From positions 2,666,001 through 2,730,000 of the forward strand of contig NZ_CP007014.1 in assembly GCF_000452705.1 (NCBI RefSeq): DNA of 64,000 nucleotides. Direction: 5' to 3'. The translations under genes were made by a program, and so were the position numbers. A model generated the notes under the pieces. The model searched no databases. It was given only the letters and a program-made list of their open reading frames with translations, and was not told the DNA's origin. Position 1 is the first letter of the stretch. Every line of letters begins with the position of its first letter. Positions 1 through 64,000 of the stretch are shown piece after piece. Origin of the DNA: Pseudomonas syringae CC1557. Its GTDB lineage: Bacteria; Pseudomonadota; Gammaproteobacteria; Pseudomonadales; Pseudomonadaceae.

Positions 1-1001
1 AGCCGGTGAATGCCGAAGCCGTGTTGATGGCGTTGTCCAGTGATACGCAAAACGGCGAAGCGGGCGGTGCGCAACGGGCGATCAGTCTGTCGATCAAACG
101 CCGCCAGGAAAGCCTGACTCAGGAGATCGACGAGACTCTGGCCTTGCATCAGCAGGAGCTGGAGGGCAAAAAACGTCAGGTCGAAGCGCTGGAAACCGAG
201 CAGCAGAAAATACTCGCGCAAATCGACCTGGCGCGTCAGCGGCTGGCGTTGACCAAAGGGATTGCCGAACGCTACGCCAACCTGCAACGCCAGGATTACG
301 TATCGCGTGATCAGCTTCAGGAAAAAGAAGACGCTGTGCTGGACATGCGCTTGCGCGGTGAAGAACTGAATCGCTCGCTGCTGACCGTGCGCGCCGAAAG
401 CACCAGGCTGCGCGCGGAGCTGGTCGAGCTGCCGTTCAACCAGAGTAAGCAACTGGCCGACCTGCAACGCAGGCTGGCGGAGAGTCAGGACCAACTGGTC
501 GAAAGTGAGACCAAGCGGGAGATTCTGATCACTGCGCCAACCGACGGTGAGGCAACCGCCCTCTCGGTCGCCAACGGTTCACGGGTCGACAGTGCGCGGC
601 CGCTGCTGAGCATCGTGCCTACCGATGCAACACTTCATGCGGAGTTGTATCTGCCCAGTCGCTCGGTAGGCTTTGTACGCGTGGGCGATACCGTGATGTT
701 GCGTTACCAGGCCTATCCCTATCAGCGCTTCGGCCTGCAGCCGGGCACCGTGTCGTCAATTTCCCGTACCGCATTGCCCGCTGATGAAGTCATGACGCTG
801 GGCAATATCTCCGAACAGATGCGCGAGCAGGGCCCTTTCTATCGGGTCACGGTCGCGCTGGCGTCTCAGACCATCGAGGGTCAGGGCAAACGCGAGCGTT
901 TGCGCTCCGGTATGCAGCTGGACGCCGACATCATGCAGGAAAAGCTACCGCTCTATGAGTGGCTGCTCGAGCCTTTGCGCGGAATAGGAAAGCGCCTTTG
1001 A
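1..1001 (+). CDS. HlyD/CvaA-like type I secretion membrane-fusion protein, 5' end outside window
   Basis: This is the periplasmic adaptor that links an inner-membrane ABC exporter to a TolC-like channel. The frame is open from the window edge, so the N-terminal membrane anchor is missing. The visible 331 residues hold a long alpha-helical hairpin (about residues 20-170, rich in Glu, Gln, Leu and Arg). A lipoyl/barrel-sandwich half follows (APTDGEATALSVANGSRV), then a beta-barrel domain with LPSRSVGFVRVGDTVMLRYQ. This order is typical of HlyD-family proteins, and the sequence most resembles the CvaA type used for bacteriocins. The stop codon overlaps the TTG start of the ABC transporter, so the two are translationally coupled. 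The family is clear; the cargo is inferred from the adjacent double-glycine peptides. Confidence 0.9.
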   Translation, partial: PVNAEAVLMALSSDTQNGEAGGAQRAISLSIKRRQESLTQEIDETLALHQQELEGKKRQVEALETEQQKILAQIDLARQRLALTKGIAERYANLQRQDYVSRDQLQEKEDAVLDMRLRGEELNRSLLTVRAESTRLRAELVELPFNQSKQLADLQRRLAESQDQLVESETKREILITAPTDGEATALSVANGSRVDSARPLLSIVPTDATLHAELYLPSRSVGFVRVGDTVMLRYQAYPYQRFGLQPGTVSSISRTALPADEVMTLGNISEQMREQGPFYRVTVALASQTIEGQGKRERLRSGMQLDADIMQEKLPLYEWLLEPLRGIGKRL

Positions 1002-3148
1002 ACCTCAAAAATGCGTTCACTTTCGGGGTCGGAAGAAAACTGCCGGTGGTGCTGCAGGCCGAAGCCACTGAGTGTGGCCTGGCGTGCATGGCCATGATCG
1101 CCAGTTACCACGGACAACACAGCGACCTTTTTTCTCTGCGTGAACGTCTTTCGCCGTCGATGAAAGGCGTCAACCTCAAGCAGCTGACCCGCATGGCCGC
1201 GCAACTCGGACTAGGCAGCCGGGCACTGCGCGTCGAATTGAGTGCGCTGGGTCAACTGCAACTGCCTTGCGTGCTGCACTGGAACTTCAACCATTTTGTG
1301 GTGCTCAAGGAGGTCACTGCGCACGGCGTAGTGGTGCACGACCCAGCGCGTGGCCTGTGCAAGCTGTCGCTGGATGAGGTGTCGGCGGCCTTTACCGGCG
1401 TGGCGTTGGAGATGTGGCCGGAGAGTGATTTCCAGCCGGTCGCTGTCCGGCCGCCCATTCCGTTGCGCAAACTGCTGGGGCGAGTACGCGGCTTTGGCCG
1501 GGTGCTCACCCACGTGCTGCTGTTGGCGCTGGCGCTGGAGCTGTGCACCATTCTCAGTCCGTTCTTCATGCAGACCGTGATCGACAAGGTGCTGGTCAGT
1601 GCCGATCTGGATCTGCTGGCGGTGCTGGCCATCGGTTTCGGCATTCTGTTGATCATTCAGCACAGTGTTGCGCTGGCCCGCGGGTGGGCGCTGATGTACC
1701 TGGGTACGATGCTCGGTTCACAGTGGCAGATTAACGTGTTCACTCATCTGCTGCGTTTGCCGGTGGCGTTTTTTGAGCGCCGCCATCTGGGCGATATCGT
1801 CTCGCGCTTCGGCTCTCTGAAGTCGATCCAGCAGACGGTCACCACTTCGTTCATTGAGGCGATGCTCGACGGACTGATGACCGTCATCACGCTCGGACTG
1901 ATGATTGCTTACAGCCCGAAGCTGGCGCTCGTCGCCGTGGTGGCGATGGTGATTTATGCCCTGGCGCGCTGGGCCTGGTTCGGGCCGTTGCGGCGAGCCA
2001 GCGAGAATCAACTGGTCCATGCGGCTCGTCAACAATCGCACTTTCTGGAAAGCGTGCGCGGCGTGCGCACCATCAAACTGTTCAATCGCCACGAGCAGCG
2101 CTGCAACGCCTGGAGTGCCTTGCTGGTGGAAGAAATCAACGCCGGTCTGCATCCCCAGAAACTGCAACTGGCCTATCGTACCTTCAACGGCGTTCTGTTC
2201 GGGCTGGTGACGATCATTATCATCTGGCTGGGCGCCAGGCTGGTGCTGGAAGGGCAGTTCAGTGCCGGAATGCTGATTGCATTCAACTCGTACAAAGAGC
2301 AGTTCAACGGCCGCGTCGCCGGGCTGATCGACAAGATCGTTGACGTCATCATGCTGCGCCTGCATGGCGAGCGCCTGGCTGACATTGTGCTGCAGGAGGC
2401 CGAGCCGGTTTCTGGCCTTGATGCATTCGATGACGCCAGCAGTGAGAAAGCGCCCAGCCTTGAAGTGCGTGATCTGCGCTTTCGCTATTCCGAGTATGAA
2501 CCTTACGTGCTGGACGGTGTGTCGATCCATGTCCGCGCTGGCGAGTCGGTCGCTATCGTCGGTCCATCGGGCGGCGGCAAAAGCACTTTGCTCAACGTCA
2601 TGCTCGGCATCCTGGCCCCAAGCGCTGGCAGTGTCCTGCTGAATGGACTGCCGGTCGGGCCTGAGCATGTCAACACGCTGCGGCGCCTGACCGGCACGGT
2701 ACTTCAGGATGATGTGCTGTTCGCCGGGTCGATTGGCGACAACATCAGCTTTTTCGAGACCGGTGCCGATCAGCACTGGATCGAGCAGTGCGCCCGGCTG
2801 GCCGCTGTTCACGATGATATTGCTCAGATGCCGATGGGCTACAACACGCTGGTGGGCGACATGGGCACGGTATTGTCCGGCGGCCAGAAGCAGCGGGTAT
2901 TGTTGGCCCGGGCGCTGTATAAAAAACCGCAGTTGCTGTTTCTTGATGAAGCGACCAGCCATCTGGACATTGCTCGCGAAGCGGCGGTCAATCAGGCGCT
3001 TCAGGCGTTGAACATCACCCGGATCATTGTTGCCCACCGACCAGAAACCATTCGCTCGGCGGATCGGGTCGTGGCGCTTGCCAATGGTCGAATTGCCTAC
3101 GACGGCCCTGTGCTCGAAGAGCCTTCAGCGCAGGGCTCCGAGCCGTGA
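998..3148 (+). CDS. C39 peptidase-containing bacteriocin ABC transporter (CvaB-like)
   Basis: This inner-membrane exporter should cleave double-glycine leaders and pump out the mature peptide using ATP. The N-terminal C39 peptidase domain has the oxyanion Gln20 and catalytic Cys26 (Q-A-E-A-T-E-C-G-L-A-C), a His in HWNFNHFVVL and an Asp in VHDPARG. A six-helix membrane domain follows at about 165-440. The nucleotide-binding domain has Walker A GPSGGGKST, signature LSGGQKQRVL and Walker B LLFLDEATSHLD. I chose the TTG at 998 because AGGAAA lies at good spacing before it; an in-frame GTG at 959 has no clear ribosome site. It is coupled to the upstream adaptor and overlaps the downstream TolC-like gene. 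Confidence 0.93.
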   Translation: MNLKNAFTFGVGRKLPVVLQAEATECGLACMAMIASYHGQHSDLFSLRERLSPSMKGVNLKQLTRMAAQLGLGSRALRVELSALGQLQLPCVLHWNFNHFVVLKEVTAHGVVVHDPARGLCKLSLDEVSAAFTGVALEMWPESDFQPVAVRPPIPLRKLLGRVRGFGRVLTHVLLLALALELCTILSPFFMQTVIDKVLVSADLDLLAVLAIGFGILLIIQHSVALARGWALMYLGTMLGSQWQINVFTHLLRLPVAFFERRHLGDIVSRFGSLKSIQQTVTTSFIEAMLDGLMTVITLGLMIAYSPKLALVAVVAMVIYALARWAWFGPLRRASENQLVHAARQQSHFLESVRGVRTIKLFNRHEQRCNAWSALLVEEINAGLHPQKLQLAYRTFNGVLFGLVTIIIIWLGARLVLEGQFSAGMLIAFNSYKEQFNGRVAGLIDKIVDVIMLRLHGERLADIVLQEAEPVSGLDAFDDASSEKAPSLEVRDLRFRYSEYEPYVLDGVSIHVRAGESVAIVGPSGGGKSTLLNVMLGILAPSAGSVLLNGLPVGPEHVNTLRRLTGTVLQDDVLFAGSIGDNISFFETGADQHWIEQCARLAAVHDDIAQMPMGYNTLVGDMGTVLSGGQKQRVLLARALYKKPQLLFLDEATSHLDIAREAAVNQALQALNITRIIVAHRPETIRSADRVVALANGRIAYDGPVLEEPSAQGSEP

Positions 3149-4509
3149 TGCGCGGTGTCGGCGGGTGGGCTTTGTTGAGTGCCGCCGGTATGTTGCTGGC
3201 GTCGCTGTGCATGGCGGATAACCGCGTGGAGGCTTGCCCTGGTTCCAGTAGGCTGCCGGATACCCTGAACCTCGCAACGGCGGTGTCTGTCGCGTTATGT
3301 GCCGATCCCAAGCTGCGTGAAGCGTGGCTGACCGAGCTGGCGCGTCAGGCGGAAATGGACGCTGAGCACTCGGCCTACTACCCGAACGTGGAAGGGCAGT
3401 TTCAAAAAGGTCGGGCTGGCAAGACCACGCGTTATCCGGGTTTCTCCGAAGCCAATTCAAGGCTGAACGCCAGTACCAGCATCTACGGCCTGAACATGAG
3501 CTGGGTGCTCTTCGACTTCGGGCTTCGCGCCGCAAAAGTCGAAAGTGCCCGCCAGTTATTGAACGCCGCCAGTAGCAGCCGCATTGAAGAAGTGCAGAAG
3601 TCGATGCTTGCCACCGCCAGGGTCTTTTACCAGGTGCAGGCCAACACCGCGTTGTTGCAGGCCAAAGTCAGTGCTGAACGTCTTGCCGACAACAGCTTGA
3701 AAGCTGCTGACGCGAAATACCGTGCTGGCGCCGGCGAGCAGACGGATCGTCTGCAGGCGCAATCCAGTTTTGCCGAAGCGCAGCTGGATCGGGTAATGGC
3801 GGAAGGTGACCTGGCCGCGGCGAGAGGCGAATTGGCCAGCCAGCTCGGGTTATCGCCTGCTGCCCCCCTCAAACTGGTTGCGCTGGATGAACCGGGCAGC
3901 GAAGACGTGGCGTTTCTGGGCGACGTCAATGCGCTGATGGAGCAGGCCAAGGCGTTACATCCGGCCATAGAAAAAGCCCGCGCAGACTGGGCGGCGAGTC
4001 AGGCAAAAGTTGAGGCAGCGAAAGCCCAAGGCCGACCTACCGTCTCGCTGTTCAGCAACTACAGTCGTCAGGACACGCCCGTCGAGCAGGTTTCGACCCG
4101 GCAGGAGATAGACACCTGGACAATCGGCGTGCAAATCACGGTGCCGATTTTCGATGGCTTTCTCAATCGGCGCAGGGCGAGGGCTGCCAGTTACGAAAGT
4201 GCTGCTCGCGAACAGGCGTTGCATGAGGTTGAAAACAGTATTGCGCTGAGCGTCTGGAAGAGTCAGCAGGCGTTGGAATCCAGAACCCGCGCACTGGCCA
4301 TCAGTCGTCTGTTTGTCGAAAGTGCGAGTAAGTCTTATGAAATTGCTCAGGGTCGTTACAAAGCTGGTGTTGGCAGTATTCTGGAGCTTCTGCGTTCGCA
4401 GAATGATCTGGCTTCAGCAACGCAGAAACGCGTGGAATCTTTGGTCAACTGGCACAACGCCAAGCTGCAACTGGCATCTGACCTTGGCAGTCTGAACATC
4501 GGAGACTGA
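3145..4509 (+). CDS. TolC-family outer membrane channel of the type I exporter
   Basis: This 454-residue outer-membrane efflux protein should form the exit duct for the exporter. It has a signal peptide (hydrophobic stretch about residues 10-24). Two repeats of long helices joined by beta segments follow, with typical motifs such as NLATAVSVALCADPKLREA near the start and YKAGVGSILELLRSQNDLA near the end. GTG (3145) and ATG (3148) both overlap the stop of the ABC transporter, so the three genes form one operon. The gene converges on a decayed regulator on the other strand. Confidence 0.92.
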   Translation: MMRGVGGWALLSAAGMLLASLCMADNRVEACPGSSRLPDTLNLATAVSVALCADPKLREAWLTELARQAEMDAEHSAYYPNVEGQFQKGRAGKTTRYPGFSEANSRLNASTSIYGLNMSWVLFDFGLRAAKVESARQLLNAASSSRIEEVQKSMLATARVFYQVQANTALLQAKVSAERLADNSLKAADAKYRAGAGEQTDRLQAQSSFAEAQLDRVMAEGDLAAARGELASQLGLSPAAPLKLVALDEPGSEDVAFLGDVNALMEQAKALHPAIEKARADWAASQAKVEAAKAQGRPTVSLFSNYSRQDTPVEQVSTRQEIDTWTIGVQITVPIFDGFLNRRRARAASYESAAREQALHEVENSIALSVWKSQQALESRTRALAISRLFVESASKSYEIAQGRYKAGVGSILELLRSQNDLASATQKRVESLVNWHNAKLQLASDLGSLNIGD

Positions 4510-4523
4510 ATATTTTCAAGCGC

Positions 4524-5143
4524 TTAGTAGATCGCCAGGCTGTAGAATTGCGCTGCGGCGGCTCGAGTGGATATGCCCAGCACCTTGAACAGACTGGACA
4601 CGTGCATACGCACGGTGAAAAGCGATATACCCAGGTCCCTGGCGACCTCCTTGTTGTTTTTTTCGCGCCACCACGCTAAGTATTTGCTTGTGACTGGCAG
4701 AAAAGGGGGGTATTGAATTAACGGCCGATTCGATGAAAATCGAGGCTTCAGATGTGTAATTGACGATTGTCCCCCCTGACGGATGGCGACGATGGATTCG
4801 GCTATTTCCTGCGGATTGATATTTTCAGCAATAAAGCCGTCAGCACCGTATGTCATTACCTGGGAAATAGTTTCTGGATCGCAGGTCATCGAAACTATGA
4901 TCATAGAGGTACGTTGGAGTTCAATGCATAATTCTACAATTTTTGCATCGAGTCTAGTCCGGAAAAGTACAGGTTTAGCATGCGTGTATAAACTTCCATT
5001 TGCAGAGCGTGCCACGGACAGGAACTCATTAATTTTTCGGGCTTGCTAGATGACGGTCTCTGGCGGAAGATGTTCAGTGGTACGCAACACGCTTTCACAA
5101 AAGAAGGAGAGGTTTGGGAGTCACCACCTATGAGGTTACACAC
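4524..5143 (-). pseudogene. Decayed NarL/LuxR-type response regulator, paralogue of the intact one at 16.1-16.7 kb
   Basis: Segments in different frames match the intact regulator in order. A receiver start (CNLIGG) and a later receiver part (LNLYFSGLDSMQ) lie in one frame; SMIIVSMTCDPETISQVM and NPQEIAESIVAIRQG lie in another. The HTH core (EVARDLGISLFTVRMHVSSL) returns near the end. A run of six G near 4775 and a run of seven A near 4660 mark two compensating frameshifts: between them the third frame reads SASHKQILSVVARK, which matches the regulator's ARQKQVLSLVASGK. The N-terminal receiver is further shifted and lacks the usual acidic pair. Remaining open frames might still make a truncated HTH protein (4524-5015), but a working response regulator is unlikely. 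Confidence 0.8.
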
Positions 5144-5701
5144 TGATCTTATTTCAGATTATAAATAGCTTCATCGTTATTCTCAAAAATTATGTTTATC
5201 TTTTGCGACACGCATTCAGGCTGATTGTTTTCGCTAACATCTCAGTTATCAAAAGGCAGGGCAGAATCACAAGAAGTGGAATGGCGCTAGAAATCCGACT
5301 AATGTTGAAAGCTTTTTATTGAGTACTTGTTAGAGTCGGCGGGACGGTTGGAGTCCATAATACGATCCTGTCAGCGCTGGTTAATAGTCGATGCAACGGT
5401 TTGCCACGCTGGTGCCGAACACGATCTCCAGGTATTCAAGTATCCACTTGGCCACCCAGTGCTGATCGCTATACTCCGCCACAGGTTAGCCTTGTTTATC
5501 GGCACAGCCAGTATGCATAATCAGGAGATTGGCATTTGAGCCAAAGAACTATCGCTAATGTGTTACGAGTGCTCTGGATTCAGCATGTCCGCTAAAGTAT
5601 GTAACAGAGTGCAAGGTAGGTAAGCGTATTTTTTGTCCAAACTGCCGCGGCTTTCAGAGTTGAGTTCGCATTTGTTATTGGTTCGGGAAAGACGCGTCAA
5701 T
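5144..5701. other. AT-rich intergenic stretch without a recognised gene
   Basis: This stretch of about 560 bases lies between the decayed regulator and the bacteriocin peptide genes. It is richer in A and T than the surrounding operons. The longest plus-strand frame (5327-5539) has no convincing ribosome site and no family features. I saw no copy of the island palindrome here. It may be the remains of older genes. Confidence 0.4.
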
Positions 5702-5731
5702 ACGCCCTTACCTGAACAACGGTAAGGGCGT
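5702..5731 (-). terminator. Hairpin after the double-glycine peptide gene
   Basis: A perfect 11-bp stem (ACGCCCTTACC / GGTAAGGGCGT) with an 8-base loop lies just beyond the stop of the minus-strand peptide gene. No clear T tract follows on the minus strand, so it may be a transcript-stabilising hairpin rather than a full intrinsic terminator. Confidence 0.5.
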
Positions 5732-5739
5732 GTAGCAGA

Positions 5740-5961
5740 TCAGCTCACGAAAGGCCCGCGAATGTCTGACGGCGGAGGTACATCGGGAAACGGGAAGGTG
5801 CAGATAGGTTCAGGTTTGATCGCGCCGGGATCTGGCACTGGCAAGATGGTGTAATCTGCGCCACCTGCAACGCAGTGCAACTCCGTGTCAGTCAGTTCAT
5901 AATCTTGGGACGAGCTGATGCCTGCTAAGGTCTCGATGATTTGCTCGTTGAGAATAATCAT
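5740..5961 (-). CDS. Proline-rich double-glycine-leader peptide, candidate bacteriocin
   Basis: This encodes a 73-residue precursor. The ATG at 5961 is chosen because GAGGAGG lies just upstream; longer frames are not supported. The leader runs to about residue 34 and ends ELTDTELHCVAGG, the classic double-glycine pattern cut by C39 peptidase exporters. The predicted mature part (39 residues) starts ADYTILPVPDPG and is strikingly rich in proline and acidic residues, with one cysteine (EPICTFPFPDVPPP). It therefore does not resemble the usual Gly/Ala-rich class II microcins. It lies in the same direction as the other leader peptide and the small membrane protein, close to the exporter. Function as a toxin or signal is inferred. 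Confidence 0.75.
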   Translation of the reverse strand: MIILNEQIIETLAGISSSQDYELTDTELHCVAGGADYTILPVPDPGAIKPEPICTFPFPDVPPPSDIRGPFVS

Positions 5962-6151
5962 TTCAAACCTCCTCACGCTGGTAGGAAAACGTCTTTCCAA
6001 ACAGTTTTATAAAAAGGATGCCCGAGGCTCATTAGCCATAAACTTCATATCTGGCGGCTAGCAATATGTGATTTCTTTAGCCCGATCGTGAGTTGGAGGC
6101 AATATGAGACCCAGGCAAATCCAGCTTACCGTTTTTTACAAGCGTACAGTT

Positions 6152-6349
6152 CTAAGGGTGAATTTTATTTCTCCTATTATACTCCCAAAGCTGTGTGGTA
6201 GTGGCCACTGCAGCAAACATTCCCACTGACCAAAGTTCATTCCAAGCCAGGTCTATAAGTGCTGCAACAAGGAAGCAGATGGCGGCAAGCCAGAACATCT
6301 TTGGCGAATTGACGGTTTTTCCAAATAGTTTTTCACGATTAGGAATCAC
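6152..6349 (-). CDS. Small two-helix membrane protein, candidate immunity protein
   Basis: This encodes a 65-residue protein with two hydrophobic segments (about 19-35 and 40-54) and a charged tail ending NRRNKIHP. It starts at GTG 6349 with GGAG seven bases upstream. It sits between two double-glycine peptide genes on the same strand. Small membrane proteins in that position commonly protect the producer from its own class II microcin. I recognise no named family, so immunity is inferred from size, topology and neighbours. Confidence 0.6.
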   Translation of the reverse strand: MIPNREKLFGKTVNSPKMFWLAAICFLVAALIDLAWNELWSVGMFAAVATTTQLWEYNRRNKIHP

Positions 6350-6416
6350 AGCTACACTCCACTTTTATGTGGTTTGAACGTCGTCACCAATACTCTGAGA
6401 CCTTGCGACTGATGTT

Positions 6417-6629
6417 CTATAGCGTCGAGTAGGTCTGGTAGGCGTCGAATGCACTGACCGCTGCCACGCCAACCAGTATGGCGCCAGCTCCGACAGCAGT
6501 AACCGGCGCCAATGCTGCTGCTGCAGCCACCACGCCAACCGCTTTTACCCCGTCGCTCACTGTCATGGCACCGCCAATTTGTGACATTTCATTATCGCTG
6601 AGTTCACGTACAGTCAATTTCTCGCTCAT
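6417..6629 (-). CDS. Double-glycine-leader class II bacteriocin precursor
   Basis: This encodes a 70-residue precursor. The leader MSEKLTVRELSDNEMSQIGG fits the double-glycine consensus for C39 exporters. The predicted mature peptide starts AMTVSDGVKAVG and continues as an Ala/Gly/Val-rich membrane-active segment ending DAYQTYSTL, as in colicin V-like and other class II peptides. A ribosome site (GAAGG) precedes the ATG at 6629. The island palindrome at 6734-6749 lies 105 bases upstream in promoter position. The exporter at 1-4509 is the obvious secretion route. Confidence 0.8.
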   Translation of the reverse strand: MSEKLTVRELSDNEMSQIGGAMTVSDGVKAVGVVAAAAALAPVTAVGAGAILVGVAAVSAFDAYQTYSTL

Positions 6630-6733
6630 GTCTCATTACCTTCATTTAAAGTTAATAAAAAATGTTTGATAAGTTGGCGACTGTCACTACGAGTCGCGTT
6701 GATAATAATCAACTGGTGGCTCGCGGATTTAAA

Positions 6734-6749
6734 TAGTACAGATGTACTA
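6734..6749 (-). promoter_or_regulatory. Island operator 1 (TAGTACA-GA-TGTACTA) for the bacteriocin genes
   Basis: Perfect 7-bp inverted repeat with a 2-bp centre. Read on the minus strand, TTTAAA follows directly and GATTAT lies 17 bases later, so the motif abuts the -35 region of a promoter pointing at the double-glycine peptide gene. Confidence 0.8.
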
Positions 6750-7421
6750 GTGGCTGATTGAGCAATGATTTTCGCATGGGGGCATCTTGTGAGAGCTGTA
6801 TTGGAGGACTTTCAATTTTGGTGAGATGCACCAGTTCGAAGAAATAAAAGGTCGAGCACGGATGACGCAGAAGCGCGTCGCTGACGCTTGTTAGGCAGGT
6901 GAGAGAGAAAATGCCGTAAGCACTTCCTGATCGGGATAGATAGAAATCGTACTCTGAAAGAGCTTGATAACACTGATCGAATCCCTCCACATTTCATCTG
7001 AGCGTTGAGCCAGCATCGAAGGCGATACCAAGACGGATAAGGCTAGCCTCGATCGCGCAAGCCGAATCGTTTGATTGAAAGGGCAGGTTATTGATCGAGT
7101 GAGTGATTAAGTGTTATGTTTAGTACTCAGACTGCTCTGTCGGAGGTCGAACTGCAAGTCCTTGGTGCTACGAAACGGTACATCAGAGGTTGCTGACGTA
7201 TGGCGCAGCCAGTGCGCATAGGCCCGCCCCTTCCCAAGCTCCTGCGCGAAGGCACCAGCATTACCGTACGACTGGGCGTAGGCTATTTGCTTTGGCTTGG
7301 CGTCAAAGTGCTACGTTCTCGTAGCCCGATTTGCTTCCGACCAGCCGCTCAACAACCTCTGCCGAGCATTTTGCTCACTGGATTCCTCCTGGCAGCACTC
7401 AGTCTGAAGCCTGTTTAAGGT
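6750..7421. other. Intergenic region without a supported gene
   Basis: Nearly 700 bases lie between the bacteriocin operator and the chorismate mutase wreck. Minus-strand frames at 6709-6990 and 6812-6997 start near GGAGGG but overlap the operator side, have no recognisable features and may be remnants. I see no RNA gene or terminator that I can defend. Confidence 0.35.
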
Positions 7422-7732
7422 TTAGTGAGTTTTCAACTCTTCTTCAATGAATGCAGAGATCATCGCTCTGTATACCCGCTCCACGACATCAGGTGAGGCG
7501 CCGGAATCGGTTGCAATTCCGCGCACTTTGCTGATGACCTGCTCAACCCTCGCTGGAGCGCGCACATCATAAGTGGTTTTTTTGAAAGCCGCCGTTGGGT
7601 GACGAGGTTGCCGCGCCTGGCGAGGAGTGCAACCACATCGCGGTCGAGGCGGTCTATGTGTTGACGAACTTCTTCGATTGATGTGCAGAGCGTACGTCCA
7701 TGCGTGCAGTGATTAAAGGCTGTCTTGGGCAC
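7422..7732 (-). pseudogene. Frameshifted chorismate mutase (AroQ/PchB-type)
   Basis: The start reads SIEEVRQHIDRLDRDVVALLARRG, a typical first helix of AroQ-class mutases. After VTQ the frame shifts at CAACGGCGGC, and the rest continues in the next frame as AAFKKTTYDVRAPARVEQVI, then SPDVVERVYRAMISAF, to a stop at 7422. Together they make a full-length small mutase of about 100 residues, but the single open frame ends in unrelated sequence. A genuine frameshift seems likely; a sequencing error cannot be excluded. It stands alone next to another decayed enzyme gene. Confidence 0.75.
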
Positions 7733-7881
7733 CTCTGGCGACGCTTATTGCGGATTTTGTCCATTCTGGCCATTGCCTGAACCGCTGATATTTTTTCATA
7801 ACGCGGTGCCAGGTATGGCTACAGGATTGCATCAGCTTTGAACGATACTAATGGGAGCCTCAATGTATATTTGAAGACGTT

Positions 7882-8263
7882 ATGATGGATTCTCCGATCG
7901 AAGCAGGAAGCCATATCACCATTGGCAAAGCACTGACACCGCTACGCGACGAGGGCGTCCTGATCATCGGCAGTACCGTCAGTTACCACGGCGGGCTGCG
8001 CCGCCTTGGCCAGGACATAGCGGGCGCCACGCGGCGCTTCGATTACTGGCTGGCGGCAGGCCTGCAAATACCTGACCCCGTCGCTCGCGCACGCGCTTGA
8101 GAAATAGGAGGACGCGGCGGACGCACGGATTTGCCATCCTCTCAGCGAGCATTTAACGCCCCTGTTCGTTACGATTGGTACTATCGGCAGCGACATAGGG
8201 TGACGTGTTTTTCACGATCACCTGTTCGGTAACATGAAGTATTCGGCTTACCCATTTGGTTGA
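7882..8263 (+). pseudogene. Fragment of a LigB/DODA-type extradiol dioxygenase
   Basis: The first part reads HITIGKALTPLRDEGVLIIGS then VSYHGGLRRLG, which matches the middle of DODA-family dioxygenases (APLRDEGVLIIGSG-SYHN). After about 8090 the match continues in another frame as HPLSEHLTPLFVTIG and then FHDHLFGNMKYSAYPFG, followed by TGA at 8261. The N-terminal half, with the first metal ligands, is missing. This is a truncated and frameshifted relic. Confidence 0.7.
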
Positions 8264-8563
8264 TCTGCTGCGTAGATTGCATCTAAAACTCTAGGTCGCG
8301 TGGTCTTAGAGAGAAAAGCCTGGCCAGATCCTGGCATGGGTGCCAACCGTAACCGATGAGCCAGCTCATTGCGTATCTTTGGCCTTGCGGCGTTGTCACT
8401 CGGAACACTTGGGAAATCAAAATCAATGGAACGATCACGGAAGTCTCGGCAATCGGGATTGATGATATCTTCATCCCGGAAGACATCATTATCCCCCTAT
8501 AAACCGGGCACTGGCGAAAACTCGATCATTGCCCAAGCGCTCAGGGAGCGCCTGGAAATAAAC
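8264..8563. other. Short intergenic region, nothing recognised
   Basis: These 300 bases lie between the dioxygenase relic and the end of the DUF1963 gene. Small frames exist on both strands but none has a convincing start or a family match, and no island operator is present. Confidence 0.35.
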
Positions 8564-9928
8564 TCAATTTGATTCAACCACCGCTGCCACACGATCAAAG
8601 TTCTGGACCGCCAGGTCCTCCCTGGCGATCCAGAAAGTCGCTTGGCCACAATCCCCAAACTTGAGGTTGATGGCGGGATCCCAGGCGAGCTGCAGCAGGC
8701 ATACCGGCTCCCCCTCGATATCAGGCATGGCGCCCTGCAAAAGCGGAACATGCCCCAACATCTGATGGACTCTTGCCCTGGCACAGTACCTCCGTCCATC
8801 GGCATGCTTGCGATAACTTTCCTCATACGGCAAGTGCTCGCCTTCAAGGTCACGATAGAGCGGTGATGGAATCAACCTGGCGGAATCAGGTGAGCCAGCG
8901 ACGTACGCAATAGAGGCCAGCAGACCTTTTGTGAAGACTTCACCCATTCTTGCATCGGTGATCGTGGTGCCTTCATTCTCGTCGCCGATCTGTCCAATAA
9001 TCCAGTTTCGGAAGGCCTCCCTCGTGGCCTTATCAGGGACGTTATCCCAGCCGAGTCGACTGGCGTGTTCCACCCAGTCCAGCACATCCTGATCAGCCGC
9101 GAAACTGCGTGTTTCCTTGTTTCGGGAATTCCCTGCGATCCGCGCCAGGCGATCTATCATGATACCCACCTGGGGGAAATCAAGCTGATAGCGCAGCCAC
9201 TGGGCAGGGAACTCCCAGGATTGGGACAGCGGCCGCTCCCAACGGAAAATGGCGTCGGCGTTGGGCATTAGCCCGGTCGCCGCCACGGCTGCTCCCAGGC
9301 TCAGTTCTGACCATCGTTGGTGGTAGGCCGCCACGGCTGGCCTTGAGCTGTCTTCCGGCGTTGGCATGTCGTATGGCCAAGTGTCCATCCGCCGTGCAAC
9401 CAATGACCACTGCACATGGAGGCGCGGTCCACTCTCACCGGGTAACAGCCACCCCGGTCCAGCGTATGGGCTGTCCGCTTTATTCACGTCTTGAATCGGA
9501 CGCAGATGTTCCGGTGCCGGGCGCTCGGGCTGGTCCGCTGGCACAGTTGGCGCGTACAGCACACGGACGCGTTCCCGGGGGGCATCTGTATCCCATATCT
9601 GTTCTTCGTCGTTTACAGCAAAGAAAAACAACATGCCCTGCGTTGGCATCAGCGACTCTACGCGTGGCAACTCCGCGCAGTCGATCTGGGCGAGGAAATG
9701 CATGGGAGTTGGCTCACCGTAACTGACACCTGTCGGCCATTCAAAAGTCTGCGGCAGTTGCGGCAGACCGCCCAGCCGACTGCGTACTTTGGGGAATGCG
9801 GTGGGTGGATAGACCCGTTGCAGCACGATACCGGTTTTGCGGTACTTGTGGATGTAAGTCTCAAGCCTGGCTTCCGCTTGGTGGTCGCGCAGGCTCGCGT
9901 CATAAGGGGACTGTGTTTGAGCTTCCAT
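8564..9928 (-). CDS. DUF1963 (YwqG-like) protein
   Basis: This encodes a 454-residue soluble protein without a signal peptide. The N-terminal part contains GGLPQLPQTFEWP and a nearby MHFLAQIDCAELP, followed by MLFFFAVND. These are hallmarks of DUF1963/YwqG proteins, whose biochemical role is unknown. The C-terminal half has a second similar beta-rich segment with LLQLAWDPAINLKFGDCGQATFWI. CAGGAA precedes the ATG at 9928. The operator at 10142-10157 has a good minus-strand -10 (TATGTT), so this gene may belong to the island regulon with a long leader. Confidence 0.8.
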   Translation of the reverse strand: MEAQTQSPYDASLRDHQAEARLETYIHKYRKTGIVLQRVYPPTAFPKVRSRLGGLPQLPQTFEWPTGVSYGEPTPMHFLAQIDCAELPRVESLMPTQGMLFFFAVNDEEQIWDTDAPRERVRVLYAPTVPADQPERPAPEHLRPIQDVNKADSPYAGPGWLLPGESGPRLHVQWSLVARRMDTWPYDMPTPEDSSRPAVAAYHQRWSELSLGAAVAATGLMPNADAIFRWERPLSQSWEFPAQWLRYQLDFPQVGIMIDRLARIAGNSRNKETRSFAADQDVLDWVEHASRLGWDNVPDKATREAFRNWIIGQIGDENEGTTITDARMGEVFTKGLLASIAYVAGSPDSARLIPSPLYRDLEGEHLPYEESYRKHADGRRYCARARVHQMLGHVPLLQGAMPDIEGEPVCLLQLAWDPAINLKFGDCGQATFWIAREDLAVQNFDRVAAVVESN

Positions 9929-10141
9929 TTCCTGAGCCTCTACGTTGCAGCGTTAGGACGAAGCCACGACTCGTCAATGCTCGTAAAGAACCACGCCTTT
10001 TGGGCAAGTGCCGGGTGCGATGCCGTGAGCATTAACAACTACAAGAAAAAATAGCGCGGGGCCTTTAGATAACCGTGGTTAGCGAATCCACAACCTTTGT
10101 CCTGGAATTTAAAACATAATTGAAGGATTGATGAATTTCGA

Positions 10142-10157
10142 TAGCACAGGTGTGCTA
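10142..10157. promoter_or_regulatory. Island operator 2 (TAGCACA-GG-TGTGCTA), divergent
   Basis: Perfect 7-bp inverted repeat between a minus-strand and a plus-strand gene. On the minus strand TCGAAA follows, and TATGTT starts 23 bases after the motif. On the plus strand TTGAAG follows and only a weak GATCTT lies at the same distance. It may serve one or both directions. Confidence 0.75.
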
Positions 10158-10321
10158 TTGAAGTGCGGGAGGTCTTGGGTGATCTTCTGATGAGTGCTTT
10201 TGTGAATACTCGGCACTGGCTGTCGTTCGATGACAGTGGGGCATTGAGTTGTGCACGTTGGCTCATGGGTTTAAACGGGTCCGGTTTCGCAAGTGACACG
10301 CTGCCAATAGAGGTGTCCGCA

Positions 10322-10984
10322 GTGGACCATGTTTCGCCGGTTGGAAAGCAGCTTGCTCCACGACGCCAAGCGCGTAGCAGCTTGGTTAATTGCTGCGCCG
10401 TCGCACTATGGGCCGGTGCGCTGCAGGCTTCTTTCGCGAGCCCACAGCCCGAAATCATGCCTGCTACTAATGCTGTTGGGCAGGCTGTGCTGGAGGTGAC
10501 CCCAGAGGTGCTGGCGCAACGTATTGTGCGAATGATTATTTCGATCCAGGGCAAGCAGGATGTGGCACGTTTACAGGTCGAGAAAGAATTCGGCGTGAAG
10601 TTGAAATACGACGCTAACGATCCTCAGGCGTTCTGGATTTCAGGCGAACTGGTAGGTGGTAAGCGCTACTCGCTGGAGTCAATATCGGACGCGAACGGCC
10701 AACTTGCCAGCCGACTGGGCTTTGAGTTCTTTAGGAGTGCTGGGACGCCAGACCAGGTAGCCTGCGCGCAAACCATCGCGCTGTATCGCCAGTCGTTGGT
10801 CGATGGCGGCTTCAAAGCACAATGGGTCGGCTCGCCGCGTCGTGGAAGTCCTGCCAGATGGCGTTTCGAGCGCAACAGTGTCGTGGTGACGGCCCTCGAC
10901 GGCGCCGATACGCGCGAGGATAACGCGCAAGCCTGTGTGTCGAAACTGATGGTTCTGGTTTTATCTTTTCAGCGAGTTCCTTGA
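10322..10984 (+). CDS. Secreted protein of unknown function
   Basis: The frame is open from 10163. I prefer GTG 10322, which has GAGGTG six bases upstream and gives a short positive N-terminus (APRRQARSS) followed by a hydrophobic signal segment ending ASFAS. The mature part of about 180 residues has two cysteines and recognisable secondary structure, but I know no family. It lies just downstream of an island operator, like several other small secreted proteins here. The start codon is the least certain part. Confidence 0.6.
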   Translation: MDHVSPVGKQLAPRRQARSSLVNCCAVALWAGALQASFASPQPEIMPATNAVGQAVLEVTPEVLAQRIVRMIISIQGKQDVARLQVEKEFGVKLKYDANDPQAFWISGELVGGKRYSLESISDANGQLASRLGFEFFRSAGTPDQVACAQTIALYRQSLVDGGFKAQWVGSPRRGSPARWRFERNSVVVTALDGADTREDNAQACVSKLMVLVLSFQRVP

Positions 10985-11030
10985 ATGCCGCTGACGAACT
11001 CGCACACTCTTTGAGTTTTAAATCCGTTCC

Positions 11031-11063
11031 TTGCAGGAGCTGCCCAAGGCTGCGACGCGGCAG
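11031..11063. repeat. Pseudomonas intergenic repeat copy (GCAGGAGCTGCCCAAGGCTG)
   Basis: The stretch resembles the common Pseudomonas intergenic element with GGAGCTGCCGAAGGCTGCGA, with a few changes. CTGCC and GGCAG can pair. A related copy lies at 55.74 kb. Confidence 0.45.
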
Positions 11064-11204
11064 TTTTAACGGTAGAGTCGCTCCCGTGGCAGGATCCCTC
11101 GCGATAGGCACTGGCTGATCGGCAGGGTTTAGACTGGTGGTATGTGCGACTGCCGACGTCCCGACAGTCATTGCTGCAAGAGTGAGCGGCAGCAGTATTA
11201 TTTT
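11064..11204 (-). other. Short secreted-protein-like fragment sharing a motif with the 12.95-13.13 kb frame
   Basis: Read on the minus strand downstream of the permease genes, an open stretch gives a signal-peptide-like segment (SKIILLPLTLAAMTVGTSAV) and then TTSLNPADQPVPIARDPATG. No normal start codon leads into it; an ATG overlapping the permease stop opens a nine-codon frame (MKLFLKKIL) that ends before it. The TT-NP-P-A-D-ATGA pattern recurs in the small frame at 12949-13134. It looks like a decayed small gene. Confidence 0.25.
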
Positions 11205-11273
11205 GCTCAGTACTAGATGTCCATTGTTTCAGAACGCGTACTGGTTTCTAAAGTATTTTTTTCAAAAAAAGTT

Positions 11274-12095
11274 TCATTGTCTGCGTCCGCTGGCAATCAT
11301 CAAGAGTGAAAGTACAGTGAGGAAGAGCACGAATACCGGCAATGCGAAGCTGAAAGGCGCAGCCTCGGAATAAGACAGAAGCTGTGTAATCATGAGTCCA
11401 GGCTCGGCGGTTGGAGGACTGACTCCGGCGCCTAAATAGGACAGTGTTGCTAAAGCCAGAATGGCTGATGCAGCACCAAGCGCGGAGAAGGTCATGAGTC
11501 TTGATGACAACTCAGGCCATAAATGTCGGCGTATCACGTAGAGTGGACGGTGCCCCTGCTGGCGGCTGTCTGACCCTGCTGGTGAAGCTAGCACGGTGCG
11601 TGAAAGGGCGCGTGTCATGCTGAAGTATTCAGTCCATAGCACCAGTGCGATAGCGCCATATATCGCCAGAAGATTTCCCGGAAATATCACGACAATCAGT
11701 AGCACCAACAGTAATCGGGGCAGGGCCAGAAAAACTTCGGCCAGCAGGCTGAGACATTTATCTATGACACCGCCTGTCCAGCCGGCAAGGATGCCCAGAA
11801 GTATTCCGGGTACTGCGGCTGTGATGACAGTAAACACAGCGAACCCTAGCGATAAGCCTACAGCGGCGGCTAGCCGCGCTAGCATGTCACGGCCCAGTTC
11901 GTCTGTGCCCAGGGGATGTCCATGCATGGGCCCTGACAGCGGCGCTGTGAGATCCATTTCTACACTGCCCACTCCCCAGATCAACGGCACCAACACGGCA
12001 AACAGTATCAGCGATGCGAGAATGGATAATCCTATGAAGCGAGACAGGGCATGCATCGCTGGAGAGTTGCTCTGGATAGCGGCTTCGTGGCTCAT
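11274..12095 (-). CDS. ABC transporter permease, DppC/OppC-like
   Basis: This encodes a 273-residue inner-membrane permease of the peptide/nickel/opine class. It has an N-terminal anchor helix, then HPLGTDELGRDMLARL, the standard start of the DppC permease domain, then helices and LYVIRRHLWPELSS close to the EAA loop. The EAA region before it (SPAGSDSRQQGHRP) departs from the usual pattern, and the C-terminus lacks the common GD-LRD end. Function may therefore be weakened. It overlaps the DppB-like gene by ATGA. No substrate-binding protein or ATPase gene is adjacent. Confidence 0.82.
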   Translation of the reverse strand: MSHEAAIQSNSPAMHALSRFIGLSILASLILFAVLVPLIWGVGSVEMDLTAPLSGPMHGHPLGTDELGRDMLARLAAAVGLSLGFAVFTVITAAVPGILLGILAGWTGGVIDKCLSLLAEVFLALPRLLLVLLIVVIFPGNLLAIYGAIALVLWTEYFSMTRALSRTVLASPAGSDSRQQGHRPLYVIRRHLWPELSSRLMTFSALGAASAILALATLSYLGAGVSPPTAEPGLMITQLLSYSEAAPFSFALPVFVLFLTVLSLLMIASGRRQ

Positions 12096-12952
12096 GAGTT
12101 TCTCCGAGGAGAATTGATGGAGTGGTTCACCAGGTCGACAATAGTATTGAGGAGCACGAACATCAGCCCGATCCCCAAAGCGCTACCCTGCATCATTCGT
12201 GAGTCGCGATCGGCGATAGCATGCACCAGTTCCATGCCGATTCCAGGCCAGGCAAAAACTGTCTCAACGACGATGATGCCTTCCATCAGATACACGAGTT
12301 GAGCGCCGAGAGCGGTGACTATCGGGCCCCTTATATCGCGTAAGCCGTGCAGCCTGAATACTTCGAATGCGCTGAGTTCTTCAAGTCGTCCGGAGGCGTA
12401 ATGGGGTGCTGAAGTGACTGCTAATGTGGCGTCTCGCGCGGCAAGCGAAGACACTGCTGCCAAACCCAAAGCGAGGGTGATAGTTGGAAGGATTGAGTGA
12501 GCGAATGTTGCGTGCCCTTGAGCCGGCAGCAAACCCATGGGCACAGCGAAGATCAATACAAAAATAATCGCCAGCACAAATTGCGGAATTGCGCGTATTG
12601 CTGTGCTCAAGAGCAAAAGCGTGCGATCCGCCCATCCACCCCTGCGCAAGCCTGCAATGATCCCAAGCGGTGGCCCGATCAATAGGGAAAGTATCAACGC
12701 ACCGACGGCCGGGGGGATTGAACTCCCCAAACTTTGAGCAACCCTGTTCAGTACGGGCTCCCCCGAGACTATCGAACTGCCGAGATCAAAAGTCAGGACG
12801 TCACCCAGCCAGCCTAGAAAAAGCCACGACACAGACTGATCAGGGCTCAACGGCGTACGAAGCTGAAGGATTATGGATATGAACGTCAGTGTCCCAACCA
12901 GCACTGCAACCACGAATGCATGCAACAGGCGAAGGCTCAACAAGCGAATCAT
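12092..12952 (-). CDS. ABC transporter permease, DppB/OppB-like
   Basis: This encodes a 286-residue permease with an N-terminal helix, a short periplasmic region and a five-helix transport domain. It ends with VETVFAWPGIGMELVHAIADRD, the DppB signature. Its own start overlaps the stop of the small upstream frame, and its stop overlaps the DppC-like start, so the three are coupled. The periplasmic loop between helices 1 and 2 is shorter than in most DppB proteins. Without the ATPases and binding protein nearby it would have to borrow partners encoded elsewhere. Confidence 0.85.
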   Translation of the reverse strand: MIRLLSLRLLHAFVVAVLVGTLTFISIILQLRTPLSPDQSVSWLFLGWLGDVLTFDLGSSIVSGEPVLNRVAQSLGSSIPPAVGALILSLLIGPPLGIIAGLRRGGWADRTLLLLSTAIRAIPQFVLAIIFVLIFAVPMGLLPAQGHATFAHSILPTITLALGLAAVSSLAARDATLAVTSAPHYASGRLEELSAFEVFRLHGLRDIRGPIVTALGAQLVYLMEGIIVVETVFAWPGIGMELVHAIADRDSRMMQGSALGIGLMFVLLNTIVDLVNHSINSPRRNS

Positions 12953-13134
12953 GCTGCGTACTCCTCGGCGCGATCAGGTTGAGGATTGCCAGTGGCATAC
13001 ACCTTCACCTTGCTGATGTAACGGTAGATGCTGTACGGGCGCGACGGCTTTGACGATGAAACCGCTCCAGTGGCCGTATCTGTTGCGACAGGCGCACGTT
13101 CGCCGACGGGGTTGGCACGGGTGGTATTAAGCAT
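12949..13134 (-). CDS. Small protein of unknown function coupled to the permeases
   Basis: This encodes a 61-residue frame whose TGA overlaps the ATG of the DppB-like gene. It reads TTRANPVGERAPVATDTATG near the start, followed by a Ser/Tyr/Lys-rich tail ending DRAEEYAA. I see no strong ribosome site and no family. The coupling suggests translation. Upstream, other frames give a hydrophobic signal-like stretch (VIPISTVCTGLALA), so the gene may once have been longer. Confidence 0.35.
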   Translation of the reverse strand: MLNTTRANPVGERAPVATDTATGAVSSSKPSRPYSIYRYISKVKVYATGNPQPDRAEEYAA

Positions 13135-13306
13135 TGGATGTCCATGTCTTGTGAATACGGAAGTCTGCTAGAGCCAGGCCCGTGCAAACCGTGCTTATGG
13201 GAATCACAGCTCTGCGGTGCCCCGCAGTTAGAGGGTGCGGGGCCATGCACCCTTCGCCTAGAAGTCTTCTGAATGCATAAAGTAAATCAGCGGACAATAT
13301 TTGAAA

Positions 13307-13322
13307 TAGTACACCTGTACTA
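13307..13322. promoter_or_regulatory. Island operator 3 (TAGTACA-CC-TGTACTA)
   Basis: Perfect inverted repeat. On the plus strand TGTTTG follows, with TAGGTT 17 bases later (13346-13351), pointing at the secreted-protein gene at 13455. On the minus strand TACTTT lies 22 bases beyond the motif, so the permease operon could also be served. Confidence 0.8.
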
Positions 13323-13454
13323 TGTTTGCCTTTCGCGGGAAGTGTTAGGTTCAACCCATTAATCGGTGGCATCGCCTGCTACAAGTATTAAGGATCTTGA
13401 TTTACAATAGGCATAAAGTTCACAGTAAAACTACTGAAAGGGGAATGTTCATTC

Positions 13455-14213
13455 TTGAACGGCATCATGAAAGTCTCGGCGGCAGTTGGTTTGGTCGCAT
13501 CCGCAGCGTGCATGACACTGCCCGGTTTGGCCGCGGGCAATAATCCTGCTCAACCCAGTGCTGCCGAACTTGAAGCTCTATTGAAAGACGTGATGAATTC
13601 GGCGTATGGCGCTGATAATTACGACGCGTCGCGAAAGTGCTGGAAGCACTCTTTTCAGGCAGGTCAGGACTCTTTGGATTACTGCATGCTGGGTACTGTT
13701 TCCAGAGTCGTCAGTGCTAACAACGGCAGCACTGTTTACGTGCAAGCCCACAGTGATCCTGAAGCTGAAATATATTCCCAGGTTGATCCCGGACTGGAAG
13801 GGCTTTTTTTGGCTGTGCTGGATGCTGACCAGAACCTGAAACTACTGGCTTCCAGGCCGGCAGCTGACAAAGGGCAGGCAGGCAATTGCGGATGTCTTGA
13901 TGCCAGAATAATCCAGGTCGGACCTGATCGATATGGCTGGCTGTCCACCACTGGCGGTATCTGGCAGGGCGTGCAAGTGACTCGTTATTCACTTGAGGTT
14001 CCCGTTGGCGATGAGATTCGTGATGTTTCGGGGATTCCGCAGATCAGTGAAAACTCACCGGATGAAACCCACGAACTGAAGATCAAGAGTGACGGCGGTG
14101 TGGTAGCAGGCATGTACCCGGTGCAAGTCATCAGCAAACGCGGCGATGAAGTGCTCGACACACGTTTGGTGCAGTACGACGAAGCCAAACGGATTTACCA
14201 GTGGGCTCAATGA
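13455..14213 (+). CDS. Secreted protein of unknown function
   Basis: This encodes a 252-residue protein with a signal peptide (MKVSAAVGLVASAACMTLPG region, cut near LAAG). AAAGGGG lies ten bases before TTG 13455; ATG 13467 is the alternative. The mature part has several cysteines (SRKCWKHS, DYCMLG, NCGCLDA), which suggests a disulphide-bonded periplasmic protein, and ends in an Asp/Lys-rich segment. No family is recognised. It is the first gene downstream of operator 3, with a typical promoter spacing. Confidence 0.75.
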   Translation: MNGIMKVSAAVGLVASAACMTLPGLAAGNNPAQPSAAELEALLKDVMNSAYGADNYDASRKCWKHSFQAGQDSLDYCMLGTVSRVVSANNGSTVYVQAHSDPEAEIYSQVDPGLEGLFLAVLDADQNLKLLASRPAADKGQAGNCGCLDARIIQVGPDRYGWLSTTGGIWQGVQVTRYSLEVPVGDEIRDVSGIPQISENSPDETHELKIKSDGGVVAGMYPVQVISKRGDEVLDTRLVQYDEAKRIYQWAQ

Positions 14214-14230
14214 GTCGCAGCCGCTAAAGC

Positions 14231-14254
14231 CATGCAGCAAATATTTGCCGCATG
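14231..14254. terminator. Hairpin between converging genes
   Basis: CATGCAGCAAA and TTTGCCGCATG form a stem with one mismatch around a TA centre, between the stop of the secreted protein gene and the stop of the hybrid kinase gene. It has no long T tract, so its strength is uncertain. Confidence 0.4.
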
Positions 14255-14267
14255 CTACAGCGATATA

Positions 14268-15926
14268 TCAGCTCAATGCAGGCGTCGCGTAACCCACGTC
14301 TTGCATCTGGTTCATTTTGAAAGTCAGCAGTAATGAGCGGAGTTCAGCAGGGCGTACGGGCTTGGACAGTATCGGAATATCCGGATCGTTGAGTGATTGC
14401 TGTACATGCTGTAAATCATGACCGGTAATCACGATAGCGGGTATCCGTCTGCCGTGCATTTCGCGCAGATAGGCAATGCTGTCAGCACCGGACGCGGTCC
14501 GGTCAAGGTCGAAGTCGGTGATGACAAGGTCGCAATCCACTCGGGTCTGGGGGATCGCTGACGCGGTCTGCACATCGCAGCCCCATTTTCGCAGCAACAT
14601 TGCGGTTGCTTGCAGAACGTTGTGGTTATCTTCAATCAGCAACACACGCAAGCCTCCGAGCAGGCGTTTGTTCCAGTCTATATCAGGCGCTGGGGCCACT
14701 ACATTTGCGGGTACGATAGGCAGGCCGTCAACGATCACGGATGTACCGCGGCCCGGGCGTGACTTGATGCTGAGTTCCAGTTTCAGCAATCGGGCAATAC
14801 GGCTGACAATACTTAACCCAAGGCCGACACCCTCGATGTCTTGATCACGCTTTTCACGAACCCGATAGAACTCATTGCACAGGTGCGGTAGATGTTCCGC
14901 CGATATCCCGCGGCCAAGGTCATAAACGCCAATGCTCAGCTTGCCTTTATGCTGTCGGCAGCCAATCAGGACCGGTTTGTCTGGCGCATATTTGAACGCA
15001 TTTGAAAGTAAATTCTGCACCAGCGTGCACAATAACGTGGCGTCACATCGAACATGTTGACGACACGGTCGCAGTCGGACTTCAACGCCTGCCCAGTTGG
15101 CCGCTTCACTGTTCTGACTGACCAGACTACTCAATAACGCGTCGACATCGATGGTTTCCAGATGCGGCTTCATATCGCCCTGATTGAGGGTGTAGATATC
15201 CAGCAACGAGCGGAAAAGTTGCTCAACGGCGCTCAACGCCCGGTCGATGTTGTCGACCAGTTGACGCTCATCAGTGCCTAGTTGCCCGTCGCGCAGGCAG
15301 GCAGTGAACAAACTGATGGAGTGAATCGGCTGACGCAGGTCATGACTGGCTTGTGCCAGGAAGCGTGACTTGGCTTCATTCGCGGCCTGGGTTTCCTCAA
15401 GCGCGATATGCAAACGCGAGAGCAGAAAGTAAACGAATAACGGCAGCACCAGCATCGTCAGGATCATCATTACCGCGACGGCAGGGTGTTGCTGCAGGAA
15501 AGGTGTGAACTGGATGATCAGCGCCAGGGAGGCCAGGGCAAATCCGGTGGACATCAACAGGTAAGTGCGCCCGTAGCGCATGCCGTAGCCTACCGTCATG
15601 CTCAACATGACTGAATAGACGGGCAGCATCGTTTCGCCCCCGACAGTAATCGTGACAATCCCGGCCATGTTGTCGACCACCAGGGCAAACATCCTGCGCG
15701 TCGTTGAAGCGCCGGGCTTTTGCGCGATGCGTATGATCAACCCCGTATTGACGATACCGAAGGCGAAGCAATAAGCCAGAATGACCCACGTCCGCGTAGC
15801 CGTCATATCGTCCATTTCATAGGCGATGAGTGTGTACAGCGCGGAGGTGGCAATTACCGCCATGCGCAATAGAGCCTGGATCATTTCCAGGTCTTTGCAT
15901 TTGGTGAGTATCGATATCATTGACAT
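14268..15926 (-). CDS. Membrane hybrid histidine kinase with C-terminal receiver
   Basis: This encodes a 552-residue sensor. About six membrane helices fill the first 170 residues with no large periplasmic domain, so the signal is probably sensed in or near the membrane. The phospho-accepting histidine is His195 in QASHDLRQPIHS. The ATPase domain has an N box with NAFKYAP, DLGRGI and GVGLGLSIV. The receiver at about 425-540 has VLLIEDNHN, VITDFDLD and the conserved Lys in ILSKPVRP. AAGG precedes the ATG. It lies 184 bases downstream of the response regulator gene on the same strand and is a close paralogue of the kinase at 59957-61570. Confidence 0.92.
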   Translation of the reverse strand: MSMISILTKCKDLEMIQALLRMAVIATSALYTLIAYEMDDMTATRTWVILAYCFAFGIVNTGLIIRIAQKPGASTTRRMFALVVDNMAGIVTITVGGETMLPVYSVMLSMTVGYGMRYGRTYLLMSTGFALASLALIIQFTPFLQQHPAVAVMMILTMLVLPLFVYFLLSRLHIALEETQAANEAKSRFLAQASHDLRQPIHSISLFTACLRDGQLGTDERQLVDNIDRALSAVEQLFRSLLDIYTLNQGDMKPHLETIDVDALLSSLVSQNSEAANWAGVEVRLRPCRQHVRCDATLLCTLVQNLLSNAFKYAPDKPVLIGCRQHKGKLSIGVYDLGRGISAEHLPHLCNEFYRVREKRDQDIEGVGLGLSIVSRIARLLKLELSIKSRPGRGTSVIVDGLPIVPANVVAPAPDIDWNKRLLGGLRVLLIEDNHNVLQATAMLLRKWGCDVQTASAIPQTRVDCDLVITDFDLDRTASGADSIAYLREMHGRRIPAIVITGHDLQHVQQSLNDPDIPILSKPVRPAELRSLLLTFKMNQMQDVGYATPALS

Positions 15927-16110
15927 CGCTGCGCCTTATCCAGGTATTGACTGAAAGATTGCCAGGTTGGATCAAATAATGCGGTTATAGCACCGGACTC
16001 TTTTGTCTTCCCTTGCAAGGGGGGCCGTATGTTTTTAGTGGCCCATGCGCAAGCACGAGGGGGCGCTGGTCCTCTGGAGCGTTGAAGCCGAAATGGAGTC
16101 ATTCCTGCAT

Positions 16111-16734
16111 TTACTTGATGACCAGACGGGAAAACTGAGCTGCGGCCGCTGAACGTGTCGGCACGCCCAGTACCTTGAGCAGACTGGAAACATGGATGCG
16201 TACAGTAAAAGGTGACACACCCAGTTCCTTGGCGATTTCCTTGTTGGTTTTGCCAGAGGCCACCAGACTCAGGACCTGCTTCTGGCGAGCTGTCAGGTGG
16301 CTGAGAATCTTCACGTCAGCATCGTCAAGGATCAACCCGCCGGGTTTGTATTTGACGACAATCTCACCTTCGCGGATAGCGAGGATGGATTCTGCAATTT
16401 CCTGGGGGTCGATGTTCTTGCCGATAAACCCGTCCGCGCCATTTGACATGACGAGGGAGATGGTCTTCAGGTCATCGACCATGGACACCACAATGATGGA
16501 CGTGCGTTTGAATTCCGCGCGCAGTTCGGCGATAGCCTGAATCGAACTCAAACCGGGGAAATGCAGATCCAGAAATAACATATCTACTTCAGCACCGGAC
16601 CGAGCCAATGCCAGCACTTCATCGAGATTGCTGGCCTGCTCAATGACCGACCCGGGCAGCAGTCGCTCGATGGTTCGAAACATGCCTTCACGAAACAGAG
16701 GGTGGTCGTCAGCCACGATAATTCTGCACGACAT
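16111..16734 (-). CDS. NarL/LuxR-family response regulator, candidate master regulator of the island
   Basis: This encodes a 207-residue two-domain regulator. The receiver has Asp9-Asp10 (VADDHP), the phospho-acceptor Asp56 (LFLDLHF) and the switch region. The LuxR-type helix-turn-helix at about 143-195 reads LTARQKQVLSLVASGKTNKE followed by IAKELGVSPFTVRIHV. GGAG precedes the ATG. It is cotranscribed upstream of the hybrid kinase. A decayed paralogue lies at 4.5-5.1 kb. NarL-type proteins bind dyad sites next to -35 regions, which is what the island palindrome offers, so I propose that this protein binds it. Binding itself is not shown by the sequence. Confidence 0.93.
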   Translation of the reverse strand: MSCRIIVADDHPLFREGMFRTIERLLPGSVIEQASNLDEVLALARSGAEVDMLFLDLHFPGLSSIQAIAELRAEFKRTSIIVVSMVDDLKTISLVMSNGADGFIGKNIDPQEIAESILAIREGEIVVKYKPGGLILDDADVKILSHLTARQKQVLSLVASGKTNKEIAKELGVSPFTVRIHVSSLLKVLGVPTRSAAAAQFSRLVIK

Positions 16735-16785
16735 TCGTCTGTCTCCGTAATTCAGGGGAGCATCATACCTACGAGGACGCGATCT

Positions 16786-16800
16786 GTATCAAATTGATAC
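16786..16800. promoter_or_regulatory. Palindrome GTATCAA-A-TTGATAC upstream of the response regulator
   Basis: A perfect 7-bp inverted repeat with a 1-bp centre lies about 50 bases upstream of the regulator start. It differs from the island operator, so it may be the target of another regulator or of feedback control. Evidence is symmetry and position only. Confidence 0.4.
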
Positions 16801-16921
16801 GCAGTCAGAGTGTGGTTTCGTCGCAAAGTTGCACTGACAAGGGAACTTTTCAGACGAAAATGTGTGTGCGATTGTAGCGGTCTAATGATTCTCGGCCGAT
16901 TTGCTTCGGGCAAAACACAAC

Positions 16922-17111
16922 CGCAGAACCGCCAAGGCTCTCTTCAAATGGCTCAAAGCCGAGGGCTACGGCGGCTACAGCCAGCTGACCGCCTTCATCC
17001 GCGCGTGGCGCGGCTCGCAAGAAAATTCTTGCGAGCCTTCGTTCCGTTGACGTTCGCGCTGGGCGAGGCTCTTCAGTTCGACTGGAGTGAAGAAGGTCTG
17101 CTAATTGCCGG
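16922..17111 (+). mobile_element. Remnant of an IS21-family transposase (IstA)
   Basis: One frame reads RTAKALFKWLKAEGYGGYSQ and LTAFIRAWRGSQ, and a second continues with FVPLTFALGEALQFDWSEEG. Both are hallmark blocks of IstA. They are separated by a frameshift, and the rest of the transposase and the helper ATPase gene are absent. I could not find terminal repeats. Confidence 0.75.
17012..17037. repeat. Perfect 12-bp inverted repeat inside the transposase remnant
   Basis: GGCTCGCAAGAA and TTCTTGCGAGCC are exact inverted copies separated by AA, located exactly where the IstA reading frame breaks. This suggests that a rearrangement or small insertion created the lesion. Confidence 0.6.
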
Positions 17112-17367
17112 GCTGTATCAGAACCGGCAACGTCATGCGTCGAAGCGCATCCCTGTAGATCGTTTCGTAGAATGCATGCCTGCGCCTTGAGGTAGGTCTG
17201 AATACCCAGTGCATCGCTATTACGAAGCGTCAGTAGACTCGGCAGTTGCGAGACTCGTTACTGTATCGAATCGACGCGCCCAGTTGGACCACTTACAGTG
17301 GTACTTGCGTCACTCTCGTTGCACATCGACGAATTGTGACGCGTTAAGCGCTTATCAGGAGAACCAC

Positions 17368-17784
17368 ATGAAGCCTCGGTTGAAAGCCCTCACTATCATT
17401 AGCTTGGCGATCTCACTAGGAGGATGCAACGCGTTCTTAGCAACCGCGAAGATCCCAACAGCTTCCGATCACTTGGCGATACCTCGTGATCTTCCGAACC
17501 AACGTCTGTTTGACTGCGCCGAACTCAGCATCAGCAGACTCTCTGCCACCGATAGTTCTTGGAGAGAGGTCACTCATAAGGACAGCTCCAATGGAGTACT
17601 TGAATCCGGAACCTTTGGCGACAAGAACCGCACCGGTTTCCGTATGCGCATCGAACGTGCACAAGGGGCGAACCAGGCAGATATAACACTTAGAGGTGGT
17701 GGCCCTTACTTTATTGACCTAGGGGTTACACAGGCGATGAAGAGCCTCAAGACGTTGTTAGACTCATGTGTCTCTGGCAGATAG
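17368..17784 (+). CDS. Putative lipoprotein of unknown function
   Basis: This encodes a 138-residue protein. The ATG at 17368 follows AGGAG at good spacing. The N-terminus MKPRLKALTIISLAISLGGC is a lipoprotein signal with a lipobox ending at Cys20. The mature part has two further cysteines (FDCAEL, DSC) and a beta-rich pattern, but no family I know. No island operator lies immediately upstream; the transposase remnant does. Confidence 0.75.
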   Translation: MKPRLKALTIISLAISLGGCNAFLATAKIPTASDHLAIPRDLPNQRLFDCAELSISRLSATDSSWREVTHKDSSNGVLESGTFGDKNRTGFRMRIERAQGANQADITLRGGGPYFIDLGVTQAMKSLKTLLDSCVSGR

Positions 17785-17822
17785 CAATAGCAATAGCAAA
17801 CCACTCATGGATTGAACACAAC

Positions 17823-17951
17823 ATGCCCAAGTATACGATTGAAGCGAGATCCCTCGATGTTTTTGGTGTCGCTGGACACGATTTTTGGGTTTCGTGCGAT
17901 GAGGAAGGTAAAGCCCTAGCTGAATTGCATGGCCTAGCGGCGAAGGGCTGA
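17823..17951 (+). pseudogene. N-terminal gene fragment
   Basis: A 42-codon frame starts MPKYTIEARSLDVFGVAGHD and continues FWVSCDEEGKALAELHGLAA before stopping. It reads like the start of a real, larger protein, but nothing coherent follows downstream. I do not assign a function. Confidence 0.45.
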
Positions 17952-18546
17952 TATTGCGCCCGCGGGGGAGGGGGGGCGAAACGACGCATTCGTGACAAGT
18001 TGTAGCTCACACCGCTAATCGAATGATGGCCTGGATCGACCAGATAAATCATGTACAGCGTCCGCCTGAAAACCACTTGGAAGTAAGTATGGTTTGGGTC
18101 GTCCTCATCGCCGCGGTTTTTTGTGTCGTACCCCACCTTGAATATCGAAGGGGCGCGCGACGTATTCGTCCACTCGGTGGTGCCCGAGCGCATTCTCAGG
18201 AAATTGGCGATGGCAGTACTCAATAGCGGAAATGGATGTGAGCCAAAATATTCCCAGTGCTCTCCATCACCCCTATTCGGTTCCTATTCGGCTGCTACTT
18301 CAGAGCTTCCTGAACATAGGCTCAGTCCGATCGGTGTAACTGAGTCAGGACCGCATGTGGCTGCCCGGCGCTACTCAGGCAGGTCGCGCCGTCTGACCAA
18401 AGGCGGAGTGAGAAGCCAAAATTACGAGCAACCAACACAGCCCGGTGCGACGCATTACATGCCTGCTCAAAGAAACTGAGTCAATCGGTCGCATCGGTAG
18501 CGACTGTCTGGCGCTTACGTTAACGCCAGATCAGTCCCGTGAACAA
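17952..18546. other. Degenerate intergenic region
   Basis: About 600 bases lie between the gene fragment and operator 4. Long frames exist on both strands (minus 17747-18223, plus 18123-18479) but overlap one another, lack ribosome sites and match nothing I know. Probably decayed sequence. Confidence 0.35.
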
Positions 18547-18562
18547 TAGTACGCATGTGCTA
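18547..18562 (+). promoter_or_regulatory. Island operator 4 (TAGTACG-CA-TGTGCTA) for the yfaP-yfaQ operon
   Basis: The two half-sites are different variants of the consensus. TTGATG follows directly on the plus strand, and TCAATA/CAATAT lies 23-24 bases beyond the motif. The start of yfaP is at 18738. Confidence 0.75.
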
Positions 18563-18737
18563 TTGATGCGCTCTGATCTACGGGCTCAATATGATCAAAT
18601 GAATATTGATTGAAAGAACATCAGGCTGCAGTAATTAATTTTTTGCGTCCGGCATCCTGGCTTCCTGATTTAAGCAGAGCTGACGTTGCGCGGTATGGAC
18701 TTAGCGTTTAATTCGCATAGAAAAACAGGGTGCTTTC

Positions 18738-19565
18738 ATGCGCGGGATCAGTGACAAGCTGTTTGGAAGCGCCCCGGTGTGTTGTGTGCTGGTGCTCACT
18801 TTTGTATGGGGGAGTACGGCTAGCGCCGAGTCATCCTCTGCGCTCACGGAACCTGTGGGCGGCTGGCGTTACAACGGCCTTCTGGACCGAAGTGAAGCAC
18901 CGCGAGTCGCGTACCCGACGCCTCCCATCGACCGCGGTGAGCAGCGCAGTCGCACCATGATCGAGGGCCAGATCAAGGCCCTTGGCAAGCAACGCGGCCC
19001 CAATGTTCTCGCGGTCAACGGCAACCCTTTGAACCTTTACACCGATGAGCAGGGGCGCTTTGCTCGGCCATACGCCTTTGGTGCGGGGTCCAACAGTGTT
19101 GAAGTGCGCAGCGCCGAAGGCAAATCCCTCAAACGCGTGCAGTTTTACGAAGCCAATAACCAGCGCACGCCAGCACGCATTCGAGTCGTGCTGGGATGGG
19201 ATGATCCAAATGCCGAGCTCGACTTGCACATCGTTACGCCCGACGGCCAGCACGCGTTCTTCGCCCATCCGGTGCTGACCAACGGCGGCGGTCTGGATAC
19301 CGACAGCGTGGATGGACCTGGCCCCGAGATGTTCACCATGACTGCGCCGCTGCAGGGCACCTACCTGATTTACGTGAATTACTGGGGCAACTACAGCAGT
19401 GGCGGCGGTTACAACTTCGATGAAGCCAGTAACGAAAAGGAAGTGATCACTTCGCAGATAAACCTGGTGCTCAACGAAAATACTGTCAATGAAAAACGCG
19501 AGACATTCATCGTGCCTTTGCGTGGCATCGGTGACCTGCTCTTGGTCAAAACATTCAACTATTGA
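18738..19565 (+). CDS. yfaP: YfaP-like DUF2135 periplasmic protein
   Basis: This encodes a 275-residue protein with a signal peptide cut near STASAES. The C-terminal half holds the DUF2135 domain: VVLGWDDPNAELDLHIVTPD, HAFFAHP, DSVDGPGPE and GTYLIYVNYWGNYSSGG. These are hallmarks of YfaP and of MagA in the Pseudomonas macroglobulin operon. AGGGTG precedes the ATG. It is the first gene of the five-gene operon and stands downstream of operator 4. Family members are thought to accompany the bacterial alpha-2-macroglobulin; a precise role is not known. Confidence 0.88.
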   Translation: MRGISDKLFGSAPVCCVLVLTFVWGSTASAESSSALTEPVGGWRYNGLLDRSEAPRVAYPTPPIDRGEQRSRTMIEGQIKALGKQRGPNVLAVNGNPLNLYTDEQGRFARPYAFGAGSNSVEVRSAEGKSLKRVQFYEANNQRTPARIRVVLGWDDPNAELDLHIVTPDGQHAFFAHPVLTNGGGLDTDSVDGPGPEMFTMTAPLQGTYLIYVNYWGNYSSGGGYNFDEASNEKEVITSQINLVLNENTVNEKRETFIVPLRGIGDLLLVKTFNY

Positions 19566-19601
19566 TCATCCCCTCCCACGGATGAATTGGGTTTTGTGAA
19601 C

Positions 19602-21377
19602 ATGAGCGATAACTCGACTTCAGCGACTTCCGAGCCAACCGGCACGCCCGTCGTAAAACCTGTCCGACGCTGGCCATTGCTGTTGGGCGGGCTGTGTGTG
19701 GTCGCCGGTGTTGCCGGTGCAATGGGTTGGCTGATGCTCAAACCCAAGGGGCCGATGGTCGAAATTGCCAGTGACAAACTGCACTTGAGCCGTCCGGATG
19801 GTTTGCTGGAAACCACATCTTTGAGCCAGTTGCCCAAGGATTTGCTGGCGGTACCGTTCCTTAAGGACACACTCACCGAAGATTTCGTTTTTTATTACGA
19901 AACCCATACTGATCGCCTTGGATTGATCGGTAGCCTGCGCAGAATCATCTACGAATATGAGCTGACATTGCAGGACACCCTGATTGAGCAACTCCTTGAT
20001 CAGCCTGCGGACATCGCGCTGTGGCGCGGCAAGGACGGGCGACTCAAAGACTTCCTTATGGTCATTGATCGTGGCGGCATGGCCAAGATGCTGGAGCAAT
20101 TGGTCAAAGTGCTCTATGACCCGCAACTGAGCGAAATCGGTGTGGTGAAGATCGGTTCCGATGAGGTTCCGCTCTATCTTTTGAATTACAACGCAAGCAA
20201 GTCGCTGGCGTTCGCCTCCTATGGCGACAAGCTGGTAGTAGTGTCAAACCCGAACAAAATCGCGGGGCGTGATTCGACCCTGTATGGGCAGGCGCCGTCC
20301 AGCCTGAGTCAGCCTCTGGGGCAGGAAGACGGAAAGTCTGCCCCGGAGTCGGGCAGTATTTCGCCCGAAGCCCTCGCCGCATTACTCAATGGCGAAAAAC
20401 TGTTTACCGAGGCATTTGGGCTGCAGCCGCGCGCGCCGCAGGTCAAGCAACGGCTGTCGGTCAACGCCAGTGTTCTGGCCATGGGGTATCAGCGCTTTAT
20501 TCCGAACTTCGCTGGCCTGCGTTTCGAAATGGACGAGAAGGGCTGGCACAGCTTTCTGGCGATGAACGAAACCGAGCATCAGCCAGGTTTTGATTTCAAT
20601 CCGATCTGGCAAGCGATGCCCATAGGTGCCAGCGCGTGTGTGGCTTTGCCCCTAGCGGCCGCGCAACAAAAGCCATTGCTGGTAAAGCTCGGAGCAGAAG
20701 AGACGGTTGCGCAGGCGCTCACTGCGCACATCTCTGATGCAGCGGGTCTTTGCTGGTATGCCGATTCACGTTTGTACACGCCGTTGCTGGTTGCTCATCT
20801 GACCGACAAGAACAGCGCCAGCCTAGATGGTGATCTGGGCAAGCTGTTCGGTTCCATGGTCGGCTCCTACGAGGCAAATACCGAAGGTCATGTGTTCCCG
20901 GTAGTGGAGAAGCAGCAGGGCGACACTCATCAATGGCAGCGACAGGTCAGCACCCGTTTTGGTCCGTATCTGGCCAGAGAGGCGGAAAACCCTGACGCGG
21001 TCAGCGGCAATGCGTTCATGAAGGTCAGTCTGGCGCGGCACGGTTCGACACTGCTGTTCTCCTTGGACGACCAACTTTTGGACAAAGCCGTCGGCACCCT
21101 CGACAAACGGTTCCCGCCGCTGGCTGACGTGTTGCCGGCCGATCAACTGGTTCCGGTCTATTTCAACCCGAATGCCATTGCGCAACTCCTGCAACAGGAA
21201 ACTCTGGGCAGTCTGCCCAAGGACATGGAGCCGGTTTTTTACAACGCCGCGCAGACGCATCTGATCCCGAAATTGCAGAAACTCGGTGGGTACGGCAAGT
21301 ACGCACTGACGCTGCCGCAAGGCACTGAACCCGATGGTCGATGGCAGTGGTTGCCATTGGAGTGGAAGCCGCTGTGA
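19602..21377 (+). CDS. yfaA: YfaA-like DUF2138 protein
   Basis: This encodes a 591-residue protein starting MSDNSTS. A single N-terminal membrane helix (about 22-42, [20 protein letters not shown]) anchors a large periplasmic domain. Segments such as [22 protein letters not shown], read in part, and [12 protein letters not shown] agree with DUF2138 proteins, which occur as YfaA in enterobacteria and MagB in Pseudomonas. The start is chosen at the ATG; upstream TTG/GTG codons are possible. The stop overlaps the GTG start of yfaT. Confidence 0.85.
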
Positions 21378-22012
21378 TTGCTCTGGGGCGAGGCCTTGCT
21401 CTGCTGGCGATACTGCTCGGCAGTCCCGCGTTTGCCAGTCAGATTCCAGCGCTCGACGCGCAGCAGTCTCAGGTATTTCGTGCCTGGTTTGTACGCATTG
21501 CTCAGGAACAACTGGCCCAAGGCCCCAGCCCGCGTTGGTATCAGCAGGATTGCGCGGGCTTGGTGCGCTTTGCCAGCAACGAAGCACTGAAGGTTCACGA
21601 CGACAAATGGCTGCTCAGTAATGGTTTGTCCAATCGTTACCTGCCGCCCGAGATGCAATTGAGCGACGCTCAGCGGGGGCTCGCCCAGCAATGGCAGCAA
21701 GGCAACGGACAAACCGGCCCCTACGTGAATGCGATCAAACTGATTCAGTTCAACAGTCATCTGGTAGGGCGCGACATGGCTCAGGCCCGACCCGGTGACC
21801 TGATGTTTTTCGATCAGGGCGATGACCAGCACCTGATGATCTGGATGGGTCGCTACATCGCCTATCACACCGGCACCACGACACCCACCGACAACGGCAT
21901 GCGCTCGGCAAGCTTGCAGCAACTCATGACATGGAAGGACACCCGATGGATACCCGACGCTGCCAACCCGAATTTTATCGGCGTCTATCGACTCAACTTT
22001 CTCTCCCAATGA
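21374..22012 (+). CDS. yfaT: YfaT-like DUF1175 protein, NlpC/P60-like features
   Basis: This encodes a 212-residue secreted protein. GTG 21374 overlaps the yfaA stop and begins a signal peptide ending [22 protein letters not shown] holds a candidate catalytic Cys, and [19 protein letters not shown] holds a candidate His, an arrangement like NlpC/P60 peptidases. DUF1175 is the recognised family (YfaT/MagC). Enzymatic activity is inferred from the motif order only. Its stop overlaps the yfaS ATG. Confidence 0.85.
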
Positions 22013-25000
22013 TCGGTGCCCGCATGCCGCGTATTTGCTCTCTGATTACATTGTCGCTGGCACTGTTGCTGCCTATGACTGGCGTCAACGCCGATGACAG
22101 CGTCGAGCCAAGCGGCTACGGCGCAGTACCGGGAGAAAGTTTTTTTCTGCTGGCGGACAGCAGCTTTTCCAGCGATGAGCAGGCCAAAGTGCGCCTTGAA
22201 GCTCCGGGCCGTGACTATCGCCGGTTCCGCATGCAGCCTTATGGCGGCGCAGATATCCGCGTGTATCGCATCGACAAACCCACGGACTTCCTCAAGCGCC
22301 AGAAAAATCTGCACCGCGTGGTCAGTGAGGGGCAGTTCAGGGGAGAAGGGTTGTCCAACACTCTCGCGTATCTCTGGGATAGCTGGTATCGCCAGTCCCG
22401 GCGTGTCATGCAGCGTGCGTTTTCCTATGAGTCCCGCAAGCAGGTTACAGAAGAAGTACCTGAACTGAAGATGGGTAACGCGATGGCTGCGCCTACACCG
22501 TACGAGGCGCAAGCGCAGTTCGCTTTGATCCCCGGCCTGCCGGTGGTGAGTCAGTTCCGTTACCCGATCTGGGAAGCAAAACCGATCCAGCCACCGGCCG
22601 GTGTTGACCTTAACGGCTCGTCCAGCAAATTCATCAAAGTCGTGCCCGGCAACGTCTACATCCCGCTGGGCAAGTTAAAGCCCGGGCTGTATCTCGTGGA
22701 GGCGCTGATCGGCAAGTACCGCGCCACGACCATGGTGTTCGTCTCCAATACCGTTGCAGTGAGCAAGGTTGCCGGTGAGGAGCTTCTGGTGTGGGCTGCC
22801 CGCAAAAACGAAGGCAGTCCAGTCGAGAAGGTAAACGTGCTCTGGACCGATGGCCTGGGCGTCATGAGCAGTGGCGCGACTGATGCGCAGGGTTTGATCA
22901 GACTCAAACACGTCAGTCCCGAACGCTCATTCGTGATCGGTGAAGACCAGGAGGGCGGTGTTTTCGTTGCGGAGAATTTCTATTACGATAGCGAGATCTA
23001 CGACACCAAACTCTTCGCGTTCACTGACCGGCCGTTATACCGCCCAGGAGACTGGGTCTCGTTGAAGATCGTCGGGCGGGAGTTCAAGAATGCCCGGGAT
23101 TCCGTGGCACCAGCGGCAGCGGACGTAGACGTGACCATCCTCGATGCCACCGGTACTGCGCTGCAGTCCCTGGCGCTCAAGCTGGATTCGGAGGCAGGCG
23201 CCCAAGGCCGCTTTCAGCTCCCGGACAATGCCGTTGCCGGTGGTTACGAAGTGCGTTTCAGGTACAAGGATCAGGCCTACAGCAGCGCGTTTCGTGTAGC
23301 AGAGTACATCAAGCCGCACTTTGAGATATCCCTGAACCTGGCCAAACAGGACTACAGCATCAACGAGCCGGTGAAAGGCAACCTGACCTTGCTCTATCCG
23401 GACGGCAAGCCTGTGGCGAATGCAAAGCTGACTCTGAGCTTGCGCGCTCAGCAGCTGTCGACTGTGGATAATGAGCTGCAATACCTCGGGCAGTTTCCGG
23501 TTGAATTGAAGAGCGCCGAGCTCACCACTGACGCGAAGGGTAACGCGACGCTTGACCTGCCTCCTGCGTTCAACCCCAGCCGCTACATGCTCACCGTGTT
23601 TGCCAGTGACGGTGCGGCGTATCGGGTCAGGACCACGAAAGAAATCCTGATTGACCGGGGTGCCGCTAGCTACCGGATTACCGCCCCACAACGGTTCAGC
23701 GCAGTCGGCGAGAAGGTTGTCTTCGGCTATACGAACGAAGGTGGCAGCGAGCAAAACCGGTCCGTCACACCCGCCAGCTATAAATGGGTACGACTGGAGG
23801 ACCAGAGCAGCGGCGGTGACAAGCTCGTCTCCGCGAATGAGGCTTTCAGCGTGACCTTTCAGCGCCCAGGTACTTATAACCTGACGTTGATGGATGAAAA
23901 CGGTCGTTTGCTGGGGGCCACCGGCCATTCGGTAAGCGGTGACGGCGTCAAGGCGGTAGCGGGTACCGTTGAAGTGATTTTCGACAAGCCCGAGTACACC
24001 GTCGGCGACGAAGCTACTGCGCTGATCACCTTCCCTGAGCCCGTCAGCGATGCGTTGCTGTCTCTAGAGCGCGACAAGGTTGAAGCCACGGCGTTGCTGT
24101 CCAAGGGCGGCGACTGGTTGAAGCTGGAAAAGCTCAACGATATCCAGTACCGGGCGCGAATTGCCGTGAAGGACAACTTCGCTCCGAACCTGACCTTCTC
24201 GGTGCTGTACACCAAAGGCGGGCAGTACAGCTTCCAAAACGCCGGGATCAAGGTCGTTGCACCGCAGATCGACGTGGCCATTGCCACCGACAAAGACGCT
24301 TATCGGCCGGGCGACACCGTGTCCGTGGACCTGACGACCCAGTTCGCAGGCAAGCCTATCCCGGCACACCTGACGGTCAGCGTGGTTGACGAAATGATCT
24401 ATGCGCTGCAACCGGAAATTGCGCCCGCCATCGACCAGTTTTTCCACCACCCGCGCCGCAACAATGTGCGCACCAGTGCCAGCTTGTCCTTCATCAGCTA
24501 CGACGTCGCGTTGCCCGGCAGCCCGACGGCACCAGGCAAAGCCAATCGCAGTGATCGCAGCGTAAAAGTGCTGGAGCGGCCACGTCGTGAGGACGTTGAC
24601 ACCGCTGCGTGGGAGCCTGAACTGGTGACCGATGCAAACGGCAAAGTGCGCTTCACCTTCAAAATGCCGGACTCGCTGACTCGCTGGCGCATCACTGCCA
24701 GGGCCATCGATCAAACAGGACAAGTCGGTCAGAAAAGGCAGTTCGTGCGCTCGGAAAAACCGTTGTATCTGAAATGGAGCGGGCCAACCCGATTCCGGGC
24801 CGGAGATAAGCCGGACCTCGGCGTGTTCGCGTTCAGCCAGGCCGACCAGCCGGTCAAGTCAGAACTCTTGACCCACTACGCTGGAGCCGAGCAGCGCATA
24901 CCGGTGACCCTGAACAAAGGCATCAACTACATCGCGTTGCCTGGATTCCCGCTGGCGAGTGGCGAATGGAAGGCCGAGTTGGTGCAGGACGGTAAAACCG

Positions 25001-26583
25001 CCGATGCGCTGGCCGTGAACCTGACCGCCACCGGTGAGGGCTGGCAAGTCACGCAGAGCCAGAATCTGGACGCCGTCAGTGGTGATACGCCGCTGACCTT
25101 GCCGACCGACGCGACCGCCATTCGACTGCGTCTGGATGACAGCGCACAAGCGCTGTTTCGTTCGGCGCTGGATGATCTGCTGAGCTACCCCTATGGCGGT
25201 GTCGAGCAGATAGCCAGCCGTTTGCTGCCACTGGGCATGGCGTATCCGGTGCTGTCATCTGATCCGCAAATCAGAGACCGCTTGCGCTTGATTATGCAGA
25301 ACAGCCGTTTACGTCTGGTGCATCTGGCGGGGCCGTCGGCAAGCTTTACCTGGTGGGGCTATGGCGGTGAGCCCGACGCGTTCCTCACGGCTTACGCTTA
25401 CTATGCCGACTGGCACGCTAGCAAGGCGTTGGCATTGTCGCTGCCGCCAGAGCATTGGCAGCGCGTGCTGAATGTCTATGCGAAGCAGGCCGGTAAAACG
25501 CCGCTGTTGCAACGTGCGCTGATCCTCTCGTTTGCCAGGCAAATGCAATTGCCGATCAATACGTTGCTCGGTGGCTTGATGGATGACCTGGCGAATGCAG
25601 GCGAGGGTGCTCAGGCCAACGTGATTGACATGGATGAGGGCAGCATCGTCATGAATGCGCCGGACTCTGCCTTGGGCCTTGCAGCCGCGCGGGTCATGAC
25701 GGCTTCGCTGGCCAGGCAGAACAAGGTGATCATGCCGGAGGCGTTCAGTCGCCAGTTGCCGGGTGCCCAGCAGCGTCTGGATGTCAGCTCCGAGCCATTC
25801 GTCGAAGCCTTGAACCTGTCGCTCAAAGCTTTCGATCAAGAGCGTGCGCGTGCGTTGTTGCAGCGTTTGCTGCCTCAGCAATCAACCCTTGAGCGTGCTC
25901 TGGCGTTGAGCTGGTTGCAGCGCAGTATCGATCAGGCGTCGCCGACCATCGCGCTGGCACCAGGCGAAGGCTGGAAGAAGCGCTACGGTGCCAGCGGTGA
26001 AATGTACTGGACCTGGGAGGGTGCCAATCCCATACCTTCGTCGTTGTCATTGGCCGGAGCCCAGGAACGCCCTCTGCGTGCGTTGCTCAGCTACCAGACC
26101 CGGCAGCCTGCGGTGGAGCCCATGCCTGTGACCGTCACTCGCCGACTTTCTCGTCTTATGCCGGGCACTGAAGCATTCACCTTCAGCCTCGAAGCCGTGG
26201 ACGGCAAACCGCTGTCCAGCGACAGCCTCTATCTGGATGAAGTCATCATCACCAGCAAGGCTGCCAAGCCACTGCGCTACGGCATGATCGAAGTGCCACT
26301 GCCGCCCGGCGCTGATATCGAGCAAACGACCTGGGGTATCAAACTCCAGGGCAAGGTGGGCACGGAAGCGACGGCGCTCGAGAAAGCACGCTTCGAGCCG
26401 GGCCAGCTGGGCTACGCGATTCCGGTGGATGCCTTGAGCGGTGAGTTGCGCATGCGGCATCTGGTGCGCTTCTCGCAAAAAGGCCAGTTCAATCTGCCGC
26501 CGGTGCGCTTCACGCAGGTCTACGCGCCGCAGCATCAGACCCTTGAGCAAAAACCTGCATACGGCCAGATCAAGGTCAACTGA
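22009..26583 (+). CDS. yfaS: Bacterial alpha-2-macroglobulin (YfaS/MagD type) without thioester cysteine
   Basis: This encodes a 1524-residue periplasmic protease-trap protein. The start ATG overlaps the yfaT stop (ATGA) and begins a signal peptide ([20 protein letters not shown]). MG-type beta domains follow, including [20 protein letters not shown]. The macroglobulin core has [15 protein letters not shown], and the alpha/alpha toroid region has [20 protein letters not shown] near residue 1060. In thioester-forming relatives that site is YGCLEQ; here Cys is replaced by Gly. The protein must therefore act without covalent trapping, as in the YfaS/MagD class. Pseudomonas MagD interacts with products of the same operon. 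Confidence 0.93.
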
Positions 26584-26584
26584 C

Positions 26585-28204
26585 GTGCGTTCACGCTGGC
26601 TCTGGATGGTGCTTTTTTTACTCCCTGCGCTGGCCTCGGCGCAGGAAGACCCAATTCAGGTTGCGTTTAAGGGTGAGCTGTTGTCCCTCAACCGCACCGG
26701 ACTTGTTTCTAAAGGACCGTTGCCCGCTGATTTACAGGCACCGCTGGGCAGTCTGTGGAAGTTATTTGTCTACGCCTGGTTGGCAGACACCGGCGCCACC
26801 GAGCCCGCCTACGAGTGCCGAGGGCAGTCCGAAGAAGAAGTTTATTGCTGCACGGCCGGTAGCAGCATTGGCCGCGACCAGGCATTGGTGAAATCCTGTG
26901 GCTTGTATTTTGAGCCTCAGCGTCTCGGCATTTCCGATCCGGACTGGCGGGCTTATTGGCAAGCGCGCAAAGCACCGCCATGGCTGCTCAGCACTTCCAC
27001 ATTGCAACCGCAGACAAAAGTGCCTGTTGCGCAATTACTGGAAACTCTCGGCACGCTTCCGGCACAAGATCAGGCTCGACGAGTGCTGCTTGATGTGGTG
27101 CTGGGCGCGGCGGAAAGCAATGTCGTTGGCGCGCTGGGTGGCCTTCTGCGGATCAAAACCTGGAGCTGGTTTGCCGACGACGCCGCTGCGCAACGTGAGG
27201 GCGGCTTTGCCGGCTGGACCGTGGACGGCACGCCCATCTGGGCGCAGGGGCGCGGCACCAGCCAGACGGTCCTGCGCAATTACAGCGAGGTCCTGGCGTC
27301 GGTACTGCCCGCAGGCTGGCCTGCCGAGCCTGGACGTTGTGTTGAAGTCGATCTGTTTTCACGTTACCCGATCGGGTACGTGCTCAAGGCGGGCCGCGCC
27401 GTTGATTCAGGCCCCTTGCAGGGTGACTATCGCGTCGAGTTTTTGAATGGCAACCAACTGGACATCCACAGCGACGGCGAACTCTTTCTGGTGAAGGACA
27501 AACTCGTCGCCCGGCTGGACCGCGAAGAATATGTGGCGCGGGTGCTGCAACGCGAAGCCAGGGCAGAGCCCGCCGAAGCCGCCAAGGCGCTGGCCGTCGC
27601 GATTCGCACTTACCTGCTGCAAAACGCCGGCCGCACGGGTGAATGCCTGACCATTGATGACAGCAGCAACCGACAGCGCGTAGCGCCGCGCCCGGCGAAT
27701 GCCGAATCACGCGGTATAGCCGCATTGACCAGCGACCTGATCCTCGTGGGCACGAATGTGACCTATCACTTGACGCAACCGGGTGCCGACAAATTGTCCT
27801 GGGAGCAAGCGGTAGAACAAGCCAACGCGGGCCAGCGATACGACGCGATCCTGTCCCACGCCTATCCACGCGCAAGCCTCAGTCGCTGGGACAATCCGGT
27901 CGCGTCCTGTACAGCATTGCCCGACGCTCAGGAGTGGCTGCAAACAAAGCGCCGGGTCTGGCGTCAACGGCTCGAAGGGGAGGTGGGTTACAACGAAGTC
28001 AGTACGTTTGCAGTATGCCGTGTGGCCTTCGGTAATCCTCATGTCGACCGCGAACGCAACCGGATCTACGTACGCGGCGTGCTGTCGCTCCAGGACCGTC
28101 TCGACCTGACACACGAGTACCTGCACCTGGCGTTCGAGGCACATCCCAATGGTCAGGATGAAGCGTATATCGAAGGGCTTGCTCGGCATCTTTTGCTGGA
28201 ATAG
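26585..28204 (+). CDS. yfaQ: YfaQ-like DUF2300 protein with SpoIID-like and HExxH segments
   Basis: This encodes a 539-residue secreted protein starting at GTG 26585 two bases after the yfaS stop, with a signal peptide ending PALASAQ. Three features stand out: an SxxK tetrad (SLWK, 56-59) in a penicillin-binding-like context; a SpoIID-like segment at about 313-345 (EEYVARVLQREARAEPAEAA then KALAVAIRTYLL); and HEYLH at 510-514 with acidic residues downstream, which looks like a zinc-peptidase motif. The overall family is DUF2300 (YfaQ/MagE). The motifs suggest peptidoglycan-related activity, but this is inference. It is the last gene of the operon. Confidence 0.87.
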   Translation: MRSRWLWMVLFLLPALASAQEDPIQVAFKGELLSLNRTGLVSKGPLPADLQAPLGSLWKLFVYAWLADTGATEPAYECRGQSEEEVYCCTAGSSIGRDQALVKSCGLYFEPQRLGISDPDWRAYWQARKAPPWLLSTSTLQPQTKVPVAQLLETLGTLPAQDQARRVLLDVVLGAAESNVVGALGGLLRIKTWSWFADDAAAQREGGFAGWTVDGTPIWAQGRGTSQTVLRNYSEVLASVLPAGWPAEPGRCVEVDLFSRYPIGYVLKAGRAVDSGPLQGDYRVEFLNGNQLDIHSDGELFLVKDKLVARLDREEYVARVLQREARAEPAEAAKALAVAIRTYLLQNAGRTGECLTIDDSSNRQRVAPRPANAESRGIAALTSDLILVGTNVTYHLTQPGADKLSWEQAVEQANAGQRYDAILSHAYPRASLSRWDNPVASCTALPDAQEWLQTKRRVWRQRLEGEVGYNEVSTFAVCRVAFGNPHVDRERNRIYVRGVLSLQDRLDLTHEYLHLAFEAHPNGQDEAYIEGLARHLLLE

Positions 28205-28283
28205 CACCCGTTAACTTACCAGCAATGGCCACACAAACTATCCCGCAATAATTAAGGGTCGTTGGTCATGACGAGGAAGCCGA

Positions 28284-28299
28284 TAGCACACCTGTACTA
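28284..28299 (+). promoter_or_regulatory. Island operator 5 (TAGCACA-CC-TGTACTA)
   Basis: TCGAAA follows the motif after one T, and TATGAT (28323-28328) starts exactly 23 bases beyond it, a near-consensus -10. This is one of the clearest promoters of the set and points at the lipoprotein gene at 28375. Confidence 0.85.
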
Positions 28300-28374
28300 T
28301 CGAAAAATTTCAGAGCGTCGAATATGATTTTTTCACGATTCGACCCATTTCAGTAATTTTGAACGAGACGGTAT

Positions 28375-28911
28375 ATGACAAGCATGATGAACGAAAGGTC
28401 TGAGCCGCCGGTAGAGCTTTCCGTCCAGCCAGCCGCTGTCAGAGTTTTAAGAAGCGCAGCCACAAAACATGCGCTTGTCGCCGCTCTGCTGTCTTCATTG
28501 GTGGGGTGTACTTCGATTCCGAGTCAGGAGCTTAGTAGTGTAAAAAATGCCCAGGGGAAAGATGTCAATGAGGCCATCGCAAAACTTGCGCCTCTAATGG
28601 GCGGCCCGCCGGATTGGGTACAGCCTAATAGTAAAAATCCGGCGAACACCGACTATGGATGGACCCGATATAAGGGTACGTTTTCGGAGAATAAATATAT
28701 GGGCTCCACTGATGACCGGAGCGCCGGGTATCTGCAAATTACCGATCATTACCAACAACAAACGTGGAGAGAGTATTGCTCCGTCAACGTCACCGCTGAC
28801 TCTAAAGACATCGTAGTGGACTACAAGGTGGAAAACTGTGGTTTTATGGACGCTTTTTTTGGAAGTGGTGAACTTAAGAAAAATTGTGGTCTGTGTAAGC
28901 TGGCTGAGTAA
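28375..28911 (+). CDS. Putative lipoprotein with extended N-terminus
   Basis: This encodes a 178-residue protein. A signal segment (HALVAALLSSLVGC) with a lipobox Cys near residue 45 is preceded by an unusually long hydrophilic N-terminus. The mature part has ANTDYGWTRYKGTFSENKYM and four more cysteines towards the end (REYCSVNV, ENCGFMDA, KNCGLCKLAE). I recognise no family. A decayed copy lies at 55287-55637. The distance to operator 5 and its -10 fits a short leader. Confidence 0.75.
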   Translation: MTSMMNERSEPPVELSVQPAAVRVLRSAATKHALVAALLSSLVGCTSIPSQELSSVKNAQGKDVNEAIAKLAPLMGGPPDWVQPNSKNPANTDYGWTRYKGTFSENKYMGSTDDRSAGYLQITDHYQQQTWREYCSVNVTADSKDIVVDYKVENCGFMDAFFGSGELKKNCGLCKLAE

Positions 28912-29342
28912 CATTAGTTCAGGACTGTAGGTCTCAAGCTTGCCAATAGTTGGGGGGGCTACCCGTGAGTTGGTGAGCGGTTGATGATACTACATTATGA
29001 GATAGCTCTATGAGACGTAGGGTCTATTACTTAGTTATTGTATGCGGTGTCCTACCCACGTGTTTTTTCTCATCTCGTTTGCTACCTCTGTTAAGTCTGT
29101 AAGCATACTAAATGCACAACATAACTTGCAGCGCTGTTTGCTACCGTCGTCAATTGTGCTGGTCGCTGCATGTGGGTCTGACTGATACTTCATGGTGTTG
29201 CGGCGTATATTTGCTTATTACTCAATGAATAGTCGTCGGCAGGGTACTGGTATAGCTGTTTGACTGAAAGTTTTGCGTTTCGAGTTGTTATACCCATGCT
29301 AAAAATCAAAACCCTTTGAGCGATAACAGTGGGAGATCAACT
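28912..29342. other. Intergenic region, nothing recognised
   Basis: About 430 AT-rich bases lie before the next secreted protein gene. I looked for a copy of the island palindrome and found only weak half-site matches, and saw no convincing gene or terminator. Confidence 0.35.
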
Positions 29343-30323
29343 ATGCTTGCGGGCGTCCTCAGTATTGCACAGCACAGAGCAGTGTGTGTATTGACTCTAT
29401 GGCTAAGCGGCGCACTTGCTCCGGCTATGGCGCTGTCGCCTGTAGAGCAGCCCATTGATGCCATGGAAGCGCTGGAGGATTTCCGCTCAGCGGATCTTGC
29501 GTGGACATCGCCCAAAATGCGCGATTTTATGCAGGTATGGTTCGATGTGACCGAGCTGGACGAGCCGCCTTGTGGGCCCGCTGACATGAAGTTATCGCCG
29601 ATCACGACGGTCTGCGAATATAAACCAGACAATCAGACTGATCTGTCAAGGCCGCCACGATTATTGGTTGGCATCGTCGGCAAAGACGCGAATACCGCCC
29701 GTATTGTCAGTGTCGTGAGTGAACGGGCGCTCAACGACGTCTCTTGGAATTGCCGTCCTTCGCAACTGAATACAGTTGTGTGCACGCCTGTTGGTGGTGA
29801 CAGTGCTGAGGATGACCGGTTATTTACCCAATGGGATAAATGGCTGCCCCGGACGGAGAGTGAGTGGTTTGCCTGGCACGCAACAGATCCTGAGATGAGG
29901 TACATCCAAAGTGCAGTCGCGTCAGGCGGAACAATGCCGGCTGATGTCCCGCGATTGCTCTCGTGGAAAAATTGGCAAGGCGAGGCCATGAACACTGTAC
30001 GGATCGAGCGATTGGTCATGATCGGTCAGTTATGTCGGGTGTTGGATCAGGCTGACGCTGAAACCATTACGCGCAATGCTCGCGTGCAACTGAGCTATAG
30101 CCAGTTCGCATTGGCTGATCAGGACAGGCGGCGCGCCAAAGAATGGTTGAAGGCGCTGCGTATCGGTGCAACTCAGTCTGCGAGGTTGTCTGACGCGACC
30201 GATGAGGCATCCTGCAAGCGTTTTGCTGCGCCCTATGGAACCCTGTCAAAACTCCTGACCTGGACAGACAAACAGCAGGAAGCGAGTCCGGGCGTACGAG
30301 CAAGTCCCAGAACATTGCCCTGA
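29343..30323 (+). CDS. Secreted protein of unknown function
   Basis: This encodes a 326-residue protein. ATG 29343 follows GTGGGAG at seven bases; an upstream TTG (29316) lacks such a site. The N-terminus is a signal peptide ending APAMALS. The mature part has several cysteines (EPPCGPADM, VCEY, NCRPS, VVCTP), Trp-rich segments and a helical C-terminal half. No family is recognised. There is no clear island operator upstream, although its neighbours on both sides have one. Confidence 0.7.
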   Translation: MLAGVLSIAQHRAVCVLTLWLSGALAPAMALSPVEQPIDAMEALEDFRSADLAWTSPKMRDFMQVWFDVTELDEPPCGPADMKLSPITTVCEYKPDNQTDLSRPPRLLVGIVGKDANTARIVSVVSERALNDVSWNCRPSQLNTVVCTPVGGDSAEDDRLFTQWDKWLPRTESEWFAWHATDPEMRYIQSAVASGGTMPADVPRLLSWKNWQGEAMNTVRIERLVMIGQLCRVLDQADAETITRNARVQLSYSQFALADQDRRRAKEWLKALRIGATQSARLSDATDEASCKRFAAPYGTLSKLLTWTDKQQEASPGVRASPRTLP

Positions 30324-30480
30324 GAAACGGCTGGGCGCATATGGATATGTCCTGTTTGAGCGACCGGGGTGGCGTTCCACTTCACTCGCGATAGCGTAAG
30401 GCAGACGGTAACTTCTCACGGCGGAATAAGCGTTTTTCTGTTGGAGCGATGGACACCGGGATCTTCAGGACAGCCGTTAT

Positions 30481-30699
30481 TCAGAACAATCCTGCCTTTA
30501 TCTTTTGCTCAATGATCTGACCTAACTCACGCCCGGGGGATTGATAAAGCAATGAAGAGTGCGGGCAGTGTAGTGCATGTTTGAACGGGTGTGGATCAAT
30601 CAGATGTTGTGAATAACCACAATGCTGGCAGTACACCAACTCGCCCCAGAGTCTCCAGTGCTTGTTCCATGCCTGCAGTGGGAGATAAGGTATAGTCAT
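30481..30699 (-). CDS. Small zinc-ribbon-like protein
   Basis: This encodes a 72-residue protein starting MTIPYLPLQAWNKHWRLWGE. It carries YCQHCGYSQ and then HALHCPHSS, a Cys/His arrangement that could bind zinc. Similar small proteins occur in Pseudomonas genomes, but I cannot name a function. The ribosome site is weak. Operator 6 lies about 220 bases upstream in the matching orientation, so a long leader or an undetected gene would be needed for it to be the target. Confidence 0.5.
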   Translation of the reverse strand: MTIPYLPLQAWNKHWRLWGELVYCQHCGYSQHLIDPHPFKHALHCPHSSLLYQSPGRELGQIIEQKIKAGLF

Positions 30700-30922
30700 C
30701 TGGGCCTACCGTATATTGAAAGGTGAGTCGCATGCGTTTAACTGAGTTCGTACGGTTGGCCATCTCCTCAATATCGACGTCATGTGTGGCCGGTATTTAA
30801 CTCCACAGTCAATTCCTGCATAAAGGACGCCATGATGTCTGCATTAATCTGCCGCTGATCTAACGAAAATCATTCGTTTTTTTATGGCTGTCAGGTTAAG
30901 TTTCATATAATGAGTCGCGCAA

Positions 30923-30938
30923 TAGTACGGATGTACTA
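30923..30938 (-). promoter_or_regulatory. Island operator 6 (TAGTACG-GA-TGTACTA), no close target gene
   Basis: On the minus strand TTGCGC follows the motif, and TTAACC lies 17 bases later. The plus strand shows no acceptable -10 and leads into converging genes. The transcript would run leftward for about 190 bases before the zinc-ribbon-like gene. Confidence 0.65.
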
Positions 30939-31013
30939 TGCGCTATTACACTCATGTAATCTTCCAGCAAGATGTTATAGGTAGTTTCCCATAGGTCCGC
31001 CCGAGGCTGCTGA

Positions 31014-31493
31014 TTACAGCGATTCATCCTGAATGCGGTATAGCATCCAGCACGCTTCTCGCTTGAAGAACAATGAGAGTTGATAGCCCGTATCTGGTTT
31101 GGTCAGTTTGATCACTGCCTGGTCTGGTCCCTTGAGCCGCTTGGCAAGCGTCAAACCTTGATCGTGCTGCTGCTGATCGCTGGGCATCAGCGGAAACTCC
31201 AGTTGAGACTTGTCCAGTAGCTCAGAGACAGGACGAGGTTCCGGTTGCGCCTCGGGATCGATGTACTCGCTCTGCAACGGCATACTGACAAAGGCTTTCT
31301 GTACCTCAATGTCGTTGGCGAAGCGTTTCAGGAAGCCATCGAAATCCTGAGCCGGGCACGCCGCCAAGTTTGCCTGCGCAGGCAGTTGAGTATTTGCGGC
31401 GAGTGATGGCGCACTGTAAAGCGTAGCGGCAGAGATCACCGACATAGCCAGCAAAACGGCTCCGCGGGTTCCTCTGTAAGCAAGCGTATTCAT
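31014..31493 (-). CDS. Secreted protein of unknown function
   Basis: This encodes a 159-residue protein with a signal peptide (AVLLAMSVISAATLYSAPSL region). The start ATG overlaps the upstream LprI-like stop (ATGA) and has GGAGG before it, so the two genes are coupled. The mature part includes CPAQDFDGFLKRFANDIEVQ and FFKREACWMLYRIQDESL. I have seen similar short periplasmic proteins in proteobacteria but cannot assign a family with confidence. Confidence 0.7.
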   Translation of the reverse strand: MNTLAYRGTRGAVLLAMSVISAATLYSAPSLAANTQLPAQANLAACPAQDFDGFLKRFANDIEVQKAFVSMPLQSEYIDPEAQPEPRPVSELLDKSQLEFPLMPSDQQQHDQGLTLAKRLKGPDQAVIKLTKPDTGYQLSLFFKREACWMLYRIQDESL

Positions 31494-31894
31494 CAAAGCG
31501 CCTCCGACCATTCTTTGTGGATAGCCGCAATGCGCGCTGCGTACGCCACTGCGAGGCAGACGGCATCCTTGCACGCGCGGGCCAAGGCATCGCGCCACTC
31601 TTTCTGTTGTGCGCCCATGGGGTCCAGAGCCTTACCGGTCTCACCATCGACCCCTTTGGTTTCTGCCCTCACGTCGTCGACCAGATTCAGCATTTTGGTT
31701 TCCTGAGCTCGCAGGCTGGCACTGGAACAGGCGATATCTTCGAGCGTGGTCAACTTTGCACTTTCATCGTCGCAGCGCTCGGCAAACCCAAAGTTGGAAA
31801 AGCCGGGTGGAATATCGTCGGCTCCGGCATTTGCGTGCAGGATCAAGACAAGGAGAAGGGCGCTTGTAACGCACAGGCCAGTCCTTTTTTTCAT
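31493..31894 (-). CDS. LprI-like (DUF1311) secreted protein
   Basis: This encodes a 133-residue protein. ATG 31894 follows AAAAAGGCAG and starts a signal peptide ending HANAGAD. The mature part follows the LprI pattern: RCDDESAKLTTLEDIACSSA, then a helical segment, QQKEWRDALARACKDAVCLA and Tyr-x-x-Arg-Ile near the end. LprI-family proteins include lysozyme inhibitors. It lies just downstream, on the minus side, of operator 7 and is divergent from another LprI-type gene. Confidence 0.78.
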   Translation of the reverse strand: MKKRTGLCVTSALLLVLILHANAGADDIPPGFSNFGFAERCDDESAKLTTLEDIACSSASLRAQETKMLNLVDDVRAETKGVDGETGKALDPMGAQQKEWRDALARACKDAVCLAVAYAARIAAIHKEWSEAL

Positions 31895-31954
31895 CTGTCT
31901 GCCTTTTTCGATGGTGATCGACACAATAGAGGATCTTTCGACGAATTTAAAAAA

Positions 31955-31970
31955 TACTACACCTGTACTA
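31955..31970. promoter_or_regulatory. Island operator 7 (TACTACA-CC-TGTACTA), between divergent LprI-type genes
   Basis: The left half-site has one change from TAGTACA. On the minus strand TCTATT starts 24 bases beyond the motif, leading to the gene at 31894. On the plus strand TTGAAA follows the motif, but the -10 is poor. It may control both LprI-type genes. Confidence 0.7.
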
Positions 31971-32036
31971 TTGAAAAGTCTTGGGCGTTGGGAAATGCTT
32001 AATCTTTGAAACCCCTCATTGAACCGGATTTAAATC

Positions 32037-32426
32037 ATGATGCGATGCCTGGCTGTATTGTGCGCAGTAGTATTCTCCCTGCATGCATCTGCGGAGGACA
32101 AATACTCTGCGGAATATGATGCGTGCGTCGAGAAGTCTGAAGGTATTACCTCCAACCTGAACGACTGCAATAGCAAGGAACTGGCGTTACAGAATACCCG
32201 TCTGAATGAGTCCTACAAGGCCGCGATAGGCGCACTCTCGGACGAGCAAAAAACCCAACTGCGCGATGCGCAACGGTTATGGGTGAAATACAGGGACGCC
32301 AATTGCTTCATGTATTACCACTTTTCGGGCGGCACCATGGATCAGATCAATGGCGCTGGCTGCATGTTGACCATGACCATCGACAGAACTGAGGAGCTCA
32401 AGTGGTTTGCCGAAACTGGAGAGTGA
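32037..32426 (+). CDS. Lysozyme inhibitor LprI-family protein (DUF1311)
   Basis: This encodes a 129-residue secreted protein with a short signal peptide ending LHASAED. The mature part is the compact LprI domain: YDACVEKSEGITSNLNDC, LNESYKAAIGALSDEQKTQL and RLWVKYRDANCFMYY, ending in TEELKW. The family is named for a mycobacterial periplasmic lysozyme inhibitor. Divergent from the related gene at 31894 across operator 7. Confidence 0.88.
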   Translation: MMRCLAVLCAVVFSLHASAEDKYSAEYDACVEKSEGITSNLNDCNSKELALQNTRLNESYKAAIGALSDEQKTQLRDAQRLWVKYRDANCFMYYHFSGGTMDQINGAGCMLTMTIDRTEELKWFAETGE

Positions 32427-32465
32427 ACTGAAATGCCCTGATGGCGTATCACAAACGGGTGCGAA

Positions 32466-32486
32466 GGCCCCATTCAGGATGGGGCC
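32466..32486. terminator. Bidirectional hairpin between converging genes
   Basis: GGCCCCAT and ATGGGGCC form a perfect 8-bp GC-rich stem with a TCAGG loop, between the stop of the LprI gene and that of the next minus-strand gene. No long T tract follows. Confidence 0.6.
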
Positions 32487-32494
32487 GCTGTTCA

Positions 32495-33247
32495 TCAAGG
32501 AGAAGACAGCTTTTTCGGCACTGGATATTGGCTGCCGTCATATTCCAGCGCGAAACGGGTAACAACCGGTTCGGCAGAGATTCTTTCGCACTCTTCGCCC
32601 TTGGGCCGGTTCTGGGTGTCAATAACTTTCTGCTCAATTTCCAGGGCCGCGAGACCTTTATTGCTTTTGTCCGAGATGGAGATTGTGCGCTGCGTCTCGG
32701 TAAACTCGCCAGCGCAACGAGTGTCCCATTCACCGTTGCTTCTTTTAACCTCCAGCCCGCTCATCACCGGCTGCAATTGAGCGCCTGGCAGCGCTGCGTA
32801 CAACGTCAGGACTTTACTTTCGAACGGATTGGGACGCGATGAGCCCCCATAGTTCACTCTCACACCAAACGCCCGCAGCTTCGGTGCCAACTGATAGCGG
32901 GCAGTATCCAGCTCCAGTCCGTAAAAATAGATGGCGTCTGAACTGATCGCGGCCGCTTGATAGTGCTGCGAGATGATCTTGCCATTGCTGGCGTTCGCGA
33001 CGATTACACCGAGGCCATAGTCGCCCTGGCCATCCTCGGTGACATTTTCGGCGAAGGGCATAGCTGCCAAAACCTGGCTGGAGTTAGCTGGATTGCTTTT
33101 GCACACCGCGTGCTCGCTGTCGAGCTTCAAGTCCGGGCGCAGCGTCTTGGCCCATCCCCGAATGTGGTCTGTACAGTTGGCCGAGGCAAACAACGGTAAC
33201 GCAAGCAATGGGAAGAAAAGCAGGGGTAAAACGGCAAGTTTACGCAT
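32495..33247 (-). CDS. Secreted protein of unknown function
   Basis: This encodes a 250-residue protein with a clear signal peptide (LAVLPLLFFPLLALPLFASA). The mature domain is beta-rich with several Cys (NCTDHIRGW, HAVCKSN, DTRCAGEF, EECERIS) and ends VTRFALEYDGSQYPVPKKLS. No named family is recognised. It converges with the LprI gene and has no visible island operator upstream. Confidence 0.72.
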   Translation of the reverse strand: MRKLAVLPLLFFPLLALPLFASANCTDHIRGWAKTLRPDLKLDSEHAVCKSNPANSSQVLAAMPFAENVTEDGQGDYGLGVIVANASNGKIISQHYQAAAISSDAIYFYGLELDTARYQLAPKLRAFGVRVNYGGSSRPNPFESKVLTLYAALPGAQLQPVMSGLEVKRSNGEWDTRCAGEFTETQRTISISDKSNKGLAALEIEQKVIDTQNRPKGEECERISAEPVVTRFALEYDGSQYPVPKKLSSP

Positions 33248-33570
33248 CGAGCTGTAATCCGTTAATAAGGATAAGAAGAATGAGTGCCTGCGGATACCGT
33301 CTCGTCAATCTCCACCTCTTGAAGTAGCTCGGATCTCACGATAAGGCATTCTTGTCTGAGTACCCGCTATCAGCGTAGACAGGCGGAATGATACGACCAC
33401 GACCAGTGTTTTCTGCGGCTGCGAAATAAAGCAGTCAGGATCTTGAGCGGGTTCATTAAGATTTCTTCACAGAGGATTAACGTATTCTCCGGTTAATTTT
33501 CTACGGTGAACAAAGGCAGGGCGTTGTAACAGCGCTACTGCATTGACTCCCCCCTCCACCCTGAGTCGAG
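33248..33570. other. Intergenic region, nothing recognised
   Basis: About 320 bases lie between two minus-strand genes. A weak ATTAAC/GTTAAT inverted repeat near 33480 is the only structure seen. I found no gene or island palindrome. Confidence 0.35.
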
Positions 33571-35325
33571 TTAAGGCCCCCAGCGCTCATCCACAGTTTT
33601 TCGGATATCTGTGTCGTAAACCAAGGTCACGTTATCTGTCTCACTAACGGCCTTGGCCAGCGCAAGGAATATCGTGTTGCACGTGTGATGACCCACTCGC
33701 AACTCGCCGAATTCAGGCTTCGCCCCCAGTGTCCATATACGACCACGAACTCCATCGTCATGGCTCAATTCTGACCAGATAAAAACCGATGCTTCCGGTT
33801 TGCCATCCACATTGAGGTTGACGTTACTACCCACGCGCGCCCCCTCAAACCGCACCTGGTAATAACCCTCGAGAGCTTCCCACTCACCCGATGGGGTTCT
33901 TGTGAACAGCAGAGGGGATTCATCGCCATTAGAGCCGGCCCTAGCCTTTGACGGCGAAGCGCGCAGCGTACTGAATGCCATCCAGCCAAGCAAAATAACG
34001 CCCAGCACTAGCACCGACCAGAGTCCGATACGCTTCCAGTCGATACCTGATGCGTCATCCGGTGACATCGGGATCAGTTTGACCTGCATATTCTCGGGCT
34101 CGGCGCGGCCCAGGCTGTTCATTTTCTGCGCGCTATAGTCCGGGATTAGCGTTGCAAGCGGCAGATTGGCGGGTTTTGCTGCGGAGTTGCCGGTAGCCAG
34201 CGTAAACGGGCCGTCGCCCCTGGCCAGGAACACCACCTGCGGCGCACGCAACGCGAAACGCAAGGCGGGCGACGAAGAGCCCAGTCCGCCGCCGCGTTCG
34301 TCGAGTTCGAGTTTCACCTGACGCACGATTGTGCCGTTGGTCTCTACTTCATTCTGGATAACCTCCTTACCGTCTTGCGCCAGCCGGTAAAGCAGACCAT
34401 TGCCGATGGATTGCCAGGGCGCCTTGCTGTCGGTTCGACCGTAAAAGCGGCCCGGGGCGACGCTGTTAGCCTGGGCCATGTCGACTTGCAGGCGCTCGAC
34501 GGGTAGGCCAGTCGGTAATTGCCAGATATAGCTGCCGGCTTTTTCAACGCTGCCAATCACGGGTTCCGACCAGGCAAGCGGTAACGGCGGGGTGTCGGTA
34601 TTCACCGTCACCAACTGCACTGACGTGAGCATCGGTGCTTCGGCCGAGGAGCGCCATATCAGGCGCAGATAACGTGCGGTGCGACCGGGCAGGGTGACTT
34701 CGCGCTGTTCTACTGTTTGATCGTCGAATGACAGACGCGCTACCTGGCTTGCGCCCCATGGACTCCAGTTCTGCAAATCATCGCTGGCTTCGATGCTGAA
34801 ACGCTGAAAGCCGTCTTGAGCGCTATCCCAGTCAAGAATCAGTTTTTGCAGAGGTTGTCTGATGGTGCTCGTGTCCAACAACCATCCGCGCAAAACCTGT
34901 TCACCGGGGGCTGCGTCATCCTGAGGTTGAACCTCCACGAGCGTACCAGTGGCGCTGCGCTCGACTTTGATCCTGGGCGCTCTGTCGAGCTCGTCCGCTC
35001 GGTTGTAGAGAGGGAACCACTTCACCATCGTCGGCGCTTGTGATTGCTTCGCCTGAGGCGGATTTTGGTCGAGGGCATACGCCTGAGCCTGGCCCTGAGC
35101 ATTAAAAATGCGCAGATCGCCCAGATCCTGCTGTCGAGAATTGAGCTGCACATTCATGGGTAGTTCAATGCGATACCACGGGCCGTTACCGCTTAATTTC
35201 AAGGGGGTCTGGCTGGCGAAATCTGCCTGGGTGTCATCAGCGCTGGCAAGTGTCGAGCCAAGCAATGCGACACCACACAGGGCAAGCCGGAACAGCTGCT
35301 TATAACTCAAGAGTGTGCTCCTCAT
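33571..35325 (-). CDS. DUF3999 membrane-anchored periplasmic protein
   Basis: This encodes a 584-residue protein: signal peptide (ALCGVALLGSTLASAD), a large beta-rich periplasmic region with WYRIELPMNVQLNSRQQDLG and LRIFNAQGQAQAYAL, then one C-terminal membrane helix (about 440-460) and a short cytoplasmic tail. This matches DUF3999. The start overlaps the stop of the DUF2339 gene (ATGA). The two families are regularly paired in Pseudomonas. Function unknown; probably part of the conserved backbone. Confidence 0.87.
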   Translation of the reverse strand: MRSTLLSYKQLFRLALCGVALLGSTLASADDTQADFASQTPLKLSGNGPWYRIELPMNVQLNSRQQDLGDLRIFNAQGQAQAYALDQNPPQAKQSQAPTMVKWFPLYNRADELDRAPRIKVERSATGTLVEVQPQDDAAPGEQVLRGWLLDTSTIRQPLQKLILDWDSAQDGFQRFSIEASDDLQNWSPWGASQVARLSFDDQTVEQREVTLPGRTARYLRLIWRSSAEAPMLTSVQLVTVNTDTPPLPLAWSEPVIGSVEKAGSYIWQLPTGLPVERLQVDMAQANSVAPGRFYGRTDSKAPWQSIGNGLLYRLAQDGKEVIQNEVETNGTIVRQVKLELDERGGGLGSSSPALRFALRAPQVVFLARGDGPFTLATGNSAAKPANLPLATLIPDYSAQKMNSLGRAEPENMQVKLIPMSPDDASGIDWKRIGLWSVLVLGVILLGWMAFSTLRASPSKARAGSNGDESPLLFTRTPSGEWEALEGYYQVRFEGARVGSNVNLNVDGKPEASVFIWSELSHDDGVRGRIWTLGAKPEFGELRVGHHTCNTIFLALAKAVSETDNVTLVYDTDIRKTVDERWGP

Positions 35326-38153
35326 AGTGACAGATCCGGCTTGCCGGCACCTGAATCAGCTTTTTGCGCTGTAGTCTTTTTTGGCGGAAGAGGGGCGAAG
35401 TAGCCCACCACCAATAGCAGGATGCCGACCCCGATGAAGGAGATGACACGCGCCATACCGCCACGGTCGCTCAGCTCTACCAGGAACAGCTTGGCAACCA
35501 CGACACCGATCAGCACTGCGCCGGTAACCCACACTTCACGCTGTCTGCGAAGATGACCGCCGATCATCAACGCCAGTGCTATCAGCGTCCAGACGATGGA
35601 GAGTGCCGCTTGCAGGAGTGCGGGATCGATGGGGCTGCGGAACACCATCCCGGTGATCAGGGCGAACAACGAAGCCCCCCCCGTAATAATCGCCAGCCGT
35701 TCGGCATGCTTAGCCTCAATGCCAAGCAGCGGCAGGTTATTACGGGTCCAGTTCACGATCCCTAACAGGGCAAACAACATGCCCAGTTCCAGAGGGTTGA
35801 GCAATGGTATGTAAGGCAGCGGGTCGGCTTTGACGTAGCTGTCATAGTTCATCAACCAGAACCACCCCAGCAACCAAAAGACAAAGGGAACGGCGGCCCA
35901 AATGCGATATACCTTTGGATACGCGTCGACCGGCCATGGCCAGCGTCGGCTCGCGGCCATGGCAATCAGGTAAAAGCTGGGGATCAGCGAGCCCGCAAGG
36001 GAAAACCAGGCGCTGTAAATAGCATTGGAATCGACAAGGTTGTCTACGCCGTATGCCAGCTCAATGCTAAGCAATACAACGCATAACCAGGCACCCAGAA
36101 TGTGGGCACCCGCCAAGGCCCTGCGAGGCAGCAAGTCAGGCAGGCGATGCAATGAGAGCATGTGCACCACCAGCAATGCGGTCCACCCCACCCACGCCCA
36201 GTGTGCAAACGGGTGCATGTACTCGGTCGCCGAGAAGACAAGTACAAGCCAGCTAACCGGTGTCAGCCCCAGGCATAGCGCAGCCAGGCCGGGCCAACGC
36301 CAATGTCTCGCCCCAAAAGTCCACAAACCGATGCTGATCGCGACTGACAGCGGTAACAACGAAGCGAGCAGGGTTCGAGGTGCCAGGTGCATGTTCGCTA
36401 CGAGTAACGACGTTCCCCACCATGCACCGCCCCAGACCAGCAATAGTGCGGAAAACGCATTCTCATTCATGTAGCGCAAGGTCTTGATGCGGTGCACCTG
36501 CAGGGCGCTGAACAGACCGGAAAGGGCGATAATCATGGGTGTCCAGAAATCACCCCCTTCTGTCGAAGGGAAGTACCATGTTGTCATATCGCCCATGAAT
36601 GCCACACCGGCAGCACCTTGCAGCAGCACGCCAAAGCCACGAGCCAGCAGACGTTGTTGGCGCATGCCCAGCCAGAAGATTGCCGCGCCTTCGATGGCCC
36701 AGGCGCTGGTGGTCCATTTCGCGCCCAGCCCCAGCGGAATAGCGAGGGTGGCAAACACGATACCGAGTGCGAGGCAGGTTTCCACCAGTAACAAGGCACG
36801 CCCTGGCGCCCGGCCAGAAAGCAGGCGGGCGATTCCCATGTAAAGCAGGCCCAACGCCAACGCGCTGAACGCCGAGCCGAATTCGAGATCGGCTGTCAGT
36901 GCATATTGCAGACCGAAGCCTACCAGTGGCGTACCCAACAGCAGCGTGCCGTCAACGTAGTTACCCTGGCGTCGGGACCATTGCAGCATCGCCTCGCGGC
37001 TGGCGTCTATCGGTGCGTCGCTGAGCTCCTGCAGTTTGCGTCGGGCAAACAGAAGGCCGATGGCCAGATACATCAGGAAGAACAGAATCAGGAACGGCTC
37101 GACGCTCCAGAACATATCCGGGGTGTAGGAGCGCAACCCCCATGCTACGCCAATCCCGAAAGTGCCAAAAAAACCGATCAGGTTGAGCAGACGCCAGGTC
37201 TTGAACCAGGCGATAGCGAAAATCCCGACGTTGAGCAAAGCGAAGTAGCTGAACAGCGTGACATGACTGCCCTGGCCTGTGGAGGACAGAATCGGCGCGG
37301 CAAAACCGCCCAGTGTCGCCGCACAGGCCAGCGCCAGGGAGTTCTGAGTAATCGCGAGCATGGCGGAGAACAGCATGATGACCACCAACAGCGCAAAGCC
37401 CAGCGTCGGGTCCAGTAACTCATGCACGCGAATGGCGCCGCTGACGGTCAGGTACAGCACGCCGACGCCGGTGCCTTGCATCATCAGCGCGAAGGCTGGA
37501 TTGCGGTGGCGCAGCCACCAGCCCAAGCCGAGCAATGCGATTGCGCTGCCAGCAACCCCCGCGTATCGGGTTTCGATCGGCACTACAACGCCTTCGGTGG
37601 CGTAGCGCAACAGAAAAGCGAGCCCCAGAAAGAGCACCACAGCCCCTATTCGCAGCACAGTATTGCCGCCCAATAACCAGTCACGCGCAGCCATGAAAAC
37701 GACGTTTACAACGTTCGGCGTAGCGGGTTTTAGTGGGGTTGGTCGAGCGGTCGGCTGGCTGGTAACCGGCGGCTCTGCTGGCTTTACGGGTACGTCCGGT
37801 GTTTGCGAAGGAAGGTCCCAGACGAACTCCATCTCAGGCACTTGGCGGGCAGAAGTGGAAGTCGTGTCTGGAAGCGGAGCAGATGCGGCGGTTGGCCCTG
37901 ACGATTCTGATGACTGTACTGGCATCGACTCCAGCAGGGAGATGCGCGCTTGCAAGGTTCCAATCTGTTGCTGCGCTAGCGCCAGCTGTTCGCTTTGCCG
38001 GGTAGACTCCAGGCTCAGCGTTGTGACACGACGATTGAGCCATACGCCCAGTGCAAGTAACAGCAGGGGGGCGCCAATGACCCAGATATAAGCCGGATTA
38101 CCATTGAGAAATTCGGCTATCCCCAGACCCATTTCCAGAAGAAGAGACAGCAC
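35322..38153 (-). CDS. DUF2339 polytopic membrane protein
   Basis: This encodes a 943-residue protein. It has an N-terminal helix, a Gln-rich coiled segment (about 40-75), a Pro/Thr-rich linker and then some two dozen membrane helices starting LLGGNTVLRIGAVVLFLGLA. The end is a positively charged tail. This is the DUF2339 architecture. The paired DUF3999 protein is encoded directly downstream. The role is unknown; a cell-envelope complex is plausible. Confidence 0.88.
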   Translation of the reverse strand: MLSLLLEMGLGIAEFLNGNPAYIWVIGAPLLLLALGVWLNRRVTTLSLESTRQSEQLALAQQQIGTLQARISLLESMPVQSSESSGPTAASAPLPDTTSTSARQVPEMEFVWDLPSQTPDVPVKPAEPPVTSQPTARPTPLKPATPNVVNVVFMAARDWLLGGNTVLRIGAVVLFLGLAFLLRYATEGVVVPIETRYAGVAGSAIALLGLGWWLRHRNPAFALMMQGTGVGVLYLTVSGAIRVHELLDPTLGFALLVVIMLFSAMLAITQNSLALACAATLGGFAAPILSSTGQGSHVTLFSYFALLNVGIFAIAWFKTWRLLNLIGFFGTFGIGVAWGLRSYTPDMFWSVEPFLILFFLMYLAIGLLFARRKLQELSDAPIDASREAMLQWSRRQGNYVDGTLLLGTPLVGFGLQYALTADLEFGSAFSALALGLLYMGIARLLSGRAPGRALLLVETCLALGIVFATLAIPLGLGAKWTTSAWAIEGAAIFWLGMRQQRLLARGFGVLLQGAAGVAFMGDMTTWYFPSTEGGDFWTPMIIALSGLFSALQVHRIKTLRYMNENAFSALLLVWGGAWWGTSLLVANMHLAPRTLLASLLPLSVAISIGLWTFGARHWRWPGLAALCLGLTPVSWLVLVFSATEYMHPFAHWAWVGWTALLVVHMLSLHRLPDLLPRRALAGAHILGAWLCVVLLSIELAYGVDNLVDSNAIYSAWFSLAGSLIPSFYLIAMAASRRWPWPVDAYPKVYRIWAAVPFVFWLLGWFWLMNYDSYVKADPLPYIPLLNPLELGMLFALLGIVNWTRNNLPLLGIEAKHAERLAIITGGASLFALITGMVFRSPIDPALLQAALSIVWTLIALALMIGGHLRRQREVWVTGAVLIGVVVAKLFLVELSDRGGMARVISFIGVGILLLVVGYFAPLPPKKTTAQKADSGAGKPDLSL

Positions 38154-38331
38154 TCAATAACATCCTTTTTGGTTGGCAACAGGGGAGCATTGATGGCTCG
38201 CTATTAAGCGCCAGTGCGTGACGAGGCAGTCGAAAAATCTGCGAGCCGTCGCCTGAAAGTTATGGCTAAGCGTGAAGTTTGAAATCTGCACTTATTTTCA
38301 ATAACTTAAAGCGTTTGAGGCGCGTATAAAA

Positions 38332-38347
38332 TAGTACACCTGTACTA
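38332..38347 (+). promoter_or_regulatory. Island operator 8 (TAGTACA-CC-TGTACTA) for the biosynthetic operon
   Basis: Perfect inverted repeat. TATAAG (38372-38377) starts 24 bases beyond it, a good -10, and the first gene starts at 38413. This ties the seven-gene biosynthetic operon to the island regulon. Confidence 0.85.
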
Positions 38348-38412
38348 TACCGTTCTGAGGTAACCCGCTCGTATAAGTGTCAATACAATGATCTTTTATA
38401 AACGGAATTTGA

Positions 38413-39429
38413 ATGCACACTTCACCGCTGGCTTTGCCTTCAAGGCCTGTGACCATTCTCGGTTCCGGGCATGCGCTGCCGAAGAGAATAGTCACCAGTA
38501 TAGCCCTCGATCATGAGTTGGGTCTGGCGGCCGGGAGCGTCGAGCAGATCAGCGGGGTCGTTCAGAGGCATGTCGCGTCCAGCACCGAAACAGCCGCGAG
38601 CCTGGGCGCGACTGCCGCGCGAAATGCTTTAGCGGCGGCCGGCATCAAACTGGACCAGATCGACTTGATTGCCTGTGCCAGCGGCACTATGGACCAAGGC
38701 ATGCCGTGCAATGCTGCGTTGTTGCAACGTGAATTGGGCATTGGTGACTCGGGCATTCCCGCCATGGACATCAACGCCAGTTGCCTGGGGTTTATCGTCG
38801 CCGTCGACACCTTGTCATGGCCCCTCGTCGCCGGTCGTTACCGGCGCGTTCTGCTGGTTTGCTCCGACATCGCTTCCTGCGGACTGGACTGGCAGCATGT
38901 AGAGGTCAGCGGCATTTTTGGCGACGGTGCAGCGGCTGTGGTCCTTTGCGCTAGCGAAGGCGGGGCAAAAATTATCGCCTCGAACCTCAAGACTTTTTCC
39001 GAAGGTGCGCATTTATGCCAGATCCCGGCCGGGGGATCGCGCTTTCACCCCCGGCGTATCAATATCCCGTTTGAACCTTTGACCCGTTTTTCCATGCAGG
39101 GCAAAGGCATATTCCGTCTCGCCGCGAAGCACCTGCGCACGTTGATGAATGAGCTGCTGGATCAGGCGGGCCTGACTCAGGAGCAAATTGATTGGGTGAT
39201 CCCTCATCAAGCCAGTCAGCTAGCGATGCAGCATGCGGCCAGACGCCTGGGTTTTGCTCCGGAGAAAGTCATCGACGTGTTTGCTCACCACGGCAACCAG
39301 GTGGCCGCCTCGCTGCCGACAGCGCTGGACATTGCGATTCGTGATCAGCACATCCAGCGCGGGCAGATCCTGATGTTGATCGGTACCGGTGCAGGGTTAT
39401 CGATCGGCGGCATGATCCTGGAGTATTGA
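38413..39429 (+). CDS. KAS III-type beta-ketoacyl synthase
   Basis: This encodes a 338-residue thiolase-fold enzyme. The triad is visible: Cys124 (DINASCLGF), His265 (WVIPHQAS) and Asn295 (HHGNQVAAS). The family includes FabH, OleA and starter-unit synthases, which join an acyl-CoA to malonyl-ACP or a second acyl chain. As the first gene of a coupled seven-gene operon with no other fatty-acid genes, it probably makes a specialised metabolite rather than membrane lipid. The stop overlaps the next ATG. Substrate unknown. Confidence 0.9.
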   Translation: MHTSPLALPSRPVTILGSGHALPKRIVTSIALDHELGLAAGSVEQISGVVQRHVASSTETAASLGATAARNALAAAGIKLDQIDLIACASGTMDQGMPCNAALLQRELGIGDSGIPAMDINASCLGFIVAVDTLSWPLVAGRYRRVLLVCSDIASCGLDWQHVEVSGIFGDGAAAVVLCASEGGAKIIASNLKTFSEGAHLCQIPAGGSRFHPRRINIPFEPLTRFSMQGKGIFRLAAKHLRTLMNELLDQAGLTQEQIDWVIPHQASQLAMQHAARRLGFAPEKVIDVFAHHGNQVAASLPTALDIAIRDQHIQRGQILMLIGTGAGLSIGGMILEY

Positions 39430-40436
39430 TGAAGATTCTGGTGACCGGTGGCACCGGTTTCATTGGTCGGCATATCGTCTGGCGACTTGTCTCCCAAGGT
39501 TGTGAAGTGCTGTTCAGCGGCCGCAACGCGGCAGCAGCAGCCGATGTCATTCGCCATAGCCCTGGTGCGGCTCAGTGGCTTGCACTGGAGCACGGTTCTC
39601 CAACCGGGGCGAACGCGCTGATCGAGGCTACGCGTGGCTGCACGGCGGTTGTCCATTGTGCCGCGTTGTCCTCGCCTTGGGGAACGACAGAAGCGTTTGC
39701 GCGAGCCAATCTGCTGGCCACCGAAGAGGTGCTGAACGCCTGCCGCGTCAATCAGGTGAAACGCCTTGTGCACCTATCGACGCCCAGCCTGTACTTTGCC
39801 TTTCTTGATCGGCTCGACATCCATGAAAACGAACCTTTGCCTGCGCCCGTCAACGATTACGCGCGCACCAAAGCGCTGGCCGAAACGATGGTGCAGGAAG
39901 CATGTCTTGCCGAGGCGGTGATTCTGCGCCCGCGCGCGGTATTCGGCCCGTGGGACGGTACGTTATTACCGCGCCTGTTGCGTGTCATGCAGCGCGGTCA
40001 CATACCCCTAATGCGCGGCGGCAGGGCCCAACTGGACCTGACCTGTGTCGACAACCTGGTACACGCCATGGAACTGAGCCTCAATCAACCGTTGCCCCGC
40101 AAGGTCTGCACTTACAACGTGAGCAACGGTACGCCGCTGGCCGTTGAAGATCTGCTGCAACGCATTGCCGAACAATTTCAGCTGACGCTGCGAACCCGAC
40201 GCCTGCCGTGGCGGCTGGTGGATGCCGTGGCGCTGGCGTTCGAAACCAACGCTCGCCTGCGGCAAAGTGGCGAGCCTTTATTGACTCGCTATGGTGCTGG
40301 AGTGCTTGCATTCAGCCAGACCCTTAATCTGGACAGAATACGCAACGAGCTCGGTTACCGCACGGTGATCACTCTGGATGAGGGCATTCGCCAACATGCT
40401 CAGTGGTGGCTTGCGCAACAGGGCGTTAAACAATGA
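39429..40436 (+). CDS. NAD(P)-dependent epimerase/dehydratase (extended SDR)
   Basis: This encodes a 335-residue Rossmann enzyme. VTGGTGFIGRHIV binds the cofactor and YARTKALAE carries the catalytic Tyr/Lys pair. HLSTPSLYF supplies the Ser/Thr of the extended SDR active site. Similar SDRs (OleD type) reduce beta-keto acids made by OleA-type synthases, which fits its position after the KAS III gene. ATG 39429 overlaps the preceding stop. Confidence 0.88.
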   Translation: MKILVTGGTGFIGRHIVWRLVSQGCEVLFSGRNAAAAADVIRHSPGAAQWLALEHGSPTGANALIEATRGCTAVVHCAALSSPWGTTEAFARANLLATEEVLNACRVNQVKRLVHLSTPSLYFAFLDRLDIHENEPLPAPVNDYARTKALAETMVQEACLAEAVILRPRAVFGPWDGTLLPRLLRVMQRGHIPLMRGGRAQLDLTCVDNLVHAMELSLNQPLPRKVCTYNVSNGTPLAVEDLLQRIAEQFQLTLRTRRLPWRLVDAVALAFETNARLRQSGEPLLTRYGAGVLAFSQTLNLDRIRNELGYRTVITLDEGIRQHAQWWLAQQGVKQ

Positions 40437-41287
40437 GCCGGACGGTGAGCCTCAACGTTTTGCGTGCCGGTTGGTGCCGACACCTGGCATGCATGGCAGA
40501 TCGCTGCGCTCGTTGGGCGCCCACGCGTTTCCCGTCATTGTGCGGGCTGATTCGCCATCCCGTTGCTGGCTGGATCCTGTACGACACGGGCTACGCTGAG
40601 CATTTTTTCAAGGCCACCCAGGCCCTGCCAGAGCGCTTGTATCGCACAGCGGTGCCGGTTCAATTACCCGTGCAGGAGCAACTGCTCGCTCAACTGAACG
40701 GCTTCGGCATCCAGCCGGACGATATCCGCACGGTGATCGTTTCGCATTTTCACGGCGACCATGTCGCCGGGTTGCGAGACTTCAATCAGGCGTCATTCAT
40801 TGCCCTAGATGCTGACTGGCAGTACATCGAAAGCCTACGTGGCTCGTGTTGGCGGGCCACCCTTGGCGGTCATTTGCCTGTCTTGTTGCCGGACGATTTC
40901 GCCAGTCGGCTGACCCTTGCCGACCGTTGCAGGCAAGCAATCTTGCCGGAATGGATGGCCCCCTTCACTCATGGCCTCGACCTGCTGGGTGACGGCAGCC
41001 TGATCGGTGTGCCGCTACCGGGACACAGCCATGGCCAACTGGGTCTGTTTATCCCTGATGCCCAGGGGCGTCCGGTGTTTCTGGTGGCCGACGCCTGCTG
41101 GTCCGTGCCTGCTTGCCGCGCAGAGCGGCTGCCTGCGGCGCCTGCGCTGTGGTTTGCCGGTCACGACGCCGGACAATACCGACAGACCTACGCCAGCCTT
41201 GGCATGCTGATTCGGCGAGAACCCGCAGTGGCGGTGCTGCCTTCGCACTGCACCCACGCCTGGGAGGCGTTCAGCAATGAGCAGTGA
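40433..41287 (+). CDS. MBL-fold metallo-hydrolase
   Basis: This encodes a 284-residue metallo-beta-lactamase-fold protein. HFHGDH (105-110) is the metal-binding motif, with further ligands in PLPGHSHGQLG and VADACW and a late His in PSHCTHAW. Members hydrolyse lactones, thioesters and similar bonds. In this operon it may release or open an intermediate. It overlaps both neighbouring genes by a few bases. Confidence 0.88.
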   Translation: MSRTVSLNVLRAGWCRHLACMADRCARWAPTRFPSLCGLIRHPVAGWILYDTGYAEHFFKATQALPERLYRTAVPVQLPVQEQLLAQLNGFGIQPDDIRTVIVSHFHGDHVAGLRDFNQASFIALDADWQYIESLRGSCWRATLGGHLPVLLPDDFASRLTLADRCRQAILPEWMAPFTHGLDLLGDGSLIGVPLPGHSHGQLGLFIPDAQGRPVFLVADACWSVPACRAERLPAAPALWFAGHDAGQYRQTYASLGMLIRREPAVAVLPSHCTHAWEAFSNEQ

Positions 41288-42635
41288 ACGCTTGATCGGC
41301 AAGCTGCGCAGCGCACTGAGTTTTCTCAACAGTCGCTATCGCTTGCGGTTCACCCGACGAGAGCAACTGGAGGCGTGGCAGGCACAACAGTTAAAGCGTT
41401 TTTTGCAAGACATGGTGCCGACAGCCGAGCGCTTCAAAGACCATCGATTCACCCGGCTGGCGGACTTTCCACTGATGGACAAAGCGACAATGATGAACGA
41501 CTTTGCTGCGTTCAACACTCGCGGTCTTGGTCTGGATCAGGTCTTGCCGCTAGCGCGCCGGGCAGAGGAATCCCGCGACTTCAGCCACACGCTGGACGAT
41601 ATAACCGTGGGGCTTTCAAGTGGCACTTCCGGTAACCAGGGCGTGTTTCTGGTCAGCGCCCTTGAGCGTCAGTGTTGGGCAGGGATTCTCCTAGCGCGGA
41701 CCTTGCCGGGCCGCTTCCTTCCCCGTCTGCTGTGCTTCTGGCAAGCGCCACTGCGGATCGCTTTTTTTTTGCGTGCCAACAGCCGCTTGTACACCACACT
41801 GAGCAGTCGCCGTATCGACTTCGTTTTTCACGACCTGACGCTTGGGCTCGATGCGTCACTTGAACGTCTGCAGACGCAGAATCCTGATGTGCTGGTGGCC
41901 CCAGCGACCTTGTTGCGGGGGCTCGCTGAAGCCTCATTGAACGGGCGTTTGTCGATACGCCCAACGCATATTCTTTCGGTGGCCGAGGTGCTTGAAAGCA
42001 CGGATGCAGATGCCGTACTCAAAGCCTTTGGGGTAATGCCGCAGCAGATTTATCAAGCCAGCGAAGGCTTTCTCGGTTACACCTGCGAGCAGGGGACTTT
42101 GCACCTCAATGAAAGCCATCTGCACATTGAGCCTGAGTGGCTCGACGCCGAACACACCCGTTTCCAGCCCATCATTACCGACTTCTCCAGACGCACGCAG
42201 ATGATCGTGCGGTATCGCCTCAATGATGTGCTGCGCGTTAGCGACGCCGATTGCGCTTGCGGGCGTGTTGAACGGGCGATTGCCGCTATTGAGGGACGTG
42301 CCGACGACATCCTCTGGCTTCCTGATTTGGCAGGGCGTCAGTTGTGCGCGCTGTATCCGGATGTCGTGCGCCGGACCTTGCTGATGCATGGCGCTAAGCT
42401 GCAGGAATATGAGATCCACCAGACTGGCCTGAACTGGCAGATCAACGTGCCGGCCAGCCGCGATCATGACGCGCTGTGCAAGGTAATCAGCGAAAATCTT
42501 CATCAGTTATGTGCCGGGCAGGGCGTGCGTTCACCGGAGTTCAGCTTCGGTCACTGGCGAGCGCCGCCCTCGCACGTCAAACGCCGACGTTTGAAACTCC
42601 TGCAATTGCCTGAGGGACTGCCATGCACGTACTGA
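41277..42635 (+). CDS. F390-synthetase/PaaK-like AMP-forming ligase
   Basis: This encodes a 452-residue adenylate-forming enzyme. The phosphate loop is VGLSSGTSGNQGVFLVS; YQASEGFLGYTCEQG fits the substrate/AMP region; and CACGR followed by AIEGRADDIL matches the coenzyme F390 synthetase and phenylacetate-CoA ligase group. It should activate a carboxylic acid as acyl-AMP. It is not an OleC-type beta-lactone synthetase by length or motifs. It overlaps its neighbours by 11 and 13 bases. Confidence 0.85.
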   Translation: MSSERLIGKLRSALSFLNSRYRLRFTRREQLEAWQAQQLKRFLQDMVPTAERFKDHRFTRLADFPLMDKATMMNDFAAFNTRGLGLDQVLPLARRAEESRDFSHTLDDITVGLSSGTSGNQGVFLVSALERQCWAGILLARTLPGRFLPRLLCFWQAPLRIAFFLRANSRLYTTLSSRRIDFVFHDLTLGLDASLERLQTQNPDVLVAPATLLRGLAEASLNGRLSIRPTHILSVAEVLESTDADAVLKAFGVMPQQIYQASEGFLGYTCEQGTLHLNESHLHIEPEWLDAEHTRFQPIITDFSRRTQMIVRYRLNDVLRVSDADCACGRVERAIAAIEGRADDILWLPDLAGRQLCALYPDVVRRTLLMHGAKLQEYEIHQTGLNWQINVPASRDHDALCKVISENLHQLCAGQGVRSPEFSFGHWRAPPSHVKRRRLKLLQLPEGLPCTY

Positions 42636-43777
42636 TTCTGGGGGCTCGTGCACCTGCATGTCTGGAGTGGGCGAGGGCCTTCAACGAGGCTGGCTGGTCT
42701 GTAAGCGTGGGTGATTCGCTGGGTCAGCCGCTGAGCCGTTTCAGTCGTTCAGTGCACGACTTCGTTCGTTTACCCGAGCCCAGACTCGACCCTGCAGGCT
42801 GGATCGAAGCGCTGGCCAGCGCGATCAAGGCACAACGTATCGACCTATTGCTGCCAACCTGCGAAGAAGTGTTCTATCTGGCCCATGGTCTGGAGAGCCT
42901 CAGGCCGTTGTGCCGAGTGCTGACCAGTGATTTTGCGCTGTTGCACCGACTGCATCACAAGGGGCATTTCGCGGCCATGATTCATGGCTGGCCGTTATCG
43001 ACACCCGAAACCCGGCTGCTGACGGATCACCAGGCTGTCCTTGCGCTCAGCACGGAGATTGCGCAGTGGGTGTTCAAACCGGCTTACTCGCGTTTCGCTT
43101 CGCAAACCCTGATTCAGCCCGACGCGAGGCAGTTGAGCAAGGTTCAGCCCAGTATCGAGGCGCCGTGGGTTGCGCAGCGTTTCATTAAGGGCCTTGAGTT
43201 CTGTAGCTTCAGCGTGTTGATCGAGGGGCAGTTACGCGCTCATGGCGTCTACCAGCCGCGCTATCGGGTGGGCCGGGGTTCGGGGATCTATTTTGCGCCT
43301 GCGACGCCCGAACCTGTGCGTCGATTCCTGGAGCAGTTCGGCGGTGAAACCGGCTATACCGGGCAGATCGGTTTTGACTTTATCGAAGATCAAGCAGGCC
43401 GTTTCCATGTGCTGGAGTGCAACCCGCGGGCGACCAGTGGCGTACACTTGTTCGACAATCAGCGCCAGGCGTTGGTGAAAAGCCTTGGCGAAGCATCGAG
43501 CGGCGTAATTGAGCCTACCCAGGAACCGCGAATGATCGCACTGGCGATGCTTTTACTGGCTGCGCCTTCACGTGCGTTGCGTGCGGGGTTCTGGCGCGAT
43601 TACCGGCTGGCCTGCGACGTGATCGTTCAGCAAGGAGACGTCCTGCCGCTGGCTGCCCAATGGCTGAGCCTTGGGGAAATCATCTATCGCGCTTCCTCCC
43701 GCCGCTGCGGATTGCTGGCCGCGTCCACCGCCGACATCGAATGGAACGGGCAGGCATTAGAGGAGCCACCACAGTGA
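42623..43777 (+). CDS. ATP-grasp ligase
   Basis: This encodes a 384-residue protein. The N-terminal Rossmann-like part reads VLILGARAPACLEWARAFNE. The ATP-grasp core has WVFKPAYSRFASQ with the ATP-binding Lys, APWVAQRFIKGLEFCSFSV and the metal-binding end GFDFIEDQ-FHVLECNPRATSG. Such enzymes join a carboxylate to an amine or thiol through an acyl-phosphate. This makes an amide-containing product likely. The stop overlaps the next GTG. Confidence 0.87.
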   Translation: MHVLILGARAPACLEWARAFNEAGWSVSVGDSLGQPLSRFSRSVHDFVRLPEPRLDPAGWIEALASAIKAQRIDLLLPTCEEVFYLAHGLESLRPLCRVLTSDFALLHRLHHKGHFAAMIHGWPLSTPETRLLTDHQAVLALSTEIAQWVFKPAYSRFASQTLIQPDARQLSKVQPSIEAPWVAQRFIKGLEFCSFSVLIEGQLRAHGVYQPRYRVGRGSGIYFAPATPEPVRRFLEQFGGETGYTGQIGFDFIEDQAGRFHVLECNPRATSGVHLFDNQRQALVKSLGEASSGVIEPTQEPRMIALAMLLLAAPSRALRAGFWRDYRLACDVIVQQGDVLPLAAQWLSLGEIIYRASSRRCGLLAASTADIEWNGQALEEPPQ

Positions 43778-44913
43778 AGCTATTGTTTCAGGAGCAACTC
43801 CTTCAGGAGCCGGTGACCCCCCACGACAGTCCAGCCCGACAATACGTCCGCGGCTGGAGCGAGGCAGGACTGATCGCCAATGTCAGCACGCGGATGGCGC
43901 TGCTGGACACCGGGACGCAGCAGCTTGCGGTGAGCATCAATGACGGACACGGCCCTGAAGACAACTGCTATGTGGTGTCGCCCCGTACCGCCTACAGCGG
44001 TTACGCCCGCGAAGAACTCAACCGCATTGGCCGCCCGTGGTTGACCCGACCACTGAGCGCCCTGACCCAAGGCGTCGATGCCTTGTTGAGCGCAGCCAAA
44101 GTCGACAAGCTGGTTCAGGTCAACAACTGGCTGCTGTCGACCAATCTGCATCCCGCTGACTGGGATCTGAACGAGCTGCCGCAGATCAGTGCTTTTTTGC
44201 AGCGAACATTTCCTGATCACGCGCTGTGTTTTCGCTCGATCAATGAGTTCAGTAACCGTGAACTGAAACAGCGTTTGCAAGGGCTCGGCTTCCTGAGTAT
44301 CCCTAGCCGACAGGTGTATGTATTCGACGGCCGGAGCGGGGCAGATGCACCGTTCCTCCGGCATCACAACACCCGACTCGACCGCACACTGTTGCGCCGC
44401 AGCCCCTATGAGGTAGTGCCTGGCTCTGCCCTGAGCGACAGTGATTTTCTGCGGGTAGAACAGCTGTATAACCTGCTGTATCTGGAAAAATATTGCAGGC
44501 TCAACCCTCATTACAGCGCCCGCTGGATGCAGCGTGGTCAACGTGAAGACTGGCTGGAGCTGCGTGTTCTGCGCAACCCGGATGGTCGTATTGATGGCGC
44601 GTTGGGCTGGTTTGCCAATGCCGCTACCATCAGCACCCCGATTGTGGGATATGACACTGCATTGCCACAGAGAACCGGCTTGTACCGGCAATTGACCTGT
44701 CTGTGCCTGCTGGAAGCCGCCGAGCGCCGCACCGTGCTGAACTTCAGCTCTGGCGCTGCAGGTTTCAAACGCCTGCGTGGGGGCCAGCCGCAGATCGAGT
44801 ACAGCCTGATCAAGGTCGCCCATTTGCCTTGGCAGCGTCGCTGGATATGGCGATTGCTCAGCGTTTTGCTGCATGGAATAGGTGTGCCCCTCATGAGAGC
44901 ACTCAAACTGTGA
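43774..44913 (+). CDS. Acyltransferase-like protein (GNAT/FemAB-like)
   Basis: This encodes a 379-residue protein starting at GTG 43774 with AGGAG upstream. The C-terminal half (LELRVLRNPDGRIDGALGWF, then GLYRQLTCLCLLEAAERRTV and FSSGAAGFKRLRGG) looks like a GNAT-fold or FemAB-like acyltransferase. No catalytic residues can be fixed by eye. The operon position suggests a late acyl or aminoacyl transfer. GTGA overlap with the Rieske gene. Confidence 0.65.
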   Translation: MKLLFQEQLLQEPVTPHDSPARQYVRGWSEAGLIANVSTRMALLDTGTQQLAVSINDGHGPEDNCYVVSPRTAYSGYAREELNRIGRPWLTRPLSALTQGVDALLSAAKVDKLVQVNNWLLSTNLHPADWDLNELPQISAFLQRTFPDHALCFRSINEFSNRELKQRLQGLGFLSIPSRQVYVFDGRSGADAPFLRHHNTRLDRTLLRRSPYEVVPGSALSDSDFLRVEQLYNLLYLEKYCRLNPHYSARWMQRGQREDWLELRVLRNPDGRIDGALGWFANAATISTPIVGYDTALPQRTGLYRQLTCLCLLEAAERRTVLNFSSGAAGFKRLRGGQPQIEYSLIKVAHLPWQRRWIWRLLSVLLHGIGVPLMRALKL

Positions 44914-45911
44914 ATCACCTTACTCAATGGTGGCCGGTAGCGCTGAGCCACAAACTGAAAAAAGACCCGATGGCGTGTCAAGTTCTCGACATGCCACTGG
45001 TGCTGTTTCGCGTCGACGATGGACGCGCTGCCGCATTGCCGGACCGCTGTCCCCATCGCTTTGCGCCATTGAGTCAGGGCCGGGTTCGCGATGGACATAT
45101 CGAATGCCCTTATCACGGTTGGCGGTTTTCCGCAGACGGCCGTTGCACCCGAGTACCCGGCACTGATCAGTGCCCCTCAAGCAAAGCATTGCTCAACAGC
45201 CTGGCCTGTTGCGAAGCCCACGGCCTGGTGTGGGTCTGCCTGAGTGATCAGCGTCCAACTGAGGTGCCGGTTGCCCCGGCCCAGCAGGGGCAAAAACTCG
45301 ATACGTTCTGGATGACGGATCAAGTGCAGTGTTCATTGCAGGACGCCGCAGAAAACTTTCTGGACGGATTTCACACCCATTTTGTTCACGCCGCGTGGAT
45401 TCGTCACGATAAGCAGCGCCAACGCATCTCGGTCCTGGTTCGTGCGCTCGATGACGGTATCGAAGCGATTTACAGCGATGAGGGCAAACAGTCAGGGCTT
45501 ATCTCGCGATTGTTCGAAGGGCAGCGGGGCGAGAGCATGGGGCGTTTTCGTCTGCCAGGGCTTTCGGAAATCGAGTACCGCAATGGCAATGATTGCCTCA
45601 ATCTGCTGGTCAGCGCCTGGATGACTCCTTGTGCTGACGGGCAGCTGCGGGTTTTCGCGCGAGTCGCGACGGCCCGGGGTAAAACTCCCGCCGTGCTGAA
45701 ACGTGCCGTATTGCGGCAGGCGTTCAAGGTCATCTTGCGGCAGGACCGACAGATTCTGGAGCAGGTCAGTGCCAACAGACGACGCTTCCAGCAATACCCG
45801 GTCAAGCCGCTGGATGGCCCGCAAGACTTGCTGGGGCCTGGCATCCGGCATTTGCTTGAGCTGGGGCAGTCGCTGGTTTTTGACGAGCGCTCCGTTGATA
45901 TATCGCTGTGA
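44910..45911 (+). CDS. Rieske non-heme iron oxygenase, alpha-subunit-like
   Basis: This encodes a 333-residue enzyme. The [2Fe-2S] ligands are Cys47 and His49 (RCPHRFAPLSQG) and Cys66 and His69 (ECPYHGW). The mononuclear iron site is seen in AENFLDGFHTHFVHAAW. These make a complete oxygenase unit that would hydroxylate, desaturate or demethylate the product using an external reductase, which is not encoded nearby. It is the last gene of the operon and is followed by REP elements. Confidence 0.88.
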   Translation: MNHLTQWWPVALSHKLKKDPMACQVLDMPLVLFRVDDGRAAALPDRCPHRFAPLSQGRVRDGHIECPYHGWRFSADGRCTRVPGTDQCPSSKALLNSLACCEAHGLVWVCLSDQRPTEVPVAPAQQGQKLDTFWMTDQVQCSLQDAAENFLDGFHTHFVHAAWIRHDKQRQRISVLVRALDDGIEAIYSDEGKQSGLISRLFEGQRGESMGRFRLPGLSEIEYRNGNDCLNLLVSAWMTPCADGQLRVFARVATARGKTPAVLKRAVLRQAFKVILRQDRQILEQVSANRRRFQQYPVKPLDGPQDLLGPGIRHLLELGQSLVFDERSVDISL

Positions 45912-45924
45912 GGCAAACCCAATC

Positions 45925-46018
45925 CGGTAGGACCGAATTCATTCGGGTAGGCGGTATTTCAGTCTATAAAAAGGCTGCGAATGTACCGGCCCCTTCGCGA
46001 ATAAATTCGCTCCCACGG
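45925..46018. repeat. Pair of Pseudomonas REP sequences in opposite orientation
   Basis: The right copy contains CCGGCCCCTTCGCGAATAAA and TTCGCTCCCACGG (45986-46018). The left copy (about 45925-45955) is a decayed inverted partner with GTAGGACCGAATTCATTCGG. The pair forms a BIME-like unit at the end of the biosynthetic operon, where it may help transcription termination. Confidence 0.75.
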
Positions 46019-46086
46019 ATTTGTTTTTGCAGGCCAACATTGAATCTCCCACTGGTAAAAGTCTCAGGATCTGCGGTTGGAAAAAC

Positions 46087-47928
46087 TCACTGTCGACTCT
46101 GCGCATCCTGGCGATCGACTGAATCGTTGGCGTCTTTCTGGTAGCGCGGCGCGAAGTGCGGCAACAGTAACCGCGCCCAGGCGGACACAATTTTACCGGC
46201 TTCTTGAGGACAGCGTGCAGCCCTGGATTGTGGAAGCAGCCCTCGATCAACAATTGAGGCGTACTCCTGTGGATTACGGCCATACACCATGCAGAGCAAG
46301 TTGTAATACCGCTGTTCGTTCAGGGAGTGCTCGTCCGAGAATGCATCGTGGAGTGCATCGCTATTTTGCAGTGACGCATTATTTTTGAACCAGGTGGCGG
46401 TCATCGACAATACCCGGGTGAGCTGCTCAGGGGTTTCATCACGGTTTACATGCATCAGGATCATGGTCGCCGCCATTTGATCAACTGCGTCTTCTTCGCG
46501 GCCGGTAGAGGGCAGGTTCAGCAAGTCGATAAATGCATGGCCGGTTTCATGCAGCAGAATAAAACGCAGGTTGGACTTCACGTAATCGGTCGGGAAATCC
46601 GGATCGTTGTTCGTATTCAGTTCATCGGCCTGACGCAGCAAGTAGTTAACCATCTCATAGCAGAGGAAGACCGCCGAGTCTTTCGGGCTGTAGAACGAAT
46701 TCACCATCCCGCACTCCATGGCCACATAGTGCAGAGGGCGAGGCATCATGAACATGCCGTCCATGGCGTCAATTTCGACGTTACCAACCAACAGGTCGGC
46801 CTTGCGTGTGAAACGATAGGCTTCTTCCAGCCTGGCATCGCGAGGGGCTTGGTACGTATAGGAAAAGCGTGTGCCCTTGCCGTCCGAGACATCGATTTTT
46901 TGCGCATTCTTTGCTGCAGGTTGCGGCTGGGTGGGTTGCACAGGTTGCTGTGCGGGTGGTGGAGTATTTGCGTTGTTCTGAGGCGGGTTGCCGCCAGACT
47001 CGTTTTTCGCAGCCTGAGCCAGCCCGACAAGGTAGGAATAGTCAGGCTCTCTGTTTTGGCGAGGGGTATCAAAGGGCTCGAAGCTGTTTGAAATCAATAC
47101 CGAGATCGCCTGCATTTCTGCATCCCTGCTGCCGCTCCAGACCAAGTCATAACCACGGACTTCGCCACCACGCTGTTCATAACGGCTGTAGTATTTACCG
47201 GTGCCGCGATCACCCGCGATGATGAACAAGCTCCCTTTTCTGAACGAGTAAGTCACGGTGGATTTACCGTTGCCGGTCAGGTCGTTGTACAGCGCGTCGA
47301 TGGCGTCGGGTTTGACGTTATCAATACGTAATAGCTCGATCGAGACACTTTTGTCTTCGGCGTCGATATTGACGAAGTTGGGTTCCGGGTTAGTGGTTCT
47401 GGTGAGCAACTTTGAAGGGTAGGCCAGCGTCACGCCGGATTTGGGTTCGGTGATGGTCGTCCAGCCATACTTCGTCCGGTTATTCAGCGCCATACCACCC
47501 AGATGCACGGCGAGGTCGGCATTGAGCATTCCGGTGCCAGGTTGCTTGTATTGCTGCTGAACAGTAGCAATGGCATCCCGTGTGCCTTTGCCGAACTGGC
47601 CATCGATCCAGCCGTTGTAAAACCCGCCCCAGATCAAGCCTTCCTGGATCAGCTTTCGCTCATCGAAATTGAGCGAGCCTTCGGTGTCGTCGGCATTCTG
47701 GGTGGCGTAGGGGTTCGCGGGTGCCGTGACACCCGCGAACACGCCTGCAGGCTGCCAGGCAAAGGTTGCAACAGTCGTGATCAACGCCACGTGCAGCATT
47801 CGATTTTTCCAGCTCGTCGAGGAGCGGGTAGCTACGGTCCCTATCGTCAATGGAATAGCCCCTGAAGTGCGCTCGCCGGATAAAGTAGGTTCGTCATCGT
47901 TCAGTTCAGTTGTCAGGTAGTGCTTCAT
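46087..47928 (-). CDS. DUF4344 metallopeptidase with N-terminal peptidoglycan-binding domain
   Basis: This encodes about 613 residues. After a hydrophilic N-terminus and a signal-like helix (MLHVALITTVATFAWQPAGV) comes a peptidoglycan-binding repeat (GLIWGGFYNGWIDGQFGKGT). A beta-rich middle, a Pro/Gln-rich linker near residue 320 and a C-terminal DUF4344 domain follow, with the zinc motif HETGHAF at about 460-466 and REEDAVDQMAA downstream. ATG 47928 follows GGAAGG; ATG 47949 and a later ATG before the helix are alternatives. It overlaps the upstream gene by 23 bases. A cell-wall or envelope protease is likely. Confidence 0.82.
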   Translation of the reverse strand: MKHYLTTELNDDEPTLSGERTSGAIPLTIGTVATRSSTSWKNRMLHVALITTVATFAWQPAGVFAGVTAPANPYATQNADDTEGSLNFDERKLIQEGLIWGGFYNGWIDGQFGKGTRDAIATVQQQYKQPGTGMLNADLAVHLGGMALNNRTKYGWTTITEPKSGVTLAYPSKLLTRTTNPEPNFVNIDAEDKSVSIELLRIDNVKPDAIDALYNDLTGNGKSTVTYSFRKGSLFIIAGDRGTGKYYSRYEQRGGEVRGYDLVWSGSRDAEMQAISVLISNSFEPFDTPRQNREPDYSYLVGLAQAAKNESGGNPPQNNANTPPPAQQPVQPTQPQPAAKNAQKIDVSDGKGTRFSYTYQAPRDARLEEAYRFTRKADLLVGNVEIDAMDGMFMMPRPLHYVAMECGMVNSFYSPKDSAVFLCYEMVNYLLRQADELNTNNDPDFPTDYVKSNLRFILLHETGHAFIDLLNLPSTGREEDAVDQMAATMILMHVNRDETPEQLTRVLSMTATWFKNNASLQNSDALHDAFSDEHSLNEQRYYNLLCMVYGRNPQEYASIVDRGLLPQSRAARCPQEAGKIVSAWARLLLPHFAPRYQKDANDSVDRQDAQSRQ

Positions 47929-48370
47929 AGCCTTCCAGTGCATAGCCACCGATACTCGTGCCCGTCAGGTGAGCGTCATCGCACCTGTAACTTCGCCGTT
48001 CGTAACTGTAAGAAGTCCGTGTCTGCTTTATGTCGCGAAGAAGCTGCCGGAATTGCCAGCCTTCCTCGACTTCGTAAGTCAGGTGTTTGTCATCAATGGC
48101 GACCACGCCATCGGAGTAGATCAACGTCTGCCTCGATCCGTTGTCACTGGGCAGAGTATGCGGATCGGCTTTTTGCTGATCGGTTCGCCAGGTCGCCTCA
48201 AGGAAAGCACGGCAGGCGGAAGCGCTGGGCAACGTCCGGTCTTCGATCGTGCTGGGTGGCAGTTGCCCGCTGGCATGCGCGCAAATGGGCAGGACCAGAA
48301 GTACAAGTGAAACCATGAAGCCTGCTGAGGCTTTACGAGGTGTTGTTCTCCAGACGGATGCAGTAGCCAT
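47906..48370 (-). CDS. Secreted protein of unknown function
   Basis: This encodes a 154-residue protein with a signal peptide (MVSLVLLVLPICAHASG) preceded by a short basic N-terminus. The mature part has three Cys and ends DAHLTGTSIGGYALEGYEAL. No family is recognised. Its end overlaps the start of the DUF4344 metallopeptidase gene, so the two are probably made together. The degenerate operator at 48496-48510 lies about 125 bases upstream. Confidence 0.7.
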   Translation of the reverse strand: MATASVWRTTPRKASAGFMVSLVLLVLPICAHASGQLPPSTIEDRTLPSASACRAFLEATWRTDQQKADPHTLPSDNGSRQTLIYSDGVVAIDDKHLTYEVEEGWQFRQLLRDIKQTRTSYSYERRSYRCDDAHLTGTSIGGYALEGYEALPDN

Positions 48371-48495
48371 ACTCCGTAGTTATCCTTAAATGCTCCACAG
48401 TCGGCGGCTTTTAATGTCGGCTATGAAGTCACGCTATCGGCCGCAATTGCGAAGGTTGGTTATTAGCAATTTACGGGGAAACGATAAAATTCCAA

Positions 48496-48510
48496 TAGAC
48501 ATCCGTACTA
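48496..48510 (-). promoter_or_regulatory. Degenerate island operator 13 (one base short)
   Basis: On the minus strand the sequence is TAGTACG-GA-TGT-CTA followed by TTGGAA. It equals the consensus except for one missing A in the promoter-proximal half. TAAATT lies 16 bases after TTGGAA. Position and flanks fit a promoter for the secreted protein and DUF4344 genes. Confidence 0.5.
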
Positions 48511-48590
48511 TAGGTGCCACGATCGTGCGTGTGCTAATAACTAAATTTAACAAGCGTTTTTTTAACGGCTCCGTGAAGATACCGAGATGC

Positions 48591-49322
48591 TCAAGGTAAG
48601 CGCGCTGTTTGTTTTCCTGGCATTGACGGTTGATATAAGTCGCCGCCAGGCGTGCATGGATTAAAGCTTCGGCTGATATTAAAGTCAGCCGCTTCTTGCA
48701 TGACAATGGTGAAGGTTGCTTCATCCTCGCTTTGCCAGTGCTCCAGTAGCGCCTGGTAACTCGGGACGAGCGTCTTTGGAGCCGTGAAATCCGTTTCGAT
48801 GTTGAACGCCTGGGGAAACAAACCAATCAAGAAAGCGTCACTCGTGCCGCGCTTTATTCTGCGCATCTCACGCATCGTGTTAATGCGCTGGTCTTTCTCG
48901 GCTATTTCGATAAATAAACGGGCACAGATCTTGGCGCGGCCCCACCAGGAAAACATCGCCGCACCGGCAGCCCTCATGCCATATTTAAACTCTCTTGACC
49001 AGTTTCCCAGATCCTGACGCATATGGCTGTACATACCGTCCCAACTCAGCAAGAGCGTTCTTAAGGATGCGGCACGCTGGAGCGTGTGGCTGAGCATTGG
49101 CCTGTCGCCGCGAAGAAACGCGTTACAGCTGGCCAAATCGTAGTAATGAGCCAGGCTGTCCAAAGGCAGTCCTGTCTTGGCGTGCATTGGCCCTGGAGCA
49201 TCTGTGTAGCCCTGAACAGCCGCTGTGAAGCGCTCGTATTTGCCACTAAGCCCGGCGTGTTCGTTCCACTCGCGACAATCCAGTGCGATGGGCTTTAGGG
49301 AAGGATGGATATTGCTTTGCAT
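48591..49322 (-). pseudogene. Imm49-like immunity protein gene, frameshifted near its end
   Basis: The main frame reads MFSWWGRAKICARLFIEIAE, MREMRRIKRGTSDAFLIGLF, PQAFNIETDF and EAADFNISRS. I associate this pattern, tentatively, with immunity 49 family proteins of polymorphic toxin systems. After ISRS the main frame ends in unrelated sequence, while the next frame continues ALIHARLAATYINRQCQENK and AYLEHLGIFTEPL, which looks like the authentic C-terminus. AGGAG lies upstream of ATG 49322. No matching toxin gene is visible nearby. Confidence 0.5.
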
Positions 49323-49360
49323 GCGAAGCGGCACTCCTGAGTCTGATGATGTGAATGCGA

Positions 49361-50077
49361 TTATTGAGGGTTTTGCAGAAACACCACATACCCCGAAAAT
49401 CCCTCACTGCGCTCCAGATAAGCCGGTGCGTTCCACTCACCGCCCTGAATCAGTCCCACTTTGAAAGGCAGCCCTAGGCGACTCAGTCGTGGCAGATAGG
49501 CTTTGTAATCCGGAATGCTGTGCCTGCCCTGATAGGTTTGAACCACTACCTCATCGATCACGCCTTTGAGCTCGCCGATGACTGAAGCGTCGGCGTTGCT
49601 GCTCCAGTCCATCAAGCCCGTGATGCTCAACTGATAGTTGTCGGGAAGGCGCTGGCGCAGATCGCGCAGGAAATCCACATATTCGTTGAGGTAACGCGTA
49701 CGGGCGTCAAAGTCTATCTGAATGCCGACAACGTTATTACCGGCCTGCTGCCATCTATTGAGTTGCCCGAGCAACTGCGTGTAGACAGATTCCGGCCAGC
49801 GTAGGGTATGTGCACGATAAACAATCCAGAGCTCTTCCTGAGGCAGCCTGGAGACTGGCATGCCCTGAGCGAAAAAATTCACGCGCCGATACCGCTCATT
49901 GCGTGAACTGCTGATTTGTCCTTGCAGCACATACAGCGTTTTGGCCTTGGCGAGCACGTCTTGCGATGACACTCCTCCCCATAGCCAGAACGCATCATAT
50001 CCGTCGGCCTTAACTGCGGCAGATGCCGTAGCAACATGCAGCAGGCTGACCAAGGTCAGCCATAACAGCGCCCGCAT
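49361..50077 (-). CDS. DUF3142 secreted protein
   Basis: This encodes a 238-residue protein with a signal peptide ending HVATASA. It has DAFWLWGGVSSQDVLAKAKT at the start and VVGIQIDFDARTRYLNEYVD in the middle, a TIM-barrel-like pattern typical of DUF3142. VVVQTYQGRHSI and FKVGLIQGG continue the barrel. The function is unknown. The start follows directly after the stop of the large upstream gene. Confidence 0.85.
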   Translation of the reverse strand: MRALLWLTLVSLLHVATASAAVKADGYDAFWLWGGVSSQDVLAKAKTLYVLQGQISSSRNERYRRVNFFAQGMPVSRLPQEELWIVYRAHTLRWPESVYTQLLGQLNRWQQAGNNVVGIQIDFDARTRYLNEYVDFLRDLRQRLPDNYQLSITGLMDWSSNADASVIGELKGVIDEVVVQTYQGRHSIPDYKAYLPRLSRLGLPFKVGLIQGGEWNAPAYLERSEGFSGYVVFLQNPQ

Positions 50078-52255
50078 TTACCAGTAATACTGTTGGGATT
50101 TCGCCCAACGCGTATCAGCAAATTCCTTCTTGAGGTCCTGGAACCAGAATCTACGGACTTTGGGTTCTACATCCTCTCCGCCACAACTATTGATACCGGT
50201 TGGCCCATAGCAATTGATGCCGCGGTAAAGCGCATAAGCGACGTCTGTATGGGTGGCCTTTGGATCGTTGATGACCGTGACATAAGCGGTATGTCGCGAG
50301 AACGACTCGCCCGGGAAACCCGAGGGACCGTTGCCCAGCACGCCATCAGTCGGCCTTTCATTCAGTGGCGAGTCGTCCAGATGGTTACGCAACATGAACT
50401 CGCCCATACAAATCAAACCCTGGGAGTCGCCCGGGTTTTTGTCCAGTGCTGCCGCAGTTTCGGCAATGCCTGGGCAACGGTAACCGGACTCTGCCTTTTC
50501 ACCGTTCCACTTGAACAATGCCAGTGAATGGCCCTGATCATATTGATAGCCCAAGCTGTAACTGAGCTTGGTGTCAGGCACTTGATCAGGCAGTTGTTTC
50601 AGGTCCTTGGCAAACGCTGCGAACTGACCGTGCACCAATTGTTTATAGAGCAGCAGGAAGAGGGCGGTGTCGCGTTCAGTTTTGCTGATCCCTTGACTAA
50701 TTTGTTGACGAAGCAGGTCTGCATTGGCCGATTTGGCTAGCAGGATATACCGCACTTTCTCGTTCTTGATCGGTGAGTCTGCGCGGAATGCATCTGCTAC
50801 CTGGCCGTTTCGCTCATAGTTCATTGCCAGCACGAGTTGCAGTTGCTCTTGCTGCAAAGGCAATTGGGCCTTGCTCAACAAGTGCAGCCAGAGTTGCTGT
50901 GCCTTCTTGTCGTCCTTGATAGCTTCAAGGGCTAGGCCCCGCAACATTTGCTGGCTGAACGCGACATAGCTCAGCGTGTCGGGCACCTCGGACGGCAACA
51001 ATTGCAGCGCGCGATTCGGATTTTTTTCGGTATAGAAGGCGACCGCTGCTTGCAGATAGCTGAAGAGTGCTGGCTGTTGAGCAAAAATATCCTTCTGCTG
51101 AAGCAGCGCCGGTTCAGTCAACGTGTTCGAGATCCCCACCCGCATCCACATCAGGTCATTGACAGCCGTAATCAGTGGCGAACTGACAGGCGCTTTGTTG
51201 GGGGTGATCAGCTTCAGATCCAGTTCGCGAATCAGCGCATTGTAGGCGGTGCTGTCGGCTTGAGTGACTTTGTCGATGTCGGCAAACATTGCTTCGTACT
51301 CGGCAGCAAGCTTGTTGGTGTCCTGTAACAGCCAGTAGACACGGCGCAGCAGCCCTTTGGCGGTGGCGGAATACGTGCCCGACGGGAACGTTTCAAGGTA
51401 CTTGTCGAAGGCATTCTCGGCGCGTTGGGCAGCCGCTTTATCGACCCGGTCAGGCTTCAACTCGCCGTAATCAAAGGCCTTCTCCTGAGCCAGGTTCAAC
51501 TCGCTGCGGCCGATCATGTACAGCGATGTGTCTTTCAACCAGGGGTTGGGATTATCCGCGAGCGACGTGAAGCCATAGGTGGATTCAAGGAACCGACCGC
51601 TGTAAAAATCTCCCGCAGCCTCCAGATAGGTAGCAAAAGACTTGCCTGCAGTGGACTTCACATCCACGGGCAGCATGCTTTTAACTTGCTCTCGCTCCCA
51701 ACTGCACGACGAGAGCATGCGCAACCGACTCGCGCCTAGTGCAGAGCGTTCAGCAGGAGATAAGTCCGCAGTCTTAACCAGCGCCTGAATAAAATTTGCA
51801 GCTGTCTGTTCATTGTTGCTTCGGCAACGACTGCCTTCACCGTTGACCAGTGTCGAGCTGGCGACCTCTGCCTGCTCGCGCTTGATTCCAAGGCTTGTCA
51901 GCAATGCATCAAGGCTCTGACCTTTTACGCTATCGGGAGACTTCTCGTCCGCATCGTCTGACCCAGGTTGAAGGCGGTAGTAGGCGAAAGGCACCTCACC
52001 ATAACCTTCTGCGATGTCATCTTTGCTCAAGGGCGCGGGCGTTAGCGGCAGTTTGCCGGAGTCTGCCAGTAACAGGCGCAAGTTGACGGTGCTGTCATTA
52101 CTGGGGCTGAGAAAAGGGAGATTGCTGCAAACGCTGAATTGATTCTTATTGACTGACCAGGTCGGCGCGCACGAGTCATCATCACTTGCCTGAGCCTGGA
52201 AAGCAGTGATCGCACTTACAGCAAGAGCCAGAGTAGTCAGCAACCGATGGTGCAT
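50078..52255 (-). CDS. Large periplasmic TPR-like protein (YfiO-related in annotation)
   Basis: This encodes a 725-residue secreted protein. ATG 52255 follows GAAGGATG and starts a signal peptide ending FQAQAS. The long mature part is helical with repeat-like segments (AENAFDKYLETFPSGTYSAT; LRGLALEAIKDDKKAQQLWL) that resemble TPR units. It ends in a Cys-containing region (INCYGPTGINSCGGEDV). Such proteins sit beside DUF3142 genes in pseudomonads. Operator 9 lies upstream on this side as well as on the plus side. Confidence 0.75.
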   Translation of the reverse strand: MHHRLLTTLALAVSAITAFQAQASDDDSCAPTWSVNKNQFSVCSNLPFLSPSNDSTVNLRLLLADSGKLPLTPAPLSKDDIAEGYGEVPFAYYRLQPGSDDADEKSPDSVKGQSLDALLTSLGIKREQAEVASSTLVNGEGSRCRSNNEQTAANFIQALVKTADLSPAERSALGASRLRMLSSCSWEREQVKSMLPVDVKSTAGKSFATYLEAAGDFYSGRFLESTYGFTSLADNPNPWLKDTSLYMIGRSELNLAQEKAFDYGELKPDRVDKAAAQRAENAFDKYLETFPSGTYSATAKGLLRRVYWLLQDTNKLAAEYEAMFADIDKVTQADSTAYNALIRELDLKLITPNKAPVSSPLITAVNDLMWMRVGISNTLTEPALLQQKDIFAQQPALFSYLQAAVAFYTEKNPNRALQLLPSEVPDTLSYVAFSQQMLRGLALEAIKDDKKAQQLWLHLLSKAQLPLQQEQLQLVLAMNYERNGQVADAFRADSPIKNEKVRYILLAKSANADLLRQQISQGISKTERDTALFLLLYKQLVHGQFAAFAKDLKQLPDQVPDTKLSYSLGYQYDQGHSLALFKWNGEKAESGYRCPGIAETAAALDKNPGDSQGLICMGEFMLRNHLDDSPLNERPTDGVLGNGPSGFPGESFSRHTAYVTVINDPKATHTDVAYALYRGINCYGPTGINSCGGEDVEPKVRRFWFQDLKKEFADTRWAKSQQYYW

Positions 52256-52341
52256 AGAACATCCTTCATAGATAACTAACAGATCAGCGATGCGCATGAG
52301 TGGCATTGAGAAAGGCTATACCGAGGGGCCACACGAACAAA

Positions 52342-52357
52342 TAGCACACATGTGCTA
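52342..52357. promoter_or_regulatory. Island operator 9 (TAGCACA-CA-TGTGCTA), divergent
   Basis: Perfect inverted repeat between divergent genes. On the plus strand TTGAAA follows, with AATTAA/ATTAAT at 23-24 bases. On the minus strand TATAGC starts 21 bases beyond the motif. It could control both the large periplasmic protein and the plus-strand pair. Confidence 0.75.
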
Positions 52358-52476
52358 TTGAAAACGGCCTGGCATGAATGAATTAATTGCTGTCATTGGG
52401 TACATCTTTTCGAAGACGATCACCAAACGCGAGTCATAACAGGCGAGCACGATCAGAATCCATCAAGGGGTTGTCC

Positions 52477-52881
52477 ATGGAACTAGCTCCTGGACTGAAC
52501 GTTAGAAGATTTTTTCGACATGCCGCGCTATACAGTTCAGGGGTCGTCATCGGAGTTTTCATCTTTCTGATGTGGGACTCGGTGCGTTCGCCATCTTTTC
52601 TAACTGATGGATTACCCACTTCATGGAACGCCGCGTCTGCGGAATTTGACAGCCGACTGCGCACCCGTTTTCCATTGGGTATGCCCGCAGGTGATTTCAT
52701 TCGCGAACTCAACAAGGAAGGTTTCAAGCCCACGTGGTTTGAGAGGGCAGGTTATTACGGTGCTGTACGACGCGAGGGATGGATACCGTGCAGAGTGACT
52801 GCCCGGGTCCGCTGGCAGCCTGGGCCGGGTGATACGCTGGCTTACGTTGACGGCAACTACCGGGAGGAGGGCTGTCTGTAA
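52477..52881 (+). CDS. Small membrane-anchored protein of unknown function
   Basis: This encodes a 134-residue protein. ATG 52477 follows AAGGGG at good spacing. One N-terminal membrane helix (about 18-35, SSGVVIGVFIFLMWDSV) anchors a periplasmic domain with FPLGMPAGDFIRELNKEGFK, a pattern like BamE/SmpA-type or DUF6393-like domains, though I cannot fix the family. Two cysteines lie near the end. First plus-strand gene after operator 9. Confidence 0.7.
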   Translation: MELAPGLNVRRFFRHAALYSSGVVIGVFIFLMWDSVRSPSFLTDGLPTSWNAASAEFDSRLRTRFPLGMPAGDFIRELNKEGFKPTWFERAGYYGAVRREGWIPCRVTARVRWQPGPGDTLAYVDGNYREEGCL

Positions 52882-52939
52882 AACCCCATCAACAGTTTCC
52901 CGGGAAACATCAGATCAAGAATTACCAAGGATTCCCGTA

Positions 52940-54097
52940 ATGAAGTACCCCGCGGTTGCAGTTCTTTTGCTGGCTTTCTCCTCTCAGCATGCTCTGGCGC
53001 GATTCATGGATTGTGGTAAGGCATCAGCCGAAATAGAGCATTTGATATGCGCCGACCCCCGCTTGGTGGCTGCTGACGCGGCAATGGGTAAAGCCTATGC
53101 GGAGATCCTGAAGAGCACCGATGATGCCGGAATTCGCAGCATGCTGATTTCGAGCCAGCGTCGCTGGATTGCGGCAAGAGATCAGGGGCTCGGGGAACTG
53201 CGTAACAGTGTTAATGAGCGGACAGGTGTGCCATACACCCGGCAGGCACGTAGCAATATCGTGCTGAAAGCGATGCAGGAGCGTACTCGGCAACCGGGCC
53301 GGACTTCAGATCAGGCATCGGCGAAACCTGGCCTGGTTCAGCGAGCGATTGACCAGCGTACGTTTGATGCAGGATTTACAGGTGGCCAGTTTGACGGAAG
53401 TATCGTTGAATGTGAATTTGTGCCACAAGCGGATGCGTATGCTTACGGTTGTTTCGGGACTCGTTTTTTTCAGAATAACAACCGGGTCTGCAGTGTTTCT
53501 CAGGACTGGGCCAGCGGGGAGCTGTATCAGACCCGCTCTGTTGCGGACGTCATTGGAGGTAAGCCGAAGATGATTGCCACATGCAAGTCGGGTATCAAGG
53601 ATTGCGCTGAAGGCAGTCATGGCTGGAGTGCAAGGTCCGGGCAGCCGGATGCAGATACGCAACGTATCTATGACCAGATTGGTAAACAAACGCTGACCAG
53701 TCTGGACGTCGAACTCTGGGCCGAAGAGGGCAATGAGCAGTGGTTGAAACAATGCCTGACAGATCCCGGTTTTCCATGGGGCGCGTCTGCAGACCTGAAC
53801 GCCATGTTTGACGAGATTTACGCGTCGAGAAAGCCAGTCGGGTTTGAGCAAATCGATGTCAGCGATGTGGTCACCCGATATTTTCCGCTGAATACCCGCC
53901 ATGCTGCGCTCATCCAGTCATTCACGCCACCCGGGACATGGACGATTGTTGAGGATCTGCCAGACAGACTTGTCGTTCGGGATAACCGGGGGCGAGCTAT
54001 GATTGAACCTGATGCCAGTTCCGTTGTGATGACCTTCGCGTTCAGTAGAGACAGTACGCTTAGTCAGGTAACTGCCGTTCTCATAAAAAGCCAGTAG
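52940..54097 (+). CDS. Secreted protein with N-terminal LprI (DUF1311) domain
   Basis: This encodes a 385-residue protein with a signal peptide ending HALARF. Residues 20-90 follow the LprI pattern (MDCGKASAEIEHLICADPRL, then SQRRWIAARDQG). The remaining 290 residues are unknown and contain cysteine pairs (VECEFVPQ, YGCFGTRFF, RVCSVS, ATCKSG, KDCAEG). It is the third LprI-type protein in the window whose gene lies next to an island operator. Confidence 0.8.
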   Translation: MKYPAVAVLLLAFSSQHALARFMDCGKASAEIEHLICADPRLVAADAAMGKAYAEILKSTDDAGIRSMLISSQRRWIAARDQGLGELRNSVNERTGVPYTRQARSNIVLKAMQERTRQPGRTSDQASAKPGLVQRAIDQRTFDAGFTGGQFDGSIVECEFVPQADAYAYGCFGTRFFQNNNRVCSVSQDWASGELYQTRSVADVIGGKPKMIATCKSGIKDCAEGSHGWSARSGQPDADTQRIYDQIGKQTLTSLDVELWAEEGNEQWLKQCLTDPGFPWGASADLNAMFDEIYASRKPVGFEQIDVSDVVTRYFPLNTRHAALIQSFTPPGTWTIVEDLPDRLVVRDNRGRAMIEPDASSVVMTFAFSRDSTLSQVTAVLIKSQ

Positions 54098-54216
54098 AGA
54101 GAAGCTGGTCTGGATCACATCGCAACTTGGCGCAACATTGAACGCTTTCCCGTGAGCGAGCAGGACACTTCAGTTTGCCCGCCCATACCAACCTTCAATA
54201 CGTGATGGAGTTATAA

Positions 54217-54591
54217 ATGTCTAAGCTTGCAGAGTTTCGTTTGCTGGAAAGAAAATTGGCCGAACAGCTCAAAGAGCTGGATGCGCTGAAAGGCGATGAA
54301 GAGCTAAAGAAAGAGATCGAATTCGAAACCAGATTACGCAACCTGTTGGCTGATTACAGTTTCAGCCTAAAAAATGTGGTGGCGGTGCTTGATCCCCAGG
54401 CCTTTGCTCTCCGACTCGAGACTGAAAAGCCCGTCAGCGCGCGTAAAACCCGTAGAGCGCGAGTAATCAAAGTGTTCAAGAACCCTGAAACCGGGGAGGT
54501 TGTTGAAACGAAAGGAGGCAATCATCGCACCCTTAAAGAGTGGAAGGCCAAGTACGGTGCAGATGTCGTGGACTCGTGGCTCGCCAACTGA
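54217..54591 (+). CDS. MvaT-family H-NS-like nucleoid protein
   Basis: This encodes a 124-residue protein. The N-terminal coiled coil (MSKLAEFRLLERKLAEQLKE and onward) drives oligomerisation. The C-terminal DNA-binding part is FKNPETGEVVETKGGNHRTL followed by KEWKAKYGADVVDSW, the MvaT/MvaU hallmark. MvaT proteins silence AT-rich acquired DNA in Pseudomonas. It lies in the island without an operator of its own and is followed by a strong terminator. It may be an island-borne paralogue of the core MvaT. Confidence 0.93.
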   Translation: MSKLAEFRLLERKLAEQLKELDALKGDEELKKEIEFETRLRNLLADYSFSLKNVVAVLDPQAFALRLETEKPVSARKTRRARVIKVFKNPETGEVVETKGGNHRTLKEWKAKYGADVVDSWLAN

Positions 54592-54618
54592 TTTGAATAA
54601 GCAGACACCCAATAGTGC

Positions 54619-54665
54619 GCCGGGGTGCGGCCGTATGATTTTTCATACATGACCCCGGCTTTTTC
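54619..54665 (+). terminator. Intrinsic terminator after the MvaT-like gene
   Basis: GCCGGGGT and ACCCCGGC pair as an outer stem around an inner GTATGA-TTTT-TCATAC hairpin. A TTTTTC tract follows directly. This is the best intrinsic terminator in the window. Confidence 0.8.
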
Positions 54666-54698
54666 TTCGATACACCTTAATTGCTTTATTCCCTTCCA

Positions 54699-54714
54699 TA
54701 GCACATGTGTACTA
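54699..54714 (+). promoter_or_regulatory. Island operator 10 (TAGCACA-TG-TGTACTA)
   Basis: A T-rich -35 region follows, and TATAGT (54738-54743) starts exactly 23 bases beyond the motif. The lipoprotein gene starts at 54781. This is the model promoter for the set. Confidence 0.85.
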
Positions 54715-54780
54715 TTTTTTAACGGACTGGTAGCGGGTATAGTCTGTTTTATATCGCTATCGCTCTGGAGACGAAACTGC

Positions 54781-55095
54781 ATGTTAAAAAAAATCGCGTT
54801 GACGCTTCTTATTGCTTCAAGTCTCGCAGGCTGCAATGTCATTGCCAGCAAAACCAATGTGCTGGATGACGAGAAGATCAAATCGATTGGCGCTGGAGCT
54901 TTGGGTTATGCGCCAGAAGATTTGACCCTCGTCAATCGTCGTACCGACGGCACTAACACCTACGCCAACTTCAAGACCAACGATAAAAAAGAGTTCGTTT
55001 GCATTATTAACGGTGGCAACCTGCTGACCATGGGCATGACCAATCCGCCTTCATGCTCGAAAAAGGGCGAACCCGTCAAGCAATCGCCTTACTAA
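54781..55095 (+). CDS. Small lipoprotein of unknown function
   Basis: This encodes a 104-residue protein with lipoprotein signal MLKKIALTLLIASSLAGC and Cys18 as the lipidation site. GGAGACG precedes the ATG. The mature part of 87 residues includes IGAGALGYAPEDLTLVNRRT and FKTNDKKEFVCIINGG, with a second Cys near the end. No family is recognised. It stands directly downstream of operator 10. Confidence 0.8.
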   Translation: MLKKIALTLLIASSLAGCNVIASKTNVLDDEKIKSIGAGALGYAPEDLTLVNRRTDGTNTYANFKTNDKKEFVCIINGGNLLTMGMTNPPSCSKKGEPVKQSPY

Positions 55096-55286
55096 TATCG
55101 ACAGTCACTCGTTCAATTTTAATGGGTTGATCTCGGTGTATGACACGGTGATCAACTCAGGTTTTTTTCAACGCTTAATAACCCTCGTTTTCATAAGTAT
55201 TAACCATCATGAAATAGTTAATTCTTCCAGCATTGTTAATTATGAGGAAGTCGGGCTGCAGTACGATAAACCCGGAGAGAGGCATC

Positions 55287-55637
55287 GCCAGCGAGCTGGT
55301 AGGGCAGAATGTAAGTGAGGCTTTGAATCGTCTGGTACTCTCCATGGGTAGCCCAGATATATCACTCCCTCGATCAGCAATCCTGAATATACCTTTTATG
55401 AGTGGATGAGCAACGAAAGTTATTGCGACGTCCCACGACTCGCCGGCTCATACACTAACGCCTCTCGAGGCCAAGTGCAGGATGTAGCAAATTGGACCTC
55501 AGATCGCAAACACGGCCTGCAGGATAAATATGACCGGTAACTCCAAAGGCCTTATCGAGTACTACTAAACCATAGGCTGTGGCTTTATGGGGATGGGTAA
55601 TGCTGGATCGCTGCACAAGTGGAGGGGGATTAACTAA
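55287..55637 (+). pseudogene. Decayed copy of the lipoprotein gene at 28375
   Basis: Blocks in different frames match the intact lipoprotein in order: NVSEALNRLVLSMGSPD corresponds to DVNEAIAKLAPLMGGPPD; YEWMSNESYCDV to the TWREYCSVNV region; and NSKGLIEYY-TIGCGFMGMGNAGSLHK to DSKDIVVDYKVENCGFMDAFFGSGELKK, read in parts. In-frame stops and frame changes show that it is dead. The signal-peptide part is not recognisable. No operator precedes it directly. Confidence 0.7.
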
Positions 55638-55739
55638 GGTTACTCGCAATTCAGTTTTCGGGGCCTAATCGACATTGGTCGATCGGCTCTCTTCGGTTCT
55701 CATCAAACAGCATGCAGACTACTGGATTGAAAAGTATTT

Positions 55740-56045
55740 TCTGTAGGATCTGCCGAAGGCTGCGAAGCATTTCTCCTAATCCACCGCGATCGCAGTCTTC
55801 GGCAGCTCAGGCCCAATGTTTTCCGCGAGACAGTGCGGTGCCATCGATACCGGGGTAGCTCTCATCAACAAGCTACAACTATTGAGTTTGGAATGCTTTT
55901 CCGAGCTCACGAGCACCGCGGGGCGGCGGTGGCGATCTGTCTGATACACCGCTATCGCGGCCTTGTGGTGCTCGATGGAGCGCCAACCCGTTCGTTCCTA
56001 CAGTCCAATATTTGCTCCGGATACAGGGGCGGCTCCTACGCAATA
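55740..56045. repeat. Cluster of Pseudomonas-type palindromic repeats
   Basis: A first element pairs CTGCCGAAGGCTGCGA (near 55750) with TCGCAGTCTTCGGCAG (near 55790). A second long imperfect hairpin runs from GAGCACCGCGG (55911) to CCTTGTGGTGCTC (55976). GGGGCGGCTCCTACGC follows near 56028. Together they fill the gap before operator 11 and contain no gene. Confidence 0.6.
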
Positions 56046-56072
56046 AAAGCCCACATCTGCAGCATGGTCATA

Positions 56073-56088
56073 TAGCACATATGTGCTA
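56073..56088 (+). promoter_or_regulatory. Island operator 11 (TAGCACA-TA-TGTGCTA)
   Basis: This is the most symmetric copy (16-bp perfect palindrome). TTGAGC follows after one T, and TACCGT starts 23 bases beyond the motif. The secreted protein gene starts at 56206. Confidence 0.8.
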
Positions 56089-56205
56089 TTGAGCGCGTTT
56101 GTAGCGACTGATACCGTCCCAGGTTTGTCTTTGCGTCGACGCAGCCAATGATTCGTGCAGCGAGAGCCAGACGGAGGGCGTTTATTACGGGCGAAGAGGC
56201 GGTCC

Positions 56206-56967
56206 ATGGGTGAAATCAGTTTCAGGCGTCGTCATTCAAAACAAGCGACGCGCTTGCTAGCTTTGCTGGTCGTGGCCTGGAGCGGGGCATTTGCAGGCTC
56301 TGCGGTGGCCAGCGACAAGTCATCAGGGATATGTATTGCCAAGGCCGATTTTCGCCAAGGTTCGCCAGTCGAGACTCAAACGCGGATCAGCAACGCGCGC
56401 GGCGTACCTGGTCACAACAAAACCGAAACCCTCGACCGTCAGTCATTTGCCGGCGCCAATTCGCTGGTACAGGTACATAACACGCTGATTAATAACGCCA
56501 CTGAGTGCACCGGTTACGCCTTCGTCGACCTGGTGGATGGCAAGCTCGTCAAATCCGGCAACCAGCACGGCAGCGGTGCTTCGCTGGTCACTACTTATAA
56601 CGAGTCCCCACTGGCTGTCCCGAGCGATCTGCAGCCGGGGCAAACCGTCACGGTCAGCTATCTCAGCAAAACTGTCACGACCGGGCCGGGTGTCGAGTAC
56701 GAGATCACTGAAAAGCACACCTATATCGGGCGAGAGGCAGTAACGACCCCGCTGGCCACCTTCGATGCCTGCAAGTTCCCCAATGAGATTTCCTCAGGAC
56801 TAACTAACAGCAAAGATGGGCAAAATCTGGCCGTCATCGAGAGTTGGTTTGCGTTTGACGGCAGTATCGCGGCGGCTTATAGAAACTTTTTTCCTGCCCA
56901 TGGTGGATTGCAGGGCGCGACTAACGAAACGATAAAATCGTCACGACCTTGCAATAACTTGCTATGA
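56206..56967 (+). CDS. Secreted protein of unknown function
   Basis: This encodes a 253-residue protein. ATG 56206 follows AGAGGCGG. A basic N-terminus and the hydrophobic segment LLALLVVAWSGAFAGSAVAS form a signal peptide. The mature part has four Cys (GICIAK, TECTGY, DACKFPN, RPCNNLL) and a beta-rich middle with DLQPGQTVTVSYLSKTV. No family recognised. Downstream of operator 11. Confidence 0.75.
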   Translation: MGEISFRRRHSKQATRLLALLVVAWSGAFAGSAVASDKSSGICIAKADFRQGSPVETQTRISNARGVPGHNKTETLDRQSFAGANSLVQVHNTLINNATECTGYAFVDLVDGKLVKSGNQHGSGASLVTTYNESPLAVPSDLQPGQTVTVSYLSKTVTTGPGVEYEITEKHTYIGREAVTTPLATFDACKFPNEISSGLTNSKDGQNLAVIESWFAFDGSIAAAYRNFFPAHGGLQGATNETIKSSRPCNNLL

Positions 56968-57097
56968 AACTGCGCGCTTGATTTATCGGATTGTTGCGTG
57001 AACGGACTCGCCTCGGCCTCGCGCCGATTCATGTTGGAAGAAGGCATCGTTGATGATCTTCCCCGGCACTTTTCAATAACGGGTTCTGAAGAAAGAA

Positions 57098-58372
57098 ATG
57101 ATCATGCTCAAGACAACTCTTGGCCTTGCCGTTGCAATCGTATCGACTCAAGTTTTTGCTGGCGGCTTCGCCCGAACCGAACAAAGCATCAGTTCCATGG
57201 GCAGTGGACAGGCGGGGCGTGCATCTGCCGCCAATGACGCTGGTACCGTGTACGGGAATCCGGCAGGCATGGCGCGCCTGGAGGGCACACAGATTACCGC
57301 CGGCGCTACGTTTATCGACGCCTCTACGGATATCAGCAATGTCAGCGGTCGTTCCACTGGCAGCAATGACGGCGATATGGTGCCGTTCAGCACTGTGCCC
57401 TTTGGCTTCTATACACAAAAGCTCGATGATCATTGGTCCTTTGGCTTCGGAGTCTATGCTCCGTTCGGCCTGTCGACTGATTACGAAAAGGGATTTCAGG
57501 GGCGGATGTTTGCCAGCAAGAGCGACATCAAGGTCATCACGCTGCAGCCCACCGTCAGCTACGCCTTCAACGACAGATTGTCGATTGGCTTAGGCCCCAC
57601 TTTCAACCGGATTGCGGGCACGCTCGAGTCAGATGTAACACTGAATCCGGCCATTCCTGACACCAACGTCAAGGTCAAAGGTGATGACACTGCAGTAGGT
57701 TTCAATCTGGGCGTCTTGTTCAATGCCACCGATACCACCCGGGTCGGGCTGACGTACCACTCCAAAGTGGATTACAAACTGGATTGCCACACTCAGGTCG
57801 CGACGGGCGCAGGAACCCCTTCGGTATTGCTCGCGAGCAACCGCTATGACTGCACGCTGAAAGTGACCACTCCTGAGTCCTACGATTTTTCGGTTACCCA
57901 GGAAGTAACCGATGCCTGGAAACTCTTCGCCAGCGCGACCTGGACCGGCTGGAGCAGCATGCAGGACCTGAGTTTGCGCAATCAGCCGATCTCGGCGGCA
58001 CAGGGTGGTGTGTTGGCGTCGGCTTTGACTGGCTCCATTCAGGAAGGGCTGAACTGGCATGACACTTGGGCTTATGCCATAGGCACTGCTTACCAGCTGA
58101 ATCCGCAATGGGTAGTGCGCGCCGGTTTGACATTCGATCAATCGCCGACTAGCAACACCAATCGTTCGCCACGAACGCCAACGGGTGATCGGCAGATATT
58201 CAGTGTCGGAGTCGGTTACAACGTGACGCCGCAACTAACGATTGATCTGGCTTATTCCTACCTCAAGGAAGAAAGTGTTGACGTCAGTCGCTCCAATGTC
58301 TTAGCGAGTTACAGCGCGACTTATGAGAGTCACGCTAACTTGTTTGGAGTAGGGGCTACCTATCGGTTCTGA
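57098..58372 (+). CDS. FadL/OmpP1-family outer membrane transporter
   Basis: This encodes a 424-residue outer-membrane beta-barrel. After a signal peptide ending QVFAGGF comes the FadL hatch region, ISSMGSGQAGRASAANDAGT then VYGNPAGMARLEG. The rest is alternating beta strands ending in YRF with the aromatic C-terminal residue needed for outer-membrane insertion. The family imports long-chain fatty acids and other hydrophobic compounds. The substrate is unknown. ATG 57098 or 57104 may be used. Confidence 0.9.
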   Translation: MIMLKTTLGLAVAIVSTQVFAGGFARTEQSISSMGSGQAGRASAANDAGTVYGNPAGMARLEGTQITAGATFIDASTDISNVSGRSTGSNDGDMVPFSTVPFGFYTQKLDDHWSFGFGVYAPFGLSTDYEKGFQGRMFASKSDIKVITLQPTVSYAFNDRLSIGLGPTFNRIAGTLESDVTLNPAIPDTNVKVKGDDTAVGFNLGVLFNATDTTRVGLTYHSKVDYKLDCHTQVATGAGTPSVLLASNRYDCTLKVTTPESYDFSVTQEVTDAWKLFASATWTGWSSMQDLSLRNQPISAAQGGVLASALTGSIQEGLNWHDTWAYAIGTAYQLNPQWVVRAGLTFDQSPTSNTNRSPRTPTGDRQIFSVGVGYNVTPQLTIDLAYSYLKEESVDVSRSNVLASYSATYESHANLFGVGATYRF

Positions 58373-58400
58373 CCTAGCCCGATTCGCCCTGAGAGCGAGA

Positions 58401-58434
58401 ACCGATGCCTTATCAATATTTAAAAGGCATCGGT
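58401..58434. terminator. Bidirectional hairpin between converging genes
   Basis: ACCGATGCCTT and AAGGCATCGGT form a perfect 11-bp stem between the stops of the FadL-type gene and the minus-strand lipoprotein gene. No long T tract is visible on either strand. Confidence 0.6.
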
Positions 58435-58440
58435 CATTGA

Positions 58441-58956
58441 TCAATAGGTTCTGAACGCTCGTACCACGTCACCTCTGAAATCAATATGTATCTCGGTAAT
58501 TTTTACCTTTTTACCTGGGGTGTTGCTGCCTGAGAGTGTGCCAGCGTCATTCACTACTTCCTGCGCTTCACCCGCCTTGATTTGTCCACCAATGATGGCG
58601 CTGCTTGCAGAACTTCCGCCCGCGCCCGAGTACCGACTGGTATATTTATAAGCCATGTCCGCGAGCTTACCTAATTTTGAATCTTTGCTGTCATACACCC
58701 ACTGAGCAGTGTTATCACCTAAATTATCACGCACAGAGGTAGGGTCACCGAACTTTTCACGAATCTGTTCCTTTGACGATTTTCCAACAATAATGTTCGC
58801 CTTGATGAACTCAGGAGCATACTTGGAATCGCCCGTCAAAGAATCCAGTCCCGGAATTGAATTCCCGACACCGCTTGAACAGGCCGTCAAGGCCATCGTG
58901 ATCATCCCCGCACTTATTAGACCTTTAAATTTTGCCAGTTGGCAATAAGTACCCAT
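58441..58956 (-). CDS. Putative lipoprotein, SmpA/OmlA-like
   Basis: This encodes a 171-residue protein. The N-terminal segment LISAGMITMALTAC is a lipoprotein signal with lipobox LTAC. IIVGKSSKEQIREKFGDPTS followed by QWVYDS is the pattern of the SmpA/OmlA (BamE-like) fold. A Gly/Ser-rich linker follows at about 110-125. The end (EIHIDFRGDVVRAFRTY) completes a beta-rich domain. It is not the housekeeping BamE; function unknown. Confidence 0.78.
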   Translation of the reverse strand: MGTYCQLAKFKGLISAGMITMALTACSSGVGNSIPGLDSLTGDSKYAPEFIKANIIVGKSSKEQIREKFGDPTSVRDNLGDNTAQWVYDSKDSKLGKLADMAYKYTSRYSGAGGSSASSAIIGGQIKAGEAQEVVNDAGTLSGSNTPGKKVKITEIHIDFRGDVVRAFRTY

Positions 58957-59125
58957 GACTGTTACCTCTGATCTAAGAGTAGTGTGGTGTTAATATTTTT
59001 TGCGCCGGTGCGACTGCAAATGGCACATACTTGTAATGTGGAGTGACCAGTCAAAGCATACCTTTAACGGTGAGTCGGATTCCGTCTATTGCGCTAGCTT
59101 AAAGGTGCTGTTGCAGAATTGCCTA

Positions 59126-59141
59126 TAGTACAGATGTGCTA
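59126..59141 (+). promoter_or_regulatory. Island operator 12 (TAGTACA-GA-TGTGCTA) in front of a decayed gene
   Basis: TTGCCT follows after the motif, and TAACCT starts 24 bases beyond it. The only downstream gene before the second kinase is a frameshifted membrane-protein gene at 59336, so the operator has outlived its target. Confidence 0.75.
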
Positions 59142-59335
59142 TTGCCTGAAAGAAATGGCAAGCAATAACCTTTGCGCATCTACCCTCAAGTTTTGATTTT
59201 TGCTGAAGTGATCAGTCGCCAAGTTGCTGCCACCTGTTGTGGTCACGGACCCCAACAGTGATCAATAGTAGATGCGCGCCAATTTCAACTTTCGCAAACC
59301 AGAATGCTACGAGCGGTTGCATCGGAAGGCTTTAC

Positions 59336-59855
59336 TTGCTTAGAAAATTGCTGGCCGGTGCGATTGCGATTCTGTCAGTCGTAACCGGGATGATGGTGCT
59401 TTTCGTCGTGTTTCTGTTTAAACAGTTCACGACAGACCGCACGCCAACCTGTAGCGTTGGATATGCAGTACAACAAATCTTGAGGTCTGGGTGACGGAAC
59501 CAGGTCGTTATGCCGTGACGCTGCGTTACCCCTACAGCGATGGCGTCGAGCGGGAGAAAGCCTGGGCTCTGGCGGGAGGTGATACCCTTGAGAACCACAC
59601 ATATTGTGAGTAGGAATCTCCGTTAGTGTTTCAAGGCCTCATTCAGGAGATACCCAGCGGCATAGAGACGCTGAACCAGCAGGTCATGCACCCTAAATTA
59701 AACTCATGGGAAAACACCTATCTGAATGCCGATCTGGTTAAGAGAAACTTGAGACGGGTCATTATCAGGTGAATGTGCAGCGGGGAGGAAGCCTGGCCGA
59801 TACGCCCCCAGCCCCACTCGAGATCCAGTTTGGCAAGGCTCATCAGGGAAAATAA
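59336..59855 (+). pseudogene. Frameshifted membrane protein gene (possibly DUF5625-like)
   Basis: TTG 59336 with GGAAGG upstream begins LLRKLLAGAIAILSVVTGMM, a membrane segment. The frame then breaks; later frames read EVWVTEPGRYAVTLRYPYSD and EREKAWALAGGDTLEN, then SWENTYLNADLVKRNL, then ETGHYQVNVQRGGSLADTP to a stop at 59855. Together they form one protein of about 165 residues, broken at least twice. The likeness to DUF5625 proteins is from memory and is tentative. Confidence 0.6.
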
Positions 59856-59956
59856 ATCCGACTTTGCGACTTGCTTTATGAGTCTTCCATGCCTCATCTT
59901 TAAAATTATACGAAGCAAGATCGGGCATCACCGCCAGGCTAACGGCAGGGTTACTC

Positions 59957-61570
59957 ATGAAAGACCGGAAAAACGCTGAGCTGGATCAGGCCACGCTGAG
60001 ATTAACTGTGGCGACGGTGGCGATCACTTATGTATCGTTGATAGGTTTTTTGCCGGGATACTATGTCGCGCAATATGAACCGATCATTGCTTACTATGCT
60101 GGCTTTCTGGTGGTCTCGTTTATCTTGCGGCAATACATTATCAGTCACCCTGGCGTATTTCCGGCCCGACGGGTATTCGGGATGGTGCACGATTACACCG
60201 GAATTTCAGTCGGACTGGTGGTCGGCGGGGAGGCGACGCTGCCGATCTTCAGCGTCATGGTCTGGGTCACGCTAGGGAACGGTATGCGCTACGGCTCGCG
60301 CTACCTGGCCATTGCTTCGTCCCTGGCACTGTTGGCGATCCTGATTATTTATCAGTTGACTCCGTACTGGCAGGCTCAACCGTTCATGGTCCTGATGCTG
60401 GTCGCGGTCACCATTCTGGTGCCGGGCTACGCTCACATCTTGCTGGTCAGGACACGCCAGGCGTCTGAGCAGGCGACCGTTGCCAATCAGCAGAAAGAAC
60501 GTTTTCTTGCGCAGGCCAGTCACGACCTGCGTCAGCCCATTCACTCCATAGGCATGTTCACCGCCTGCCTGCGTTCAAGCCCACTTGGGGATTACGAGCG
60601 CAAGCTGGTAGACAACATCGATCGGTCGCTGCACAACGTAGCACAACTATTCCGCTCGATCCTGGATATCTACACACTGGACAGCGGAAAGGTGTCGGCC
60701 AAATCAGACGTGGTCAATCTGGGCGAAATGCTCGCTGAAATCGCCCAGCAGAATATCGCCGCGGCGCGCTGGGCCGGTGTCGAACTCAGAATCCGGCCAT
60801 GTAACAAGTGGGTGAGGGTAGACGTTACGCTGCTTGCCACCATGGTTCAGAACATACTGTCCAACTCGCTCAAATACGCACCAAACCATCCGGTACTGAT
60901 CGGTGTACGCAGCCATAATGGAGGGCTGTCGATCAATGTCCATGATCAGGGGCCGGGCATCGCCGCCAAGCATCTCCCCAGCGTCTGGGATGAGTTCTAT
61001 CGAATACGTCACGAGCGTGACAAGGATGTAGAAGGCGTGGGATTAGGCCTGTCCATTGTTAAACGACTCAGCCAGATCATCGGCGTGCAGATTCAGATTA
61101 AATCCAAGGTGAATCGCGGTACGAGCGTGACCATTCACGGCCTCGAAGAAGTCGCTGCGCCCGTGCAGCAGCCGCGGAAGAAAACACTTGGGCACAGCCT
61201 GCTCAAGGGTGTCAAAATTTGCCTGGTGGAGGACGACAACAACGTCCTCATGGCCACCGCAGCTCTGCTTGAACGTTGGGGCTGCGACGTACAGACCGCA
61301 AGTTCGGCAGAAGGGTTGAGCACCAACTGCGACATTATCGTGGCGGATTATGATCTGGGTACGAAGGCGAACGGCCTGGATTGCATTGATAGCATCCGGA
61401 CCGCTCGTGGCTGGGACGTGCCGGCCTTGATTGTCACAGGCCGAGAAGTAGACATGGTCCAGGAGGTTTCGCAGGCGCGGGACATCTCTGTGCTGTCAAA
61501 ACCGCTGAGACCTTCGGAACTGCGCCTGACGCTGCTGTCGATGTGTGAGAAGCCTGCGGAGCGTGCCTGA
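59957..61570 (+). CDS. Second membrane hybrid histidine kinase, paralogue of the 14.3 kb kinase
   Basis: This encodes a 537-residue sensor. About six membrane helices fill residues 15-170, again without a large periplasmic domain. His189 lies in QASHDLRQPIHS. The ATPase region has NSLKYAP, DQGPGI and GVGLGLSIV. The receiver has CLVEDDNN, IVADYDLG and the Lys in VLSKPLRP. The kinase core matches the first kinase at most positions, including LVDNIDR, LFRS-LDIYTL and WAGVE. No intact response regulator gene is adjacent, so it may signal through the regulator at 16.1 kb. GGCAGGG precedes the ATG. Confidence 0.92.
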   Translation: MKDRKNAELDQATLRLTVATVAITYVSLIGFLPGYYVAQYEPIIAYYAGFLVVSFILRQYIISHPGVFPARRVFGMVHDYTGISVGLVVGGEATLPIFSVMVWVTLGNGMRYGSRYLAIASSLALLAILIIYQLTPYWQAQPFMVLMLVAVTILVPGYAHILLVRTRQASEQATVANQQKERFLAQASHDLRQPIHSIGMFTACLRSSPLGDYERKLVDNIDRSLHNVAQLFRSILDIYTLDSGKVSAKSDVVNLGEMLAEIAQQNIAAARWAGVELRIRPCNKWVRVDVTLLATMVQNILSNSLKYAPNHPVLIGVRSHNGGLSINVHDQGPGIAAKHLPSVWDEFYRIRHERDKDVEGVGLGLSIVKRLSQIIGVQIQIKSKVNRGTSVTIHGLEEVAAPVQQPRKKTLGHSLLKGVKICLVEDDNNVLMATAALLERWGCDVQTASSAEGLSTNCDIIVADYDLGTKANGLDCIDSIRTARGWDVPALIVTGREVDMVQEVSQARDISVLSKPLRPSELRLTLLSMCEKPAERA

Positions 61571-61643
61571 TCAACATAGCGGCGAATGGTCGCCACTCCA
61601 CATCTGGTTAACGTGAACAGTATTGAAGATAGGTAAGCATTGA

Positions 61644-62771
61644 ATGTCGCTGAGAGTCATGGTGGTTGGCGGGTACGGAAATTTCGGCACGATTGTTTGC
61701 CGACACCTGATCAACATGCCCAACGTTGTGCTTGTGATTGCAGGGCGCAACCCTGAAAGGCTGGCTGATAGTGTCAGCACGCTGCAAGGCCAATCGGGCG
61801 CTGTGTGTGAGAGTTGGTGTGTTGATGCCATGGGAGTAGAGTTCGGTTCGGCATTGCGCGGGCGGGATATCCAATGGGTCATCCACACGGGTGGGCCATT
61901 TCAAGGGCAGTCCTACGCCGTAGCAAAAGCGTGTATCAAAGTCGGTGTCAACTACTGTGACCTGGCGGACTGCCGCGCTTTCGTCAACGGTATCGACATT
62001 TTAGACGCAGCAGCCAGGCAAGCAGGTGTAACCTTGCTCAGCGGCTGCAGCTCTGTACCTACGCTGTCATCAGCCATCATTGATCAGTACCGTCACCGCT
62101 TCAGCCGTATTGACGTCATTAAACACGGCATCTCCTCCTCGGCAAAAATGCCAGGATTGTCCACCGTTGAAGGTGTACTCGCTTACGCTGGCAAGCCGAT
62201 CAAACAGCTACGAGGCGGGCAGGTCCACGAGGTTTCGGGCTGGCAGGATCTGACCTTACGCAAAATGCAGCATCTGGGGACGCGCTTGCTGGCTAACGTC
62301 GACGTGCCAGATATCGACATTTTTGGTGACCGTTACGGCGCACACACCCTGAGTTTCAAGGCAGGCTCTGGGCTCAAGCTTGGCGGCATAGCCAATTACT
62401 TGTTGGCGGCCGGCTTACGTGCAGGGCTTCTGAAGGACCGGATGGGATGGGCCGCACGACTGCATCGCTGGGGGACGCTATTCGAGCGCTTCGGTGACGG
62501 TCTCAGTGCCATGTACATCGATGTCGAGGGTGTCGGATTGGACGGTGAATTCCTGACCATGAATGCCCAGCTAACGGCGCACAACGACAAAGGTCCGGAG
62601 ATTCCCAGTTGTGCAGCGGTAGCGTTAATGGCTAAAGTCGCTCAGCAGTATCGTCCACAGCCAGGTGCCCGACCCTGTGTGGGGGAGATTAATGTTGACG
62701 AGTATCTGGCGGCTATGAACGATCCGCAGAATATACAGCTGGCTGTACGCTTTTCAGATGAGCAGGGTTGA
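61644..62771 (+). CDS. Saccharopine dehydrogenase-like NAD(P)-binding protein
   Basis: This encodes a 375-residue protein. The N-terminal Rossmann motif is VVGGYGNFGTIVCRHL. VIHTGGPFQGQSYAVAKACI and VNYCDLADCRAFV continue the saccharopine dehydrogenase NADP-binding fold. The C-terminal domain is not diagnostic. The reaction is unknown; relatives act on amino acids or on lipids. It is followed after three bases by the DUF2269 gene, so the two form an operon outside the operator-bearing island. Confidence 0.85.
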   Translation: MSLRVMVVGGYGNFGTIVCRHLINMPNVVLVIAGRNPERLADSVSTLQGQSGAVCESWCVDAMGVEFGSALRGRDIQWVIHTGGPFQGQSYAVAKACIKVGVNYCDLADCRAFVNGIDILDAAARQAGVTLLSGCSSVPTLSSAIIDQYRHRFSRIDVIKHGISSSAKMPGLSTVEGVLAYAGKPIKQLRGGQVHEVSGWQDLTLRKMQHLGTRLLANVDVPDIDIFGDRYGAHTLSFKAGSGLKLGGIANYLLAAGLRAGLLKDRMGWAARLHRWGTLFERFGDGLSAMYIDVEGVGLDGEFLTMNAQLTAHNDKGPEIPSCAAVALMAKVAQQYRPQPGARPCVGEINVDEYLAAMNDPQNIQLAVRFSDEQG

Positions 62772-62774
62772 TCA

Positions 62775-63269
62775 ATGCTTTATCTGGCGATGAAGTATTT
62801 ACATGTGATCGCGGCGATCTTCCTGTTCGGATTCGGCATGGGCTCGTTTCTCTATCTGATCGCTGCCAATCGCACTCGCAACCCACAAGTCATCGCTCAT
62901 GTCTGTGCGATGGTGGTGCGTTTCGATACCTGGATTACCACGCCCGCCGGCTTTCTTCAGCTCGGTACGGGCTACCTGCTGGTGACATTTGCGGGGCTGT
63001 CGATGACTTCGCCTTGGTTGATGACTTCGGTGGCGATCTTCATTGGCGTCGGTGCCCTCTGGCTGCCGGTCCTCGTCCTGCAAAAGCGGATGCAAGGGCT
63101 GGCATTGAGCGCGGTTGAGCAGGGCCTGTCGCTGGATTATCGATACCACACTCTCTATCAGAAATGGTTCTGGATGGGCATTTTCGGATTTCTGGGCATG
63201 TTCGTCGTGGTGCTAATGATGGTGACTAAGCTGACCCCGTGGCAGTGGCTTGAGATATTGGTGGCCTGA
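62775..63269 (+). CDS. DUF2269 integral membrane protein
   Basis: This encodes a 164-residue protein with four membrane helices. MLYLAMKYLHVIAAIFLFGF and FDTWITTPAGFLQLGTGYLL are typical of DUF2269. It has no known function. It is paired with the preceding dehydrogenase-like gene and converges with the next gene. Confidence 0.82.
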   Translation: MLYLAMKYLHVIAAIFLFGFGMGSFLYLIAANRTRNPQVIAHVCAMVVRFDTWITTPAGFLQLGTGYLLVTFAGLSMTSPWLMTSVAIFIGVGALWLPVLVLQKRMQGLALSAVEQGLSLDYRYHTLYQKWFWMGIFGFLGMFVVVLMMVTKLTPWQWLEILVA

Positions 63270-63273
63270 TTAT

Positions 63274-64000
63274 TTACGGCAGTTGGCTGAGCTGCTCGGC
63301 CGTCGGGAACCCGTCGACCCTGAACCTGATCGGGTAGAGCGTCGCGGGCTTCATCAACTCGCCGAACCTTCGTTCAAGTTCTTCCCATTCCACAATGCGA
63401 GGATGGGTAGATCCATCCTGTAGAGGTTGCACAAGCGAAACCCAGTCTGTTTTGGGTAGTAGCGTGATTACGTTTTCTGTCCAGCTACAGATAGAAAAAG
63501 TGCTTTCGCTGGACTCATCCGATTTGTAGAGCGAGTAAGACGCAACGAACACATCCTCCTGGTGTTCGTCGTGGATCGCATCAAGAAGCGTCTTTTGTGA
63601 AGCGTACTCATCCTGAAGGAGAACGCGTTCCAGTGTGGCGAGAAGGACCCGGTTGTCCTTGTCCTGAGGCAAGAACGTGACGACCTTCTCGTCCTGATAC
63701 GTATATAACTGGCTTGAAACAACGCATTCGCTTTCCGTCACCTGGAAACAGACCTGAATCATGTGGCGAATCGCTTGCTCATCCTCGTCGCCGGCCACCA
63801 TCAAAACATCGCGGGTCGGAATCATGAAAACGGGTTGTCCCTGCAAGGGGATTCGCTGCAAAACGTCAGGCAGTAGTACCCGACTGATGTCATAGCCGTC
63901 GCTCCAACGACCGGCATGAAGTCCCGGCGAGATTTCTTCGAAGCGGTACTCGGTGTCCTCACGCAAGTTTTGAATTGCAATCGATAATCCTTCGTCCAGC
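63274..64000 (-). CDS. DUF1444-like protein, 5' end outside window
   Basis: The reading frame is open to the right edge, giving about 241 visible residues ending PTAEQLSQLP. The segment GQPVFMIPTRDVLMVAGDED is the pattern I associate with DUF1444 (YtpQ-like) proteins. No signal peptide can be judged because the start is missing. Function unknown. Converges with the DUF2269 gene four bases away. Confidence 0.65.
   Translation of the reverse strand, partial: LDEGLSIAIQNLREDTEYRFEEISPGLHAGRWSDGYDISRVLLPDVLQRIPLQGQPVFMIPTRDVLMVAGDEDEQAIRHMIQVCFQVTESECVVSSQLYTYQDEKVVTFLPQDKDNRVLLATLERVLLQDEYASQKTLLDAIHDEHQEDVFVASYSLYKSDESSESTFSICSWTENVITLLPKTDWVSLVQPLQDGSTHPRIVEWEELERRFGELMKPATLYPIRFRVDGFPTAEQLSQLP

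Follow-up and report, generated by a model that had tools for sequence, protein, structure and literature searches.

Short palindromes clustered in Pseudomonas syringae CC1557 are probable operators of a NarL/LuxR-type response regulator

Analysis of a 64,000-nucleotide stretch of the Pseudomonas syringae CC1557 genome (NZ_CP007014.1, positions 2,666,001 to 2,730,000; hereafter the window, on whose scale coordinates are given unless stated otherwise) reveals a set of 16 bp palindromes that, judged from sequence, are likely 7-2-7 operators. Acting through them, the product of the response regulator gene at 16111-16734 would, after phosphorylation by either or both of two hybrid kinases, activate genes mostly for exported, membrane and predicted antagonism functions. 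The pairing of regulator and operator is supported by the confinement of the sites, their co-occurrence with the regulator across the genus, their proximity to its gene, their 7-2-7 layout, their spacing from the -10 element and their recurrence at orthologous promoters. There are also several points against it, which are given below with the evidence to which they belong.

A pattern scan of the window finds TAGYACRNNYGTRCTA exactly at eleven of the twelve coordinates recorded in the initial annotation, and the remaining site, at 31955, has a single mismatch; all twelve positions are correct, as is the statement that one site has a single half-site mismatch. The density is beyond chance, as had been claimed, with twelve sites found when up to two mismatches are allowed versus a mean of 0.89, and a maximum of four, in shuffled sequences. 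The sites and the genes that they face are as follows.

6734..6749, exact; faces the double-glycine-leader peptide gene at 6417-6629 (minus strand)
10142..10157, exact; 214 bp before a DUF1963 gene at 8564-9928 (minus strand)
13307..13322, exact; between hybrid kinase 1 and a small ORF plus ABC permease pair at 11274-12952 (minus strand); genome G202 has this site too
18547..18562, exact; precedes a mag-like operon (plus strand)
28284..28299, exact; 75 bp before a 178-aa lipoprotein- or membrane-like ORF at 28375-28911 (plus strand)
30923..30938, exact; no convincing target
31955..31970, one mismatch (TAC...); divergent, between an LprI-like gene at 32037-32426 (plus strand) and a 133-aa signal-peptide ORF (minus strand)
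38332..38347, exact; divergent, between a biosynthetic operon at 38413-45911 (plus strand) and DUF2339/DUF3999 genes (minus strand)
52342..52357, exact; divergent, between a gene for a 725-aa exported protein (minus strand) and a 134-aa ORF (plus strand)
54699..54714, exact; 66 bp before a lipoprotein gene at 54781-55095 (plus strand)
56073..56088, exact; precedes a signal-peptide ORF at 56155-56967 (plus strand)
59126..59141, exact; 169 bp before a lipoprotein gene at 58441-58956 (minus strand)

The whole genome (5.81 Mb, two contigs) contains 14 exact sites, all of them within C1:2672734-2736683 (6734-70683 on the window scale), a district of 64 kb that reaches past the right end of the window and there includes sites at 64564, 67428 and 70668. 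A single mismatch is present at seven places genome-wide, six at C1:2594836-2697955 and one on the 53.6-kb second contig. Places with two mismatches were dismissed as noise and not taken as regulon members because they are scattered, 24 of 25 lying outside the district, and because the total with up to two mismatches (46) is under the 130 obtained with the reversed control pattern. The genome-wide search that the initial annotation had proposed thus shows a motif confined to one district and absent from called genes; the clustering is real, and its extent is at least 64 kb, beyond the roughly 52 kb originally given. None of the 19 sites in the cluster, which runs from -9340 to 70668 on the window scale, overlaps a called gene in a stretch that is 58% gene-covered (P about 6e-8, with calls from a codon-usage caller made for this analysis that misses small and low-GC genes), which agrees with the description of all sites as intergenic. 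It is unusual for every exact operator to fall within about 1% of a genome.

Gene sets preceded by several of the sites are listed here together with a nearby exporter set.

6417..6629, minus strand: peptide of 70 aa with a double-glycine-type leader; UniRef names one of six homologues Bacteriocin
6..4509, plus strand: exporter set of HlyD, C39-peptidase ABC exporter and outer-membrane efflux genes
18738..28204, plus strand: mag-like operon with DUF2135, DUF2138, DUF1175, alpha-2-macroglobulin and DUF2300
38413..45911, plus strand: biosynthetic operon with ketoacyl synthase III, OleD-like reductase, metallo-beta-lactamase fold, adenylate-forming ligase, PRK06849-type protein and Rieske protein

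The exporter set lies not far from the gene for the double-glycine-leader peptide, and a one-mismatch site (window scale -507) is located before its first gene. The other genes of the mag-like operon presumably match mag genes of Pseudomonas aeruginosa. The initial annotation had placed nearly all sites upstream of genes for exported, lipidated or biosynthetic products, and this is clearly so for eight of the twelve (6734, 18547, 31955, 38332, 52342, 54699, 56073 and 59126) and likely for 28284, the 178-aa ORF at 28375-28911 having a hydrophobic stretch that ends in Cys. It does not hold for 10142 and 30923, whose want of an obvious exported product counts against the proposed pairing, and site 13307 faces an inner-membrane permease pair. 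In G018, two sites precede DUF1963 genes. No Pfam family was found for nine small lipoproteins, peptides and neighbours.

The sites have a well-defined position relative to putative promoters. In CC1557 itself, scoring of -10 elements over 24 orientations of 20 sites gives a peak at +24 after the site, and the best score at +22 to +26 is unmatched by 56 other windows and by 5000 shuffles, orientation having been set by the neighbouring gene after the sequences were seen, with four sites counted both ways and the second-contig site excluded. A second peak at +1 (z 3.1) comes from the sequence adjoining the site. At several promoters of the window, among them 18547, 56073 and 31955 in the forward direction, the hexamer at the expected -10 position is poor, which counts against the proposal. 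In relatives of the locus the counts are independent of the choice of orientation, the loci being related to each other. At L070-L125 a TAnnnT hexamer begins at the 25th base beyond the site in 42 of 44 cases (TATATT in 38, TATAGT in three and TAGAGT in one), and a lipoprotein frame begins 123-131 bases past the site in 38 of 44 rows. At L046-L069, 34 of 47 sites have a TAnnnT at a distance of +23 to +25 on either side (chance 2.2%). If the -10 is taken to start at -12, the centre of the site falls at -43.5 or -44.5, and the TTG that follows many of the window sites then coincides with the start of the -35, with a 17-base spacer.

This arrangement closely resembles that of NarL. The motif is laid out as two inverted heptamers two bases apart, the 7-2-7 form on which the NarL output domain is described as binding as a dimer (PMC4549865), and at the Escherichia coli promoter ogt1052 one NarL 7-2-7 site centred at -44.5, 32 bp upstream of the -10, is reported to be sufficient for activation (PMC9314961). 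From the match between this position and the site centre at -43.5 or -44.5 we infer that activation is the favoured reading of where the sites lie.

No regulator had been proposed in the initial annotation, and a strong candidate is now available. The window frames that were scanned contain one complete NarL/LuxR-type response regulator and two hybrid kinases.

16111..16734, minus strand: candidate regulator P0001, REC and GerE (LuxR-type HTH) response regulator
14268..15926, minus strand: hybrid kinase 1, P0002, five hydrophobic segments, HisKA, HATPase and REC
59957..61570, plus strand: hybrid kinase 2, P0003, of the same build as kinase 1 and nearer to a fluorescens-group kinase (63%)

The candidate regulator belongs to the NarL/FixJ type, with both PF00072 and PF00196 above their cut-offs, and residues D9, D10, D56 and K106, which we take to be those of the phosphorylation site, are invariant in ten of ten aligned relatives. 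Among proteins of solved structure its closest relative is NarL, with a full-length match (1.8e-33), and it scores 109.1 bits against the NarL equivalog NCBIfam NF007935, below the cut-off of 250.

Motif and regulator occur together across the genus. In an even draw of 149 Pseudomonas genomes, with the motif scored as an exact match and the regulator at E<=1e-40, both are present in 39 genomes, the regulator only in 13, the motif only in one (G099) and neither in 96. The motif is thus found in 40 genomes and the regulator in 52, the latter in 39 of 40 genomes with the motif versus 13 of 109 without it (Fisher P 1.9e-23, a value that overstates independence because the drawn genomes, like the 80 loci described below, are related); the reversed pattern is present in nine of the 149. 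A first set of 30 genomes gave the regulator in 16 of 16 with the motif and none of 14 without it at E<=1e-30, but these were picked by motif and the even draw is therefore the count used. The motif lies within 10 kb of the regulator gene in 30 of the 39 genomes that have both. Of 302 named loci that surround relatives of the regulator, the best 80 were examined: 67 of these have a site with up to one mismatch, 54 of them exact, within about 10 kb, and the reversed control is absent from all 80 (1.57 Mb). Against the pairing stand the 13 of 52 regulator genomes without an exact motif, the presence of the motif in G099 without a regulator at that threshold, the separation of motif and regulator by more than 100 kb in three of the 39 genomes and on different contigs in six, and the 13 of 80 loci without a site of up to one mismatch. 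Five of these 13 (L110, L120, L122, L123 and L125) have, close to the usual position, a decayed site that keeps the spacing to a -10, in a lenient comparison that displayed three-mismatch sites only where a -10 was at the expected spacing.

The number of sites varies greatly among relatives. Of the 40 motif genomes in the even draw, 34 have one exact site, and G000, G018 and G094 have 14, 11 and three respectively; such a series from one to many is unusual. Most relatives with the motif have a single site, which in the fluorescens group usually stands before a small lipoprotein gene, and a few have many; in P. canadensis (L115) the order is site, small lipoprotein, kinase, regulator. G202 has six exact sites and one with a single mismatch in 80 kb that are largely collinear with the window. 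The G018 regulator lies together with both kinases and a one-mismatch site at 1.47 Mb, and the exact sites are at 2.27-2.29, 2.91-2.92 and 3.13-3.15 Mb, four chromosomal places in all; for G018 and G202 the scan for one-mismatch sites covered the stretches described here. Read from gene tables, nine of 14 sites in the G018 stretches and five of seven in the G202 stretch face orthologues of window-site genes. Of the nine G018 pairings, two depend on frames that overlap, and in one a further gene separates the site from the mag operon. The motif therefore recurs at orthologous promoters, the conservation for which the initial annotation had asked, and both genomes share even the mismatch seen at site 31955. 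The reading of the palindromes as marking a regulon is thus supported, but clustering in cis does not define it, since the G018 sites lie at four places; the regulator would consequently act in trans, with the sites packed tightly in some genomes.

Two readings that dispense with transcriptional regulation can be considered together. Many similar copies in one region might suggest a mobile repeat of the REP or MITE kind, yet we hold this to be extremely improbable. The conserved block here is longer than 16 bp (CAATAG...CTATTG at 20 chromosomal sites with up to one mismatch, the base before the core being A in 20 of 20 and that after it T in 19 of 20). Nine different central dinucleotides are found among 19 sites, and the sequences that flank different sites resemble each other no more than random pairs do (mean identity 28.2% over 190 site pairs versus 27.8%), so that these are not copies of such an element. 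The sole alike pair of flanks, at window scale -1257 and 70668, is paralogous (61%). Neither a constant centre nor likeness reaching into the flanks was found, other genomes carry sites at the same promoters, and a mobile repeat is ruled out by the unlike flanks and varying centres; from the centres the initial annotation had already favoured a protein-bound dyad. Similarly, the packing of the sites into a single district about halfway along the assembled chromosome could recall sites that organise the chromosome, such as the matS sites of MatP, whose placement is independent of promoters. We give this next to no credence, as the spacing to promoters is fixed, most motif genomes have just one exact site, and G018 has its sites at four places; the promoter geometry and G018 rule it out.

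The remaining alternatives concern which protein binds and to what effect. It is unlikely that the sites are operators of another regulator, with the response regulator merely travelling with the targets. The regulator genomes that have no exact motif would fit this, and the district does contain an MvaT-type gene (54217-54591), but MvaT-type proteins bind AT-rich DNA and are not known to recognise palindromes of this sort, a 7-2-7 palindrome suits a NarL-type protein, motif and regulator co-occur across the genus, and the site, the lipoprotein frame and the kinase-regulator pair keep their places in L070-L125, in the order seen at L115. A little less likely still is that the same regulator binds and represses. 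The site abuts, and in this reading overlaps, the -35, and NarL itself is described as repressing at some promoters (PMC4549865). Against this, a fixed centre at -43.5 or -44.5 combined with a conserved -10 and a weak -35 is typical of activation, and repressor sites need no such promoter phase.

Activation by the response regulator therefore remains the preferred reading, and a mechanism can be outlined. One or both of the hybrid kinases in the district would phosphorylate the regulator, which would bind the 16-mer as a dimer, one monomer per heptamer, and probably activate by touching RNA polymerase beside the -35. Both kinases have five hydrophobic regions (overlapping windows merged), HisKA, HATPase and REC domains and no HPt, as determined by Pfam and hydrophobicity. 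This is the build of PA1396, the DSF sensor of P. aeruginosa, with its five-helix membrane input and its lack of an HPt, which works with the DNA-binding regulator PA1397, reportedly via a separate HPt protein (PMC6536496, PMC4504480). Their scores against the NahK/ErcS-type model NCBIfam NF041832 are 297.4 and 292.3 bits, below its cut-off of 400, and one source gives the name RpfC to three of 120 listed relatives of the L115 kinase. Being built like PA1396, the kinases may respond to a membrane-soluble signal, perhaps a fatty acid, although this is a guess by analogy that we would sooner expect to fail than to hold. Kinase 2 is likely the older partner because the L115 kinase is 63% identical to it and 47% to kinase 1.

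The older form of the system was likely that of the fluorescens group, in which a single site precedes a small lipoprotein gene next to the kinase. The regulator would then have acquired many targets in some genomes of the syringae group, and here these are gathered together. We suggest tentatively, as a possibility more doubtful than the operator assignment, that a lipid-signal switch with at first a single lipoprotein target recruited an antagonism and envelope-defence programme in part of the syringae group by placing the same class-II operator before each gene, with the whole regulon here in one district. Proposed members of this programme are the bacteriocin and exporter, the alpha-2-macroglobulin complex, lysozyme-inhibitor-like proteins, lipoproteins and a secondary metabolite. 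If this is true, the genomes hold a stepwise record of regulon building.

A two-component family present in 52 of 149 drawn Pseudomonas genomes thus gains a likely operator, a target list and a promoter geometry, and binding, signal and function therefore become testable. Relatives with from one to 14 exact sites of near-constant sequence offer a natural series on regulon growth and gene gathering, and unstudied lipoproteins and DUF families are tied to a predicted competition or envelope programme.

The initial annotation knew of no described regulon with this operator, and the literature searched, which included the main texts of two binding compendia, likewise has no description of operator or regulon, or of the two-component family itself. 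The operator letters are absent from the main texts of the transcription-factor compendia for P. syringae (PMC7532196) and P. aeruginosa (PMC8041468), whose supplements may hold the motif of an orthologue, and PA1397 is absent from the main text of the latter.

A two-component regulator with an activator-type operator is a known kind of system, and several are comparable. NarL of E. coli shares the REC-GerE build, full-length similarity, inverted heptamers two bases apart and the reported capacity of a single site at -44.5 to activate (PMC9314961), but the heptamer is TAGYACR here and TACCCCT in the printed NarL test site (PMC4549865), the candidate regulator scores 109 versus the NarL-model cut-off of 250, and the kinases and targets are different. 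PA1396-PA1397 is alike in kinase build and in having a partner DNA-binding regulator, a likeness of domain build, and differs from the two-kinase system of the window (PMC6536496, PMC4504480). In CrbS/CrbR of Pseudomonas fluorescens SBW25 a LuxR-family response regulator likewise activates via an inverted repeat near the promoter, the ACTU motif, although that motif (acs: TACTACCATCGTCGAAT) and its targets in acetate use are unlike those of the window (PMC5715377). Finally, the mag operon of P. aeruginosa is also an alpha-2-macroglobulin operon, but is described as expressed together with type VI secretion and controlled by RsmA, whereas the window operon lies behind a palindrome (PMC5764988).

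Five loci around relatives of the response regulator that is the candidate reader of the palindromes (L110, L120, L122, L123 and L125) carry diverged palindromes near positions 7760–7852, for example TCGTACATCCGCCCTA. These are followed by TATAGT at the same spacing as at the other sites, and perhaps reflect a shifted specificity of this branch of the regulator. In the relative genome G018, two short frames near the 2.27-Mb sites (L126 12588–12919) are 80–86% like the hybrid kinase 1 and may be what is left of a kinase gene.

The flanks of the palindromes at -1257 and 70668, counted from the window start, are 61% identical, and these are apparently paralogous promoters. To the left of the cluster is a stretch from -74421 to -10198 (C1:2591579-2655802), perhaps an integrative element, whose first gene call is integrase-like and last is ParA-type-like, as judged by eye from the gene calls.

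The exporter operon is adjoined by a degenerate second copy of the response regulator (C1:2670533-2671105), 48% identical to it over a stretch and with one internal stop. A Pfam search of the nearby small ORF returned no family. For the biosynthetic operon within the district, no product is known to us.

Features of the window
4524–5105 (-), degenerate response-regulator copy
5740–5961 (-), small ORF, the second with a double-glycine-like motif
38413–45911 (+), biosynthetic operon: ketoacyl synthase III, OleD-like reductase, lactonase-like fold, adenylate-forming ligase and Rieske protein
54217–54591 (+), MvaT-type xenogeneic silencer gene, within the district
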